From Pyropia yezoensis (taxonomy: Eukaryota; Rhodophyta; Bangiophyceae; Bangiales; Bangiaceae), in the NCBI GenBank assembly GCA_009829735.1, contig CM020620.1:3413447-3477446 (forward strand): a stretch of 64,000 bases of DNA, read 5' to 3'. The translations under genes were made by a program, and so were the position numbers. Positions 1 to 64,000 of the stretch are shown piece after piece; position 1 is the stretch's first letter; each line of letters begins with the position of its first letter. Under the pieces are notes generated by a model. It was not told the origin of the DNA. It was given only the letters and a program-made list of their open reading frames with translations, and did not search any database.

Positions 1-41
1 GGCACGTGTTGCCCCACTACCTGGGGGTCAATACTGCCACA
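1..41 (-). repeat. End of a family B LTR (solo LTR or element edge)
   Basis: The first 41 bases match the right end of the B1 LTR at 28512-28552, ending in GCCACA. The sequence after it differs from the internal B sequence that follows the LTR at 19645. This is therefore either the outer edge of a reverse-strand B element whose body lies left of the window, or a solo LTR. It cannot be resolved without sequence to the left. Confidence 0.75.
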
Positions 42-657
42 TGCGTAAGGGCAGCAGGGCGGGGGGGGGGAGGTGGGGGGGAGGAGCCGCGCACGTGGGC
101 AACGGGGAAGAAGGGGGGTCAATCAGCGTGACGCCATCTGCGGTGGATGCGGTCAACCGACCTCGACGGGTGTGGGCCCGTCCACGCGGCCAGCGCGTGC
201 TTCCTGGTGACGTCCCTGGGACAGGTCCGGCGCAGGCGAGCTCCGGGTGGGCGCAAGAATTGCTGGATTAGCGGCCGATGATCCACATTAAAATCCGACG
301 ACTAGGACGATGTATCGCCGTACATCGCGGTTAGACCTCGCGGCGCCGGCAGAGTATGTCTGTACCGTTTGTGACGCCGTTACATGGTCCCACCAATGGG
401 GGCAGCGTTATACGTACACGTACAGCAAGCGAGTGCACCTTGGATCGGGCGTCAGGTCCAGACGAGAAAAAGTACCACATACCAGCTGGAGAGCTACCAA
501 TGCAAGAGCCGGATAGAAAAAACAGACAAGCATTAGGTTCATATTCGATGTCGCTTCGGCCGGGTTCACGCATAGTCAAGCCTGCTCTTCTGGGTCTGAG
601 CCTGGTCAGAGCTTTACATCACCCGTTTGAAAAAATCCGGTGCAACGTGCTAGAATA

Positions 658-818
658 TGAGTGGTCCTCGGAGACGGCCCCCGCTCACAGAGACCGTAAA
701 CACCGAAATTGGGACGCGTCACAATTTCCCAGGTCCCGGCCGCTGTGAAAGCTGGGCGCGTCCCAATTTCGGCCTCCACGACCTCTCTGAGAGGGGTCGA
801 GGACGACTTTTGATTCGC
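658..818. repeat. Inverted repeat (possible MITE-like hairpin)
   Basis: Two perfect 16-base arms, CCGAAATTGGGACGCG at 703-718 and its complement at 757-772, are separated by 38 bases. Weaker complementarity continues outward on both sides (GTGGTCCTCG near 660 against the complement near 810, and CACAGAG against CTCTCTG), giving an imperfect hairpin of roughly 160 bases. No terminal duplication could be confirmed, so calling it a MITE is inference. Confidence 0.55.
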
Positions 819-845
819 CGGATCACAGCTTGCCCGCGCGCGCGC

Positions 846-878
846 GTTGTGGCGGGCGTTGTGGCGGGCGTTGTGGCG
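846..878. repeat. 12-base tandem repeat
   Basis: Nearly three perfect copies of GTTGTGGCGGGC follow a CG alternation. Nothing indicates a function. Confidence 0.8.
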
Positions 879-1676
879 TCCCGTCGCCATCAGGTGCCTG
901 CCCAGGCAGCCCGCGGATCCGCGTCGCTGGTGCAGTCACTGCGCTGTCTTCCTGCGGTGGGTTCAGCATGGCGGACGACAATAAAGACAGGACGTACGTT
1001 TTTTCTGACATGCACATGGCAGACGGCGTGGCGTGATCGAGGTGGGAGAGAGGGGCTGCACTCGTGGGACGACGCTGACTCCTTCCGCTCCCACTGCCCG
1101 CCATTCCCGGTCCCACTTGCGCCCCTTTGTTTTATTCTTCGCCGTTTCTGTTCCTTTTTTTTACGTACACAGAGCTTGTTTAGCAGACGTTGTTGCCGCC
1201 TTTCGAGGCAGGGTATGGGCTTACCTGTGCGTCGACTACTCGCGCCTCCTTCTGAAGCCAACCCAGGGAATGGACGTCTGGCGGAAGTGGGCGCAGTCTT
1301 GCCACGGAGGTTCATCCCCTGCGGTCGTATCCAGCCTCCCTGTGCTAGCCTGCAAGCAGGGCGCTGGGATACTGGGCACAGACGCGAGCGGTACCCCTCG
1401 GGGTCTCTGTGACACGTGCTGCGGCCGGCGCAAGCGCGCCGCCCGCCGAGAGGCGGCAGTCCCCGCTTCCTGTGCTCCACCTGTCAGCCCCCTCTCTGAT
1501 GGCACGCCGTCTCCCGTCGAGCAGCTCTCCCCGCACAAGGCAGGCAGCCAGACACCCGTGTTGCCGCCCACGTCGGACTTTTCCGCCTCCTTGCACCCTG
1601 TAGCATCCCTGGCCCCGACTTGGCGCCGACCCGGGACTGCAACCAGAGGGCACCAGGTGCCAGAACACGCCCGCCG

Positions 1677-2170
1677 TGTGGCGATGGTTGGCGGCCGTGG
1701 CCCGTGCCCGGCACTGGGATGCGGTGGACTACGCTATCCACACGCGAGAGAGGGATTTCTGATGTGTTTTTGCATATTTGTGAGGGACTTGATTTGAGAG
1801 AATTTGAGTGTGAGATTAGTGAGTGGGAATAGAATTAGTAGTGATAGTGGCCCCCGACCTGACGAGGTTAGACTCGGGTCGGGGCCACTCGGGGTTATGG
1901 GGGGGCTACCGGGCCAACGTGCCGGGGTTCCCCCAGATGCACGTTAAGAGGGACAGCGAGGCGCCCTCGGCCCGCGCCCTCAGGGAAAAAGACAACTGCG
2001 CGTTTGCTTTCCTCTTCCCCGTGTGCACTACCGTGCGTATCTGTTTGCCCTGCGAGCAGGCACGTGAGGCAACAGGCATACCATTCTCGTAGTTCCCCTT
2101 TCTGCGTTACCTGTCCCTTTCCCCCGAGGGATATTGACACGTGTCTCAGAGGATCGAGTTTTATACCACA
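1677..2170 (+). repeat. Candidate 5' LTR of element E
   Basis: The right end is well placed: ACCACA at 2165-2170 lies just before a primer binding site. The left end is a guess, taken at TGTGGCG at 1677 because it would give the TGTGG...CCACA inverted ends seen in families B and C. No second copy is present to confirm it. A hairpin with CCCCGAC and GTCGGGG arms lies at about 1853-1889. Confidence 0.3.
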
Positions 2171-2174
2171 TATT

Positions 2175-2192
2175 TGGTGGAGCAGCAGGGGA
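2175..2192 (+). promoter_or_regulatory. tRNA primer binding site of element E
   Basis: TGGTGGAGCAGCAGGGGA lies four bases after the LTR end and is identical to the site in B1 (28081 down to 28064). It would pair with the 3' end of a tRNA ending in CCA to prime minus-strand DNA. The tRNA was not identified. Confidence 0.75.
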
Positions 2193-2379
2193 TTGGAGTG
2201 TTTGAGAAGAGACATTTGGGAGCAGCGGTTGCGTTGTTCCGATTCTGTCTTTTTCTGTGGTTTGGGAATTATTTGCACCCGTTCACGGGAACCCCATTCC
2301 TGGCTCTCCAACCCCTCTCTTGTGGTCTTGCGATCTTTGGACACGCAGGTAACTGGACTGTGGCTGTCAAGAGACCAAC

Positions 2380-3179
2380 ATGGCTACCCTCCCTGGCACG
2401 ACGGTGCCCGAAGGGGTAGACCCCGCGTCCCTTGACGCATCCCTGGTCACCACGGGGGACGGTGCCCAACCCGGCGTTCTCCCTACGGGTGAAGCAGACC
2501 TGGGCGTGACATCCGGTAGTGGACTGGAGTCTACAGGCGGCCAAGTACCGCCTGCTCCCGTTCCTCCGGCTGTTCCTCCTGTGGGAGCCACCCCGGGGTC
2601 AACGGCGTTTGAGTCCGCTCGCAGCAGACGTCTCCCTCCTGTCGGTTCTACTCTTCAACCTCCAGGAAGCCCCTGGTGTGTTTACTCCTGGACCCACACA
2701 TGGCAGCTGGGTGTATACACCTCTTCCTGTGGGCACTAGTAGTGCCAGAGGCACCGCTATGGAGTTCTACGGGTCTTCCTGAGACTTCGACTCCTGGGAC
2801 CGGCCAAGCTTTTCCTCCCCTTGCGTCCTATGGGGCGGGGAGCTCCAAGACCGGTGACCGGAGCAGCCGTAGGCGTCGGCGTCGTCGCCGTCGCTCTAGC
2901 ACCAGCGAGACCAGTTCCTCCAGCTCTGAGGAGGGATATGACTGGGATGCATCTCCCGGTCCTACCCGGCGCAGGCTAGTCGAGTTCGACTTCCCTGCCC
3001 ACCAAGTGGGAGATGCCACCCTGAACAAGGTCACGTATTGGGGTAACTACCGGCTGGAGAACCAAGACCAAGGTTACACCCGGAAGATGGCCAAGAAGAT
3101 GGCATCCCTGAACCGGCGAATGCAGCCGAGCTTTGGGGGGCATCCTAAGTTTTCCCGGGAAGAGACCGGCGCTTATCTT
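2380..3179 (+). pseudogene. gag: Element E gag, 5' part, frameshifted
   Basis: Translation would start at the ATG at 2380. The first ~90 codons are Pro/Gly/Thr-rich, as in the other gag leaders here. The sense-looking text then moves to a second frame near 2660 and a third near 2770, so at least two frameshifts are present. The last part reads an Arg-rich and Ser-rich block (SSRRRRRRRRR, SSSSSEEG), then a stretch ending in PKFSREETGAYL, which matches the position of PTFSGKEALKVF in element C. It ends in the gap. The indels could be decay or assembly error. Confidence 0.6.
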
Positions 3180-3679
3180 NNNNNNNNNNNNNNNNNNNNN
3201 NNNNNNNNNNNNNNNNNNNNNNNNNNNNNNNNNNNNNNNNNNNNNNNNNNNNNNNNNNNNNNNNNNNNNNNNNNNNNNNNNNNNNNNNNNNNNNNNNNNN
3301 NNNNNNNNNNNNNNNNNNNNNNNNNNNNNNNNNNNNNNNNNNNNNNNNNNNNNNNNNNNNNNNNNNNNNNNNNNNNNNNNNNNNNNNNNNNNNNNNNNNN
3401 NNNNNNNNNNNNNNNNNNNNNNNNNNNNNNNNNNNNNNNNNNNNNNNNNNNNNNNNNNNNNNNNNNNNNNNNNNNNNNNNNNNNNNNNNNNNNNNNNNNN
3501 NNNNNNNNNNNNNNNNNNNNNNNNNNNNNNNNNNNNNNNNNNNNNNNNNNNNNNNNNNNNNNNNNNNNNNNNNNNNNNNNNNNNNNNNNNNNNNNNNNNN
3601 NNNNNNNNNNNNNNNNNNNNNNNNNNNNNNNNNNNNNNNNNNNNNNNNNNNNNNNNNNNNNNNNNNNNNNNNNNNNNNN
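3180..3679. other. Assembly gap (500 N)
   Basis: Exactly 500 N, typical of a placeholder of unknown length. Element E enters on the left and Harbinger-related coding sequence leaves on the right, so the junction between them is not observed. Confidence 0.95.
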
Positions 3680-4500
3680 CGCCGCAGCAGCCGGCCGACG
3701 ACTACCGGGGTGGGCAGCTGGCCCCCCACCGGCCGACAGAAAGCAACTGGGGCGGGCCGCCGCAGCGGCCATCCGACAACTGCAGGGACAGTACGCCCCG
3801 CCACACGTCCAACCTCTACTGCGGGCGGGCTGCCCCAGCGGCCGCCCGACAACTACCGCGGCGGGCCACCGCAGCGGCCAGCCGACGACTACGGAGGCGG
3901 TCCCACCCACCCCGCCCGACAACTACCGCGGCGGGCCGCCCCAGCGGCCGGCCGACAAGTACCAGGGCGGGCCGCCGCAGCGGCTGTCCGACAACGATCG
4001 GGGGGGCCGCCGCAGCGGCCACCCGACAACTACTGGAGCGGGCCGCCGCAGCGGCCAGCTGAAGACGACAGGCGCGGTCCTACCGACCACCCGCTTAACA
4101 TCTACGGCGGCGTACCTCCCCGGCGGCCGCCCGACAGCTACTGGGGTGGGCCGCCGCAGCGGCCGGCCGACGTCCACTGGTACGGGCCGCACACGCAGCG
4201 GCCGGCCGACGACTACAGGGGCGGGCCGCCCCAGCGGCCGACCGACGACTACTGGGGCGGGCTGCTGCAGCGGCCGCCCGACAACGATTGCGGGTCGCCG
4301 CAGCGGCCCGCAGACAACTACCGGGGTTGGCCACCCCAGCCGCCGCCTGACAACTATCGGGGCGGGCCGCCGCAGCGGCCGGCCAACAACAGCCGCGGTG
4401 GGTCGCCGCAGCGGCCCGCAGACAACTACCGGGGTGGGCCACCCCAGCCGCCGCCTGACAACTATCGGGGCGGGCCGCCGCAGCGGGCCGGCCGGACAAC
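3680..4500 (+). repeat. 36-base coding minisatellite (PPQRP-A/P-DNYRGG)
   Basis: A degenerate 36-base unit repeats about twenty times. In the best frame each unit encodes PPQRPADNYRGG or close variants (PPDNYWSG, PADVHWYG). Substitutions mostly keep Pro, Arg, Asp and Tyr or Trp. Small indels move the pattern between frames, and the array runs into a Gln/Pro-rich tail to about 5090. It probably encoded the low-complexity N-terminus of the Myb/SANT-like protein that follows. The left edge is hidden by the gap. Confidence 0.7.
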
Positions 4501-5096
4501 TGCCGCGGTGGGTTGCCCCAGCAAGCGCCCGGGATCTACCGCGGCCGTCCCGTGCTGCGGCCTCCGCGCGGCAAGCAAGGGGGGCCGCCGCAGCGGCCAC
4601 CGCTCGACCAACAGAGAAAGCCGCCGCAGCAGCCGCATCACGGGAAGCAGAGGGAGCCGCCGCAGCGGCCGTCTCACCACGCTCAGGGCGGCCCGCAGGA
4701 GCATACTCAGGGGGGGCCGCAGCAGCGGCCGCCTCACGACCTCGAGGGGGGCCGCTGGAGGGGCCGGGTCACCACCAGCAGCGGGGGCTGGCTCAGAGCC
4801 CAGTATGGCCAGTGAGGCCCACCCTCCTTCTGGAGGGCGGCCCCAGCGTCGGGGCGGGACAGCACGAGTACGGACGGTGCGCACCTACCGATCCCGGGAA
4901 GCCGCCAGCTGCGCAGGCGGCGCCAGCGGAGCCGCAACATGAAGCGACGCCGGAGCCGCCCCCGCAGCAAGTAGCCCAGGCGGCGCCGGTGCGCCCGCAG
5001 CACGCCATTCAAGTGGCGCCGCCGCCGCAGCAACGGACGGCGGACCCGCGACAGGCACAGGAGACCCGGAACGGCGACGGGTAGCAGCAGGAGGCG

Positions 5097-6316
5097 GTGC
5101 CGCGGGAAGCGGCAGGAGCCGCCCCCGCGGTCGCCGTACCGCGCGGCGGGCAGCCGTCGGGAGCAGGACGCGGAGCAGCAGCACCCGCCCCCTCCCCATC
5201 CTCTGCACGGCGGGGGGAGACCAGTGGAGCCCGCGGCCGACGAGGCAGAGGAGGCGGGGGGCGAGCAGGGGACGCCGCGTGGCGCGGACCCAACTGGACG
5301 GACCACGAACGCGTAGTGGTCTGCAAGGCTGTGCTGGTGGTGGAGCAGGACCCAATCATTGGGACCGACCAGGACAAGGACATCTTTTGGCACAACGTGG
5401 GGAAGATTGTGCGTCGGTCGGTGCGGAGAGACGCGGCGCGACTGGGCGCAAGCGCTGGATGGTCGGAGCGGCCAGACACCGCAATGAAGAGGGAGTTCAA
5501 GGAGCACATCAGTAAGAGGTGCCAGACGTTTGGAGAATGCTGGCTGAGAGTGAAGCGAGCAAACCTGACGGGAAATCCCTCTGGGGAGGACCTGATTGGA
5601 AGCGACGAAGGCGGAGTTTGAGAAGACGATCGGCTACCAAGCGATACAAGGGCAGCGGGAACAGGTGGAAGGGCTGCACTACAGGGACAAGGCGGACACC
5701 TGGGTAAATAGCTGGAAGGTGCTGAGGGTCATTGACAAGTACAGCGGGGCGGCCGCGCTGGCCGCCTCAGGCGGCGCACGCGGCGGCCCACCCGGCAACC
5801 CGCCCATCCCGGGCAACTGTGACGAGGAAGAGGACTTTGTCGTCCCGAATGGCGATGAAAAAGGCGCCGTGAACCCGGCGAAGAGGGCGGGTGAGTTCCA
5901 GAGCCGCCCTACCGGCACAAGGCCGCGAAGGCCGCACGCACGACCGAGGTGGCCTTGGTGCGGCAGGCGGCTGCCACCACCAATGTGTTGGAGAGCTACC
6001 TGGTTGTGAGTCGTGGCGAAAAGGACCAGGCGTTTTGGACCGGACCAGACGTGCAGAACACGGCAGAAGCCGCAACGTGGCGCCAGAATAGAGGCGCAGG
6101 ACCGTCTGGCCGCGTTTTTGGCCCGACGCGCGGCACGCATGGGAGATGGGGCGGCCGGAACTGCGGCGGCCCAACCACGGCGTGCGTTAACCCACTCTCG
6201 ACCTGCCTGACTTGCCGGCGTCGCCCACGCCAGGGCGCGATGCACGCGTAGCGGGCGAAGCGGCCGCAATAGCGGCGGCTCCAACTTTGCCGGCGTCTCC
6301 CCGACATCGACATGCC
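5097..6316 (+). pseudogene. Myb/SANT-like DNA-binding protein of a PIF/Harbinger element, frameshifted
   Basis: After a Pro/Arg/Gly-rich lead, a Myb/SANT-like segment at about 5280-5740 reads NWTDHERVVVCKAVL, then GTDQDKDIFWHNVG, then CWLRVKRANLTG and KADTWVNSWKVLR. This spacing of Trp and aromatic residues recalls the Myb-like/NAM-associated partner proteins of PIF/Harbinger transposons, which bind element ends and import the transposase. A transposase tail on the opposite strand at 18698-18893 supports that assignment. The frame changes near 5600, 5910 and 6090, so it is broken or interrupted by unrecognised introns. Element C then cuts the region at 6316. The start codon is unclear, because the open frame runs back into the minisatellite. 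Confidence 0.6.
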
Positions 6317-6959
6317 TGTGGCGTTCTGAGCCCCTGGACCGTTGGAACCCGGGAGACTGACTTGGGACCCGGCTGGCAGCGTTACGTGGAACCACGCGCT
6401 GGCCGAGGATCCCTGCATCGGTGGCCCGGGGCAGTGGCGACACGCCCGGTGCCCTGATTGGTCACCCGGAGCGGTGGACTTGCCGGGTTGGGGCATACTG
6501 ACCTTCGGGTTATTTGTTTGATTTTTCGCATTTGTTTTCCTTGCGTGATTTCGTGTCTTTCCCTTTTTCCCACTGGGTTTTTTTTGGGGGATTGACATTT
6601 GTGTGTGGGGGGATTTCGCTTGCTTTTTGTGTGTTGGCCCGGTGAGCGGCCGGTGCCTTGCTGGCACTTGGCCCGCTGGGGGCGCCCTCTGGGGGCCTCG
6701 CTCAGGGCCCCTGGAGGGGCCAGGGGGGGAGGTTCTTGAGGGGTGCTCCGGGGTTCTCCCGGGGCCATCTTGTAAAATCAACAGTACTTTGGGTTCCTTC
6801 TCCCTCGGGCTTTTGTCCTGTTTACCTTTGCCTCTTATCGTGGCGGGCGAGTGGATCAGCAAGGGCTCTTACCTGTTCCTTCCTGGGGCTTCGGACTGTG
6901 GTCTCTGAGTGTGTGGTTGTGGTTTCTGGGTCCGGGAATCTGGGTTCCATTACGCTACA
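6317..6959 (+). repeat. Element C 5' LTR
   Basis: 643 bases, starting TGTGGCGTTCTG and ending ACGCTACA. It matches 15745-16390 almost throughout. No clear TATA box was found. A T-rich, G-poor stretch lies around 6500-6620. Confidence 0.93.
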
Positions 6960-6963
6960 TTTA

Positions 6964-6981
6964 TAGTGGAGCAGCAGGGGA
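6964..6981 (+). promoter_or_regulatory. Element C primer binding site, one base off consensus
   Basis: TAGTGGAGCAGCAGGGGA lies four bases after the LTR and matches the B and E sites except that the second base is A instead of G. That base pairs with the tRNA CCA end, so priming may be weakened. Confidence 0.75.
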
Positions 6982-7099
6982 GGCTTCACTCTTCTCCCAT
7001 ATCGGGACAGTCCTCTTCTTTTTCTGTGGCGTTTGGTTCCTTGGTTCCCGCTTCTGGTAACGAGATCGTTTGGTTCAGGTCGAGTGCCGCACGGCCAAC

Positions 7100-8802
7100 A
7101 TGACGGACCCTGTCCATTCGGGTGGTCGGGGCGGTGGTGCGCCGTCGGACGTTTCGATGGTTACTCCGCTGGCCGTGGCCGCGGCGGTCCCTCGGGTCCG
7201 TCGAACCGTGGTGGAGGCGGGCCGACAGGGATTCCTCGTCGGGGGACAGCGCCCCGGGTGGGATCCGGGTTACAATGGGTCAGGATTTACGTGGAACGCG
7301 GGTTCCGAGTCAGGGACCCGAGTTCCACCTTCGGCTACTGTGCTGGGTCCCCGGACATTGTGTCCACACTGGAAACTTTTCGAGATGAGATTTTGGCTAC
7401 TGTTTTCCAGGCCCTGAGCCAGAGTCCTGCTGGCCAGGGTGGGTCCCGTGATACCAGTCGTTCCGATCGTTCTCGTTCCCGCCGTCACCGGCGTCGTCAT
7501 CATTCGAGTGTCTCCTCTTCCTCTTTTCCTCTGGTACCACATTTTCATCCGTCTTCGATGAGGAGGACCTGGAACCCATTCGGAACCCACGAACCGAGCC
7601 CCAGGTAATCAAGTGTTCCGATGATCGTTTTGCTCGGGTCCTGGACTTTCGTACGTATCGCCTACGGAACAAGAAATCGACCAATGGAACGCGAGAAGCA
7701 CGTAAGATGGGACGGGTTGCTCGTAACATGAAACACTCTTTTGCTGGGTACCCTACTTTCTCTGGGAAAGAGGCCCTCAAGGTGTTCACGTGGCTCCGCA
7801 AACTGGTTAAGGCATGTAACGATAATGGGGTTTCCGAGGGCATGGCCCTGTACGCGATCCCTCATTTCCTGTCTGGGGACGCGGAACTGTGGTACACTCG
7901 GGCCCTTCCGGACTCCTCAAGCGCATCAGGTAGCGCGTCGATCACGAGTTACCCTGAGGCCGTTAACTGGTTCCTTGAAACGTACGCTGAACCCCATGCC
8001 GTTGGCACTGGCGCAGGACAAGTTCAGTCGGGCCGCTGAAGAACCAGGTGAGGGGATCGAGGCCATTGCGGTACGCTTACGGGGTCTGACGGAACTATGT
8101 GGGAACATCCACACCGAAGGTACCATGAAACAGCAGCTGATTCAAGGGCTCCCTGAGTACCTACGTACGGACGCATTTGTTTACAATATCCCTGACCGTA
8201 CGTACCAGCAGCTGGTAACGTTTACTGCGGGCAAGAACAAGGCGGCTACCGAGGTTATCAAGATGGCCCGAGGGTCCTCTGTGACCAAGGCTGGCCCCTC
8301 TGGAACCGTCCGCAGACCCACTGAACCGAGGCCCAATCGTTCGTTGGACTCGTCCCCGTTGATGGCTGTTAATCCTATGGGCCCCTCTACAATCCTGAAG
8401 GGCCCCCTCGAGAAGGAAACTGAGAAGAACGGGTCGGGTCAAGTGTTTGGGTTCAAGGGACCCACGCCCCTGTTCGTGGGAGTACGTACCATGGACAGTC
8501 GACGCCCGTACCGTTGTTACCTTTGTTGGGAACCGGGTCACATGGCCCATCAATGTTCCATGTTGTCTGAGGTCCAACGGAAAGCGGTTCTCCAGGCCCG
8601 GGACTCGTTCCTTGCGGCCACTCGTGGACGGAGTCAGAGTACCGATGTAAAGCCGAACGCGGACCGCCAGTTCCATCGTCAGATCCGGGTTGCTATGGTT
8701 CAGGCCCTTTGTGAAGGGATAAACCTCTCGGATGACGAGGCGGACCAAGGGTACCAAGTGAACGACGGTTCCCAGGAGCCGGGACCCTCGGGAAAACAGT
8801 AA
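7100..8802 (+). pseudogene. gag: Element C gag, frameshifted
   Basis: The ATG at 7100 opens a Gly/Pro-rich leader. The coherent frame changes near 7350, near 7530 and near 8000, all close to short homopolymers. Between these points a capsid-like helical part is readable (DIVSTLETFRDEILATVFQA, then FSGKEALKVFTWLRKLVKAC), like the gag cores of B and D. The last part (from about 8000) is open to the TAA at 8800-8802 and carries a CCHC zinc knuckle, CYLCWEPGHMAHQC, at about 8516-8557. Because the frameshifts sit at homopolymers, sequencing error should be excluded before calling the gene dead. Confidence 0.8.
8790..8796 (+). promoter_or_regulatory. -1 ribosomal frameshift site, gag to pol (element C)
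   Basis: GGGAAAA is phased as G GGA AAA in the gag frame, two codons before the gag stop. The -1 frame stays open from here into protease. This fits the X XXY YYZ rule for -1 frameshifting. No downstream structure was computed. Confidence 0.7.
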
Positions 8803-11800
8803 CGGGGGGCGGATCGAAACGGTCCCCTCCCCATCGTCGGGATAGTACCTGCTCGTTTGCAACTGCGTTGGGGTTCTCCAAGATCTTTAAGGGCCCCGTT
8901 ATACCTGTACGTTCTGAGTCTCCTATTACTTTGAAAAACCCTTGTTCCTGTTTGCCCTCTCTGGCACGACGATCCAAGTCTGGGCTCCGACGTCGGATGG
9001 GAATGAAGAAGCCCTATTGGTTCAAGGGTACCTTGCTTGTACTGCGTAAGAGAAACTTTGCTTTGAACGCTTTGATTCGACTGGACACGGAGGAAGCGAA
9101 GGACACTACGGCTATTCTGGACACTGGTGCAGGGCCAAGCGTGGTACGTGAGGATGTCCTCCCTGAAGGGTGGCGACGACTGGCGTCAAGGACTCCCAAG
9201 TCGACGCATGTGTGTGACGCCTCTGGTCAGTTGTTACGGGCCCGTGGGATCGTGGAACTATCGGTGATCGTGAACGGGAAGCCGATGGAGTTCGAGTTCC
9301 TCGTGGTCAGGGCCCTCTCGGTACCGTTGATCCTCGGGATGGACTTTCATAAGGAACACGTTAAGGCGATCTACCCTGGAACAGAGTCTGTGCTCTGGAA
9401 CCTGGGTTTCCTGACCTACGCCAAGAGAACGTGGGACGGAAAGACCCAGAACGCTTTTCCTGTGAAGGGTAACCCTGTACGCCGAGATCCTTCTGCCCTG
9501 TACCTCTCCATGGGTGTAACTTTGGCACCCCCATCCCTCCAAGCGGTCTACGTCAAGTGCGGAACGAACGGACGTTGTTTACTATATGAACGACCGCACA
9601 AGATGTCTAAGAAAGGGCTCCGTCTGCCTAACGCCCTGGCTAACGTACGGACCCGGCGGAACTTCTGGATCCACATCATGAACATCTCGAACCGGGCGGT
9701 CAACTTGCCCGAGAACTTCGCCGTAGGCCTCGCTATCCCGTACGACGGACCCGTGCTCGAGGTCCCCACTGGTTACTTGCCGGCCCCTAGTGAGGGGGCC
9801 GACCCTATTGTTACGCTGGGAACAGAGCAAGGGAACACGTCGGGGCAAGCGTGGTCACCGGAGGGCGAGACCCCTGAGGGATCCGATGGAACCACGGTAC
9901 CCGAGCCGGATACAAAGGGCAAGACGTCAGACGGAACCCTGGTCAAGATGCTCAAGGTGGCGTACGAGCTGATCCCGCCTGAACTGCACCAGGCTGTACG
10001 TGAACTTTTGGAACGCTATAAGGGTCTGTGGGACGGACAACTGGGACGTATTGACGTAACACCCCACCGGATCACTTTGAAGGACGGGGCCAAGCCTATT
10101 CGTTCCCAACCGTACCGTACCGGGCTCCATCATCGGGACCTGAACAAGGAACAAGTGGAAAAGCAGACCAAGCTCGGGGTCATTGAGCCGTCTCAGGCTG
10201 AGTGGTCGTTCCCGGTCGTCTTGGTCCCCAAGCCCGGTGGTACCCCCCGGTTCTGTGTTGACTACCGCAGACTGAACGATGTGACGGTTAAGGACACGTA
10301 CCCGTTACCAAGGATGGACGACTGTATCAACTTTCTGGGAGAGGCTACCGTATTTTCGATGCTGGACGCGAACTGTGGTTACTGGCAGATCCCTGTTGCT
10401 GCCGAGGACCAGGATAAGACGACGTTCACGTGTCACGAAGGAACCTTTCGGTACATCAGGCTCCCCTTTGATCTTACAAACGCTCCGGCTACGTTTCAAC
10501 GGGCCATTGACATGATCCTGTCCGGGGTTAAGTGGAAGACGTGCCTCGTGTACCTGGACGACATTAATGTTTTCTCTAAGAACCCTACGGAACACCTGGA
10601 GCACCTGGAAGAGATCTTTGGGCTACTCGCTAAGGCCGGTGTTTCCCTGAAGGCCAGCAAGTGCTTTTTGTTCCATGACGAGGTTGAGTACCTTGGCCAT
10701 ATCGTCGGCAAGGGCCAGCTCCGCGTGAACGAGAAGAACCTAGTCGGGCTACGGGAAGCCAAGACACCGAGAACCAAGAAGGACCTACGCAGTTTCCTGG
10801 GAATGTGTAACGTTTACCGTCGCTTTGTTCAGGACTATGCTCAGGTTGCCCGCCCTCTGTTGGCTATGAAAAGTACCAAGGTACCCGACCCTCTGCCTCC
10901 TTTTACTCCGGCTCAGACGGACGCGTTTGAGGAACTGAAGTACCGTCTGACCCACACACCGATCCTGGCGCTTCCGCGACGCTCGGGCCAGTTTATTGTG
11001 GATACCGATGCGAGCGCTGCCCAGATTGGTTGCGTTTTGCTACAGGAACAAGAGGACGGGGCCTAGAAGCCCGTGGGTTACTGGAGCAGGGTCCTGACAC
11101 AAGCGGAACGGAACTATAGTACCACAGAACGCGAGTGCCTCGCTGTTGTCTGGGCTCTCTTTTTGTTACGACCGTACCTAGAGGGGACACGCTTCGTTGT
11201 ACGTACGGACCACACCGCTTTGAAGTGGATGTTACACATGGACGGAGCCCATGGACGTTTGGCTCGTTGGCGACTCCGGTTAGCTGAGTACCATTATACC
11301 GTTGAGTCCCGTCCTGGTCAACACCACCATGCTGCAGACTTTATGTCATGGCTAGAAGCTACGGGACACGACCGAGGACCTATACCTGAGGAGATACCTT
11401 CCCTGTTAACCATGGCCAACTTCGTTACCGGATGGGTCCGCCCGAGCTTCAAGACACACAAGAGGTACCCACCGCTGTCGATTGACAGGATCCTCAAGGC
11501 TCAGGGGAACGATAAGCGTTGCAAGGAACTTCAGGAAGATATGAACCGGAACGCTAACTCGCGGTTCGGGGAAACACCTGAAGGGTTACTTGTACGACTG
11601 GCTCCTCTGGACCGAGCCGTTCAGATAGTGGTCCCCAAGGAACTACAGCAGGAGGTACTGACTTTGGAACATGAACCAGGCCACGCGGGACACCCAGGGA
11701 TTCACAAGATGCATACCTCTATGAGACGAACGTTCTACTGGGAAACTATGGTGGCCGATGTGCACGCTTTTGTTACCAACTGTACCGCTTGTTCAAAGGG

Positions 11801-13052
11801 CAAGGTTCAAGGAAGGCGACGTACCAATCCGTTGAAGCTGTTCCCCGCAACGGATCCCTTTAAGGACGTTTGCCTTGACCTGTTGGGACCCTTGCCTAAG
11901 ACAGTGAACGGGAACAAGTACCTTTTGATTATCGTGGACAGGTTTACCAAGCTGACCAGAGTGGTACCCATTAGCAGTCAGGACGCGGAAGTGGTGGCCT
12001 CGGCCTTTTTGGATACGTGGGTCGCTTCTTACGGGCCCCCGGAAACGTTACTGACTGACAACGGGCCCCAGCTGGCGTCCACGCACTTCCGTGGCGTCTG
12101 CAGTATGCTTGGGATCAAACATGTAACGTCTACCACGTACCATCCGCAGACCCAGGGACAAGTGGAACGCTTTAACCGTACTATCGTGGCCCAGTTACGT
12201 ACGTACATTGAGGACCATCAGGACCAGTGGGACGAATTGGTTTCCGTGCTTACCGTGGCGTACAATACCAGGCCACAACAGAGTACCGGCGTGGCCCCGT
12301 TTGAGTTCGTTATCCCTGAACGCGTGCGTACCTTTGCACTGGACCGGCTCCCAGGGTCCCCGTATCCCAAGGAGTTCAGTGGCAACGCACGCCAGGTACG
12401 CAAGATGAGACGGGCCCACCTAAGGAACCTAGCTTTTACGCTACGCAAGAACCTTGACCTGGCCCAGCGTCGGTACAAGCGGGGTTACGATAAACAGGTT
12501 ACGCCTGTGAACGAGACCCTTCGCGTGGGAGACTGGGTGTACGTGGTTACCAACGACGATAGTCGGAAGAAACTGGACCAGAGGGTCAAGGGTCCGTATC
12601 GGATCGTGGACCGGGATGGGCACACGTTCACGGTACTAGTTGAAGGGATCCGTGACCGGGTCAGTAGTGACCATGTGGCCCGTGCACCCACACCCTCTGG
12701 CCAGACGGATTCCACGTCCATGTTACATGGTCCGCAGGAACCGGTTGTACCCCTGGACCACGAGGACTCTGGCACCCCTTTTGTTTGGGAACGTTTCTTG
12801 GGGCACGACAGGGACCAGGAAGAAAACCTTTGGCTCTTGGTACGCTGGTGGGGTTACGCCTAGTCCGAGGATACCTGGGAACCTTACCACAAGTTCGACA
12901 GGGCCAAGGTTATCCAGTACTGTGAACGCGTTGGGACCGAACCTCCACTGCGGGAGGAGGAGGCCATCGTACTACTGGAACCGTTCAAGGCTATCTATGC
13001 TGTGTGGCCCTGGAACCTTGAACCGGGTGCAGACATGCGTCCCCGTTGCTAA
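8797..13052 (+). pseudogene. pol: Element C pol: protease, RT, RNase H, integrase, chromodomain-like end; two amber codons
   Basis: In the -1 frame from the slippery site the order is: aspartic protease (AILDTGAGPSVV, about 9113), reverse transcriptase (YPLPRMDD near 10299, catalytic YLDD near 10549), RNase H (VDTDASAAQIG near 10995, VVRTDHTALKWM near 11200), integrase zinc finger (HPGIHKMH...CTACSK near 11690-11800), and integrase core (LDLLGPLP, TDNGPQLAS, YHPQTQGQVERF). The C-terminal chromodomain-like fold shows LLVRWWGYA. In-frame TAG codons lie at 11064-11066, between RT and RNase H, and at 12861-12863, inside the chromodomain-like end. The frame is otherwise open and ends with TAA at 13050-13052. 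Full activity would need readthrough or reversion. Confidence 0.9.
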
Positions 13053-13430
13053 CCCTGGACCCCGCACCCTTGACCTGGTCAGCCGGTTCCCCGAGACCAA
13101 GTGCTGGTTGAAACACCCGAGTAGGTGGGCAGGTTGGTGGTTCGACTCGGGACACCAAGGGCAACATTTAGTTCCTGCAAAGATTGTTTTCCTTTGAAAG
13201 GAGGGCTACTTGGAAATCTGTTTCTGGTTAACCTTGGGTTGACTCTTTCCCCCTTTTCCCCATTACTCTCACCTCCCATCCAGGGATTACAAGAAAGGGG
13301 GGTTTACTGGAAGGGAGCAGGACTACAAAGAGGATGACAAGAAGCAGTGGAAATTTTATGACTCTCCAAGCAACAAGACGTAGGGTCAACACATGGAACA
13401 CGCACACAGAACCCTCATACCCTCGCTAAC
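13053..13430. other. Gap between convergent pol and antisense frame (element C)
   Basis: 378 bases separate the pol stop from the stop of the reverse-strand frame. No domain or obvious large hairpin was seen. Its position suggests it holds transcript ends for both strands. Confidence 0.4.
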
Positions 13431-15176
13431 CTAGTACCTACGGAAACGACTGTCGGGACGAGAAGACTCTTCCTCGTCCATGTCGTCTCGACCACGGACA
13501 CGAGAACCATCCTGGGTCCCCGTCCAGGCACGTCGCGCGGCCGCCTCGGCGTTACCCAACTCGGTACCAAGGTCCCCACGGATCCCGTTACGGTCAACCA
13601 GGTTCAATAGCCCTTTGTAGTCTGAGTTACTGGAGCCCCCTTCAGCACAAGTCCACTCGGCTACACGGGCCCCAAGGTTAACAGTCGCGTGAAGGGAAGC
13701 CGACAACAGGGGCCCGACATGAGCGTTCGCAAGGAGGTCCGCGGGACCCCCAAAGAAACTGCGTAGCCCAAGAACCGCCGTGGTAGTCAGGTTTCCCTCC
13801 AGGTCCATAAGTTCCGCGTCGGGCACGTCCCCATGGTCCAGAAGGTTAGCCACGTACACGGTACGACCCCCGGGAGGGTTGGAACGATGACCAGCTGACC
13901 CCGATGACCGAGCGCCCGGGAACCCAGAGGGACCTGCGGGAACCACCTCGTCCGACTGATCAGCGTTTTCGTCCTGGGCCCTGAGGATCTCACGCCCTTC
14001 CAGTACGTCCGATGAGTACGGTAGGTCCAGTGGGGCCAGGTCTTCGTCTACCAGGGCCGCCCATACCCCGTCCCGACTCTCGAACCGAACCCGAACGAAG
14101 GAACCGCGATCCTTGCGACGTTTCCCGGAAGCGAGGAGACGCGCACGGAGCCCCGCGGCGGAAACCACTTGGTCACTAAGGGTCAGAAGGGCGTCCAGGT
14201 CCCGCACGGCGGCCTCGTCCACGCCACCGGGACCCTGACAGATGGTACGGGTACCGACACGCTGGATCCACGTACGCAGGGGCCGAGAGAAGAGGCCCAG
14301 GTAACCTTCCCGACGGGCGAACTCAAGCAGGTACACAGCACAGTTGGTAGCCCATTCCGTTCGAAACACGTACCAGGCGAACGCGTCCGACGAACGAAGA
14401 AGTTCCGTGAAGTAACACTGGACCGCAGGAAGTTCCACAAGGGCCCCGTATGGTAGTTCCACGTTCTCGAACCAGTGCGGAACCCGAACGTAATGGAGCC
14501 CACGGGTAGTCGCGGAACAACTGGGGAACTCTTGTTGATGCCACCCGACCAGGAACCGACTATTGTCACGATGGTGCCGACTGAACACCAGGCTAGGTAG
14601 GGTCACTTGGTACCCGGGACGGTTCAGGTACGGGGGAGACCCGATCAGGTAACAGGGTGAAGGTGCGGCAGGTAGGGGCCCTTGGAGGAGTTCCGTGCGG
14701 ACCGTCTTGAACCGTTCGACGTACCCGACCTCGTCCGCGTGCCGTACAACCGTGATCGACAGGGAACGGTCCGCAAGGACAGGGATCCGAGCATCCGGCA
14801 TTACCGCCATCTGCTTGCGAAACGAGTTACCCGGACAGCTCCCGTCCACGGCTCGAAGGATCCCATGGGCCCGGGTACCAGTAACCCAACCTCGCGCCTC
14901 CTCCCGACGCCACGCCGTAACCGTCTCGGATCCGAAGTCCTCAGGAACCACGCCAACTATGGCCGCGTACGACTGGCCCGCCCCGGTTTCCTCTTGATCC
15001 ATTGGGAGAACGTCTGGCCCAGTAACGGGGCCACCTTGAGCATCGCGTACACCTTGCCCAGCTGGTACCCCGGACCCAGGAGCGGGTACACCTTGCCCGG
15101 CTCGGTCACCTTGTCGCTCAGGGGCCCCAGGGCCCGCGCCAGCAGGCGAACCCGCCGCGGCGCTGCCGGTAACCAT
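13431..15176 (-). CDS. Antisense protein of element C, 581 residues, unknown function
   Basis: A long open frame on the strand opposite to gag-pol, between pol and the 3' LTR. The frame is open from 15278, but the first ATG is at 15176 (the 15278 codon is GTG). Gly/Ala/Pro-rich start. The central part carries SPPYLNRPGY (about residue 195), LVGWHQQEFPSCSA and WFENVELPYG, which correspond in order to PPYLHEAD, LVTSAQLEFPQQSA and WWPQVEVPYG of the family B antisense protein. A helical region with RREGYLGLFSRPLR follows, then an acidic/basic tail (DDMDEEESSRP). No known domain, signal peptide or membrane helix was recognised. It stays open although gag and pol of the same element are broken, which hints at selection or a late loss of gag-pol. 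Confidence 0.75.
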   Translation of the reverse strand: MVTGSAAAGSPAGAGPGAPERQGDRAGQGVPAPGSGVPAGQGVRDAQGGPVTGPDVLPMDQEETGAGQSYAAIVGVVPEDFGSETVTAWRREEARGWVTGTRAHGILRAVDGSCPGNSFRKQMAVMPDARIPVLADRSLSITVVRHADEVGYVERFKTVRTELLQGPLPAAPSPCYLIGSPPYLNRPGYQVTLPSLVFSRHHRDNSRFLVGWHQQEFPSCSATTRGLHYVRVPHWFENVELPYGALVELPAVQCYFTELLRSSDAFAWYVFRTEWATNCAVYLLEFARREGYLGLFSRPLRTWIQRVGTRTICQGPGGVDEAAVRDLDALLTLSDQVVSAAGLRARLLASGKRRKDRGSFVRVRFESRDGVWAALVDEDLAPLDLPYSSDVLEGREILRAQDENADQSDEVVPAGPSGFPGARSSGSAGHRSNPPGGRTVYVANLLDHGDVPDAELMDLEGNLTTTAVLGLRSFFGGPADLLANAHVGPLLSASLHATVNLGARVAEWTCAEGGSSNSDYKGLLNLVDRNGIRGDLGTELGNAEAAARRAWTGTQDGSRVRGRDDMDEEESSRPDSRFRRY

Positions 15177-15744
15177 AGGGGCCAGGGTGGAGGGGAACGT
15201 GGGGGTACGGGTGATGGGGTACGGGGGCACGGAGACGGAGAAGGGGAACGAGGAAACGGGGGAGAACGAGGTGACCACGGGAAGCGCCGCGGGGACGATG
15301 GTACAATGGGACCCGGGTGCTGGGGACGAGGGAACCCGTGAGGGTGCTCTTATCCACTGGCCCCCTGCGTTCCAAATGGTACCAGGGCTGCGCCCACGTT
15401 CCGCTGGCCCCCGCCTGTGCCCCTACACCTCGTCACCCCCCCTGGCGTACGGCGCCACATGGGGAGGCGACGGGGAGGAGGAACGCAGGTGGGCGGCCGG
15501 CGCGGGCTGCGCCACACCCCCTTTGGTTCCCCTGCGCGTGGCCTGCACCTCTCCTGTACCCGCCCCTGGCCAGTCTGAACGGGTTCCCCTGGCACGAGAC
15601 ACTTGTCGGGGGGCCCCTGTTGACAGACACTGGCCCCACAACCCTTTCGTTGTGGCCCTGTTGTAACCCTGTCAGACGTTCCCCAGTCCCTTTCCTCGGT
15701 TTCCTTGGTGGCCGGCGGGACGCTCGGCCCTAGTGAGGGGGCCA

Positions 15745-16390
15745 TGTGGCGTTCTGAGCCCCTGGGACCGTTGGAACCCGGGAGACTGACTTGGGACCCG
15801 GCTGGCAGCGTTACGTGGAACCACGCGCTGGCCGAGGATCCCTGCATCGGTGGCCCGGGGCAGTGGCGACACGCCCGGTGCCCTGATTGGTCACCCGGAG
15901 CGGTGGACTTGCCGGGTTGGGGCATACTGACCTTCGGGTTATTTGTTTGATTTTTCGCATTTGTTTTCCTTGCGTGATTTCGTGTCTTTCCCCTTTTTCC
16001 CACTGGGTTTTTTTTTGGGGGATTGACATTTGTGTGTGGGGGGATTTCGCTTGCTTTTTGTGTGTTGGCCCGGTGAGCGGCCGGTGCCTTGCTGGCACTT
16101 GGCCCGCTGGGGGCGCCCTCTGGGGGCCTCGCTCAGGGCCCCTGGAGGGGCCAGGGGGGGAGGTTCTTGAGGGGTGCTCCGGGGTTCTCCCCGGGGCCAT
16201 CTTGTAAAATCAACAGTACTTTGGGTTCCTTCTCCCTCGGGCTTTTGTCCTGTTTACCTTTGCCTCTTATCGTGGCGGGCGAGTGGATCAGCAAGGGCTC
16301 TTACCTGTTCCTTCCTGGGCTTCGGACTGTGGTCTCTGAGTGTGTGGTTGTGGTTTCTGGGTCCGGGAATCTGGGTTCCATTACGCTACA
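15745..16390 (+). repeat. Element C 3' LTR
   Basis: 646 bases matching 6317-6959. A purine-rich run (GTGAGGGGGCCA) directly before it could serve as polypurine tract. The LTR ends exactly before the ATG of the next open frame. Confidence 0.93.
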
Positions 16391-17296
16391 ATGCCTGATC
16401 TGCCGGCGCCCCCGACGCCCAGGCGCTCCCCTGCCGCACGCGCTGATTCTGACGGTGCCAGTGGCGGTCTGGGGCATACTGCACCGGGGGGTGGTGCTTT
16501 TATGGACGAGGCGCAATCCCCGTCTGCGTCTCCCTGCGCGTCTCCCCCTGCGCTGCCGCGCACCGCGCCGGCGACGTCCACTGCGGAAGTCTGCGCCGCA
16601 CCAGCAGTTTTTTGCTTGGAGACGGACGACGAGGTGGGGATGGATGCCACACTGCGCACCGGCCGCGCGGGAAATACCGATGGGGCGCGCAGGTGCACGA
16701 GCAACGGCTATGGGGCTGCTGACGTGGTGGCCGCGGGGACGGCGGCCGCTTTTGTGCCGACCGCCCGCATGGAGCTGGAAGCGGTTGCTGATGTAGCAGC
16801 CTTTTACGATCAAGGCGCGGCCGCCGTTGTGCCGGCCGCTCCCGCCGAGCAGGAACCGGCAGACAACGCTGAGTCCGCGTACCAGGAGGCGGCCGCGAGG
16901 GCTTTGGAGAGGTTGACCCGCGCGGACGCAGCCGGTGCGGATCTGCGCGGGACGAGCGACGAAGTAGCGCGCTCTGGCGTGCCTGTCACAGCGCGTGTTG
17001 CGGATGCGGCGTTGACGCTTTTCCCTGGAGGCGACAATGGCACAGACAGCGACGGGGATGCCGGCAACGTGCGCCAGCGCAAGCGGCGGCCACTCTCACA
17101 GCCGCGACCGCGGCGTGCACCGGCGACGCGGACTGCGACACGGGGCAGGAGGTCCCAGGCCACGAAGCAGAGTGCGTTTGAGCGAAGTCTGAAGCGGGCC
17201 GCCGCGGCGGCCGGCATGGACCCTAGCAAGCTGGATGTTTCTACTGAAGAGGAGTCGACGGACGGCGGCCTTTCGACCGGCTCTGTGACTGTGTGA
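16391..17296 (+). CDS. Hypothetical 301-residue basic protein, probably part of the Harbinger Myb-partner locus
   Basis: The ATG lies in the ATGCC target duplication of element C, so the insertion put an LTR directly in front of this frame. The protein starts MPDLPAPPTPRR and is rich in Ala, Pro and Arg. A strongly basic stretch (RQRKRR and later RRGRRSQATKQ) lies near the end, likely nuclear, and it closes with a helical ERSLKRAAAAAGMDPSKLD and an acidic tail. The sequence just before element C encodes a similar LPDLPASPTPGR, so this may be the C-terminal part of the broken Myb-like gene. An inverted copy at 62143-63048 differs at about six residues. No domain was recognised. Confidence 0.5.
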   Translation: MPDLPAPPTPRRSPAARADSDGASGGLGHTAPGGGAFMDEAQSPSASPCASPPALPRTAPATSTAEVCAAPAVFCLETDDEVGMDATLRTGRAGNTDGARRCTSNGYGAADVVAAGTAAAFVPTARMELEAVADVAAFYDQGAAAVVPAAPAEQEPADNAESAYQEAAARALERLTRADAAGADLRGTSDEVARSGVPVTARVADAALTLFPGGDNGTDSDGDAGNVRQRKRRPLSQPRPRRAPATRTATRGRRSQATKQSAFERSLKRAAAAAGMDPSKLDVSTEEESTDGGLSTGSVTV

Positions 17297-18697
17297 GGGC
17301 GTTAGTTGTTGTTTGTACCTCTGTTGCATCTTTTTCTGTGTGTGTTTTTCTGTGGTGTGTGCGTGAAGTGGCGGAGGTTTTTTCCAGGCTCTGCCAGAAG
17401 AAGTCTTTTTCCTTTGCCGCCGCCGTCCACGCCGCCGTCCACGTCGCCATCCACGTCGCCGCCGCTGTCGTCGAGCCTCCCCACCGTCGTGGTCGCCTCC
17501 CCGTCGGCGTCTGCGTCGGCGGGCGCAGCGACCCTGGCGGTGGCGGCGGCGGCGACGGTGGCGTCGGCAGAGCCAAGCAGGGGGGGGGGCGAGTGGGGGT
17601 GCTGGAAGGGCTGTGGAGAGGGGAGGAGGGGGGGGGGGGCATCCCGCCCCCCGCCCCCCGACTCGTCACCGTCCCCGCCCGTGCCCGGAGGGCGCCGCCG
17701 GGAGGGTGAGGGGGGGCCGTCGCCTCAAGCGGCGCCGTCGCCGCCGCCGCCGAGCGGCCGCCGTCGACGTGGGCGGTCGGGGCCGTCTGGGCGGCGCCAG
17801 CGGCAATTGGGCTGCCACCCACCATCAGGGCACGATCGATGCTGTCGCCGGCGTCCCTCCCGCCCACCCCCCCAAGGGACGATGGGGTCCCCCCCGCCCC
17901 CCTTTATAACACGCCGGCGACTGCTCGCGGCGGTCGCCAAGCCACGCGTCGGCCAGCACCCCCCCTGCCCACGGGGTAGACGTGCTCGTCTGGTTGGGCG
18001 GCCGCGACCACGACGCGGCGACCACGGGCGGCAGTGTGTGCACGCTCCCCGTCGGCGGCGGCGGGGACGGCCTTGGCGGAAGCGGCGGCAGCGGCGGCCG
18101 TGGCGGCTGCGGCACCACCTGGTGTGGGGCAGAGGGTGCGGCCGCCGCCCCCGCCGTCGCTACCGCCACCTCCGCTGCCGCCGCCCGCCGCGGAGGCCTC
18201 CGCTGCGGCGGCGGCGGCGGCTGCAGCGGCTGTCGCAGCAGCGGCAGCCAACCCACCAGCCCTGCGGTGACTTCGCGCGTCCCCCCCCCCCCCCCCTCGC
18301 CCCCGGTGCAGCCGCGGGTCGGTGGCTGTTGCTCAGCGCGCCGCCGCCGCCGCCGCCGTTGCGGTGGCCATTGCCATGGCCGCCAGCGCCGCGGGAGCTC
18401 CCGCGGCGGCGGCCTGAGCAGCTGCCCCCGCCTCCGCCGCCGTCAATGGGACTGGCTCCCGCGGCGGCGACGCGGGCCGACCGCCGACCACCGACGGCGG
18501 CGGCGGTGGGGGCAGCCGCCGCGGCGGCGACGGGGGCTGTGTCGTTGGTGGGGACACCACCGAGCTGACACCGCCGGGGTGGTCAGGACTTGGCGGCTGA
18601 CCCAACATGACATCTCTCAAGTAAGAGCAATAGTATAGGAAAAAAAAACCTGCTTGCTGCCCAACGCAAGCAGGAAAAAAAAAACCCTTTAGATGGC
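17297..18697. other. GC-rich intergenic region between convergent Harbinger genes
   Basis: 1.4 kb with long CCG/CGG/GCN tracts that keep several frames open by composition alone. The first 100 bases are T-rich (possible 3' end of the upstream gene). It lies between the forward 301-residue frame and the reverse transposase tail, and is repeated inverted at 60742-62142. Confidence 0.6.
18639..18686. terminator. Hairpin flanked by A runs, candidate transcript end
   Basis: CCTGCTTG and CAAGCAGG arms form a short stem, with runs of eight to ten A before and after it. It lies about 12 bases past the stop of the reverse-strand transposase tail. The inverted copy is at 60753-60801. A role in ending or polyadenylating the transposase transcript is inference. 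Confidence 0.4.
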
Positions 18698-18893
18698 CTA
18701 CAAGTAAGGCTCAAGAAGAGCTGCGCGGTCCTTCCAGACGTGCGCGGCGATGTCATGGCAAAGAGATTGATGTTCAAGAGCACTTGTAGTCGCCGCCCTG
18801 GCTGCGAGGGAGCGGGCATACCAGCCCTCGGGAGGCGCAAGCGTCGCTTCCATGGCGACAGGAGGGTGACCGTGCGAGGCGATCACGGGTAGA
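18698..18893 (-). pseudogene. PIF/Harbinger transposase, C-terminal fragment (arm 1)
   Basis: About 65 codons ending HDIAAHVWKDRAALLEPYL before a stop. The same sequence at 60546-60741 continues, in frame, the transposase at 49433-50874 once element D1 is removed. Here the N-terminal part would lie beyond the far end of D2, which is not visible. The fragment runs into the D2 LTR at 18898. Confidence 0.8.
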
Positions 18894-18898
18894 GGTGC

Positions 18899-19175
18899 TG
18901 TAGCAATATGGTTGGCCGTATTGTGACCCGAATGCAAGGGGGGCTACTTCTAATCCTTGGCTTTCAATTTGAGAGTCCGTACTGGTCACGGTATCTACAA
19001 GTTACGTATGACCAGAGGGACTTGCATCTTGGGGTGGAGGGTAGTTAGTAGTGTCTCCGAGGGTTTATAACGAGGGGGCCGGCGGCGAATCCACCGCCGG
19101 CCAACGCAGAACAACAAACCCCTCCCATTTGGGCTCCTCTCTTGGTCCCGTGGCTTGCGCTCCAAGGACAGCAAC
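18899..19175 (+). repeat. Element D2 5' LTR, first part
   Basis: Begins TGTAGCAATATGG. TTTATAA at 19064-19070 is a plausible TATA box. A perfect 9-base stem (GGCCGGCGG with CCGCCGGCC, 19077-19102) lies just downstream, near the expected start of the RNA. The LTR resumes at 28558 after B1. Confidence 0.9.
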
Positions 19176-19644
19176 TGTAGCAAAAACCACAAGCACACAC
19201 GGCACCGAAGTTGGGGCGGTGTGCTAGGGCTGCCTTCCGTGTCGGGGGAACCGGAAGAAGTGCAAGTCGCACACACTCTGTCCCTGTTGTGTGGCAAACC
19301 CCCCACGGACAAACAAGAGGATGGTGTGTGGTCCAACAGTTTCTTGGTCGGGACGGGGACGCAGGGCCAAGCCCCGCTGTCCCTCCCCTTATCCCCCCAG
19401 GGTCCACTCAGAATCTCGCCACTCAGAATCTCCCACCCCAGCACCTGCCCACCGGGCCACACGAAAATTCAAGACGATAAATGCAGAAAACCCTCAAATC
19501 CAAGTTGGATTTACTACTAAGCTAACTATCCCAAACTTAGGGAATATGGACCCAAATGCAGGGGGAGGAACGGATCAGGCTAGTGGCCTGCCGCCCCTTG
19601 CATGGCACGTGTTGCCCCCCTACCTGGGGGTCAATACTGCCCCA
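19176..19644 (-). repeat. Element B1 3' LTR
   Basis: On the forward strand it starts TGTAGC (TGTGGC in the partner) and ends CCCCA (CCACA in the partner). It holds a 17-base palindrome at 19496-19512 with arms AAATCCAA and TTGGATTT. For the forward-strand antisense gene this LTR lies upstream and could supply its promoter. Confidence 0.93.
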
Positions 19645-19959
19645 CTCCCCTCTCCTCAGTTCCGACCGACCCGGTCGGCCCTGTGAGGGGGTGCGTAAAC
19701 GCACGTCTCGGCGTTGGGGGCGCGACTTGCTGTCCCCCATCGAGTACGTAACACGGATGTGGAGGCGGTCACGTTGACCGCCCCTCTCCTCAAGCTTGCC
19801 CACTCGGCAGCTTGCTCTCCTCAGTTCACACTTCACCATCACCACCACCTCCCCTTCACCTTCCACTGGGCCGCCCCACGCTGGGGAGGCCACCCGTATA
19901 CCCACGATCCGAGTCCCCCTCAACTCGAGGCGGGTCTCGTGCTGCGATAGCCAGAGCGT

Positions 19960-19980
19960 CTCTCCCCAACTTGGGGAGAG
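19960..19980. promoter_or_regulatory. 21-base perfect palindrome just before the antisense gene start (B1)
   Basis: Arms CTCTCCCCAA and TTGGGGAGAG around a central C end two bases before the ATG at 19983. B2 keeps it unchanged at 30889-30909 with the same spacing. It could be a protein binding site or, in RNA, a hairpin that controls initiation. Confidence 0.6.
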
Positions 19981-19982
19981 CC

Positions 19983-21926
19983 ATGGCGACTCCGGGAGTG
20001 GAGACGGACTCTCTTGACGAGCGCATGGAGGACACCTCCTACGGTGCAGCACCCGCCGGGACTTCCGGCGGGGGCTCCGCGATCGCTCCGGGGGACGGGA
20101 CTCCCGCGTCACCCGGCTTTGGGTTGACGGCGGGGTCTCCCCCGGAGGCGGGACAAGTTGTCCCGCGTGAGGCCTTGGGGCGGTGGTTTTACCCCGCTTG
20201 GCCTCTCTATGAGGAGGGGCTGACTGTTCTTCGCTGTGGCCGACTTGGCGCAGCGATGGGCCGGGTATGGGACCGCCTACGGGAGAAGTATCCCCGTAGG
20301 GTCGGGTTCTCTGCCGGCTTCAGGACGGACCAGTTTGCCTTCCTGGACGATGAGGAGGTTGAGGACGTTCAGCGTGCCAAGGCCATGGTGGACCGCGGGG
20401 GAACTATCCCGGGTCCCGGCGACTTGCCGACCTTCACGTGGGACGCTGTGGCAACTCGCCCACCGTACCTCCACGAGGCCGATCCGCACACTCATCACTT
20501 TGATGTGCGGATGGAGAAAGACTTCCGGCGAGGTCCCTACTTGGTGACCTCGGCTCAACTTGAGTTTCCTCAACAGTCTGCTGCCAGTAAGGAGCAGTAC
20601 TATCCGAAGAAGCCCGAGTGGTGGCCTCAAGTTGAGGTCCCGTACGGGTTCCCGGCGTTGTTGCCACGGTTGCTTGACCACTTCGGCTCCGTCATGTTGA
20701 CGGCTGCCCCTGATCACCTGGTGTGGGCCATGTTGGCCACCCAGTGGCTCCTCGAGGTCATGTCGACCTGGGTGTCCTGTGTTCAGCGGCGGGGGATGCT
20801 CTGGCATCTCCCCCTCCGGCTCCTCCAAGGTTTGGAACAGCTCACCCCTCAGCTAGTTGCTGAGGGGTGCTCATCAGGACAACTCACTCTACTTGAGGAG
20901 ATGCTCCGGCTCCATGAGTTTATCGAGTGGGAGAGCATTGAGCACAAGTTGCGCCGCCCCACTCGTGGGCCCAAGGACGATGGCGCACTTCGCCAGTTCG
21001 TGTGGGTCGCTCGTGAACTTCACGACGGCCGTGTGGTCCTACGAGAGGGGTTGGGCATCGGGGACTACCCGTATGCCCCGGGGGTGGATCGCCACACTGC
21101 GCCACCCCCGGACAAGCCCATAGTTATGGCCGTGCCGTCCTATGATGACCACATGACTCAACCCACTGCGGGGGCCCCAAGTCGGGGTCGCAGTTACACC
21201 CGGGTACCGCCACCTCGGCGGGCCCCTCCGCTTCCTCCTGTTCCTTTCCAACCTCACGGGAACATCCCGATCAGCGTGGCCGTGGAGTCTTCCACCCCGG
21301 TGTCCCCCAACTTGGGGGCCACCCTCCTGACGGTATACCCCAAATTGGTGTTGCCGCCCACGCCTCTAACCTCAGAGATGATGATCACCACGTTGGTGCG
21401 CACCATTTCCTGGTTGGCCGCGTCGACCGCAACCCTACAGAGTTCCGAGACTCCTCAACTTGAGGAGCGCGTTCGTACTGCAGTGGCGACCGCGAGTTGC
21501 GAGTCGGTGGCGGAGTTTATGACAGCCGAGTTGGCTCGCATTGGGGCTATTATGCCCCAGCCAGCCCCACTTGGGCGTGGCAAACGTCGCGCGAGCCGGG
21601 CATACTCGCCTCCTCGCCGTCGTCGCCGACACTCGCGGCGCTCTCCTTCCGTATCGGAAGACGAGTTGTCTTACTCCGTCTCGGAGTCCTCTACCCCGTC
21701 GGAGACGGTGTCTGTCCAGCGTCTGCGTCGCAAACTTGCGCGCAAGACCAGGCAGAAGAGTGGCCACGGTCGGCGCCACTTGCGCGACCGTGAGGGACGC
21801 GACGGTTCCGACTTGGAGCCGCCGCCCCCTCCAACAAGTGGAGACCGTTATCGGCATGGGTCTCGCCGCTCGCCTCCACGTGAGGGCGAGGGCCGTGGAG
21901 TGGGAGAGTCTAGCATGCGTGCCTAG
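19983..21926 (+). CDS. Antisense protein of element B1, 647 residues, unknown function
   Basis: The start is the ATG at 19983 in a GCCATGG context; the frame is open back to 19812 but only with a TTG there. Acidic Gly/Ser/Pro-rich N-terminus (MATPGVETDSLDERMED), then a globular part with FRTDQFAFLDDEEVED, PPYLHEAD, LEFPQQSA, WWPQVEVPYG, a Trp-rich helical segment and VQRRGMLWHLP. Two further helical stretches follow (EERVRTAVATASCESVAEF), and the end is Arg/Ser-rich and very basic, suggesting nuclear or RNA/DNA contact. The central motifs match the element C antisense protein in order. The frame is intact in both B1 and B2 while B1 pol is broken. It converges on pol with 111 bases between stops. 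Confidence 0.82.
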   Translation: MATPGVETDSLDERMEDTSYGAAPAGTSGGGSAIAPGDGTPASPGFGLTAGSPPEAGQVVPREALGRWFYPAWPLYEEGLTVLRCGRLGAAMGRVWDRLREKYPRRVGFSAGFRTDQFAFLDDEEVEDVQRAKAMVDRGGTIPGPGDLPTFTWDAVATRPPYLHEADPHTHHFDVRMEKDFRRGPYLVTSAQLEFPQQSAASKEQYYPKKPEWWPQVEVPYGFPALLPRLLDHFGSVMLTAAPDHLVWAMLATQWLLEVMSTWVSCVQRRGMLWHLPLRLLQGLEQLTPQLVAEGCSSGQLTLLEEMLRLHEFIEWESIEHKLRRPTRGPKDDGALRQFVWVARELHDGRVVLREGLGIGDYPYAPGVDRHTAPPPDKPIVMAVPSYDDHMTQPTAGAPSRGRSYTRVPPPRRAPPLPPVPFQPHGNIPISVAVESSTPVSPNLGATLLTVYPKLVLPPTPLTSEMMITTLVRTISWLAASTATLQSSETPQLEERVRTAVATASCESVAEFMTAELARIGAIMPQPAPLGRGKRRASRAYSPPRRRRRHSRRSPSVSEDELSYSVSESSTPSETVSVQRLRRKLARKTRQKSGHGRRHLRDREGRDGSDLEPPPPPTSGDRYRHGSRRSPPREGEGRGVGESSMRA

Positions 21927-22037
21927 TTGGCAGCTGCCTTTGTTGTGAGAGTGTGAGGGTTAGGGCTGTAGTTAAAAGCCACTCTGCGTACCACTTCGAC
22001 TTGAAGCACTCTCTTGGCACTGTTGCTCGGCCTTCCC
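21927..22037. terminator. Convergent spacer with inverted repeats (B1)
   Basis: Holds CCCTCA and TGAGGG arms around CGT at about 22034-22048 and an imperfect CTTC...GAAG pair near 21997. Both the antisense gene and pol end at its borders, so it may hold transcript ends for both strands. Confidence 0.35.
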
Positions 22038-25000
22038 TCACGTTGAGGGAGGGCTGTTAGGGTCTATCTCATTCCGGGCACAGTACGCCCGGACCTTCTC
22101 AGCGGGAAGGTCCTCCACATACTCCCACGTATCATCCTTGGCTTTGTAGCCAAACCAACGCACCCTCAACATGAGGCGGTCAGTGTCTTCATCCCATCCG
22201 TGGTCGATGAACTTATCGAACACGTACTCCTGCGGGCCCTGCTTGGCCGCAGGCAGTGAGGGGAGGCGCCACGACTCCAACGCACGTGCCCAAGCTGGGT
22301 CGCCTGCAGGCGGTGGTGCAACTTTGACCACGTCCTGTCCGTTCACTGTGCGGACCCCATCGTCACTTTCGATGATGAAGCGCCGCCCATCAGTACGAAG
22401 GACCTGTTACGGTCCCTTCGTCTGGAATACCAGCTTACCCCCAGTTGGGGTGTGCGAGTGTACCAGCACCCAGTCACCCTGCTCGGGGACATGTTTAGCA
22501 TTGCGCACCTTTTTGTCAAAGGTACGCTTGTAGCGCTTTTGTGCTTTGTCCATCTCAGCCCTGACTTTAGGGATGAGGTTTTCAAGCCTAGCGGCGAACT
22601 CCGCCTTACTCTCAGTAGGAGTAGGCGTACTGCCACCATCCTCCCTAGTTGGGAGCGACCGCCGCACGGCAATAGACCGCACGCTACGGGGAGTCACAAA
22701 AGCGAGGGGTACTTCCCCTGTAGATGAGTGAACCTGCGAATTGTAGGCAGTAGTAAGGATAGAAATGTATTGGTCCCACGTCTTCACGTGCTCACTCACA
22801 TAGTGGCGCAGCTGCCTAACAATAGTTCTGTTGAAGCGCTCCACCTGCCCATTAGTTTGTGGGTGGTAGGGGGTGGCATAGTTTGCCTTAACCCCCAACA
22901 TATCCAGCACTCCCTGAAACAGTACAGACGCAAATTGCGGTCCATTGTCCGATAGTGTACTATCTGGGATGCCATACGCGGCAACCCAGTGATCTAGGAA
23001 GGCTGACACGACCGACATGGCCGTGATCTCTGCCAGTGGGATCGCTCGCGTAAGTTTCGTGAAGCGGTCACAGATGACCAGGAGGTACTGGTTGCCCTCC
23101 TCGGTCACGGGCAGTGGCCCAAGGATGTCCATCGCCAACGCGGCGAAGGGCTCCTTGGCCGGGAACAATAGCATAGCCGTACTAGGCCGCCGTTCCATCA
23201 GACGATTCTGTGCACAACTTGTGCAGGCAGCCACCCAACTGTAGATGTCCACCACCATGGACGGCCAGTAGTACCTGGTCCTCAGGGTCTGGTACAGTTT
23301 ACTAGACCCCAGGTGTCCACCCGTGGGGCCGTTGTGCTCCCTCTCAAGGATACTGTCCTTGAGGGATGCGGGGACGACAAGTTGTTCGGTCCCCTGGAAT
23401 ACCCCCCTTCTCATGAGGAGGCCATCGTCTCCCAGAAAGAAGCGCGTCTCAACCACCGTATCCAGTATATCCCTCTGCGACTTGCAGAAGGGATCCTCGG
23501 CCTGGGCCTTCACCACCTCGTCCAGGGACAGGGGCAAGTACTTCTTGTTCCCTGGCGCCTCGGGGTTCAACGCCTGACCCGAGCGCGTGACTACCCCCAC
23601 GATGGGGATGTCCTCATCGACTGGGTTAGTGTCCAGCCCCTCGGTAGGTACCCGAGAGAGGCCGTCGGCAAGGGCATGTTGCCTGCCAGGTCGGTACTCA
23701 ATGTCAAAGTGGAAGGGTGCCAGTCGCACCCTCCACCGGTTGAGACGAGTGTTCGTACAGTCCGTCTTAAAGATGAACTGCAACGCGCGGTGGTCACAGC
23801 GGATGAGGAACTTCTCACCCCCCAGGTAGTGACGAAGTGACGTCACCGCCCACACCACTGCGAGTCCTTCCAACTCGGTGACTCCGTAGTTCTTCTCGGC
23901 CGAGTTCAGCCCCTTACTAAAGTATCCCACCGGCAAGTACTCCTTGTCCGGCTGCTGCTGAAGCAACACACAACCAAGTTGGTCGTAGCTAGCGTCCACA
24001 TCCAGGATGTAGTGGCCTCCCAACCTGGGAATAGCCAAGATGGGGGGCTTCAGCAGAAGGTCCCGAAGAGTCTCAAAGGATTCCTGCTCCACCCGACTTG
24101 GGGGAGGCAGGTTCTTCGGTAGCGTTGAGCTCACTAGCTCATTCAACGGCTTCGCCACCTTGGCGAAGCCCTTGGTGAAACGTCGGTACACGTTACACAT
24201 CCCGAGGAAGCTCCTCATCTGGGTCTGGGTCCGGGGGTACTGAGCCTTACGTATGGCCCTCAAGTTCTTCTCGTTAACACTGAGACGCCCCGGACGGACA
24301 ACATGTCCCAAGTACTCCACCTCTTGAGTGAAGAGGTGGCACTTACTCGCCTTCAGTGACACACCGGCGTCAGCAAGTAGCTTGAACACCTGGCCAAGAT
24401 GGCCAATGTGTTCCTCCGGACTTCGGGAGAACACAATGATATCGTCTAGGTACACAAGACAGATCTGCCACCGTACTCCGGCCAGAATCATGTCCATAGC
24501 GCGCTGGAAAGTTGCCGGCGCGTTACACAGACCAAACGGTAGGCGTTTGCACTGGTAGGTACCACAGTGACAGGTAAAGGTAGTTTTATGCCTGTCCTCC
24601 GGGGCAATGGGAATTTACCAGTACCCCGCGTTACAGTCCAGGGTAGAGAACACGTTTGCCTCCCCCAGGGAGTCCAGACAGTCATCCATCCTAGGTAGGG
24701 GATAACTGTCCTTCACCGTGCTCTCGTTGAGCTTACGGTAGTCGATACAAAACCGGGGGGTCCCATCAACTTTGGGGACGATAACCACCGGACTCGCCCA
24801 CTCGGCGTTGCTGGCCTCGATCACATCGAGGGCCTCCATGCGAGCAACTTGCTCCTTAACGAGGGCCCTTGAAAGAGGTCCTCCCCTATACAGTTGTTGG
24901 CGTATAGGGGGTACACCGGGCTTCAACTCGATCCGGTGTTGGGTGGCTCTCATGAGTCCCAATTGACCATCCCACAGCTTGTGATATTGGTCCAAGAGGC

Positions 25001-26021
25001 GTTCAACTTGAACCCTCAACCGGGGGGGAACACCCTCCATGTTCACATGGAGCCGAGGAGAGGTGGCCGACTTGGCTTGATGCTTCTCCTTTCCGGACTT
25101 CGGGTCGCTCCTTGCGCCCGCGTTGAGGGTGACCGCTACTACCGGTCCCTCATGTTGGTCGATATAGCCGAACTTGGCTCCCGACTTGAAGTACTTGGGC
25201 GTCGGACTCAGGTTCATCACCTGGATCCTCCACGGGACTCCGGCTTTGGAGTCCATCGTGCCAAGGGCAACATGCACTTGGTGCTTGCGAGCAAGACGGG
25301 GGTTAGGGTGCACCAACTCGTTCCCCGAAAAATCAGTTACAACGTCAACGTGCGCCACCGAGTTGGGGGGCAACGTGACTTTGCGGGCTAAACGCAGGGT
25401 AGCAGTAAACCCTTCCCTCACAGAGCAAACAGGCTTCGACTGTGAGACTGTCACAGGAGCCACAGACTTTCCCTTACCAAGGATGGGGATAGTCTCCCCA
25501 TTCATCATCTTGACCCAGTACTCAGGGCCACAAATCAAAGGCACTTGTGTAACAACATAAGGGGTACCCAGAAGCAGGGGTACCGATATATTCTCAACTA
25601 CGCCATAGGTCACGTCGACCTCATGGGTCCCCAACCTAGTTGGTAGGGTCACGGCACCAACGATGGGAAGTACCCCACCATTGATGTCAATCATATGGTC
25701 AGCTTTGGACCTCCAGCGTTGGAGCTTCACCTCCTTTGGTAATAGCGACTTGCGTATCAAGGAGGCTCCTGACCCGGTATCAAGTACGATACGGGTACTG
25801 CATGCACGGCCGGGGGCAAGTTGCACCCGTCCAGCCACCTGGAAGTTCTCACCCGTCAGCACCGCGATGACCCGACGTGGGTTTACGTTTTTGGGGAGTC
25901 CTACCCGAGGTGGGCGGACTCCCTTAGGTCGCCGCAGTATCCGGCACGGTTGGTTCGTCCTCCTGGCCCACTTGGCCGAGGCTGCCGTTGTGAGCTTCGG
26001 ACGACCAGCCCCAACGGTCAT
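22038..26021 (-). pseudogene. pol: Element B1 pol: protease to chromodomain-like end, two TAA codons
   Basis: The first ATG at 26021 overlaps the gag stop as ATGA. Order: protease with IVLDTGSGASLIR, RT with FCIDYRKLN, PLPRMDD and YLDDIIVFS, RNase H with LDVDASYDQLGC and IRCDHRALQF, and integrase zinc finger GGHLGSSKLYQTLR...CTSCAQ. The integrase core has MDILGPLPV, LSDNGPQFAS and YHPQTNGQVERFN. The C-terminal chromodomain-like segment has LRVRWFGYKAKDDTWEYVED. A TAA at 24617-24615 replaces the CAA (Gln) found in B2, inside RT, and a TAA at 22409-22407 replaces a TAC (Tyr). Otherwise the frame is open to 22038. RT, RNase H and integrase would not be made without suppression. Confidence 0.92.
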
Positions 26022-27964
26022 TCGTTTCCCGGCGACTTGGCGTCCGAATCTGAGGGCGGGGAGGAAGACGACGAGCCCGAGGACGACGTGTCCGCCTCCT
26101 CCGCCGAGGGTGTGGCGACCGCAACGACCGGTCGAGACCCACCCTCGCGGCGTGAACGTACTTCGCTCGTAGCCGACTTCTTACTCGCATTCCTAACAAG
26201 TTGTTGGATGCGTTTACTCAACTTGGGGCAGTTATATGCCCAGTGTCCATCGGAGTTGCAGTTCCAACACCGATGGTCCGGTCCGGGAGGGGTCTTCCCA
26301 ACTGGGGAAGACGAAGGGATACCCTGGGAAGTTCCCACGGCAGCTACCACCCTCTCCTTGCGGATTCGGCGTGCCTCTCTGAACTCTCTGGCCTGGCGCG
26401 CCTCCTCCCGTTCCTTGGCCAACTCGGCCTGACGCTCCTGGCGTTGTTCCTCCCGCAACTTGCGGTAGGCCTCGCCTCTGCAATAGGCGAACCTGGCCAA
26501 CTCGGCCAGGGTCGCCCGGGTAGTGTTATGCTCCCGGGTCTCCATCCGGACTGACCAATGGAGTCCCTCCACAAACCGACTCTTCACCACAGCTTGTGGA
26601 TGAAGAAACCCACAAAGATTGTTGAGCTTACGGACTCGCTCCGCAAAGGACAACTCGTCCTCCGCCTCTTCCTGATGGGCTTGCGTAAGCTCCTCGACTT
26701 GAGAAGCCAACGCTGCCTCATCAACCATGGCTCTCAACAACCAGTTGACGAGCTCCAAATAGGACGTCACCTCCCCAGCGCCTCCACTTGAGGAGCTGGG
26801 CATGACGGACATAAGTTCTGTCCGCAGGTCGCCCTTCGTAAACTCCTGTAGCATGTAAAAAGCCATGCCTTCACTTATGGCATTGTCGTCACAGGCTTTT
26901 GTGAAACGACGTAGGAACTCAAAGACACGGAGGGGGGGAGTTCCGTCCCACTCCGCTTTGTGCCCAAAAGAATGAAGTGCATTCTTCTTGGCACGGCCCA
27001 TGGCTCGGGCCTGGTCAGGACCATACGCCACCGACTTGTTGTGGAGGGCGTAGGTCTCACAGTCAAAGATCCTCTGGTAGACCGGGTTGGCTACCTGGAT
27101 CTTGGGCGGCACCTCACGTTGAGGGAACAGCCGCTGTGGCACTGGGGTAAGTTCACTCTCAGTGCCTGTAGTCCGGCGCGGCGCGCTTGGTGTAGCCGCC
27201 GACGTTTCCGGGGGGAACTCCCCCGTGAAGGGCGTACGCCCCACCGAGTATGGTGTGGCTCCCTCGTTGGGAGTCACAGGTGTCGCCCCCAGTTCGGGGC
27301 GACCCGAGGTAGGCGTCAGGAGAGATTCCCCCTGCGCCTGTGGGCTCGAAAGCCCCAATCCGGTCTGGACATTAAGGCCATCTGGCAAACTCGCCACAAT
27401 CTGATTCAGAATAGTATTCGTCATCGTGACCACCAGGTCCGGCAAAGTCTGCCGCAACACATTGGTCGCCTCCCGACGGACAGTTTCCGCGAGGAGTGGA
27501 TTGACGACTCCAGTTGAGTCTCGGTCCGCCTCCGGGAGTCCACCTGAGGGGTAACCACGTTCCTCAGGGGTCTCAACCGGGGGCATGGGCGCGAGCCCAT
27601 CGCCGACCAACGGAGGTCCACCGTCCTCCGAAAGCCTAGTTGGCGACGACTCCAAGCCAAAGTTGGCTCCAACCCGAGTGGAACCCGCGGGGACAGTCCT
27701 CACCCCTTGGGACGTTCCCGTTGAGTATACCACGCGGTGGCCAGACTTCGGCCCACCCACATCAGAAGTGTCACCCGAGTGAACTCCCGACTGAGTCGGG
27801 GTGGCCTGTTGCCCGCCCGTACTTCCAGTCCTGCTGGCTTGAGGGACCTCTAGTCCCTCTGCGACCCCAGGTAAACCCACCTGTGTCTCACCAGTATTCA
27901 AAGGCACTGAAGTACGTGCGTCACCCGTGTACTCCCCGGACGACGGGGGGTCCGAGCTAGCCAT
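26018..27964 (-). CDS. gag: Element B1 Gag, 648 residues
   Basis: ATG at 27964; the frame is open 24 bases upstream, starting at a GTG. Long Ser/Thr/Pro-rich N-terminus, then a capsid-like helical region (PPLRVFEFLRRFTKACDDN, LNNLCGFLHPQAVVKSRFV), a charged coiled-coil-like stretch rich in Glu/Arg (QERQAELAKEREEARQAR) and a CCHC knuckle CWNCNSDGHWAYNC. The tail is Ser-rich. The frame is uninterrupted, so the particle protein may still be made. Pol follows in the -1 frame. Confidence 0.92.
   Translation of the reverse strand: MASSDPPSSGEYTGDARTSVPLNTGETQVGLPGVAEGLEVPQASRTGSTGGQQATPTQSGVHSGDTSDVGGPKSGHRVVYSTGTSQGVRTVPAGSTRVGANFGLESSPTRLSEDGGPPLVGDGLAPMPPVETPEERGYPSGGLPEADRDSTGVVNPLLAETVRREATNVLRQTLPDLVVTMTNTILNQIVASLPDGLNVQTGLGLSSPQAQGESLLTPTSGRPELGATPVTPNEGATPYSVGRTPFTGEFPPETSAATPSAPRRTTGTESELTPVPQRLFPQREVPPKIQVANPVYQRIFDCETYALHNKSVAYGPDQARAMGRAKKNALHSFGHKAEWDGTPPLRVFEFLRRFTKACDDNAISEGMAFYMLQEFTKGDLRTELMSVMPSSSSGGAGEVTSYLELVNWLLRAMVDEAALASQVEELTQAHQEEAEDELSFAERVRKLNNLCGFLHPQAVVKSRFVEGLHWSVRMETREHNTTRATLAELARFAYCRGEAYRKLREEQRQERQAELAKEREEARQAREFREARRIRKERVVAAVGTSQGIPSSSPVGKTPPGPDHRCWNCNSDGHWAYNCPKLSKRIQQLVRNASKKSATSEVRSRREGGSRPVVAVATPSAEEADTSSSGSSSSSPPSDSDAKSPGNE
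26024..26030 (-). promoter_or_regulatory. -1 frameshift site GGGAAAC with ATGA overlap (B1)
   Basis: Phased G GGA AAC in the gag frame, one codon before the gag stop. The same GGGAAACGA occurs in D1. The pol frame is the -1 frame. In addition ATG (26021-26019) and TGA (26020-26018) overlap, which would also allow stop-restart translation. Which mechanism is used cannot be told from sequence. Confidence 0.75.
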
Positions 27965-28063
27965 GTTGGCTGACGACCCGTATGACACGGTCCAAGACCA
28001 CCGTTCCTCTGAGACAGAGGGCCCCCTACACCCGGGTGCACCCGGAGGTAAAGTTTACCTCTG

Positions 28064-28081
28064 TCCCCTGCTGCTCCACCA
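28064..28081 (-). promoter_or_regulatory. Element B1 primer binding site
   Basis: Read on the reverse strand it is TGGTGGAGCAGCAGGGGA, two bases inside the 5' LTR edge and identical to the element E site. Confidence 0.85.
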
Positions 28082-28083
28082 AA

Positions 28084-28552
28084 TGTGGCAAAAACCACAA
28101 GCACACACGGCACCCAAGTTGGGGCGGTGTGCTAGGGCTGCCTCCCGTGTCGGGGGAACCGGAAGAAGTGCAAGTCGCACACACTCTGTCCCTGTTGTGG
28201 GGCAAACCCCCCACGGACAAACAAGAGGATGGTGTGTGGTCCAACAGTTTCTTGGTCGGGACGGGGACGCAGGGCCAAGCCCCGCTGTCCCTCCCCTTAT
28301 CCCCCCAGGGTCCACTCAGAATCTCGCCACTCAGAATCTCCCACCCCAGCACCTGCCCACCGGGCCACACGAAAATTCAAGACGATAAATGCAGAAAACC
28401 CTCAAATCCAAGTTGGATTTACTACTAAGCTAACTATCCCAATCTTAGGGGATATGGACCCAAATGCAGGGGGAGGAACGGATCAGGCTAGTGGCCTGCC
28501 GCCCCTTGCATGGCACGTGTTGCCCCCCTACCTGGGGGTCAATACTGCCACA
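28084..28552 (-). repeat. Element B1 5' LTR
   Basis: 469 bases, forward-strand TGTGGC...GCCACA, followed by the GCAAC duplication. It carries CCCAA-G-TTGGG and the 17-base palindrome also seen in the other LTR. Confidence 0.95.
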
Positions 28553-28557
28553 GCAAC

Positions 28558-28643
28558 CTTGGCCTCCCGGTGACGTTGGTGCCGATCCCCCTTGGTGAGT
28601 GTTCCCTGAGAGTGGACGTGCGACGGATTCCTATTGTGCTACA
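28558..28643 (+). repeat. Element D2 5' LTR, second part
   Basis: 86 bases that complete the LTR begun at 18899; together they equal the 363-base D1 LTR. Ends TGTGCTACA. Confidence 0.92.
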
Positions 28644-28644
28644 T

Positions 28645-28662
28645 TGGTAAAGCAGCAGGGGA
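28645..28662 (+). promoter_or_regulatory. Element D2 primer binding site
   Basis: TGGTAAAGCAGCAGGGGA, one base after the LTR, differs from the B/E site only at GG to AA in positions five and six. The D1 copy is the same. Confidence 0.8.
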
Positions 28663-28868
28663 CGGGTTTCCGTCACCCTTGTGGTGACGCCGTCTTCGGC
28701 CCTGGCACACGGATAGGGATCCGGTCCTTTTCTTGTACTCGTGGTGTTGCGACCTGATCGATTGTGTTGAGTTTTTACCTTTGACTGTGATCTACTGTTA
28801 CTCTCCCCAATCTACCCCCTCGCTCTCTTATTCGTGGTGATTGTTAAGTCGGTTGACTGATTGTGACT

Positions 28869-30101
28869 ATGTCTACCCAAGAGACGGGGAACGTTCAAGA
28901 TGACGGATCGGCGTCGACGCCGACTCCGGAGATGACTACGGGAACCGGGATCGGGAACCCGATCGACAACATTGAGACGCCAATGCTTTCCGGTGCCGGA
29001 TCGACGTTTGGCACGGCTCGGACGGCAGGAGGCGGGGGCCCGCCTCAACTGTCATCGACCGACCGCACTCCGCCGCCTCTTACACCAGGGGATTCCCTGA
29101 TGGCATCATAGGCCCGCATCGAGGCCCGGTTTTCCGGACTCGACGCTCGTCAAGAGCGGACGGAGGACGCAATGGCAGTGTTGATGTCAACACGCCACAC
29201 GACGGGACCCCGTCGTGTTCCTCCCACACCGGTACGGTTCGAACCGGCCGGACTACTTTTGGAGTCCACCGGGGTCGACCCCGGCGCAGCAACTCCCGGA
29301 CAGCCCCCGGACACAATGGGGTATGGATCCGACTCGTCGGCAGAGTTGGAACGGAGTCACACGGAGCGATACGCTCGGAGCACCCGAAGCGGACTCCGCG
29401 GACACGACCCGGCGGATACTTACGCCGGTGGAGAGTCGGTTATTGGGGGAGGGGGGACCCTCTCACAGTATTTCCACGACGAAGGAGGCCAGACAGCTCG
29501 GGTTCCCGAGGTGCCGACGCCTGAAGTACCATCTTCAGTGGTGGAAGCCATGACCGTGCAGGTAGCTGCGAGCCTACTGAAGCTGATGGAATCCGATGAG
29601 TTTGCTCATCAACTGGCTAAGCGACTGGATATCCAGGACGCTGATACGGAGATCGTCAACGAGGACTTCCGGTCGGTTCTTACTCCGGAACGTTATCGCT
29701 TGGAGGACCGCTCTGCCACCGTATCGGAATCGATGCATAATACGTCGCATCGGGCGATCCGCTCTATGCAGACCATTATGAAGGGAGTCCCTATGTTCGG
29801 GGGGCCGAACGGACGCCCGTTGGCAGTCATCGGCTTCTTGACTAGCTTCAAGGCAGCCGCGGACAAGGCCCTCGTTAACGAGGGGCTGGCCCTGGAGATC
29901 CTCCCGTTCTTTGTTGATGAACGGGTGCGAGGCATCCTTCGCCAGGCATCCCCGATGCCGGGAATGCGGGTTGCGGCCACCCCCATGGATTACCGTGGGA
30001 TTCTCAAGGAGCTGCTGAGCAGTTACCTCAGTGAGGACAAGTGCGAGGACCACTACCGGGCCCTGCGCACTGCCACCGCCCAGAGCTGGGACGATGAGGA
30101 G
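28869..30101 (+). pseudogene. gag: Element D2 gag, 5' part with in-frame TAG, cut by B2
   Basis: ATG at 28869 (MSTQETGNVQDDGS). After about 80 codons a TAG at 29109-29111 interrupts the frame, which then stays open and coherent (a helical RIEARFSGLDARQERTEDAM follows directly) to the B2 insertion at 30101. D1 has the TAG at the same codon despite differing flanking bases. Part of the capsid-like core is present (LAVIGFLTSFKAAADKAL). Either a shared null mutation or programmed readthrough. Confidence 0.8.
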
Positions 30102-30570
30102 TGTGGCAAAAACCACTCGCACACACAGTACCCAAGTTGGGGCGGTGTGCGAGGGCTGCCTCCCGTGTCGGGGGAACCGGAAGAAGTGCAAGTCGCACAC
30201 ACTCTATCCCTGTTGTGGGGCAATCCCCCCCACGGACAAACAAGAAGATGGTGTGTGGTCCAACAGTTTCTTGGTCGGGACGGGGACGCAGGGCCAAGCC
30301 CCGCTGTCCCTCCCCTTATCCCCCCAGGGTCCACTCAGAATCTCGCCACTCAGAATCTCCCACCCCAGCACCTGCCCACCGGGCCACACGAAAATTCAAG
30401 ACGATAAATGCAGAAAACCCTCAAATCCAAGTTGGATTTACTACTAAGCTAACTATCCCGAACTTAGGGAATATGAACCCAAATGCAGGGGGAGGAACGG
30501 ATCAGGCTAGTGGCCTGCCGCCCCTTGCATGGCACGTGTTGCCCCCTACCTGGGGGTCAATACTGCCACA
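30102..30570 (-). repeat. Element B2 3' LTR
   Basis: 469 bases, TGTGGC to GCCACA on the forward strand, followed by the same internal sequence (CTCCCCTCTCCTCAG) as in B1. Confidence 0.94.
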
Positions 30571-30911
30571 CTCCCCTCTCCTCAGTTCCGACCGACCCGG
30601 TCGGCCCTGTGAGGGGGTGCGTAAACGCACGTCTCGGCGTTGGGGGGGGGGACGCGACTCGCTGTCCCCCCTTGAGTACGTAACGCGGATGTGGAGGCGG
30701 TCACGTTGGCCGCCCCTCTCCTCAAGCTTGCCCACTTGGCAGCTTGCTCTCCTCGGTTCACACCTCACCACCACCACTTCTCCTTCACCTTACACGGGGC
30801 CACCCCACGCTGGGGAGGCCACCCGTTTACCCACGATCCGAGTCCCCCTCAACTCGAGGCGGGTCTCGTGCCGCGATAGCCAGGACGTCTCTCCCCAACT
30901 TGGGGAGAGCC

Positions 30912-32855
30912 ATGGCGACTCCGGGAGTGGAGACGGACTCTCTCGATGAGCGCATGGAGGACACCACCTACGGTGCAGCGCCTGCCGGGACTTCCGGCGG
31001 GGGCTCCGCGATCGCTCCGGGGGGTGGGACTCCCGCGTCACCCGGCTTTGGGTTGACGGCGGGGTCTCCCCCGGAGGCGGGACAAGTTGTCCCGCGTGAG
31101 GCCTTGGGGCGGTGGTTTTACCCCGCTTGGCCTCTGTATGAGGAGGGGTTGACTGTTCTTCGCTGTGGCCGACTCGGCGCAGCGATGGGTCGGGTATGGG
31201 ACCGCCTACGGGAGAAGTATCCCCGTAGGGTCGGGTTCCCTGCCGGCTTCAGGACGGACCAGTTTGCCTTCCTGGACGACGAGGAGGTCGAGGACGTGCA
31301 GCGGGCCAAGGCCATGGTGGACCGCGGGGGAACTATCCCGGGTCCCGGCGACTTGCCGACCTTCACTTGGGACGCGGTGGCAACTCGCCCCCCGTACCTT
31401 CACGAGGCCGATCCGCACACTCATCACTTTGATGTGCGGATGGAGAAGGACTTCCGGCGAGGTCCCTACTTGGTGACCTCGGCTCAACTTGAGTTTCCTC
31501 AGCAGTCTGCTGCCAGTAAGGAGCAATACTACCCGAAGAAGCCCGAGTGGTGGCCTCAAGTTGAGGTCCCCTACGGGTTCCCGGCATTGTTGCCACGGTT
31601 GCTTGACCACTTCGGCTCCGTCATGTTGACGGCTGGCCCTGATCATCTGGTGTGGGCCATGTTGGCCACCCAGTGGCTCCTCGAGGTCATGTCGACCTGG
31701 GTGTCATGTGTTCAGCGGCGGGGGATGCTCTGGCATCTCCCCCTCCGGCTCATCCAGGGTTTGGAACAGCTCACCCCTCAGCTAGTTGCTGAGGGGTGCT
31801 CGTCAGGACAACTCACTCTACTTGAGGAGATGCTCCGCCTCCACAAGTTTATCGAGTGGGAGAGCATTGAGCACAAGTTGCGCCGCCCCACTCGGGGGCC
31901 CAAGGACGATGGCGCACTTCGCCAGTTCGTACGGGTCGCTCGTGAACTTCACGACGGCCGTGTGGTCCTACGAGAGGGGTTGGGCATCGGGGACTACCCG
32001 TATGCCCCGGGGGTGGATCGTCACACTGCGCCACCCCCGGACAAGCCCATAGTTATGGCTGTGCCCTCATATGATGACCATATGACTCAACCTACTGCGG
32101 GGGCCCCAAGTCGGGGTCGCAGTTACACCCGGGTACCGCCACCTCGGCGTGCCCCTCCGCTTCCTCCTGTTCCTTTCCAGCCTCACGGGAACATCCCGAT
32201 CAGCGTGGCCGTGGAGTCATCCACACCGGTGTCTCCCAACTTGGGGGCCACCCTCCTGACGGTATACCCCAAGTTGGTGTTACCGCCCACGCCTCTAACC
32301 TCAGAGATGATGATCACCACGTTGGTGCGCACCATTTCCTGGTTGGCCGCGTCGACCGCAACCCTCCAAAGTTCCGAGACTCCTCAACTTGAGGAGCGCG
32401 TTCGTACTGCAGTGGCGACCGCGAGTTGCGAGTCGGTGGCGGAGTTTATGACGGCCGAGTTGGCTCGCATTGGGGCTATTATGCCCCAGCCAACCCCACT
32501 TGGGCGTGGCAAGCGTCGTGCGAGCCGGGCATACTCGCCTCCTCGCCGTCGTCGCCGTCACTCGCGGCGCTCTCCCTCCGTGTCGGAAGACGAGTTGTCT
32601 TACTCCGTCTCGGAGTCCTCTACCCCATCGGAGACGGAGTCTGTCCAGCGTCTGCGTCGCAAACTTGCGCGCAAGACCAGGCAGAAGAGTAGCCACGGTC
32701 GGCGCCACTTGCGCGACCGTGAGGGGCGCGACGGTTCCGACTTGGAGCCGCCGCCCCTTCCAACGAGTGGAGACCGTTATCGGCGTGGGTCTCGCCGCTC
32801 GCCTCCACGTGAGGGCGAGGGCCGTGGAGTGGGAGAGTCTAGCATGCGTGCCTAG
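30912..32855 (+). CDS. Antisense protein of element B2, 647 residues, unknown function
   Basis: Same length and layout as the B1 protein, with scattered substitutions (for example SAGFRTD to PAGFRTD, RLLQGLE to RLIQGLE) and no stop or frameshift. The ATG at 30912 follows the conserved 21-base palindrome by two bases. The C-terminal Arg/Ser region and the central VEVPYG and WHLP motifs are unchanged. Two intact copies argue that the frame is functional, although two young copies alone are weak evidence. Confidence 0.82.
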   Translation: MATPGVETDSLDERMEDTTYGAAPAGTSGGGSAIAPGGGTPASPGFGLTAGSPPEAGQVVPREALGRWFYPAWPLYEEGLTVLRCGRLGAAMGRVWDRLREKYPRRVGFPAGFRTDQFAFLDDEEVEDVQRAKAMVDRGGTIPGPGDLPTFTWDAVATRPPYLHEADPHTHHFDVRMEKDFRRGPYLVTSAQLEFPQQSAASKEQYYPKKPEWWPQVEVPYGFPALLPRLLDHFGSVMLTAGPDHLVWAMLATQWLLEVMSTWVSCVQRRGMLWHLPLRLIQGLEQLTPQLVAEGCSSGQLTLLEEMLRLHKFIEWESIEHKLRRPTRGPKDDGALRQFVRVARELHDGRVVLREGLGIGDYPYAPGVDRHTAPPPDKPIVMAVPSYDDHMTQPTAGAPSRGRSYTRVPPPRRAPPLPPVPFQPHGNIPISVAVESSTPVSPNLGATLLTVYPKLVLPPTPLTSEMMITTLVRTISWLAASTATLQSSETPQLEERVRTAVATASCESVAEFMTAELARIGAIMPQPTPLGRGKRRASRAYSPPRRRRRHSRRSPSVSEDELSYSVSESSTPSETESVQRLRRKLARKTRQKSSHGRRHLRDREGRDGSDLEPPPLPTSGDRYRRGSRRSPPREGEGRGVGESSMRA

Positions 32856-32966
32856 TTGGCAGCTGCCTTTGTTGTGAGAGTGTGAGGGTTAGGGCTGTAG
32901 TTTAAAGCCACTCTGCGTACCACTTCGACTTGAAGCACTCTCTTGGCACTGTTGCTCGGCCTTCCC

Positions 32967-35900
32967 TCACGTTGAGGGAGGGCTGTTAGGGTCTATCTCG
33001 TTCCGGGCACAGTACGCCCGGACCTTCTCAGCAGGAAGGTCCTCCACATACTCCCACGTATCATCCTTGGCTTTGTAGCCAAACCAACGCACCCTCAACA
33101 TGAGGCGGTCAGTATCCTCATCCCAGCCGTGGTCGATGAACTTGTCGAACACGTACTCCTGCGGGCCCTGTTTGGCTGCAGGCAGCGAGGGCAGGCGCCA
33201 CGTTTTCAAAGCACGCGCCCAAGCTGGGTCGCCTGCAGGCGGTGGTGCAACTTTGACCACGTCCTGTCCGTTCACTGTGCGGACCCCATCGTCACTTTCG
33301 ATGGTGAAGCGCCGCCCATCAGTACGAAGGACCTGGTACGGCCCCTTCGTCTGGAACACCAACTTACCCCCAGTTGGGGTGTGTGAGTGGACCAATACCC
33401 AGTCACCCTGCTCGGGGACATGCTTGGCGTTGCGCACCTTTTTGTCAAAGGTACGCTTGTAGCGCTTTTGTGCTTTGTCCATCTCAGCCCTGACTTTAGG
33501 GATGAGGTTTTCAAGCCTAGCAGCGAACTCCGCCTTACTCTCAGTAGGAGTGGGCGTACTGCCACCATCCTCCCTAGTTGGGAGCGGCCGCCGCACGGCA
33601 ATAGACCGCACGCGACGGGGGGTCACAAAAGCGAGGGGTACTTCCCCGGTAGATGAGTGAACCTGCGAATTGTAGGCAGTGGTCAGAATAGAAATGTATT
33701 GGTCCCACGTCTTCACGTGCTCACTCACATAATGGCGCAGCTGCCTAACAATAGTTTTGTTGAAGCGCTCCACCTGCCCATTAGTTTGTGGGTGGTAGGG
33801 GGTGGCATAGTTTGCCTTAACCCCCAACATATCCAGCACTCCCTGAAACAGTACAGACGCAAATTGCGGTCCATTGTCCGATAGGGTACTATCCGGAATG
33901 CCATACGCGGCAACCCAGTGATCTAGGAAGGCTGACACGACCGACATGGCCGTGATCTCTGCCAGTGGGATCGCTCGCGTAAGTTTCGTGAAGCGGTCAC
34001 AGATGACCAGGAGGTACTGGTTGCCCTCCTCGGTCACTGGCAGTGGCCCAAGGATGTCCATCGCCAACGCGGCGAAGGGCTCCTTGGCCGGGAACAATAG
34101 CATAGCCGTAGTAGGCCGCCGTTCCATCAGACGGTTCTGTGCACAACTTGTGCAGGCAGCCACCCAACTGTAGATGTCCACCACCATGGACGGCCAGTAG
34201 TACCTGGTCCTCAGGGTCTGGTACAGTTTACTAGACCCCAGGTGTCCACCCGTGGGAGCGTTATGCTCCCTCTCAAGGATACTGTCCTTGAGGGATGCGG
34301 GGACGACAAGTTGTTCGGTCCCCTGGAATACCCCCCTCCTCATGAGGAGGCCATCGTCTCCCAGGAAGAACCGCGTCTCCGCCACTGTATCCAGGGTATC
34401 CCTCTGCGACTTGCAGAAGGGATCCTCGGCCTGGGCCTTCACTACTTCGTCCAGGGACAGGGGCAAGTACTTCTTGTTCCCTGGCGCCTCGGGATTCAAC
34501 GCCTGACCCGAGCGCGTGACTACCCCCACGATGGGGATGTCCTCATCGACTGGGGTGGTGTCCAGTCCCTCGGTAGGTACCCGAGAGAGGCCGTCGGCAA
34601 GGGCATGTTGCCTGCCAGGTCGGTACTCAATATCAAAGTTGAAGGGTGCAAGTCGCACCCTCCACCGGTTGAGACGAGTGTTCGTACAGTCCGTCTTGAA
34701 GATGAACTGCAACGCGCGGTGGTCACAGCGGATGAGGAACTTCTCACCCTCTAGGTAGTGACGAAGTGACGTCACCGCCCATACCACTGCGAGTCCTTCC
34801 AACTCGGTAACTCCGTAGTTCTTCTCGGCCGAGTTTAGCCCCTTGCTGAAGTATCCCACCGGCAAGTACTCCTTGTCCGGCTGTTGCTGAAGCAACACAC
34901 AACCAAGTTGGTCGTAGCTAGCGTCCACATCCAGGATGTAGTGGCCTCCCAACCTGGGAATAGCCAGGATAGGGGGCTTCAGCAGAAGGTCCCGAAGAGT
35001 CTCAAAGGATTCCTGCTCCACTTGACTTGGGGGAGGCAGGTTCTTCGGTAGCGTTGAGCTCACTAACTCATTCAACGGCTTCGCCACTTTGGCGAAGCCC
35101 TTAGTGAAACGTCGGTACACGTTACACATCCCGAGGAAGCTCCTCATCTGGGTCTGGGTCCGGGGGTACTGAGCCTTGCGGATGGCCCTCAAGTTTTTCT
35201 CGTTGACACTGAGACGCCCCGGACGGACAACATGTCCCAAGTACTCCACCTCTTGAGTGAAGAGGTGGCACTTACTCGCCTTCAGTGACACACCGGCGTC
35301 AGCAAGTAGCTTGAACACCTGGCCAAGATGGCCAATGTGTTCCTCCGGACTTCGGGAGAACACAATGATATCGTCTAGGTACACGAGACAGATCTGCCAC
35401 CGTACTCCGGCCAGAATCATGTCCATAGCGCGCTGGAAAGTTGCCGGCGCGTTACACAGGCCAAACGGTAGACGCTTGCACTGGTAGGTACCACAGTGAC
35501 AGGTAAAGGTAGTTTTATGCCTGTCCTCCGGGGCAATGGGAATTTGCCAGTACCCCGCGTTACAGTCCAGGGTAGAGAACACGTTTGCCTCCCCCAGAGA
35601 GTCCAGACAGTCATCCATCCGAGGTAGGGGATAACTATCCTTCACCGTGCTCTCGTTGAGCTTACGGTAGTCGATACAGAACCGGGGGGTCCCATCAACT
35701 TTGGGGACGATCACCACCGGACTCGCCCACTCGGCGTTGCTGGCCTCGATCACATCGAGGGCCTCCATGCGAGCAACTTGCTCCTTAACGAGGGCCCTTG
35801 AACGGGGTCCCCCCCTATACGGTTGTTGGCGTATAGGGGGCGCACCGGGTTTCAACTCGATCCGGTGTTGGGTAGCTCTCATGAGTCCCAATTGACCATC

Positions 35901-36758
35901 CCACAACTTGTGATATTGGTCCAAGAGGCGTTCAACTTGAACCCTCAACCTGGGTGGAACACCCTCCATGTTTACCTGGGGCCGAGGAGAGGCGGCCGAC
36001 TTGGCTTGATGCTTCTCCTTTCCGGACTTCGGGTCGCTACTTGCGCCCGCGCTGAGGGTGACCGCTACTACCGGTCCCTCGTGTTGGTCGATATAGCCGA
36101 ACTTGGCCCCGACTTGAAGAACTTGGGCGACGAGCTCAGGTTCATCACCTGGATCCTCCACGGGACTCCGGCTTTGGAGTCCATCGTGCCAAGGGCAACA
36201 TGCACTTGGTGCTTGCGAGCAAGACGGGGGTTAGGGTGCACCAACCCGTTCCCCGCATAATCAGTTACAACATCCACGTGCGCCACCGAGTTGGGGGGCA
36301 ACGTGACTTTACGGGCTAAACGCAGAGTAGCAGTAAACCCTTCCCTCACAGAACAAACAGGCTTCGACTGTGAAACTGTCACAGGAGCCACAGACTTTCC
36401 CTTACCAAGGATGGGGATAGTCTCCCCATTCATCAACTTGACCCAGTACTCAGGGCCACAAATCAAAGGCACTTGTGTTACGACATAAGGGGTACCCAGA
36501 AGCAGGGGTACCGATATATTCTCAACTACACCATAGGTCACGTCGACCTCATGGGTCCCCAACCGAGTTGGTAGGGTCACGGCACCAACGATGGGAAGTA
36601 CCCCACCATTGATATCGATCAGATGGTCAGCTTTAGACTTCCAGCGTTGGAGCCTCATCCCCTTTGGTAATAGCGACTTGCGTATCAAGGAGGCTCCTGA
36701 CCCGGTATCAAGTACGATACGGGCACAACAGGCGCGGCCGGGGGCAAGTTGCACCCGT
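32967..36758 (-). pseudogene. pol: Element B2 pol, one frameshift, N-terminus in gap
   Basis: From the gap edge it reads the protease (IVLDTGSGASLIR). A single missing C near 36107 (CCCC against CTCCC in B1) then shifts the frame. From 36161 the other frame is open for 1064 codons through RT (YLDD about 260 codons in), RNase H, a full integrase (HHCC, MDILGPLP, SDNGPQFAS, YHPQTNGQVERFN) and the chromodomain-like end (RVRWFGYKAKDDTWE) to the stop at 32967. It lacks the two TAA codons of B1. If the missing base is an assembly error, this pol is intact. Confidence 0.9.
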
Positions 36759-37258
36759 NNNNNNNNNNNNNNNNNNNNNNNNNNNNNNNNNNNNNNNNNN
36801 NNNNNNNNNNNNNNNNNNNNNNNNNNNNNNNNNNNNNNNNNNNNNNNNNNNNNNNNNNNNNNNNNNNNNNNNNNNNNNNNNNNNNNNNNNNNNNNNNNNN
36901 NNNNNNNNNNNNNNNNNNNNNNNNNNNNNNNNNNNNNNNNNNNNNNNNNNNNNNNNNNNNNNNNNNNNNNNNNNNNNNNNNNNNNNNNNNNNNNNNNNNN
37001 NNNNNNNNNNNNNNNNNNNNNNNNNNNNNNNNNNNNNNNNNNNNNNNNNNNNNNNNNNNNNNNNNNNNNNNNNNNNNNNNNNNNNNNNNNNNNNNNNNNN
37101 NNNNNNNNNNNNNNNNNNNNNNNNNNNNNNNNNNNNNNNNNNNNNNNNNNNNNNNNNNNNNNNNNNNNNNNNNNNNNNNNNNNNNNNNNNNNNNNNNNNN
37201 NNNNNNNNNNNNNNNNNNNNNNNNNNNNNNNNNNNNNNNNNNNNNNNNNNNNNNNNNN
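36759..37258. other. Assembly gap (500 N)
   Basis: Placeholder-sized. It should contain at least B2 gag, its 5' LTR and the rest of D2 if the local order is right, which is far more than 500 bases. Confidence 0.95.
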
Positions 37259-38149
37259 CCTCTCGCGAGGGCCTCCCCGTCTGACACACGAGGGAAGGAA
37301 TCCGTTCCAGCCCCCTCCTGTACCAATCAACGACGGATCTCGACACACCACATGTTTTTTATTCCTCTTTCGGCCGTCATCGAGACCTTTCACTGTTGTC
37401 ACCAGGCTTGAGATAGTTACACACATATCCGCCACGGATAGATGTATGAGCCAAAGACGTTAGAAGCGCTTCCAAGTCGCCTTCGGACTGCAAATAGCCG
37501 GTAGACCGCAGTGGCGGCCGCCATTGCCGCGCACGGCGCCGCTAACCGCCCACTCCCCCTCACCGCTAGCGCGGACTGCCGCCGTCGCGGGGACCCGTCC
37601 GCCCTCTATTTGATCGTCGACGCCCTCCCCTCCCCGCCTCCGCCACTTAATGCTGCAGCCGTCTGCGGTAACTGCCACCACTTCCTCCCGCTGCCTGCCG
37701 CGGCCGCTGCCTACTGATTCAGCCACTTCCCCCACTATTGCCTGACTCTGCCTCCCTAGGGGTCACCGGCTGTGAATCGCTGCGCTACGTCCCTGCATAC
37801 CTGCTGGTGCCGGCTGGCGGCGCTCCGTTCCTTGGGTGTTTCTAAAAATTTAGGGAGAACACGCTTTGAATAGGGCAAATAGGGAGGGTCGGCCGAGTCA
37901 AGGGTAGTATGTATGGTAGGTTGCAGAAAAAGATACACGGAGCGCTCTTTTCTCATTCCTCCGAGAACCTTTGGGCCACAGGCCTGAGCCAATCAGGTGC
38001 CTTGACGGTATGCCCCGGTGTAATGGCCCCACATGAGCGGTGGTGGGTCCCTTTCGGGAAACCCTGCCAGCGTGCTCATCAAGAGGGACAGCGGGATGGG
38101 GGCACACGCGGTGGGGTAGGCCACGACACGGGGGGGTCGGGCCGGTGCT

Positions 38150-38225
38150 CCACAGCGACGACGACGGTGACGACGGTGACGACGACGACGACGATGGCGA
38201 CGACGGCGGCGGCAGCAGCAGTCAC

Positions 38226-38256
<31 letters not shown>

Positions 38257-38440
38257 TCGGCGGCGGCGGCAACGTCGGCGGCGGCGGCAACGTCGGCGGC
38301 GGCGGCAACGTCGGCAGCTGCGGCAACGTCGGCGGCGGTGGCCACGTCGGCAGCAGCGGCGACGACGGCGAGTTTGGGGGGGGGAGGGGGGGGACGGCAG
38401 TGGCGGCGGCGGCGACGGCGATGGCCGCGGCGGCGGTGGC
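38150..38440. repeat. Trinucleotide and 15/18-base repeat tract
   Basis: GAC/GGT runs pass into repeats of GGCGGCGGCAACGTC, about six copies with GGC number variation, then GCGGCGACG runs. It looks like slippage-generated sequence. Confidence 0.75.
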
Positions 38441-39358
38441 GGCGGCGATGACGAGTTTTTTGGGGGGAGGGGGGGGACGGCGGCCGCGACGTCAGCGGCG
38501 GCGGCGGAATGGACGACAGCAGCGACGACGGCGTGTTTAGGGGGGGGGGGGGGAGGGCCGGCGGCGGGGACGGTGTTTTGTGGGGGGGGGGGGGGGGGGG
38601 CGGCGGGCAGACGGCCGTGTAGACTTTTTGGTGGGGTGAGGCAGGCCACAGGAAGATGTGGCCACGTTTTTTTGGGCGGCGGTGGTGCCGCCGCCGTTGT
38701 GGGAGAGGGAGAGCAGGGCGGCAGGCGGCCGCGGGGATGGTTCGCAGGGGGAGGGTGGGGGGACGGCGGGGACGCTTTGTGAGGGGGTCGGGCAGGTCGC
38801 TGGGGACGGCGGGGTCGGTTTTTTTCGCTGGGGGGTGTGGTGGCGGTAGCAGCGCCAGGGGGTGGAGGGGGAGGGTTCCAAGGGCTGGTAGCTGCCCATT
38901 TTTGGAGGGGGCGGGCTGGGGACGTTGATGGCTTTCTGCGTTGGGGGCATTCTAGTGACGCATGGCGGCGGTGTTTTGTTTGGGCGAGGGCGGCTGCGGC
39001 GATGGCGGGCGGTTCGATAGCTGGATGCGGGGGCGGGGGGAGGGTCCGTAGGCGTAAGGAGAAACGGGCAGGGTAAAGTCATTGTTTGAATTGGAGTGGA
39101 GCGGGTGGCGGCGACAACAGTGGCATTGGTGCTAGCCGCCGGCGCCGGCGCCCGCGTCAGCGCAGGCGCTTTTCTTTCCATTGCGGGCGCAGGGGGGCAG
39201 GCGCGGTGGCTCCACTGGGCAGAAGGGATATGAGGGACGGGGCGGGTGAATTCTGGTGCAGCAGGACAGGGAGGAAGGTGGTGTCGGGATGGTGCAGGGC
39301 GTCGTGCGGGCCCCATTTTGGGGGGGGCATGGGATGGTCTGCCCGATAGGCCAAACAG

Positions 39359-39399
39359 CATCGAGGCACTTCGTGCTCAAAGCACGAAGTGCCTTGATG
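39359..39399. repeat. 19-base-arm hairpin with a 3-base loop
   Basis: CATCGAGGCACTTCGTGCT, loop CAA, then its complement with a single mismatch. It is far more complete than expected by chance, and could be a terminator, a tiny MITE core or a small-RNA precursor. Confidence 0.65.
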
Positions 39400-40437
39400 C
39401 GATGTCGTGCACTTTCACCTCTTCTCGAGGCATGACCCCCCCCCACGCCACGCACATGTGAGACGCTTTCCCCCTTGCCTCCTGGGCCCGTGCACTGTCC
39501 GCGCCTGTCGAGAACCCACTCCACCTGGGCATGCCCCCCCGCACTGCACTCCACCTGCCAAAGGTGGAACCGCCAGAGGGAAGCGGGCTGGGGGGGGTTG
39601 CCTCCCTGATGTGCCTGGTCCAGGAGAGGAGTCCACGAGGGGAAGGGGGGGGAGAGGCCCGCTTCATCAGGAGCATAAGGGGCACCTGCCCAAGATGCCA
39701 CAACGGGCACTGGACACATGAGGACCAGGCTTCTTCGTGGACCAATCAGGCGACCCCATGACATGGAACATTGACCCCAAGAACGGCGATCTCAAAAACG
39801 GTGACCCGCACACGGAAAAAAGTCCTCAAAACAATGGCCTCCAGCCGTCCCATGGCTCCTCTCTAAAATCGACTACCCCTCTGCCAAGCCTCAGTTAACA
39901 CGTAGGCCAGGACCGACCCCCGAGCCGGGCAAATCAATGCGAAAAGGATGCCCCCATTTCAGGGTCGACAGCAGCCGGTCCACCCAGGGTGTCCCTGAAA
40001 GCGGTACGCCGTCCCGGGGACCCAAGGACCTCATGAGTTCGCATGGGGCTCTGTGATCCTTCTGTCAGCATGGCGCCCGTGGACCCCGCCACGGCCGGTG
40101 TGGAGCCCGGGCCCGAGCCGAGAAAAACCTCCATGTATCTTTTTTGTGCAACGTACCATAGATATCTAGTGGCTTCGACGTTAAAGGATGCAGGCGGTTA
40201 GATAGGTTTACTGTACTTCACGGCATATTCAGTCTCAGAGCACGTCCACCGACGTGGGATCCGATCATATATTAGCATATATTAGGCGAAATCGGCTGAC
40301 ACGTAGAACACGTGGCGGTACCTCGTGAATTAGGGCCTGATCTGGTCGTTTTACGGCATCGGAGATCAACGAGGCTTACTTCAAGTACAAAGAACTTATC
40401 AGACATTGAAAACCATATTGTAAACAATAGTTCGGGG

Positions 40438-40510
40438 CGAGATCGGAGATCGGAGGCTCCATACAATAATCACGGCGATTATTGTACGGCGCTCCCTATC
40501 TCCGATCTCG
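40438..40510. repeat. Nested inverted repeat
   Basis: Outer perfect 13-base arms (CGAGATCGGAGAT and ATCTCCGATCTCG) enclose an inner perfect 9-base stem (ACAATAATC with GATTATTGT, loop ACGGC). It resembles a short foldback element. Confidence 0.65.
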
Positions 40511-40527
40511 TTTGTCCCCCGTTTTCG

Positions 40528-41026
40528 CTAATTTAAGGGCCAAAACATGATCGATGGACGACCGAGGACACTTCGGGAGACGATCGCATGGGTGTCAGCC
40601 ACCGGGGTGTCGTATCTCTGGCACATCTCCCAGCCCCGGGCAATGTTCTCGCGCGAGAATTTGTGGCCGTGCGTGCTCGTTACAGTGACGGTCGGGGCGG
40701 CGCCTTTTTCCAACAACGGGGGCTTGCCAGCACTGTATACTGTAGGGCGTGTGCGGGGACGCCACCGCTCTGGCTGTTGGCTGTCGCTCGTGCAAGGAAT
40801 GCGTGCTGGACTTCTTTCAGGGCGCAGGGGGCGTCGGTTCGGCCTGCTCGAGGTTGGCTTTCTTGCCTGTTCCGCACGGGAGCGCAGGACCTGGTCCCAC
40901 AGCGTACGTGGCACGACGACACGGGACTGCCATTGTTCTCGCGAGTACCATCGTAGTTTGCTGGCATCACAGGGGGCACTCGCGTAATACTGTCCTCTGT
41001 GGACAACGCGATGGGGGCCAGGGTCG
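40528..41026 (-). CDS. Unrecognised open frame next to element A insertion
   Basis: About 165 codons on the reverse strand ending at 40528, with fairly balanced composition for this region (for example SREQWQSRVVVPRTLWDQVL and SRENIARGWEMCQRYD). It opens into the element A LTR on its N-terminal side, so any real start lay beyond the insertion. No family was recognised, and a forward frame overlaps it. It may be a remnant of another element. Confidence 0.25.
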
Positions 41027-41031
41027 CAGGG

Positions 41032-41878
41032 TGTAAGGATTTCCCCCCTAATCCCATGCCTAATACTTAAGGGATAATATCTGGGACCTCTCCTTACAGA
41101 TCCTGCCGAATCAACTCCTGGCAACATGGATCAACTCCTTGCATTGTGGGGCATGACGCGGTGTACCTTCCAGACGCAAGATGAGTCAGCCGCTGTCTCA
41201 CGGTGTCTGCCGGCCGCACGACAGCAGCCATCGATAGCCCATCATGGCCTGTCGAAAGGCGCCACCGTCAGCACCCATGACGAGCCACATCTGCCACAGC
41301 TGGCGAGTCCGTTAAAATGTCCTCGCTGCAGCATTGCAGCGATGTGACTGGCTAGCCGGCTGGCCGATTCGGCCGACTCGATCGAATCGTGCTTACACGC
41401 CTCTCGGACCTTCGGGCCGACTGGCGTCTGGAGCCGGCTGGGGCGGCGCCCTAGGCGCCGCACGCCGGACCCCTTCGTTTGGGGCAAACTGGGGCTGCAC
41501 TCCTTTAGTGCGCACGCCCGCCCATGCTTTGTTCTGAGAGCCATGCTTTGTTTTTGGGCCGTTTTGTGCCTACCGGTGGAGCGACGGGGAAACGCATGCT
41601 TTGGGCCACCTCGGGTGCCCCGACGCGAGTATATAGTGCGTGAGTGTCGGCGCCACCGGGGGAGACCGGAAGGGCAACCACAGACACAGACCAAAGACGA
41701 CCTTCACCCTTTGAACCCTCTCGATCACCACCGACGTCGCGCCGTCCTCTTCCCCAGACCCACCACCGTCACCACCTCCATCCTCTTCCCCGCACCCTGT
41801 CGCCCTATTGGCTGGCACGGGTCGCTGACACCATCACGGGTACGTTGAGGGCTGCCCAAGTGTGGGTGGTTCCTCACA
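41032..41878 (+). repeat. Element A 5' LTR
   Basis: Starts TGTAAGGATTT, ends CCTCACA. TATATA at 41630-41635 is a good TATA box, placing the RNA start near 41660 and U3 at about 600 bases. GGTACGT near 41839 looks like a splice donor. Confidence 0.96.
41630..41635 (+). promoter_or_regulatory. TATA box of element A LTR
   Basis: TATATA in GAGTATATAGTG. The same box is in the 3' LTR, near 48237. Confidence 0.65.
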
Positions 41879-41880
41879 TG

Positions 41881-41892
41881 TGGTAGCTTCAG
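41881..41892 (+). promoter_or_regulatory. Candidate primer binding site of element A
   Basis: TGGTAGCTTCAG begins two bases after the LTR and starts with TGG as needed to pair with a tRNA CCA end. The tRNA is not identified. Confidence 0.5.
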
Positions 41893-42111
41893 ATAGTTTG
41901 GCTTTTCTACCTGGCGGTGACTTGCGATTCCGTTTTTGATTTGGCTCTCCCTGCGATTGTGCAGTCGTGTTGCCCCCTACGTTCGGCTTGCCACGGGCAT
42001 TGTAATACGAACGTAGCGGGTTCCACGAATCACACCGAACGAACAATTTCCTGACACAACCCTTGTGGTTTTTTTTTAACGGAATTTTTCTTTTGGTCAA
42101 CCGATTGTTGA

Positions 42112-42897
42112 ATCCCAGTGAGATTCACATCAGATTCGGAATACTCTTCCTCAGCACTGGCGGCCGGCCCGACATCCTCGGCGGCCTCGGCGCGCGATAC
42201 CGGGTCCGCGTCCCGTGGCACCCCCCCGGTACGCACACCCTCGACGATCCGCGCACCCCCGACGGTCCGCGCACCCCCGACGACCCGTGGCGCCTTCACG
42301 GCCCACGGTCCGTCGGCACGCGGCCCCCCGTCGGCACGCGGCCCCCCGTCGGCACGCGGCTCCCCGCAGGCACACGCCCGCCCGAGGGCACACAACCCCC
42401 CGGCGGGCGCCCACTCGATTCCTACCCCGGCGGTCCCAGTCCGCCTCGCCTCGGCGGGCCGGGCCGCACCCAAGCCCCCCCTCTCGGGCAAGGGCAAGGG
42501 CCCTGCCACCAAGGACACGGCAGCCCGCGTCAACCGTCGCCTGTTACTGCCCCCCCAAGAATCGGGGCGCCGTTACACCGCTCCGCCGCCACCGGTGATT
42601 GGTCACATCAAGCCAACCACCGCGCGCGCGGTTGAGCAGCGTGAGCAACGCCGAATTGCCAAGAGCCACCGTGGGGCGCAACGGAAATTCCTTTGCAATC
42701 CGTGCGGTGTGCGGTGCAACAGCCTCACTGTGCTGCGTGATCACCGCGGATCCCGTCGCCACCGATACGTAATTAACCGCCCGGACACCCTTCCCCGTTG
42801 CGAACCCTGCGGTCGCGAATTTGAGTCGGTGGAACATTTCGAGCGGCACACACGTGGCAAGGATCATCACCGCACGCTGGCGCGCCGCACCGATTGA
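42112..42897 (+). CDS. Extra 5' ORF of element A with two matrin/U1-type zinc fingers
   Basis: Open for about 260 codons between LTR and gag. A Ser/Ala/Pro/Arg-rich N-terminus with repeated (A/G)PPSARG blocks is followed by a basic helix-like stretch (EQREQRRIAKSHRGAQRKF) and two zinc fingers of the form C-x2-C-x12-H-x5-H, starting CNPCGVRC (about 42703) and CEPCGREF (about 42806). This spacing is typical of matrin/U1-type fingers that bind RNA or DNA. There is no in-frame ATG: the nearest upstream codon is a stop at 42109-42111. A pyrimidine-rich tract with CCCAG at 42114-42118 resembles a splice acceptor, so the start may come from a spliced leader or a non-ATG codon. Confidence 0.65.
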   Translation: MPVRFTSDSEYSSSALAAGPTSSAASARDTGSASRGTPPVRTPSTIRAPPTVRAPPTTRGAFTAHGPSARGPPSARGPPSARGSPQAHARPRAHNPPAGAHSIPTPAVPVRLASAGRAAPKPPLSGKGKGPATKDTAARVNRRLLLPPQESGRRYTAPPPPVIGHIKPTTARAVEQREQRRIAKSHRGAQRKFLCNPCGVRCNSLTVLRDHRGSRRHRYVINRPDTLPRCEPCGREFESVEHFERHTRGKDHHRTLARRTD

Positions 42898-43243
42898 CAC
42901 CTGTTGACACGCCCCTGGATCTGGCCTAGGAGCCCGATTTTCCCCCATTGATCCCCCCGCTTGGAAATCCGACACGACCCGACTCGGGCCTGTGCACGGA
43001 CGCTTCTGAATATTCCGTTTGTGTGATTTCAACCGAATTTCTTGTGCTTCTCGAAGTAGTGCTGTACATCATTTGGAACGTTGCAGCAACTAGCGCAGCA
43101 CTTATCCAAATCGTGTACACCACTACTGCTGCAGACAAACTCCTATCCCACATCTCCGAGATCTTCCTTGGGGTCCTCCCCAAGCAAGTCTTGTGAAATC
43201 TGGGTTGTAAGTTTGTTTGCCTCGGGCTTGAACCCAAGACACC

Positions 43244-44113
43244 ATGGATGCACCAATCCCAGGGGGTGTCAACCCGGCCAATCCGGGCTCGGGCTCGAAC
43301 GCACCGACCATGGAAGCCTGGACCCAGCTTACAGCGTTCGTCGCGCAAATGAGCGAACAACTCGAGGCTCATAAGATGGAACTAGCCGACGCTAAGCAGC
43401 AACTGTCCGAAGCCAAGGCCAGGGCCACTACTAGTGGCATGAAATCCGCGAGGCCGAACAAACCCGTGGCTTTCTCCGGTAAACCTGGGACGGTTGAAGC
43501 GTGGTGCTCGCATATGGATTTCTATGTGCGACTGAGTGACCCCGACGATGCGTGCAGTATTGCTTGCACCTTCCTCGACGGCGAAGCGTTCGACTGGTGG
43601 AAGGTCTACAGTCAGACTACAGCTGTCCCGAACTGGGAATCCTTCCGTTCTGCTCTAATTCGCCGCTTCAGTCCACTGAACAAGACACAAGCGGCACGAG
43701 ACAAGCTGCACTCGTGGCGCCAAATCAAAGACGTCGGAACGTTCAACAGGACGTTTCTGAGCGTCCTCTTGGACATCCCTGACATCACGGAAGCCGAGAA
43801 GATTGACCGCTACACCCGAGGCTTGAAGCGGGACATCTGGCAGGCTCTTTGTCTCAAGACCTACTCGGATCTTGAATCTGTCATGACTGACGCTCTGCGC
43901 GTGGAGGCTGCCAAGGCTGGTGCCTCGACGCACCTCGGCGGCACATCTGCGAGGCCATCCACGACGGGTGTCATTCCCATGGAAATCTCCAGCATCAAAG
44001 TCGAGAAACTCACGCCTGAAGAGCGTCAGCGCTGCATGCGTGAAGGCTTCTGCCTCCGCTGCCGTGAGAAAGGACATATGGCCAAGGACTGCCCAAAAGG
44101 CCAGCGGAACTGA
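43244..44113 (+). CDS. gag: Element A Gag, 289 residues
   Basis: ATG in ACCATGG. A helical N-terminus with a coiled-coil-like stretch (EQLEAHKMELADAKQQLSEA) is followed by the retrotransposon gag core (FSGKPGTVEAWCSHMDFYV, FDWWKVYSQ, FRSALIRRFSPLN, DIPDITEAEKIDRYTRGL) and a CCHC knuckle CLRCREKGHMAKDC just before the stop. Length and order are usual for chromovirus Gag. It is intact, and pol follows in the -1 frame. Confidence 0.95.
   Translation: MDAPIPGGVNPANPGSGSNAPTMEAWTQLTAFVAQMSEQLEAHKMELADAKQQLSEAKARATTSGMKSARPNKPVAFSGKPGTVEAWCSHMDFYVRLSDPDDACSIACTFLDGEAFDWWKVYSQTTAVPNWESFRSALIRRFSPLNKTQAARDKLHSWRQIKDVGTFNRTFLSVLLDIPDITEAEKIDRYTRGLKRDIWQALCLKTYSDLESVMTDALRVEAAKAGASTHLGGTSARPSTTGVIPMEISSIKVEKLTPEERQRCMREGFCLRCREKGHMAKDCPKGQRN
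44092..44098 (+). promoter_or_regulatory. -1 frameshift site CCCAAAA in element A
   Basis: Phased C CCA AAA in the gag frame, directly after the zinc-knuckle Cys and four codons before the gag stop. The -1 frame is open from here through pol. The heptamer fits the rule but is less common than GGGAAAC. Confidence 0.6.
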
Positions 44114-47100
44114 AGCAGCAACCGTCATCAAAACCGGTGCCAGACGCTTCTTCGGTTCCTGAAAACATGTCGTCACCATTTGAAGGCCCGCGTCTCGGGC
44201 TTCTGCTTTCTACTGCCTCTGTCAATGGACATCTTGTAAAGGTGCTGTTTGACGACGGATCTCCCATTAACGTCGTATCAAGGCGCCTCGTGAATACCCT
44301 GAATGTGACCACGAAAGAAACGGACTTCGCGGCTAACATGCCCGATAGTCGCTCCCACGTCCTCGCAGAGACCATTGAACCCTTAGAGATTCACATCGGC
44401 CCATACCAAGAACGCCTTCGGTTTGCTGTATGCGACCTAAGTGCGTACGACATCATCCTCGGAAAGAAATGGCGTGACGACAAGGACGCCAAAATCAACA
44501 ACAAGAAGAACAAGATCTCTTTCAAGTTTAACCAAAAGAACATCTCCATCACTGCCTCCCTCAAGAAACCCCATGGCCTGATTAGTAGGCAACGCCTCGC
44601 CAAGGACCTTATTCAAAAAGTTCCTGTCTTCGCCATTTACCTGCAATCCGAAGATCCTTCCAGCACCTTTGACATCAATGCAATCAAAATGGGAGAAGCT
44701 GAAGACAAGAATGACGTCCAAGAGATTCTCAACGAGTACGCCGACGTCTTCCCGGAAGAGCTTCCCGATGGACTTCCTCCTGAACGCAGTCACAAGTTTA
44801 GAGTCAAGCTTACGGAGGACGCTCAACCACGTCGCAGTGGCATTTATCGCCTATCTGAATGGGAACTCGATGAACTCAAGACACAACTTGCAACCCTCAT
44901 ACGAAAGGGGTTCATCCAACCAAGTGCCTCACCGTGGGGCTCTTCTGTACTCTTTGCCGCAAAGAAGGACGGTGGCTGGCGAATGTGCATCGATTATCGA
45001 GCATTGAACAAAGCCACTATCAAGAACGCATATCCTTTACCAAGAATTGACGACATCTTCGACCAACTGCGAAAGGCCAAGTACTTCACGAAGATCGACC
45101 TCCGATCAGGTTACCACCAGATCCGGCTTGACCCTGATACTATCCCACTGACGGCGTTCCGAACAAAATACGGGTTCTACGAATTTACCGTGCTACCCTT
45201 TGGGCTAACAAATGCCCCCGCGGTCTTCATGAACCTAATGAATGACGTCTTCCGACCCTATCTCTACGAGATTATCTGCGTCTACCTCGACGACATCCTG
45301 GTCTACAGTGAAGCTTACGAAGATCATCTAAAGCACCTAAGGCAAGCCCTGGACAAGCTGCGAGAGCATAAGCTCTACGCCAAACTCAGCAAATGCCAAT
45401 TTGCGCGAACAACTGTATACTACCTAGGCCATGTCATTTCCAACGAAGGCTTCTCTATGGAGGACTACAAGGTCCAAGCCATTCGATCATGGGCAACGCC
45501 ACAGAGCAAAAAAGATGTGCAATCTTTCATCGGCATGGTCAACTTCTATCGTCGATTTATTAAGGGAATGGCATCCGTGGCTGCACCCCTCACAAGGCTT
45601 ACTGGAAACGTTGACTTCGAATGGAACTCTGACGCCCAGAAGGCTTTTGAGCAACTACAAACCCTGACGACAAGTGCACAAGTACTGAGGCCATTCGACA
45701 AGAGGTACTCAATCTTCGTCTCCACAGATGCCAGTGGGTATGCTGTTGGCGCTGTCCTTGACCAAGATGACGGAAAAGGACGACGCCCAGTGGCCTACTT
45801 CTCATTGACGCTGAACATCCACGAACAGCGCTACAGTATCCGTGAGCGCGAACTGCTCGCAGTTGTACAAGCCATTCGACACTGGCGCTGCTACCTCCAT
45901 GGAAGGTCGTTCGAGGTGCACACCGACCATGAGTCCCTAAGGTACTTGAAAACCCAAGAGAAGCTCAACGACCGCCAAGTCAAGTGGCTAGAGCTGTTGG
46001 AGCAATTCGATTTCAAGATCATCCCCATCAAGGGCACTTCCAACCCCGTAGCTGATGCTCTTTCAAGGCAACCACAAGACGCCCCCGATAAGCACGCTCC
46101 CAATCAAGATCTCCTTAGTCGCGTGCTAACCAAGACCATCGAAAGCCTACCCAAGAAAACTGAAATCAACAACCTCATGACCATAAGCCAAAGTGATCAA
46201 GACCTTGCCACCCTAGACCAAGAGTACAACGCGGATCCCGAGTTTGCCGACCTAGTCAAAGACCCGGTATCTCCCTACCGGCTTCACATGAGGTTGTTGA
46301 AACGAGGTGACCGTACGTGCATCCCCGTTGGTACTCTACGCCAAAGACTACTCCATGACTACCACGACATCCCAAGCCAAGGACATATGGGAGTTAAGAA
46401 AACCACCAACGCTATTGCTTCCAAATACTACTGGAAGACATTACGGAAGGACATCCAAAGATACCTACAATCATGTGATTTGTGCCAGCGGAACAAAGCT
46501 GGCACCCATTCACCTCTGGGTCACCTCAAACCACTAGATCCACCGAACCAACGATGGGCAAGTGTCTCCATGGACTTTATCACCCCTCTTCCACTGACCC
46601 AAAGGGGCCACAATGGCATTTACGTCATAGTGGACAGACTGTCGAAGATGATTCGACTAGCACCAATGAAGCCCGACTGTACTGCACCAGTCGTAGCGCA
46701 ACTCTACCATGATCACGTCTACCGTCATCACGGTCTACCATCCGACGTCGTCTGCGACCGAGACCGTATCTTCTTCTCCAACTTCTGGCAGTCGCTCACC
46801 GAAATTCTCAAGGTCAAGATCAAGGCATCTTCAGCCTATCATCCCCAGACGGACGGACAAACCGAGATCATGAACAAGAAGATTGAAGAAATCCTGCGAA
46901 ACTTCGTGAACCATCATCAGGGTGATTGGGACCTCTTCCTTGTTGCTGCAGAAGTAGCTTACAACCGGTCACCCAATGCGGTCACGACGTACTCCCCATT
47001 CTTCCTGAACTACGGCTTTGAACCAAGGACAGTACCTGTCGACATCGTCGAGAGCAAGGAATCGAAACTACCAGCAGTCTCAGATTGGCTAAGCAGTCTG

Positions 47101-47628
47101 CAAAAAGCTCAGGAGACTGCCATTACCGCTATCAAGAAGGCCAATGAGACGCGCTCGGCGTACGCTAACCGTCGACGCCGACCATGTACGATCGCTGTCG
47201 ACGACCTCGTGCTCCTGAGCACCAAGAACCTTATGCCGGACGCCTTCCAGGGCGCTCGCAAGTTGATGTCCAAGTTTTCGGGACCATACCGAGTCACTGA
47301 AAACATCAATGATGTTACGTTCCGTCTGGATCTGCCTCAAGCAGTCCTTGATCGAAAGGTGCACAACGCCTTTCACGCCAGTCTACTTAAGCCGTACAAC
47401 GCTGATCCGTATGGTCGACTTCCTCCCGCTCCAGCTCCGGTAGCATTTCCGGACGGATCGGTTGAGTACGAAGTGGACTCCATTATTCGGTCACGAAAAC
47501 GCCGTGGACGACTGCAGTACCTGGTCAAGTGGAAAGGCTGCGATGTCAGTGAGAACACCTGGCTAACCACGCAAGACCTCGACAACGCACCTGAGGTTCT
47601 CGACGCCTTCCTTCGACGCACGTCCTAA
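44099..47628 (+). CDS. pol: Element A Pol: protease, RT, RNase H, integrase, chromodomain
   Basis: Open from the slippery site; the first ATG is at 44167 (44137 is a GTG). Domains, numbered from 44137: protease with VLFDDGSPINVVS at 37-49, where the usual D-T/S-G reads D-D-G; RT with CIDYRALNK, PLPRIDD and YLDD at 383-386; and RNase H (STDASGYAVGAVL, HTDHESLRYL). The integrase zinc finger has HDIPSQGHMGVKKT...CDLCQRNK. The integrase core has SMDFITPLP near 812, VCDRDRIFFS and YHPQTDGQTEIMN. A chromodomain lies at about 1110-1160 (EVDSIIRSRKRRG, YLVKWKGC, ENTWLT). No stop or frameshift. The chromodomain probably steers integration by binding chromatin. Confidence 0.96.
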
Positions 47629-47638
47629 GGGGGGGAGG
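47627..47638 (+). promoter_or_regulatory. Polypurine tract of element A
   Basis: AAGGGGGGGAGG abuts the TG of the 3' LTR, the standard primer for plus-strand DNA. It begins within the pol stop codon. Confidence 0.85.
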
Positions 47639-48485
47639 TGTAAGGATTTCCCCCCTAATCCCATGCCTAATACTTAAGGGATAATATCTGGGACCTCTCC
47701 TTACAGATCCTGCCGAATCAACTCCTGGCAACATGGATCAACTCCTTGTATTGTGGGGCATGACGCGGTGTACCTTCCAGACGCAAGATGAGTCAGCCGC
47801 TGTCTCACGGTGTCTGCCGGCCGCACGACAGCAGCCATCGATAGCCCATCATGGCCTGTCGAAAGGCGCCACCGTCAGCACCCATGACGAGCCACATCTG
47901 CCACAGCTGGCGAGTCCGTTAAAATGTCCTCGCTGCAGCATTGCAGCGATGTGACTGGCTAGCCGGCTGGCCGATTCGGCCGACTCGATCGAATCGTGCT
48001 TACACGCCTCTCGGACCTTCGGGCCGACTGGCGTCTGGAGCCGGCTGGGGCGGCGCCCTAGACGCCGCACGCCGGACCCCTTCGTTTGGGGCAAACTGGG
48101 GCTGCACTCCTTTAGTGCGCACGCCCGCCCATGCTTTGTTCTGAGAGCCATGCTTTGTTTTTGGGCCGTTTTGTGCCTACCGGTGGAGCGACGGGGAAAC
48201 GCATGCTTTGGGGCACCTCGGGTGCCCCGACGCGAGTATATAGTGCGTGAGTGTCTGCGCCACCGGGGGAGACCGGAAGGGCAACCACAGACACAGACCA
48301 AAGACGACCTTCACCCTTTGAACCCTCTCGATCACCACCGACGTCGCGCCGTCCTCTTCCCCAGACCCACCACCGTCACCACCTCCATCCTCTTCCCCGC
48401 ACCCTGTCGCCCTATTGGCTGGCACGGGTCGCTGACACCATCACGAGTACGTTGAGGGCTGCCCAAGTGTGGGTGGTTCCTCACA
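47639..48485 (+). repeat. Element A 3' LTR
   Basis: 847 bases, five substitutions from the 5' LTR and no indel seen. Confidence 0.96.
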
Positions 48486-48829
48486 CAGGGGGAGCAGCGC
48501 CCTTGCACCATGTCGTCGGTGAGGGGGTACGCGCAAGTGTGGTGGAGCGGGCGGGGGATGGGGGTTCAGGTGGCTCGTATCAGCACGACAGTGCGCCACG
48601 CACCACACAGCGCGTGCATTTTCTGGAGGGGCAGCCCCGCTTGGCGGCGGCAGGAGGTTGCGGGGAGTGGGCCGGCGCGACACCGTTGCAGGCCGTGTGT
48701 GGAGGGGAGGGGTCCTGCGGGGGCGGGCGCCCGGATGTGTGGAGCGAGGTTTCTGGCGTGGGGCTCCAAACAGGGGCCTCACGGCGGAGACCGGGCATGC
48801 TGGGAACCGGAGCGCATGGCGGGGGAGGG

Positions 48830-49046
48830 TGGGACCAGGCAAGCATTCGGGAGGGGGGGTGGCATCAGGCACGCATGGGGGGGGGGGGGGGGGGGGACCA
48901 GGCACGCGTGGGGGGGGGGTGGGACCAGGCACGCATGGGGGGGGGGGGAGGGTGGGGCCAGGCACGCATGGGGGGGACGGGGGTGGGAGCAGGCACGCAT
49001 GGACGGGGTGCGTGGGACCAGGCACGCATGGGGGGGGGGGGCGCCG
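48830..49046. repeat. G-rich minisatellite, possible G-quadruplex former
   Basis: About eight units of (G)n-ACCAGGCACGCAT with G runs of 5 to 18. Multiple G runs close together favour quadruplex structure on the forward strand. Run lengths may be inaccurate. Confidence 0.75.
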
Positions 49047-49300
49047 GCGGGGGTGAATAGCGCCATGTGACCCATCGTCGCTGTCCCCACGTCCCTGGCC
49101 GTCTGGGAGCGTCGCCGTCGTGCCCACCGCTACATTCTCCATGGTTGCTGAGCGGCGCTTCGTTCGCGCCCGCCCTACGTCATCTACAGGGGGCCACGCT
49201 GCCGTGGCCGCCGACGCTGTTCTCGCTCACATCGCCATCTTGACCTCTCCCCGCCCTCGTCAGGGCCACCGTGCTCGTGGGCGTGGCGCCGCTTTTCTGT

Positions 49301-49415
49301 AGGCGGCCAGGCGCACGTAGGCGTTCTTTCGTTGCTGTGTCGGCGGCCAGGCCGTCGTGGCCGCCGACGCCGTCTCTCCGTCCTCTCTGTTGGCGGCCAG
49401 GCTGCCGTGGCCGCC
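49301..49415. repeat. GGCGGCCA inverted motifs before the transposase
   Basis: GGCGGCCA pairs with TGGCCGCC at 49342-49365 and again at 49392-49415, with a further GGCGGCCAGG at 49302 and GTGGCCGCC near 49205. Harbinger elements often carry subterminal repeats bound by their Myb-like protein, so these are candidates, but the element ends were not found. Confidence 0.4.
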
Positions 49416-49432
49416 ACCGCAGTCGATCAACC

Positions 49433-50874
49433 ATGTCTGGGCGAGGCGGTGGTGAAGGTGCGGGCGGGGATCGTGCAGGCTCGGGCCCTGCTTCTGGCGA
49501 AAGCCCCGCTAGCGCGGGTCCTCCCTCCCCTCCTCTGGACGCTGAACCAGGCGGCATGTGTTAGTCTGATGACTCTGACGACGAGATGCTCGCCGTCGTT
49601 CTGGGCACTACAACCACCGCAGCTCTTGCAGCTCAGTGTCGTCTTGCGCTTCGACAGTCTGGGCCGCACAAGCGGCCAGGCTCTATCCCAGGCAAGCAGG
49701 GCAACAGAGACCGAGATTTTGACGTCGGCTATCGGGCTATTCTGAGAGACTATTTTGGCCTGGACGGGCGACCCCCAGTGTAATCTGAGGCCGACTTTGA
49801 GCGGCGTTTTCGCTTGCCTCGGGCCGTCTTTGAGTGCATCTACAGCGACATCAAGGACAAGCCCTTCTGGGCGCGCCGCATCAACGCCACCGGGCGGTCG
49901 CAAGCGTACCCTTTACAGAAGCTTGTCGCTGCATTTCGAGTGCTGGCGTACGGCGAGTCGTACAACCGGTCTGGTGAGTATGTGAGGTTGTCCCGCTCGA
50001 CAGTGGCTGTAGCCACTACGAAGCTGGTGGACTTCATTGTCCACAAGTATGCACCTATGTACCTGCGGGCCCCCAACGACGATGAGTTGGCGCACATCCT
50101 TCACCGCAACGCGCAGCGCGGCATGCCCGGATGCATGGGCAGCATTGATTGCTTCCACTGGCCGTGGCGGCAGTGCCCGCGAGGCCAGGCTGGGCAGTAC
50201 CAGGACTACAAGGGCCGACGCTCTGTCACCATGGAGGTTGTTTGTGACGAGGACCTCTATATCTGGCACTGTTTTATCGGCTGTGTGGGGAGCAACAACT
50301 ATCTGAACGTGCTGAGGCAGTCGCCCCTGTTTCACGAGATCACGACCGGGGCGTGGCCGCCGGACCGGTTTGAGTATGTGCTCAACGGCTGCAGACGCCG
50401 ATTGCTGTGCTACCTAGCAGACGGCATTTACCCGCAGTACCCGATGTTTGCGCGACCTTTTGCCGTCGCGGTGACACCGCAACAGCGCACATACAACAGG
50501 ATGCAAGAAGCTCTGAGGAAGGACGTTGAACGTGTGTTTGCTGTGCTGACGAATCGCTTTCACATTGCACTATACCCCTCGCGTTTCTCGACTGTGACTC
50601 GGATGATTGCCACCGGTCGGGCCCTAGCAATCTTGCACAACATGGTCATACGAGAGCGTCGAGACGGATTTCTTTGGCGCTCACGCATGGCGGCCGGGGG
50701 TCGTGTCCCGGCCGCATTTCCATTGGGCGCATCTGCTGGAGGGGGAGACGGCGGGGGAGGTGGCGCAGCTCCCGCTGGGGGTCGTGACCCATCTGGCAGT
50801 TCTGCCGGTGTTGTAAGGGGCGCTCATGGGGACAGAGCCGCCCCGGATCGTCAAGCACGCTGTGGTCCAGCTCC
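49433..50874 (+). pseudogene. PIF/Harbinger DDE transposase, N-terminal and catalytic part
   Basis: ATG at 49433. The single frame runs into element D1 at 50874 and continues at 60546. It has an acidic N-terminus, a helix-rich region (RRFRLPRAVFECIYSDI, LSRSTVAVATTKLVDFI), then a Harbinger nuclease with likely catalytic residues D239 (GSIDCFHWPW), D330 (YLADGIYP) and E366 (DVERVFAVLTNRF), and NNYLNVLRQSPLF between the aspartates. TAG at 49562-49564 and TAA at 49781-49783 interrupt it upstream of the nuclease. The C-terminal region before D1 is Gly/Ala-rich. With its Myb-like partner gene in arm 1 this is a typical two-gene Harbinger element, now inactive. Confidence 0.92.
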
Positions 50875-51237
50875 TGTAGCACAATAGGAATCCGTCGCAC
50901 GTCCACTCTCAGGGAACACTCACCAAGGGGGATCGGCACCAACGTCACCGGGAGGCCAAGGTTGCTGTCCTTGGAGCGCAAGCCACGGGACCAAGATGGG
51001 AGCCCAAATGGGAGGGGTTTGTTGTTCTGCCTTGGCCGGCGGTGGATTCGCCGCCGGCCCCCTCGTTATAAACCCTCGGAGACACTACTAACTACCCTCC
51101 ACCCCAAGATGCAAGTCCCTCTGGTCATACGTAACTTGTAGATACCGTGACCAGTACGGACTCTCAAATTGAAAGCCAAGGATTAGAAGTAGCCCCCCTT
51201 GCATTAGGGTCACAATACGGCCAACCATATTGCTAAA
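50875..51237 (-). repeat. Element D1 3' LTR
   Basis: Forward strand TGTAGC...GCTAAA, where the terminal CA has become AA. The C-run TATCCCCCCCTTA next to it (51238-51250) is the polypurine tract of the reverse strand. Confidence 0.93.
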
Positions 51238-51820
51238 TATCCCCCCCTTAGATTCGCCCCGTCCTCGGGTCGAGTTGCATTCGGGTTACCGAATGTAAGT
51301 GGGTCGCGTGACCGTTTACCAGTCGGGTGGGGCTTTGCGCCCTGTCGCGACAGACACCCCTTTTCGAGGTTGCCTGAGGGGGGTGCCCCCCTTTGTGTGG
51401 TACACACACGATCGGTTTTCCGGACCGTTAATTTCCCGATGCGGGTTTCTGTTCACGACCCCCCTTTCCGAGGGGTGTGCAAGCGGATCCGCCACCAGGT
51501 GTCTGGTGGTAGGGGAGCCCCTCTCGTGAGACGATTGAGTGGATGGCGGGGTTGCCCGCGTTGCGTGGGGGCGGTTGGGGGTGACCCCCCTGGTTGCCCC
51601 GTGTGGAGGGGGCGTGGCTCCGGTCCAGGTGCCTGGGTGGAGCGCCCTCGTAGCCCGGCTGGCGCGGGTCGTCCCGCGCTGCCGTATCTCTCGTGCTGAA
51701 CTGTGTGGTTATAAGCGCGGGCGCCCGCGCTTCCCTGGCTCGTCCGCGCGAGCGTTCTTTGTACCGGGTCGAGCCGGCCTCGGCTTTTCTGCACGGGGCG
51801 CCCCTGCTACCCCGGTCATC

Positions 51821-54190
51821 ATGTCGGACCCCCAGGTACCCGGGGGCGAGGACGACCTCCTGCTTGAGGAGGAGGAGGAGGTGATGGTGGACGACGTTCC
51901 CGTCTCTGCCACCGCCGCCGAGTGTTTCTTGGTGAGCTCGTCCAAAGACGAGGGCGACCGGGTGACCGTTCGCGTGGCTCCGGACGGTGCTCCGAGCGGT
52001 TTGTCGTCCGTGTGCAGCGGCACGACGGCTCCGTCGGGTGGCGGGCAACCGCGGGTAGCTGCTGCGTCTACCCCTACTCCTCCGGCGGCCCGGATGGCTC
52101 CTGTCGCCGGTGCCGGCGCGGCTCAACCTCAAGACGGCGTCGCCGGCGTGTCGGGCGGTTATGGCGGCACCCCGACCGGGACGGCGGGTTAAGACGGCGC
52201 GGGTGCCCGCCCGGGTGGTTCATCCGCGGCTGCGGGTGACGGGTCTACCCCTGCTGCCCCCGAGGTGCCCCCGTCGGGCTCGGGTGGCGGCGTTGCTCTG
52301 CCCGCGGTGCCGCGGGCGTCTGGTGGTCAAGGTGGATCTACACCGATGGCAGTGGACTCCGGTAGTTACTCCGGGCGGGCGCCCGCCCTTCTTCTTCCTC
52401 CTCGGCCCCGTGCACCTCCGGCACCGGTCCATCTGCCGGTGGGGCTTCCCCCGGCGCCCCCGATTCTTCCTGGTCCTGCCCGGGTTGCCCCGTTGGGTGG
52501 CGGCGTCGCCGTGGCGGCGGGTCAACCCGCCATGTCGATGTCCGACTTGGTGGCTCGGGTTCGCGGCCTGACTGTGCAAGAGTCAATGGAGTCCGATGGG
52601 CGGATGCGGGTGGACTTCCACCTGCCCCATCCCCGTGGAGAGTCCTCCCGGCGCGTCAAGGTGGACCCGAGTTGGGAGCGGGAGTTGGTGCGGCTGGTCA
52701 ACCAGCCGAACGCGGTGCGGGTGGAACACCATTGGATCCTGAGTCAGCCGGACGACCGGCATGCGCAGCTCTGGCGCACCCGGGTGGGACGGGGTGAGGT
52801 CTACCTCGACCCCGCCTTCGGGGTATGCGACCTGATTGCTCCCGCGTTGCCGCGAGAGGTTGACTTCCCGGCTAGTGCACGGGGGATTGCGGCGGCGGCG
52901 GAGCCGGTTGCGTTTGGGGAGACGGTGGGCGATACCGGTCGGTATCCCGACCTTGATTATTACCCGGGGGTATCCCAGTATCTGACGTTGACGGCTCCGT
53001 GCCCGCCCATGGCGGGGCTGAAGTCGGCGTCGAGCTGGCGACGCAACCATGGTGTCATGGCGGATGCGTTCCGCACCGATATAAAGTGTGCGTTGCACAC
53101 CGGTAACGGTCGCGCGCCGGTATACACTCCCGTGCGCCCGCCTCTGTGGCAGGAAGGGTGGGAGCCCGCCCCGGCTTTCCGGTTTGACACCGGCTCCCGT
53201 CCCCGATACTTCGGAAGTGTGTTGGCCTCCCGGCCTGTCCACCCGCTGCAGGGGACCTTCACCCTCGAGGTTACCCTCGGGCAGGCTTCCTCCTTCTTGC
53301 TGTCCGTCCGCCGGCAGGGGCGCCTGTTTCATCTTCCGACGGGTGTCCGTCGGCACATCGCGCAGTTGGGCGTGGACCTGATAGCCGCCAAGACCGGGTT
53401 GGCCCGGGAGTTCGAGGCCCTGCTGGCTGTTCGCGATGCCGTGAACTGGGCTGGGGTGTTGGCCCTTCCCCCGTACCGGGACCCGCAGGCTGGGGCTTCC
53501 CCCTTGCCTCGTCACTCGTTGCGTATCCGGCGTACTCAGCCGGGTGAGCCCAATTGCCATGGGTGGGCGTCCACCGAGGCTGTTGCTGACCTGGGTATTC
53601 CCATGGTTATCCATGACCCTCTTCAGGTCCTTGCCCCGTGGTTCGGTAACCCGATACCGGCGGCGGTTGGCCGTCATCCCCGAGAGTGGGGCTCTGCGGG
53701 TGGGGAGCGTGAGGTGTCCCGTCGTCGGGCGGAGCCCCGCCGGGGTTACGGTGGAGCCCCTTCGGTGGGGTCCTACCGGGCCTCATATCAGGCGCCACCG
53801 GCTCCGGTGGTGGCCGAGTCGGCTCCTCTGGCTCCTCTGGCTGCGCCAGTGTCCCCTCCCGCCCCTGTCATACAAGACGGGAGTCCCCGTCTCTGGTATG
53901 AGGGCGTTGACGCCCTTGTTGCCCGCGCAATGCGGGAGAGTCTCTCTGTTAGCTGGGGGGATATCCCCCCAGGTGCTGCGCTGGTTGGGTCAGCGCGTTG
54001 CTTCGGTGGCGTGCTTGACCACCTCCAGAGAGCTCTGGAGGACGTGGAGGCTGGCCGCAGCACCCTCGTTCAGCTATGCACCGAGGTAACTCGGGTGATT
54101 GACCGTCGTGAGATTGCCGACCGGTGGAGCACGGAGATATATGCGCTTACGCGTGAGTGGCCTCCCTCGGGCAGTGGGTCTACCCACTGA
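51821..54190 (+). pseudogene. Antisense gene of element D1, about 790 codons, one in-frame TAA
   Basis: ATG at 51821 begins MSDPQVPGGEDDLLLEEEEE, an acidic start like the other antisense proteins. A TAA at 52190-52192 interrupts the frame. It continues in frame from there for 665 codons to the stop at 54190. The second part has a Pro/Val-rich linker, SMSDLVARVRGLTVQ, a globular region with YLDPAFGVCDLI, YTPVRPPLWQEGW and SVRRQGRLFHLP (compare VQRRGMLWHLP in B), an Arg-rich stretch, and two helical segments (LQRALEDVEAGRSTLVQLC). Similarity to B and C is visible but weaker than between B and C. Function unknown. D2 is cut before this gene, so the TAA cannot be checked there. Confidence 0.7.
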
Positions 54191-54642
54191 GGAGTGCTAT
54201 TGTTTGTGAGGGAGAGGGCCCCGGTAACCCTTATGGTGGCCGGGTAGTAGTGAGTATGAACTCATCCCCCGCTGGGGCGTTTGCATAATACCATGCCTGC
54301 CATTGGGGAGTACCCCGTCCGACTTCTTCCGGTTGGTTCATGCTTGGGGAGGTCATCCTCCCTCACTTTGTGTCTTGGCTTGGGGAGGTCATCCTCCCGT
54401 GTAGGCCCCCTAGTTACTTCGACATTATCGAAGTTAGCCTTTACCTTTAAGTTAACTTATTAAGGTTCAGGTTTTACTTAGTCATCTAAGCTTGACTCTA
54501 CTTAGTTGCCTAAGCTTGGTTCGACTTAGAAACCTAAGTCTGACTTGACTTAGAAACCTAAGTCTGCCGTAACCATGTCACACCCTACTTAGCAGGTATA
54601 AGCCTCACCCCCCAACAGCCGAAGTCGGTGTCGGTTGGGTTG
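54191..54642. terminator. Hairpin cluster between convergent antisense gene and pol (D1)
   Basis: At least eight short inverted repeats in 220 bases: GGGAGG-TCAT-CCTCCC twice (54347-54362, 54383-54398), CTTCGA...TCGAAG (54417-54433), TAAGTTAACTTA (54448-54459) and four ACTTAG...CTAAG units (54476-54564), the last two being perfect GACTTAG-AAAC-CTAAGTC repeats 24 bases apart. The position between two converging stops suggests two-way transcript termination. Confidence 0.6.
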
Positions 54643-57600
54643 TTACAGTTGGTGTCGTCGCCTCATGTAAGGCATGAGGAGTTGGCGGGGTATATTCGCC
54701 GCTTGTTCCCAGGTGGGTGAGTCGTATCCGACCCACATAACCTTGACGTACCAGGGTCCTGGTAGGTCCGGGTCGGTGTGTCCGACCACGCTCTCTACTT
54801 GGTATGGAATCCCATCCGGTCCCACCGGGTCATCTGACCGGTGGGTTGTAAGAGCTTCATGTACCAACCCAGCCGGTACCGGCTGAGGCTGTTCCGGCTT
54901 CGGAGCAGGTGTCACATCGTTGAGGTTGATGCGTTGTATCTCCGTATCGGAGTGCAGGATGACAGAGTGATCATCTCTGTGTAAGATCTGGTACGGTCCC
55001 TTGACCGGTTGCATAAGCTTGTTCCCTCGGAACTTCTGGTGTCTGATATAGACCCAGTCACCTGTTACCAGGGTTGCGTTGCGCACCCGTAACCGGGCGT
55101 CGAAGTTCTTCTTGTATCGAAGTTGTGTTCTGTCAAGGGCACCCTTGAGCTTAGGAATCATCCACTATAGCTTGGCCCCGCTCGGGGTGTCGAGTCGAGA
55201 CAGCGCGTCTCCGAGGTGGTGGGTTGACCCAGCCTTATACACGGTGCGGTAGTCGTGCTCGGCCATCTTCAGCCTCCATCGGGCTAGCCTCCCATGGCTA
55301 TCGGAATCCTTGTCACCAAGGTTGAGGAGCCATCGTAGGGGTTCGTGGTCGGACCTCACGATGAACCTGGAGCCCTCCAGGTATGGACGGAGCAGTTGCA
55401 CTGCCCATATAACCCCGAGGCACTCACGCTCGGTGGCACTATAGTTACGCTCAGCCGGGTTGAGTGTCCGGCTGAAGTACCCTACCGGACGTAGGTCCGG
55501 GATAACGTTATCGGAACCGATCAACGTCTCTCCCTGTAACAGGGTGCATCCCACTTGTGTATCGCATGCATCGACATCGATGACGAAGGTACCCCGTCTG
55601 TGCGGTAACGCAAGGACGGGTGGGGATAGTAGGGCTCGCTTCAGCGACTCGAATGCCTCCTCTTCGCTAGGCGAAGGGGGTTGGAGTACCTTGGGCAAGG
55701 TACTGCTCGTAAGAACCGTTAACGGTTTAGCAATCCGAGCGAAGTCCTTGACGAACCGTCGGTATACGTTGCACATTCCCAGGAAGCTCTTGAGCTGCGT
55801 CTGGGTGTTAGGGATCCGGGCATCCCGGAGTGCCCGGGTATTGGCTTCGAGTACCCCTAGTTTACCAGGGGTTACCTGGTGGCCCAGATACTCGACCGTC
55901 TGTTGGAAGAAGGCGCACTTCTTCAGACGCAGGGTTACCCCGGCGTTCCGCAAGAGGGTGAGTACCTCGTCAACATGTTGCACATGGTCATCCATGTTAC
56001 GCGAGAAGACGATGACGTCATCGAGGTACACTAGGCAGTTACGCCACTTCACCCCCGACAGTATAATGTCGATAGCCCGCTGGAATGTAGCGGGGGCGTT
56101 GGACAATCCGAAGGGCATCCTTAGGAACTCGTACACTCCACTGTGACAGACGAATGCCGTCTTGGGGATATCCTCGTCCGCCACCGGGATCTGCCAGTAT
56201 CCGGCAGTCGATGGTGGTAAACACCGTAGCTTCCCCCAGGGAGTCGATGCATTCATCCATCCTTGGTAAAGGGTATGTGTCCTTCTTGGTAACCAAGTTG
56301 AGGCGTCGATAATCGATGCAAAACCGAGGGGTTTGATCCTTCTTCGGTACGATAACGACTGGGGCACCCCACTCCGACATCGAAGGTCGTATCACCTTCG
56401 CTTCACTCATCCTCTTCACTTCTCCATCAACGATCTCTCGTTGCATAGGTCCCGCTCGGTGCGGTTGCGACCGGGCGGGGCGTGCGCCTGGTACCAGGTC
56501 TATACGATGTTGGGTTGCCCCAATGGTACCCAAGGCCCCGCCTGTCCACATGACGTCGTGCTTTCTTAGCATCCGTCGTACCCCTTCGGCTACCGGAGGG
56601 GGAAGGTGGTCGAGGTCAGCCTCGGCCAGAGCCTGCGATGCTTCTTGGTCCTTTGGCGGCATGTCCACCGAAGGCGCCGATGGGTCAGGCTTCCCGTCAT
56701 CGGGTTGCTGTCGCTCGGTGGTCTTGGCGACCGCCAGCACCTCAAGTGGTTCCACTTGACCTTCCTTGTCAGGGGTAAGGATATCTCCTTCGTAGAGTTC
56801 GGCAATCCCGAGGATAGTTCCCTTCGGGAGGGTGACTGCCTTACGGCGATAGTTCGCCATCACTAAGAGGGACGACCCTTCTGATGGGAGGTCTATGAGA
56901 CCGTTGGCCATGGTCAACCCATGGCGCTTGTACGTCCGCAAGTTGGACTTGACTCTGCAGATGCCTGCGAGGTCACAGTTAACCGGGAGGACTGTCTCCG
57001 ACAACGGCTCAAAGCGAGTTCGCTTGGCCAACCGAAGTGTCTTCGGCTCGACGCTTGCGTACACCTCAGCCACGTTAACATGGCTCCCTTGTAGCGTCAG
57101 GTCCCTGACGATAGCCGTATGTCCTCGCTTCGTCCCGTCAGCTTCTTGAAGCTCGACGGTCCTCCGGCCTGGCTGGATTGCATCCACGTGAACGTTGATG
57201 AAGGTGCACCCTAATATGCAGGGCACCGATAGGGTCCTACACACCCGGAAGTCGAGTTCCGTGGTGAGTTCCCCGATGGTAACCCGCAGCGACATCGCTG
57301 CGGTCGTACGAATGAGGCGACCATTCGCGTCCTTGATGGTGGGTCCCCGAGTCACTCTGACTCGCGGAAGCCACTTGTCCGGGAGGGTATCCTTCCGGAT
57401 AAGGTTGGGTCCAGCCCCTGTATCCAGTATAGGGTAGTACGATCGGGTCGACTGGGGGTCAACCCCCAGTGTGGCTGATACCTTGATGTTCTCCAAGGTG
57501 AACAGCACGTGGCCTACACCGATAACCGGTGTAACTCGGGCATCCTGAACAGGGCCCTTGTCTGGTTCCATGTGACGGGGCTTCCCGTCCTCTCCTCCCG

Positions 57601-57760
57601 TTATCGGGAGGTTCTCATCATTCCCCTGACTCCGTGTCGTCGGGGCCGGAAGGTGTACCCGGGGATTGATGCGGCGCCGGCTCAAGCGCGCTCGCCGTGG
57701 GGCTTTCCCCGCGGTACTCCGGGGTGGCTTGCTTGGGTTACCCCAGCGCCCCTCGGTCAT
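54643..57760 (-). pseudogene. pol: Element D1 pol: frameshift in RT and deletion of integrase
   Basis: First ATG at 57760, in the -1 frame to gag. Protease PILDTGAGPNLIRKD, a long linker, then RT start (FCIDYRRLN, PLPRMDECID). One extra C near 56201 shifts the frame. The next frame carries the rest of RT (YLDDVIVFSRN near 56025) and RNase H (IDVDACDTQVGC, VRSDHEPLRWLL) and ends LGDALSRLDTPSGAKL at 55165. Only a few bases later, at 55161, the text resumes at the region after the integrase core (MIPKLKGALDRTQLRYKKNF) and runs through the chromodomain-like end (VKVMWVGYDSPTWEQ). About 400 codons, with the zinc finger and the whole DDE core present in B and C, are missing. Confidence 0.9.
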
Positions 57761-57768
57761 CCTTCCTC

Positions 57769-59952
57769 TTACTCGTTTCCCGCCCTTGGTCGGGTGCTGT
57801 CCGCCGGGACATCCGGCTGAGGAGGTGCCTCCTCGACGGCCATTACTCCACCTGGAGCTGGCTGCCTACCGGGTGCGGGTCCGGGTGCTCTGGTAGGATA
57901 CCCCCCGGTGGATGCCTTGCGTTGCACCGCTGCCCGCCGAGACTCCTCGGGGATGAGTGGGCAGGAAGACACCCAGTGCGGGGGATCCCCACACAACATG
58001 CATCCGGACGTACCGGTCCCCCCTTGAGTTCGCATCGGGGTAGCCCCGTAGCTGCGGTTGCCTCCCTCTGGCGCCCGAGTGCCTGCTCCTTGGTAGGCCT
58101 TGGGTCCTTGGGTCAACCGGAACATGGACTCCCCCAACCGGTTGGGTCGGCCCGCAATCTGCGGAGGTGCCTCCGTGCGCACCGCCCATGTTGGCAAGGG
58201 TTGGTGAGGGTTACCCGTCACTGGGGAGTACCCCGTAGTCCGTACGTACGGGACGCGACGTCCCGTGCCTTCGCTGACCTGGAACTGGGTCCCCGCCGGA
58301 GCGATGTACGCTACCGTACCTTGCTCATCAATCACCGGCGTAGCCGGTAACAGCAGGTGGCCCTGCTGGTCAACCAGTGGTTCCTCCTCGCCCGTGGGGG
58401 CGTACTCGGTAGCCACCAGTACCGGTGCGGCCTTCCGTTCCATCTTGTCTTGCCTCGGTACCGGGGTAAGATTGAGCTTGCTCCCCTCACCCGTGGGCTT
58501 TGAGGCCAGAGCACACTCCGGGTGAAGCACCCGGTAGGCGTCCCCCAGGGACTTGCACGTATGCATCAGTCGACTGAAGTTCGTCCGTGCCGTGTTGGCG
58601 CCCCGTGCGGATATCCGCACGTAGTTGGGTACTCCTGCGAACAGGATGGCCCGTAGCTCCCCTTCGCCGAGGAGCTTCCCCAGCTCGTAGTCGAGCTCTT
58701 GAATCCGTCGTCCGAACATCTCCTCATCGTCCCAGCTCTGGGCGGTGGCAGTGCGCAGGGCCCGGTAGTGGTCCTCGCACTTGTCCTCACTGAGGTAACT
58801 GCTCAGCAGCTCCTTGAGAATCCCACGGTAATCCATGGGGGTGGCCGCAACCCTCATTCCCGGCATCGGGGATGCCTGGCGAAGGATGCCTCGCACCCGT
58901 TCATCAACAAAGAACGGGAGGATCTCCAGGGCCAGCCCCTCGTTAACGAGGGCCTTGTTCGCGGCTGCCTTGAAGCTAGTCAAGAAGCCGATGACTGCCA
59001 ACGGGCGTCCGTTCGGCCCCCCGAACATAGGGACTCCCTTCATAAGGGTCTTCATAGAGCGGATCGCCCGATGCGACGTAATACGCATCGATTCCGATAC
59101 GGTGGTAGAGCGGTCCTCCAAACGATAACGTTCCGGAGTAAGAACCGACCGGAAGACCTCGTTGACGATCTCCGTATCAGCGTCCTGGATATCCAGTCGC
59201 TTAGCCAGTTGATGAGCAAACTCATCGGACTCCATCAGCTTCAGTAGGCTCGCAGTTACCTGCGCGGTCATGGCTTCCACCACTGAAGATGGTACTTCAG
59301 GCGTCGGCACCTCGTGAACCCGAGTTGCCTGGCCTCCTTCGTCGTGGGGATACTGTGAGAGGGTACCCCCTCCCCCAATAACCGACTGTCCACCGGCGTA
59401 AGTATCCGCCGGGTCGTGTCCGCGGAGTCCGCTTCGGGTGCTCCGAGCGTATCGCTCCGTGTGACTCCGTTCCAACTCTGCCGACGAGTCGGATCCATAC
59501 CCCATTGTGTCCGGGGGCTGTCCGGGAGTTGCTGCGCCGGGGTCGACCCCGGTGGACTCCGAAAGTAGTCCGGCCGGTTCGAACCGTACCGGTGTGGGAG
59601 GAACACGACGGGGTCCCGTCGTGTGGCGTGTTGACATCAACACAGCCATTGCGTCCTCCGTCCGCTCTTGACGAGCGTCGAGTCCGGAAAACCGGGCCTC
59701 GATGCGGGCCTATGATGCCGTCAGGGAATCCCCTGGTGAAAGAGGCGGCAAAGTGCGGTCGGTCGATGACAGTTGAGGCGGGCCCCCGCCTCCTGCCGTC
59801 CGAGCCGTGCCAAACGTCGATCCGGCACCGGAAAGCATTGGCGTCTCAATGTTGTCGATCGGGTTCCCGATCCCGGTTCCCGTAGTCACCTCCGGAGTCG
59901 GCGTCGACGCCGATCCGTCATCTTGAACGTTCCCCGTCTCTTGGGTAGACAT
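57769..59952 (-). pseudogene. gag: Element D1 gag with in-frame TAG
   Basis: ATG at 59952. TAG at 59712-59710 after 80 codons, then open to the TAA at 57771-57769. Domains: low-complexity leader, helix (RIEARFSGLDARQERTED), capsid-like core (LAVIGFLTSFKAAANKAL, WDDEEMFGRRIQELDYELG), a Pro-rich region and a CCHC knuckle CMLCGDPPHWVSSC. Downstream of the TAG a possible internal ATG lies at 59649. The TAG is shared with D2. Confidence 0.85.
57775..57781 (-). promoter_or_regulatory. -1 frameshift site GGGAAAC (D1)
   Basis: Phased G GGA AAC, one codon before the gag stop. The -1 frame is open into pol, whose own first ATG is 8 bases after the gag stop. The same heptamer directs gag-pro or gag-pol shifting in several known retroviruses. 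Confidence 0.75.
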
Positions 59953-60158
59953 AGTCACAATCAGTCAACCGACGTAACAATCACCACGAATAAGAGAGCG
60001 AGGGGGTAGATTGGGGAGAGTAACAGTAGATCACAGTCAAAGGTAAAAACTCAACACAATCGATCAGGTCGCAACACCACGAGTACAAGAAAAGGACCGG
60101 ATCCCTATCCGTGTGCCAGGGCCGAAGACGGCGTCACCACAAGGGTGACGGAAACCCG

Positions 60159-60176
60159 TCCCCTGCTGCTTTACCA
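60159..60176 (-). promoter_or_regulatory. Element D1 primer binding site
   Basis: Read on the reverse strand, TGGTAAAGCAGCAGGGGA, one base inside the LTR, identical to D2. Confidence 0.8.
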
Positions 60177-60177
60177 A

Positions 60178-60540
60178 TGTAGCACAATAGGAATCCGTCG
60201 CACGTCCACTCTCAGGGAACACTCACCAAGGGGGATCGGCACCAACGTCACAGGGAGGCCAAGGTTGCTGTCCTTGGAGCGCAAGCCACGGGACCAAGAT
60301 GGGAGCCCAAATGGGAAGGGTTTGTTGTTCTGCCTTGGCCGGCGGTGGATTCGCCGCCGGCCCCCTCGTTATAAACCCTCGGAGACACTACTAACTACCC
60401 TCCACCCCAAGATGCAAGTCCCTCTGGTCATACGTAACTTGTAGATACCGTGACCAGTACGGACTCTCAAATTGAAAGCCAAGGATTAGAAGTAGCCCCC
60501 CTTGCATTAGGGTCACAATACGGCCAACCATATTGCTACA
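60178..60540 (-). repeat. Element D1 5' LTR
   Basis: Forward TGTAGCACAATAGG...GCTACA, followed by GCTCC. TTATAAA at 60369-60375 is the TATA-like box on the reverse strand, with the GC hairpin next to it, as in D2. Confidence 0.95.
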
Positions 60541-60545
60541 GCTCC

Positions 60546-60741
60546 TCTACCCGTGATCGCCTCGCACGGTCACCCTCCTGTCGCCATGGAAGCGGCGCTT
60601 GCGCCTCCCGAGGGCTGGTATGCCCGCTCCCTCGCAGCCAGGGCAGCGACTACAAGTGCTCTTGAACATCAATCTCTTTGCCATGACATCGCCGCGCACG
60701 TCTGGAAGGACCGCGCAGCTCTTCTTGAGCCTTACTTGTAG
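60546..60741 (+). pseudogene. PIF/Harbinger transposase, C-terminal part (arm 2)
   Basis: Continues the frame of 49433-50874 once D1 and one copy of GCTCC are removed: about 65 codons ending HDIAAHVWKDRAALLEPYL and a stop. Nearly identical to the reverse-strand fragment at 18698-18893. Confidence 0.85.
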
Positions 60742-62142
60742 GCCATCTAAAGGTTTTTTTTTTTCCTGCTTGCGTTGGGCAGCAAGCAGGTTTTTTTTTC
60801 CTATACTATTGCTCTTACTTGAGAGATGTCATGTTGGGTCAGCCGCCAAGTCCTGACCACCCCGGCGGTGTCAGCTCGGTGGTGTCCCCACCAACGACAC
60901 AGCCCCCGTCGCCGCCGCGGCGGCTGCCCCCACCGCCGCCGCCGTCGGTGGTCGGCGGTCGGCCCGCGTCGCCGCCGCGGGAGCCAGTCCCATTGACGGC
61001 GGCGGAGGCGGGGGCAGCTGCCCAGGCCGCCGCCGCGGGAGCTCCCGCGGCGCTGGCGGCCATGGCGGTGGCCGCCGCAACGGCGGCGGCGGCGGCGGCG
61101 CGCCGAGCAACAGCCACCGACCCGCGGCTGCACAGGGGGCGAGGGGGGGGGGGGGGGGACGCGCGAAGTCACCGCGGGGCTGGTGGGTTGGCTGCCGCTG
61201 CTGCGACAGCGGCTGCAGCCGCCGCCGCCGCCGCAGCGGAGGCCTCTGCGGCGGGCGGCGGCAGCGGAGGTGGCGGTAGCGACGGCGGGGGCGGCGGCCG
61301 CACCCTCTGCCCCACACCTGGTGGTGCCGCAGCCGCCACGGCCGCCGCTGCCGCCGCTTCCGCCAAGGCCGTCCCCGCCGCCGCCGACGGGGAGCGTGCA
61401 CACACTGCCGCCCGTGGTCGCCGCGTCGTGGTCGCGGCCGCCCAACGAGACGAGCACGTCTACTTCGTGGGCAGGGGGGGTGCTCGCCGACGCGTGGCTT
61501 GGCGACCGCCGCGAGCAGTCGCCGGCGTGTTATAAAGGGGGGCGGGGGGGACCCCGTCGTCCCTTGGGGGGGTGGGCGGGAGGGACGCCGGCGGCAGCAT
61601 CGATCAGGACCTGATGGTGGGTGGCAGCCCAATCGCCGCTAGCGCCGCCCAGACGGCCCCCACCGCCCACGTCGACGGCGGCCGCTCGGCGGCGGCGGCG
61701 ACGGCGCCGTTTGAGGCGACGGCCCCCCCTCACCCTCCCGGCGGCGCCCTCCGGGCACGGGCAGGGACGGTGACGAGTCGGGGGGCGGGGGGCGGGATGC
61801 CCCCCCCCCCCTCCTCCCTTCTCCGCAGCCCTTTCAGCACCCCCACTCGCCCCCCCCCCTGCTTGGCTCTGCCAACGCCACCGTCGCCGCCGCCGCCACC
61901 GCCAGGGTCGCTGCGCCCGCCGACGCAGACGCCGACAGGGAGGCGACCACGACGGTGGGGAGGCTCGACGACAGCGGCGGCGACGTGGATGGCGACGTGG
62001 ACGGCGGCGTGGACGGCGGCGGCAAAGGAAAAAGACTTCTTCTGGAAGAGCCTGGAAAAAACCTCCGCCACTTCACGCACACACCACAGAAAAACACACA
62101 CAGAAAAAGATGCAACAGAGGTACAAACAACAACTAACGCCC
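60742..62142. other. GC-rich intergenic region, inverted copy of 17297-18697
   Basis: Same trinucleotide-rich sequence in inverse orientation, with the A-flanked hairpin (here as T runs) at its left edge. No gene seen. Confidence 0.6.
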
Positions 62143-63048
62143 TCACACAGTCACAGAGCCGGTCGAAAGGCCGCCGTCCGTCGACTCCTCTTCAGTAGAA
62201 ACATCCAGCTTGCTAGGGTCCATGCCGGCCGCCGCGGCGGCCCGCTTCAGACTTCGCTCAAACGCACTCTGCTTCGTGGCCTGGGACCTCCTGCCCCGTG
62301 TCGCAGTCCGCGTCGCCGGTGCACGCCGCGGTCGCGGCTGTGAGAATGGCCGCCGCTTGCGCTGGCGCACGTTGCCGGCATCCCCGTCGCTGTCTGTGCC
62401 ATTGTCGCCTCCAGGGAAAAGCGTCAACGCCGCATCCGCAACACGCGCTGTGACAGGCACGCCAGAGCGCGCTACTTCGTCGCTCGTCCCGCGCAGATCC
62501 GCACCGGCTGCGTCCGCGCGGGTCAACCTCTCCAAAGCCCTCGCGGCCGCCTCGTGGTACGCGGACTCAGCGTTGTCTGCCGGTTTCTGCTCGGCGGGAG
62601 CGGCCGGCACAACGGCGGCCGCGCCTTGATCGTAGAAGGCTGCTACATCAGCAACCGCTTCCAGCTCCATGCGGGCGGTCGGCACAAAAGCGGCCGCCGT
62701 CCCCGCGGCCACCACGTCAGCAGCCCCATAGCCGTTGCTCGTGCGCCTGCGCGCCCCATCGGTATTTCCCGCGCGGCCGGTGCGCAGTGTGGCATCCATC
62801 CCCACCTCGTCGTCCGTCTCCAAGCAAAAAACTGCTGGTGCGGCGCAGACTTCCGCAGTGGACGTCGCCGGCGCGGTGGGCGGCAGCGCAGGGGGAGACG
62901 CGCAGGGAGACGCAGACGGGGATTGCGCCTCGTCCAGAAAAGCACCACCCCCCGGTGCAGTATGCCCCAGACCGCCACTGGCACCGTCAGAATCAGCGCG
63001 TGCGGCAGGGGAGCGCCTGGGCGTCGGGGGCGCCGGCAGATCAGGCAT
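62143..63048 (-). CDS. Hypothetical 301-residue basic protein, arm 2 copy
   Basis: Copy of 16391-17296 with about six substitutions (for example MDEAQ to LDEAQ, QEPADN to QKPADN) and no stop. The ATG lies in the GGCAT (ATGCC) duplication of the neighbouring C LTR, as in arm 1. Two open copies after duplication are compatible with, but do not prove, a functional gene. Confidence 0.5.
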   Translation of the reverse strand: MPDLPAPPTPRRSPAARADSDGASGGLGHTAPGGGAFLDEAQSPSASPCASPPALPPTAPATSTAEVCAAPAVFCLETDDEVGMDATLRTGRAGNTDGARRRTSNGYGAADVVAAGTAAAFVPTARMELEAVADVAAFYDQGAAAVVPAAPAEQKPADNAESAYHEAAARALERLTRADAAGADLRGTSDEVARSGVPVTARVADAALTLFPGGDNGTDSDGDAGNVRQRKRRPFSQPRPRRAPATRTATRGRRSQATKQSAFERSLKRAAAAAGMDPSKLDVSTEEESTDGGLSTGSVTV

Positions 63049-63693
63049 TGTAGCGTAATGGAACCCAGATTCCCGGACCCAGAAACCACAACCACACACT
63101 CAGAGACCACAGTCCGAAGCCCAGGAAGGAACAGGTAAGAGCCCTTGCTGATCCACTCGCCCGCCACGATAAGAGGCAAAGGTAAACAGGACAAAAGCCC
63201 GAGGGAGAAGGAACCCAAAGTACTGTTGATTTTACAAGATGGCCCCGGGGAGAACCCCGGAGCACCCCTCAAGAACCTCCCCCCCTGGCCCCTCCAGGGG
63301 CCCTGAGCGAGGCCCCCAGAGGGCGCCCCCAGCGGGCCAAGTGCCAGCAAGGCACCGGCCGCTCACCGGGCCAACACACAAAAAGCAAGCGAGATCCCCC
63401 CACACACAAATGTCAATCCCCCAAAAAAAACCCAGTGGGAAAAAGGGGAAAGACACGAAATCACGCAAGGAAAACAAATGCGAAAAATCAAACAAATAAC
63501 CCGAAGGTCAGTATGCCCCAACCCGGCAAGTCCACCGCTCCGGGTGACCAATCAGGGCACCGGGCGTGTCGCCACTGCCCCGGGCCACCGATGCAGGGAT
63601 CCTCGGCCAGCGCGTGGTTCCACGTAACGCTGCCAGCCGGGTCCCAAGGCAGTCTCCCGGGTTCCAACGGTCCCAGGGGCTCAGAACGCCACA
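63049..63693 (-). repeat. 3' LTR of a second element C copy
   Basis: 645 bases, reverse complement of 15745-16390 with few differences. The C insertion therefore predates the duplication. Confidence 0.92.
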
Positions 63694-64000
63694 TGGCCCC
63701 CTCACTAGGGCCGAGCGTCCCGCCGGCCACCAAGGAAACCGAGGAAAGGGACTGGGGAACGTCTGACAGTGTTACAACAGGGCCACAACGAACGGGTTGT
63801 GGGGCCAGTGTCTGTCAACAGGGGCCCCCCGACAAGTGTCTCGTGCCAGGGGAACCCGTTCAGACTGGCCAGGGGCGGGTACAGGAGAGGTGCAGGCCAC
63901 GCGCAGGGGAACCAAAGGGGGTGTGGCGCAGCCCGCGCCGGCCGCCCACCTGCGTTCCTCCTCCCCGTCGCCTCCCCATGTGGCGCCGTACGCCAGGGGG
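63694..64000 (-). mobile_element. Internal 3' region of the second element C copy, cut by the window end
   Basis: Matches about 15744 back to 15437, including the purine run next to the LTR. The antisense gene of this copy would begin just past the window. Confidence 0.88.

What the first reader, a model, noticed from the sequence alone, without database searches (positions are those of the whole stretch)
13431..54190. A conserved antisense gene downstream of pol in three Ty3/Gypsy families
B (19983-21926 and 30912-32855), C (15176-13431) and D (51821-54190) each carry a 580-790 codon frame on the opposite strand to gag-pol, always between pol and the 3' LTR. The B and C proteins share PPYL, (Q/L)EFP..SA, VE(V/L)PYG and RR.G.L in the same order and spacing. 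D shares the last motif and a similar layout (acidic start, globular core, basic or helical end). Antisense ORFs are known from some plant Ty3 elements (for example Grande and RIRE2), but I do not recognise this protein family. It may regulate retrotransposition, since every full-length element RNA is complementary to this mRNA.
Basis: partly seen in the sequence, partly recalled or inferred. Interest (0 to 1): 0.88.

Follow-up and report, generated by a model that had tools for sequence, protein, structure and literature searches.

The report
Antisense accessory genes in seaweed retrotransposons
Three related families of jumping genes in a nori seaweed carry an extra protein-coding gene that runs backwards between their main gene and their end repeat; selection has kept it readable, so it probably helps or regulates the element, much like backward genes known from some flowering-plant elements.

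Summary
Host: Neopyropia/Pyropia yezoensis, by scaffold sizes. Each element is Ty3/Gypsy and has an ATG frame (647, 647, 581; D 614 codons) antisense to pol, between pol and the 3' LTR; a fourth Ty3 element, E, has no room for one. The proteins are homologous: B-C E=2e-12, B-D E=4e-7, neither score reached by 999 shuffles; C-D only through joint profiles. Selection: B1/B2 dN/dS 0.07 (pol 0.053); C subfamilies 0.23 (pol about 0.07). Pol lies antisense downstream in 57 of 60 fetched copies. Relatives occur in Pyropia vietnamensis. No significant domain match, none to TRP28 (PF04195) of plant Retand. Antisense genes in this place (aORF-3R) are known from Grande, RIRE2, Retand and fungal Boty; I found no red-algal case in six paper searches. 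So: a new variant of a known kind. Most likely a soluble regulator that favours the element; that step is inference.

The parts
19983..21926 (+). B1 antisense ORF (aORF), 647 codons
   Evidence: dN/dS 0.07 against B2
30912..32855 (+). B2 antisense ORF, 647 codons
   Evidence: 40 scored matches at 100% (rounded) in the genome, itself included
13431..15176 (-). C antisense ORF, 581 codons from the first ATG (relatives suggest that a start further in may be used)
   Evidence: 75 scored places in the genome, itself included
52193..54190 (+). D antisense ORF, open part in this copy; longest ATG frame 52346-54190; an in-frame stop at 52190-52192 cuts it from the upstream part
   Evidence: other copies have open frames of 554-990 codons
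6314..6959 (+). C 5' LTR; target duplication ATGCC read by eye from the flanks
15741..16390 (+). C 3' LTR, 99% identical to its 5' LTR
7732..12944 (+). C gag-pol (protease, RT, RNase H, integrase; two in-frame stops in this copy)
19176..19641 (-). B1 3' LTR; target duplication GCAAC read by eye; B1 sits inside a D-type LTR
22041..28054 (-). B1 gag-pol, with in-frame stops and a sub-threshold chromodomain match at the end
28077..28552 (-). B1 5' LTR
30102..30570 (-). B2 3' LTR
32970..36758 (-). B2 pol, up to an assembly gap (N) at 36759-37258
50875..51235 (-). D 3' LTR; target duplication GCTCC read by eye
54658..59709 (-). D gag-pol; zinc-binding and core domains of integrase are missing from this copy
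60178..60538 (-). D 5' LTR
19960..19980 (+). 21-nt perfect dyad just upstream of the B1 aORF start (same at 30889 in B2); candidate operator or hairpin; not shared by C or D
   Evidence: in 30 of 30 fetched B copies; arms of 10 or more in 1 of 300 shuffles
41030..48485 (+). E element, a Ty3 comparison without room for an antisense gene there (pol stop about 8 bases before the 3' LTR)

Best explanation
A clade of Ty3/Gypsy elements in Bangiales red algae (families B, C and D of this window) carries an inherited accessory gene, antisense to gag-pol between pol and the 3' LTR. Shown: it is protein-coding, homologous among the three families (C to D only through B), under purifying selection in B and C, and in the same antisense place in nearly all B and C copies inspected. 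Inferred: it is transcribed from its own promoter in the LTR-proximal stretch, the mRNA runs convergent to the element RNA, and it makes a soluble, probably nuclear protein that acts in trans on element DNA, RNA or chromatin to favour the element, as an anti-silencing or transcriptional factor. Coding, homology and selection: about 0.95. The pro-element regulatory mechanism: about 0.45.
For: B1/B2 aORF: 55 synonymous and 12 replacement changes, dN/dS 0.07 (Fisher p=7e-23); mismatches by codon position 8/5/54; pol 0.053. C subfamilies: median dN/dS 0.226 over 56 pairs of stop-free copies at dS about 1.1; pol 0.066-0.077 on three pairs at dS 0.94-0.97. Place: own LTR upstream in 28 of 30 and pol antisense downstream in 27 of 30 fetched C loci; both in 30 of 30 B loci (these 60 are the best-scored of 75 and 40 and include the window's own C and B2). 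D aORF core and D pol end stand as in the window at six other places (tables compared by me). No stop in the matched stretch: 17 of 30 C, 150 of 150 B 230-residue cores, 107 of 116 D 351-residue cores. Relatives: C 38-68% over the alignment, D 54-94% over the core, with named Pyropia vietnamensis proteins in both. No membrane segment: highest 19-residue hydropathy 1.41 in 11 proteins. B has a basic, SR-like tail. The C aORF changes faster than pol, as VANC does against VANA (PMC5735166, passages). Between two C1-C2 pairs the LTR-aORF stretch is mostly 69-89% identical, the aORF-pol gap 43-53%: room for an antisense promoter.
Against: No transcript, localisation or binding data. No significant domain match. 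The one structure obtained (D) is too poor to use (mean pLDDT 28.6). No VANC-like motif arrays in six non-coding regions. Basic clusters are clear in B, short in C, P0007 and P0008, absent from the other 7 of 11 proteins, so nuclear location is not shown. LTR-aORF conservation grades out of a 90-100% identical LTR and could be recombination. Within C subfamilies median dN/dS is 0.31-0.42, range 0.19-1.26, probably partly decay after insertion. The B estimate rests on one pair of lineages. No dN/dS could be made for D.
Confidence: 0.55

Rival explanations
1. Self-limiting copy-number control: the antisense protein inhibits the element's own particles or expression, as Ty1 p22 does.
For: [quoted passage not shown] PMC4599808 and PMC8458377, abstract starts in the listing). 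HTLV HBZ represses sense expression (recalled; HTLV antisense genes are named in PMC11963269).
Against: No relation to the elements' gag or pol (hhalign probability at most 1% for six proteins against three profiles), so it is no p22-type fragment. B is present in at least 150 near-identical places, all 150 scored cores open, which suits a helper better than a brake; this is an evolutionary argument, not a test. An inhibitor should be lost by faster copies.
Confidence: 0.2
2. The antisense RNA is what matters: it pairs with the element RNA (dsRNA, small RNA, interference) and the ORF is incidental.
For: Convergent layout; PMC7264820 (parts 1-2 of 3 read) proposes this beside a protein role.
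Against: Codon-level selection: dN/dS 0.07 and 0.23, 54 of 67 changes at third positions in B. An RNA-only role does not keep a frame across 38-68% protein identity.
Confidence: 0.1
3. A structural or cycle accessory factor (nuclear import of the preintegration complex, RNA packaging or integration targeting) that happens to be encoded antisense.
For: Soluble protein with a basic tail in B; PMC7264820 discusses PIC import for plant aORFs.
Against: E lives without it, though E has its own extra zinc-finger ORF. A factor needed in the particle would more simply be translated from the sense RNA.
Confidence: 0.25
4. A chance open frame, or an old capture of a host gene that is now neutral.
For: GC-rich DNA makes long frames; no known domain.
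Against: 0 of 300 shuffles for each of three intervals; dN/dS; three diverged families share it; 57 of 60 fetched copies lie beside pol.
Confidence: 0.02

Closest known systems
Antisense aORF-3R genes, many with the TRP28 domain (PF04195), in Retand-lineage elements (Grande gene23, RIRE2, Retand)
   Same: Ty3/Gypsy element; gene between pol and 3' LTR, antisense to gag-pol, conserved across species, function unknown; Grande's product is nuclear and has its own promoter (PMC7264820, PMC11963269)
   Different: Red alga rather than flowering plant; no PF04195 match in 19 aORF proteins scanned; sub-threshold chromodomain signals in B and D, whereas Retand is non-chromoviral; in the C interval only a short 18-base, 3.6-copy repeat inside the ORF, where about half of Retand elements have arrays
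Other aORF-3R: Boty (Botrytis), PvRetro13 (Phaseolus, SMC domain)
   Same: Antisense gene in the same place (PMC7264820)
   Different: Their sequences were not compared here; no SMC match in Pfam scans
HTLV-1 HBZ / HTLV-2 APH-2
   Same: Antisense gene at the 3' end of a retroelement with LTRs
   Different: HBZ is a bZIP protein (recalled); no bZIP match here; different host
VANC anti-silencing proteins of VANDAL transposons (Arabidopsis)
   Same: Element-coded accessory protein that evolves faster than the transposition enzyme (PMC5735166 passages, PMC10398659 abstract)
   Different: DNA transposon; DUF1985 protein; motif arrays in the targets, not seen here
Ty1 p22 restriction factor
   Same: Second protein that can regulate the element in trans
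   Different: [quoted passage not shown] here unrelated to gag

Membership tests
aORF-3R (antisense ORF between pol and 3' LTR) | Antisense to gag-pol and between pol and 3' LTR | tested here: met
   antisense pol downstream in 57 of 60 fetched copies (27 of 30 C, 30 of 30 B)
aORF-3R (antisense ORF between pol and 3' LTR) | Present in most copies, with protein conservation | tested here: inconclusive
   many copies and conservation shown, but elements without the gene were not counted, so 'most' is untested
aORF-3R (antisense ORF between pol and 3' LTR) | Antisense transcription from its own promoter (shown for Grande) | not testable with these tools
   no RNA data
Retand lineage / TRP28 protein | PF04195 domain in the antisense protein | tested here: not met
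   no match in 11 + 9 scans, 19 distinct aORF proteins (HMMER's filters drop most matches above E 0.1); the whole-genome search is uninformative because no control rang
Retand lineage / TRP28 protein | Non-chromovirus element | tested here: inconclusive
   Chromo matches below Pfam's cut-off: B1 4e-5, B2 7e-4, D 0.03, none in two C pieces
Retand lineage / TRP28 protein | RT phylogeny within Retand | not tested
   no reference RT sequences at hand
Ty1 p22-type gag-derived inhibitor | Derived from gag | tested here: not met
   hhalign against gag of B, C, D and E: probability at most 0.8%
VANC-type anti-silencing protein | DUF1985 domain | tested here: not met
   no such Pfam match
VANC-type anti-silencing protein | Motif arrays in non-coding element DNA | tested here: not met
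   no enriched 9-mer in six regions (lowest P 0.105); one 7-mer at P=0.04 in the D aORF-pol gap
VANC-type anti-silencing protein | Induces loss of silent chromatin marks | not testable with these tools
   needs experiment
env-like aORF | Sense orientation and transmembrane segment | tested here: not met
   antisense; highest hydropathy 1.41 in 11 proteins
HBZ-like antisense retroviral protein | bZIP domain (recalled) | tested here: not met
   no such Pfam match

The most novel reading that the evidence does not exclude
A whole clade of red-algal Ty3 elements, separate from plant Retand, has carried since its common ancestor a sequence-specific anti-silencing or trans-activating protein of a new fold, encoded antisense. 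If the protein is unrelated to TRP28, antisense accessory genes arose at least twice at this same place, which would suggest that an antisense gene behind the 3' LTR is a favoured design for a regulator whose expression is coupled inversely to element transcription.
Probability: 0.3. Interest if true: 0.78.

Novelty: new variant of a known kind. Interest (0 to 1): 0.6.

Why it matters
Antisense accessory genes of LTR retrotransposons are described mostly from flowering plants and their function is open (PMC7264820, PMC11963269). A family under measured purifying selection, with many near-identical copies, diverged subfamilies and relatives in a second species, makes the question testable: is the antisense gene transcribed, does it bind its own element, and does it help or restrain it? 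It may also bear on why LTR elements predominate among the repeats (48% of the genome) of P. yezoensis (PMC7423979, passage).

Tried and rejected
Gag origin of the aORF: rejected. Known domains: no significant match. Pfam gave none for 11 proteins of A1 and one chance-level DUF6214 match (E 0.014) in 1 of 9 of A4; NCBIfam none and PHROGs one at E 0.41, with 5 proteins given to each; PDB sequences E 0.14 at best. Relatives in viral contigs (B, C and the C alignment) and in prokaryote genomes (C alignment): none; the D alignment could not be searched. VANC-like motif arrays: none. Structure: the D model is unusable, so no fold search was run; the C job was never accepted. PF04195 in the own genome: no match, but no control rang. 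Direct C-D similarity: not significant alone; C-D gave no reportable BLAST match and the script stopped there. The first table of loci was made without turning minus-strand loci round and was replaced. Paper searches for red-algal or other algal antisense retrotransposon genes listed nothing of that kind that I recognised; the library lacks most subscription journals.
Full report
OBSERVATION. The window is C3:3413447-3477446 of a 107.5 Mb genome in 11 contigs. Its three large contigs (43.6, 34.3 and 29.4 Mb) match the three scaffolds of Pyropia (Neopyropia) yezoensis in PMC7423979 (passages). Self-comparison delimits four LTR elements: C (+, LTRs 6314-6959 and 15741-16390, 99% identical), B1 (-, 19169-19641 and 28077-28549, 98%), E (+, 41030-41878 and 47637-48485, 99%) and D (-, 50875-51235 and 60178-60538, 99%), plus B2, whose 5' end is lost at an assembly gap. 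For C, B1 and D I read 5-bp target duplications by eye from the printed flanks. Pol domains identify all as Ty3/Gypsy. None of 300 dinucleotide shuffles for each of the B1, C and D intervals gave an ATG frame as long. E has no room for such a gene: its pol stop codon ends about 8 bases before the 3' LTR match.

HOMOLOGY. BLASTP: B-C E=2e-12 over 199 residues, B-D E=4e-7 over 87, C-D E=0.012. None of 999 window-shuffled versions reached the B-C or B-D score (best 28.5 and 29.6 bits against 56.6 and 39.3); C-D gave no reportable match in that test. hhalign: B-C probability 97%, E 3e-11; B-D 81%, 1.2e-5; C-D 4%, 0.01. HMMs of one group against all 253 window frames of 100 or more codons: the C profile finds B at 4e-19 and D only at 0.09; the B profile finds C at 7e-10 and D at 0.011; the D profile finds B at 3e-5 and does not list C at E up to 1; the joint C+B profile finds D at 1e-4 and the joint D+B profile finds C at 2.5e-5. 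With reversed decoys added (280 targets of 150 or more codons) the best decoy had E from 0.036 to 1 in the five searches. So D belongs through B; the direct C-D link is not significant. In RT identity B-C is closest too (61-63%), but C-D (55%) is slightly above B-D (51-53%), which the aORF order does not follow; E is 35-37% to each. One inherited gene in the B/C/D clade is the simplest reading.

SELECTION. B1/B2 aORF: 647 codons, 55 synonymous and 12 replacement changes, dS 0.120, dN 0.008, ratio 0.07. The other two plus frames give 3.0 and 5.6; the minus frames give 1.5, 0.18 and 3.6, the 0.18 frame being interrupted by stops (619 of 646 codons usable). The pol control gives 0.053. Differences fall 8/5/54 by codon position (third-position excess p=2.5e-15). 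The non-coding flanks differ by 5.1% (LTR-aORF) and 0.9% (114-base aORF-pol gap), less than the aORF's synonymous sites, which I cannot explain fully. The other B copies scored are near-identical to B1 or B2, so B is one comparison of two lineages. For C, 75 places were scored in the genome at 39-100% identity. Of the 30 best, which were fetched, 17 are stop-free over the matched stretch; 15 of these are near full length and were used for dN/dS. Between subfamilies C1 and C2 (56 pairs) the median is 0.226 at dS 1.13; within C1 (28 pairs) 0.42, range 0.36-1.26; within C2 (21 pairs) 0.31, range 0.19-0.67. Pol (last 290-292 codons) in three C1-C2 pairs gives 0.066-0.077 at dS 0.94-0.97. The C aORF is thus constrained but accumulates replacement changes about three times as readily as pol. 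For D no DNA of other copies could be fetched, so no ratio was made.

GENOMIC CONTEXT. In oriented loci an own-family LTR lies upstream of the aORF in 28 of 30 C and 30 of 30 B copies, and pol lies antisense downstream in 27 of 30 and 30 of 30. L001 and L031 are the window's own C and B2. The C exceptions for pol are L006, L027 and L030; those for the LTR are L015 and L030. For D, 116 core matches were scored, 107 of them without a stop by my count; at six places besides the window, core and pol end occur in the same arrangement (my comparison). B cores: 150 scored, all stop-free. These counts cover only the best-scored candidates of larger first looks (1984 for C, 2233 for D, 3225 for B), so they favour intact copies and are lower bounds. 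In two C1-C2 pairs the LTR is 90-100% identical, the stretch from LTR to aORF falls from 88-89% to 69-74% and then to about 50% just before the start, and the aORF-pol gap is 43-53%: either a conserved antisense promoter or a recombination gradient. B has a 21-nt perfect dyad next to the start codon in 30 of 30 fetched copies (arms of 10 or more in 1 of 300 shuffles); the copies are near-identical, so this is common descent, and C has no comparable dyad; D has a different 20-nt palindrome further upstream.

RELATIVES. Database searches gave 1 relative for B (96%), 6 for C (42-66% over the core) and 8 for D (54-94% over the core). Named ones (1 for C, 6 for D) are hypothetical proteins of Pyropia vietnamensis (Bangiales). 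In each search only the 8000 candidates with most shared words were scored. No domain library or PDB sequence matched significantly. Proteins are soluble by hydropathy (11 proteins); B has a basic, serine-arginine-rich tail.

MECHANISM. Shown: protein-coding, inherited, selected, antisense. Inferred: transcription from its own promoter, a regulatory role, help to the element. The argument for help is evolutionary: the source lineages of B and C kept the frame, and the near-identical B copies all have open cores. Against: no transcript, no usable structure, no target motif arrays, no general nuclear signal.

KNOWN. [quoted passage not shown] 97% of the clusters of recently active Retand elements have them with the TRP28 domain (PMC11963269, abstract, passages and Discussion). 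The present proteins show no match to that domain. My paper searches listed no red-algal case. In Ectocarpus an accessory gene on the opposite strand is known in a Sola1 DNA transposon (PMC12477816, passages). I therefore call it a new variant of a known kind.

Noticed in passing
42112-42894 (+), in element E: Sense ORF between the 5' LTR and gag of E with C2H2-type zinc fingers (zf-met 3e-7, zf-C2H2_jaz 5e-6): another accessory ORF, in an element without the antisense gene.
   Followed up: no
49784-50884 (+): Transposase with Plant_tran (1e-54) and DDE_Tnp_4 matches, PIF/Harbinger type by recall, next to the D 3' LTR.
   Followed up: no
55177: The window's D copy lacks most of the integrase; 39 of 39 other scored matches end at this edge, so the loss looks private.
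   Followed up: partly
15438-19175 and 60264-64000: 3.7 kb inverted duplication at 98.6% identity holding a C LTR, a 318-codon ORF without Pfam match (16340-17293) and a D LTR piece.
   Followed up: partly
18901-30104: Nested insertions: B1 inside the LTR of a second D-type copy, and B2 inside that copy's gag region.
   Followed up: partly
21927-22040 and 32856-32969: The 114-base gap between the convergent stops of aORF and pol differs at 1 of 114 bases between B1 and B2, less than any other part compared.
   Followed up: no
2613-5081 (+): 823-codon frame with internal repeats (self-matches at offsets such as 37 and 109 bases) and no Pfam match, interrupted by a run of N.
   Followed up: no
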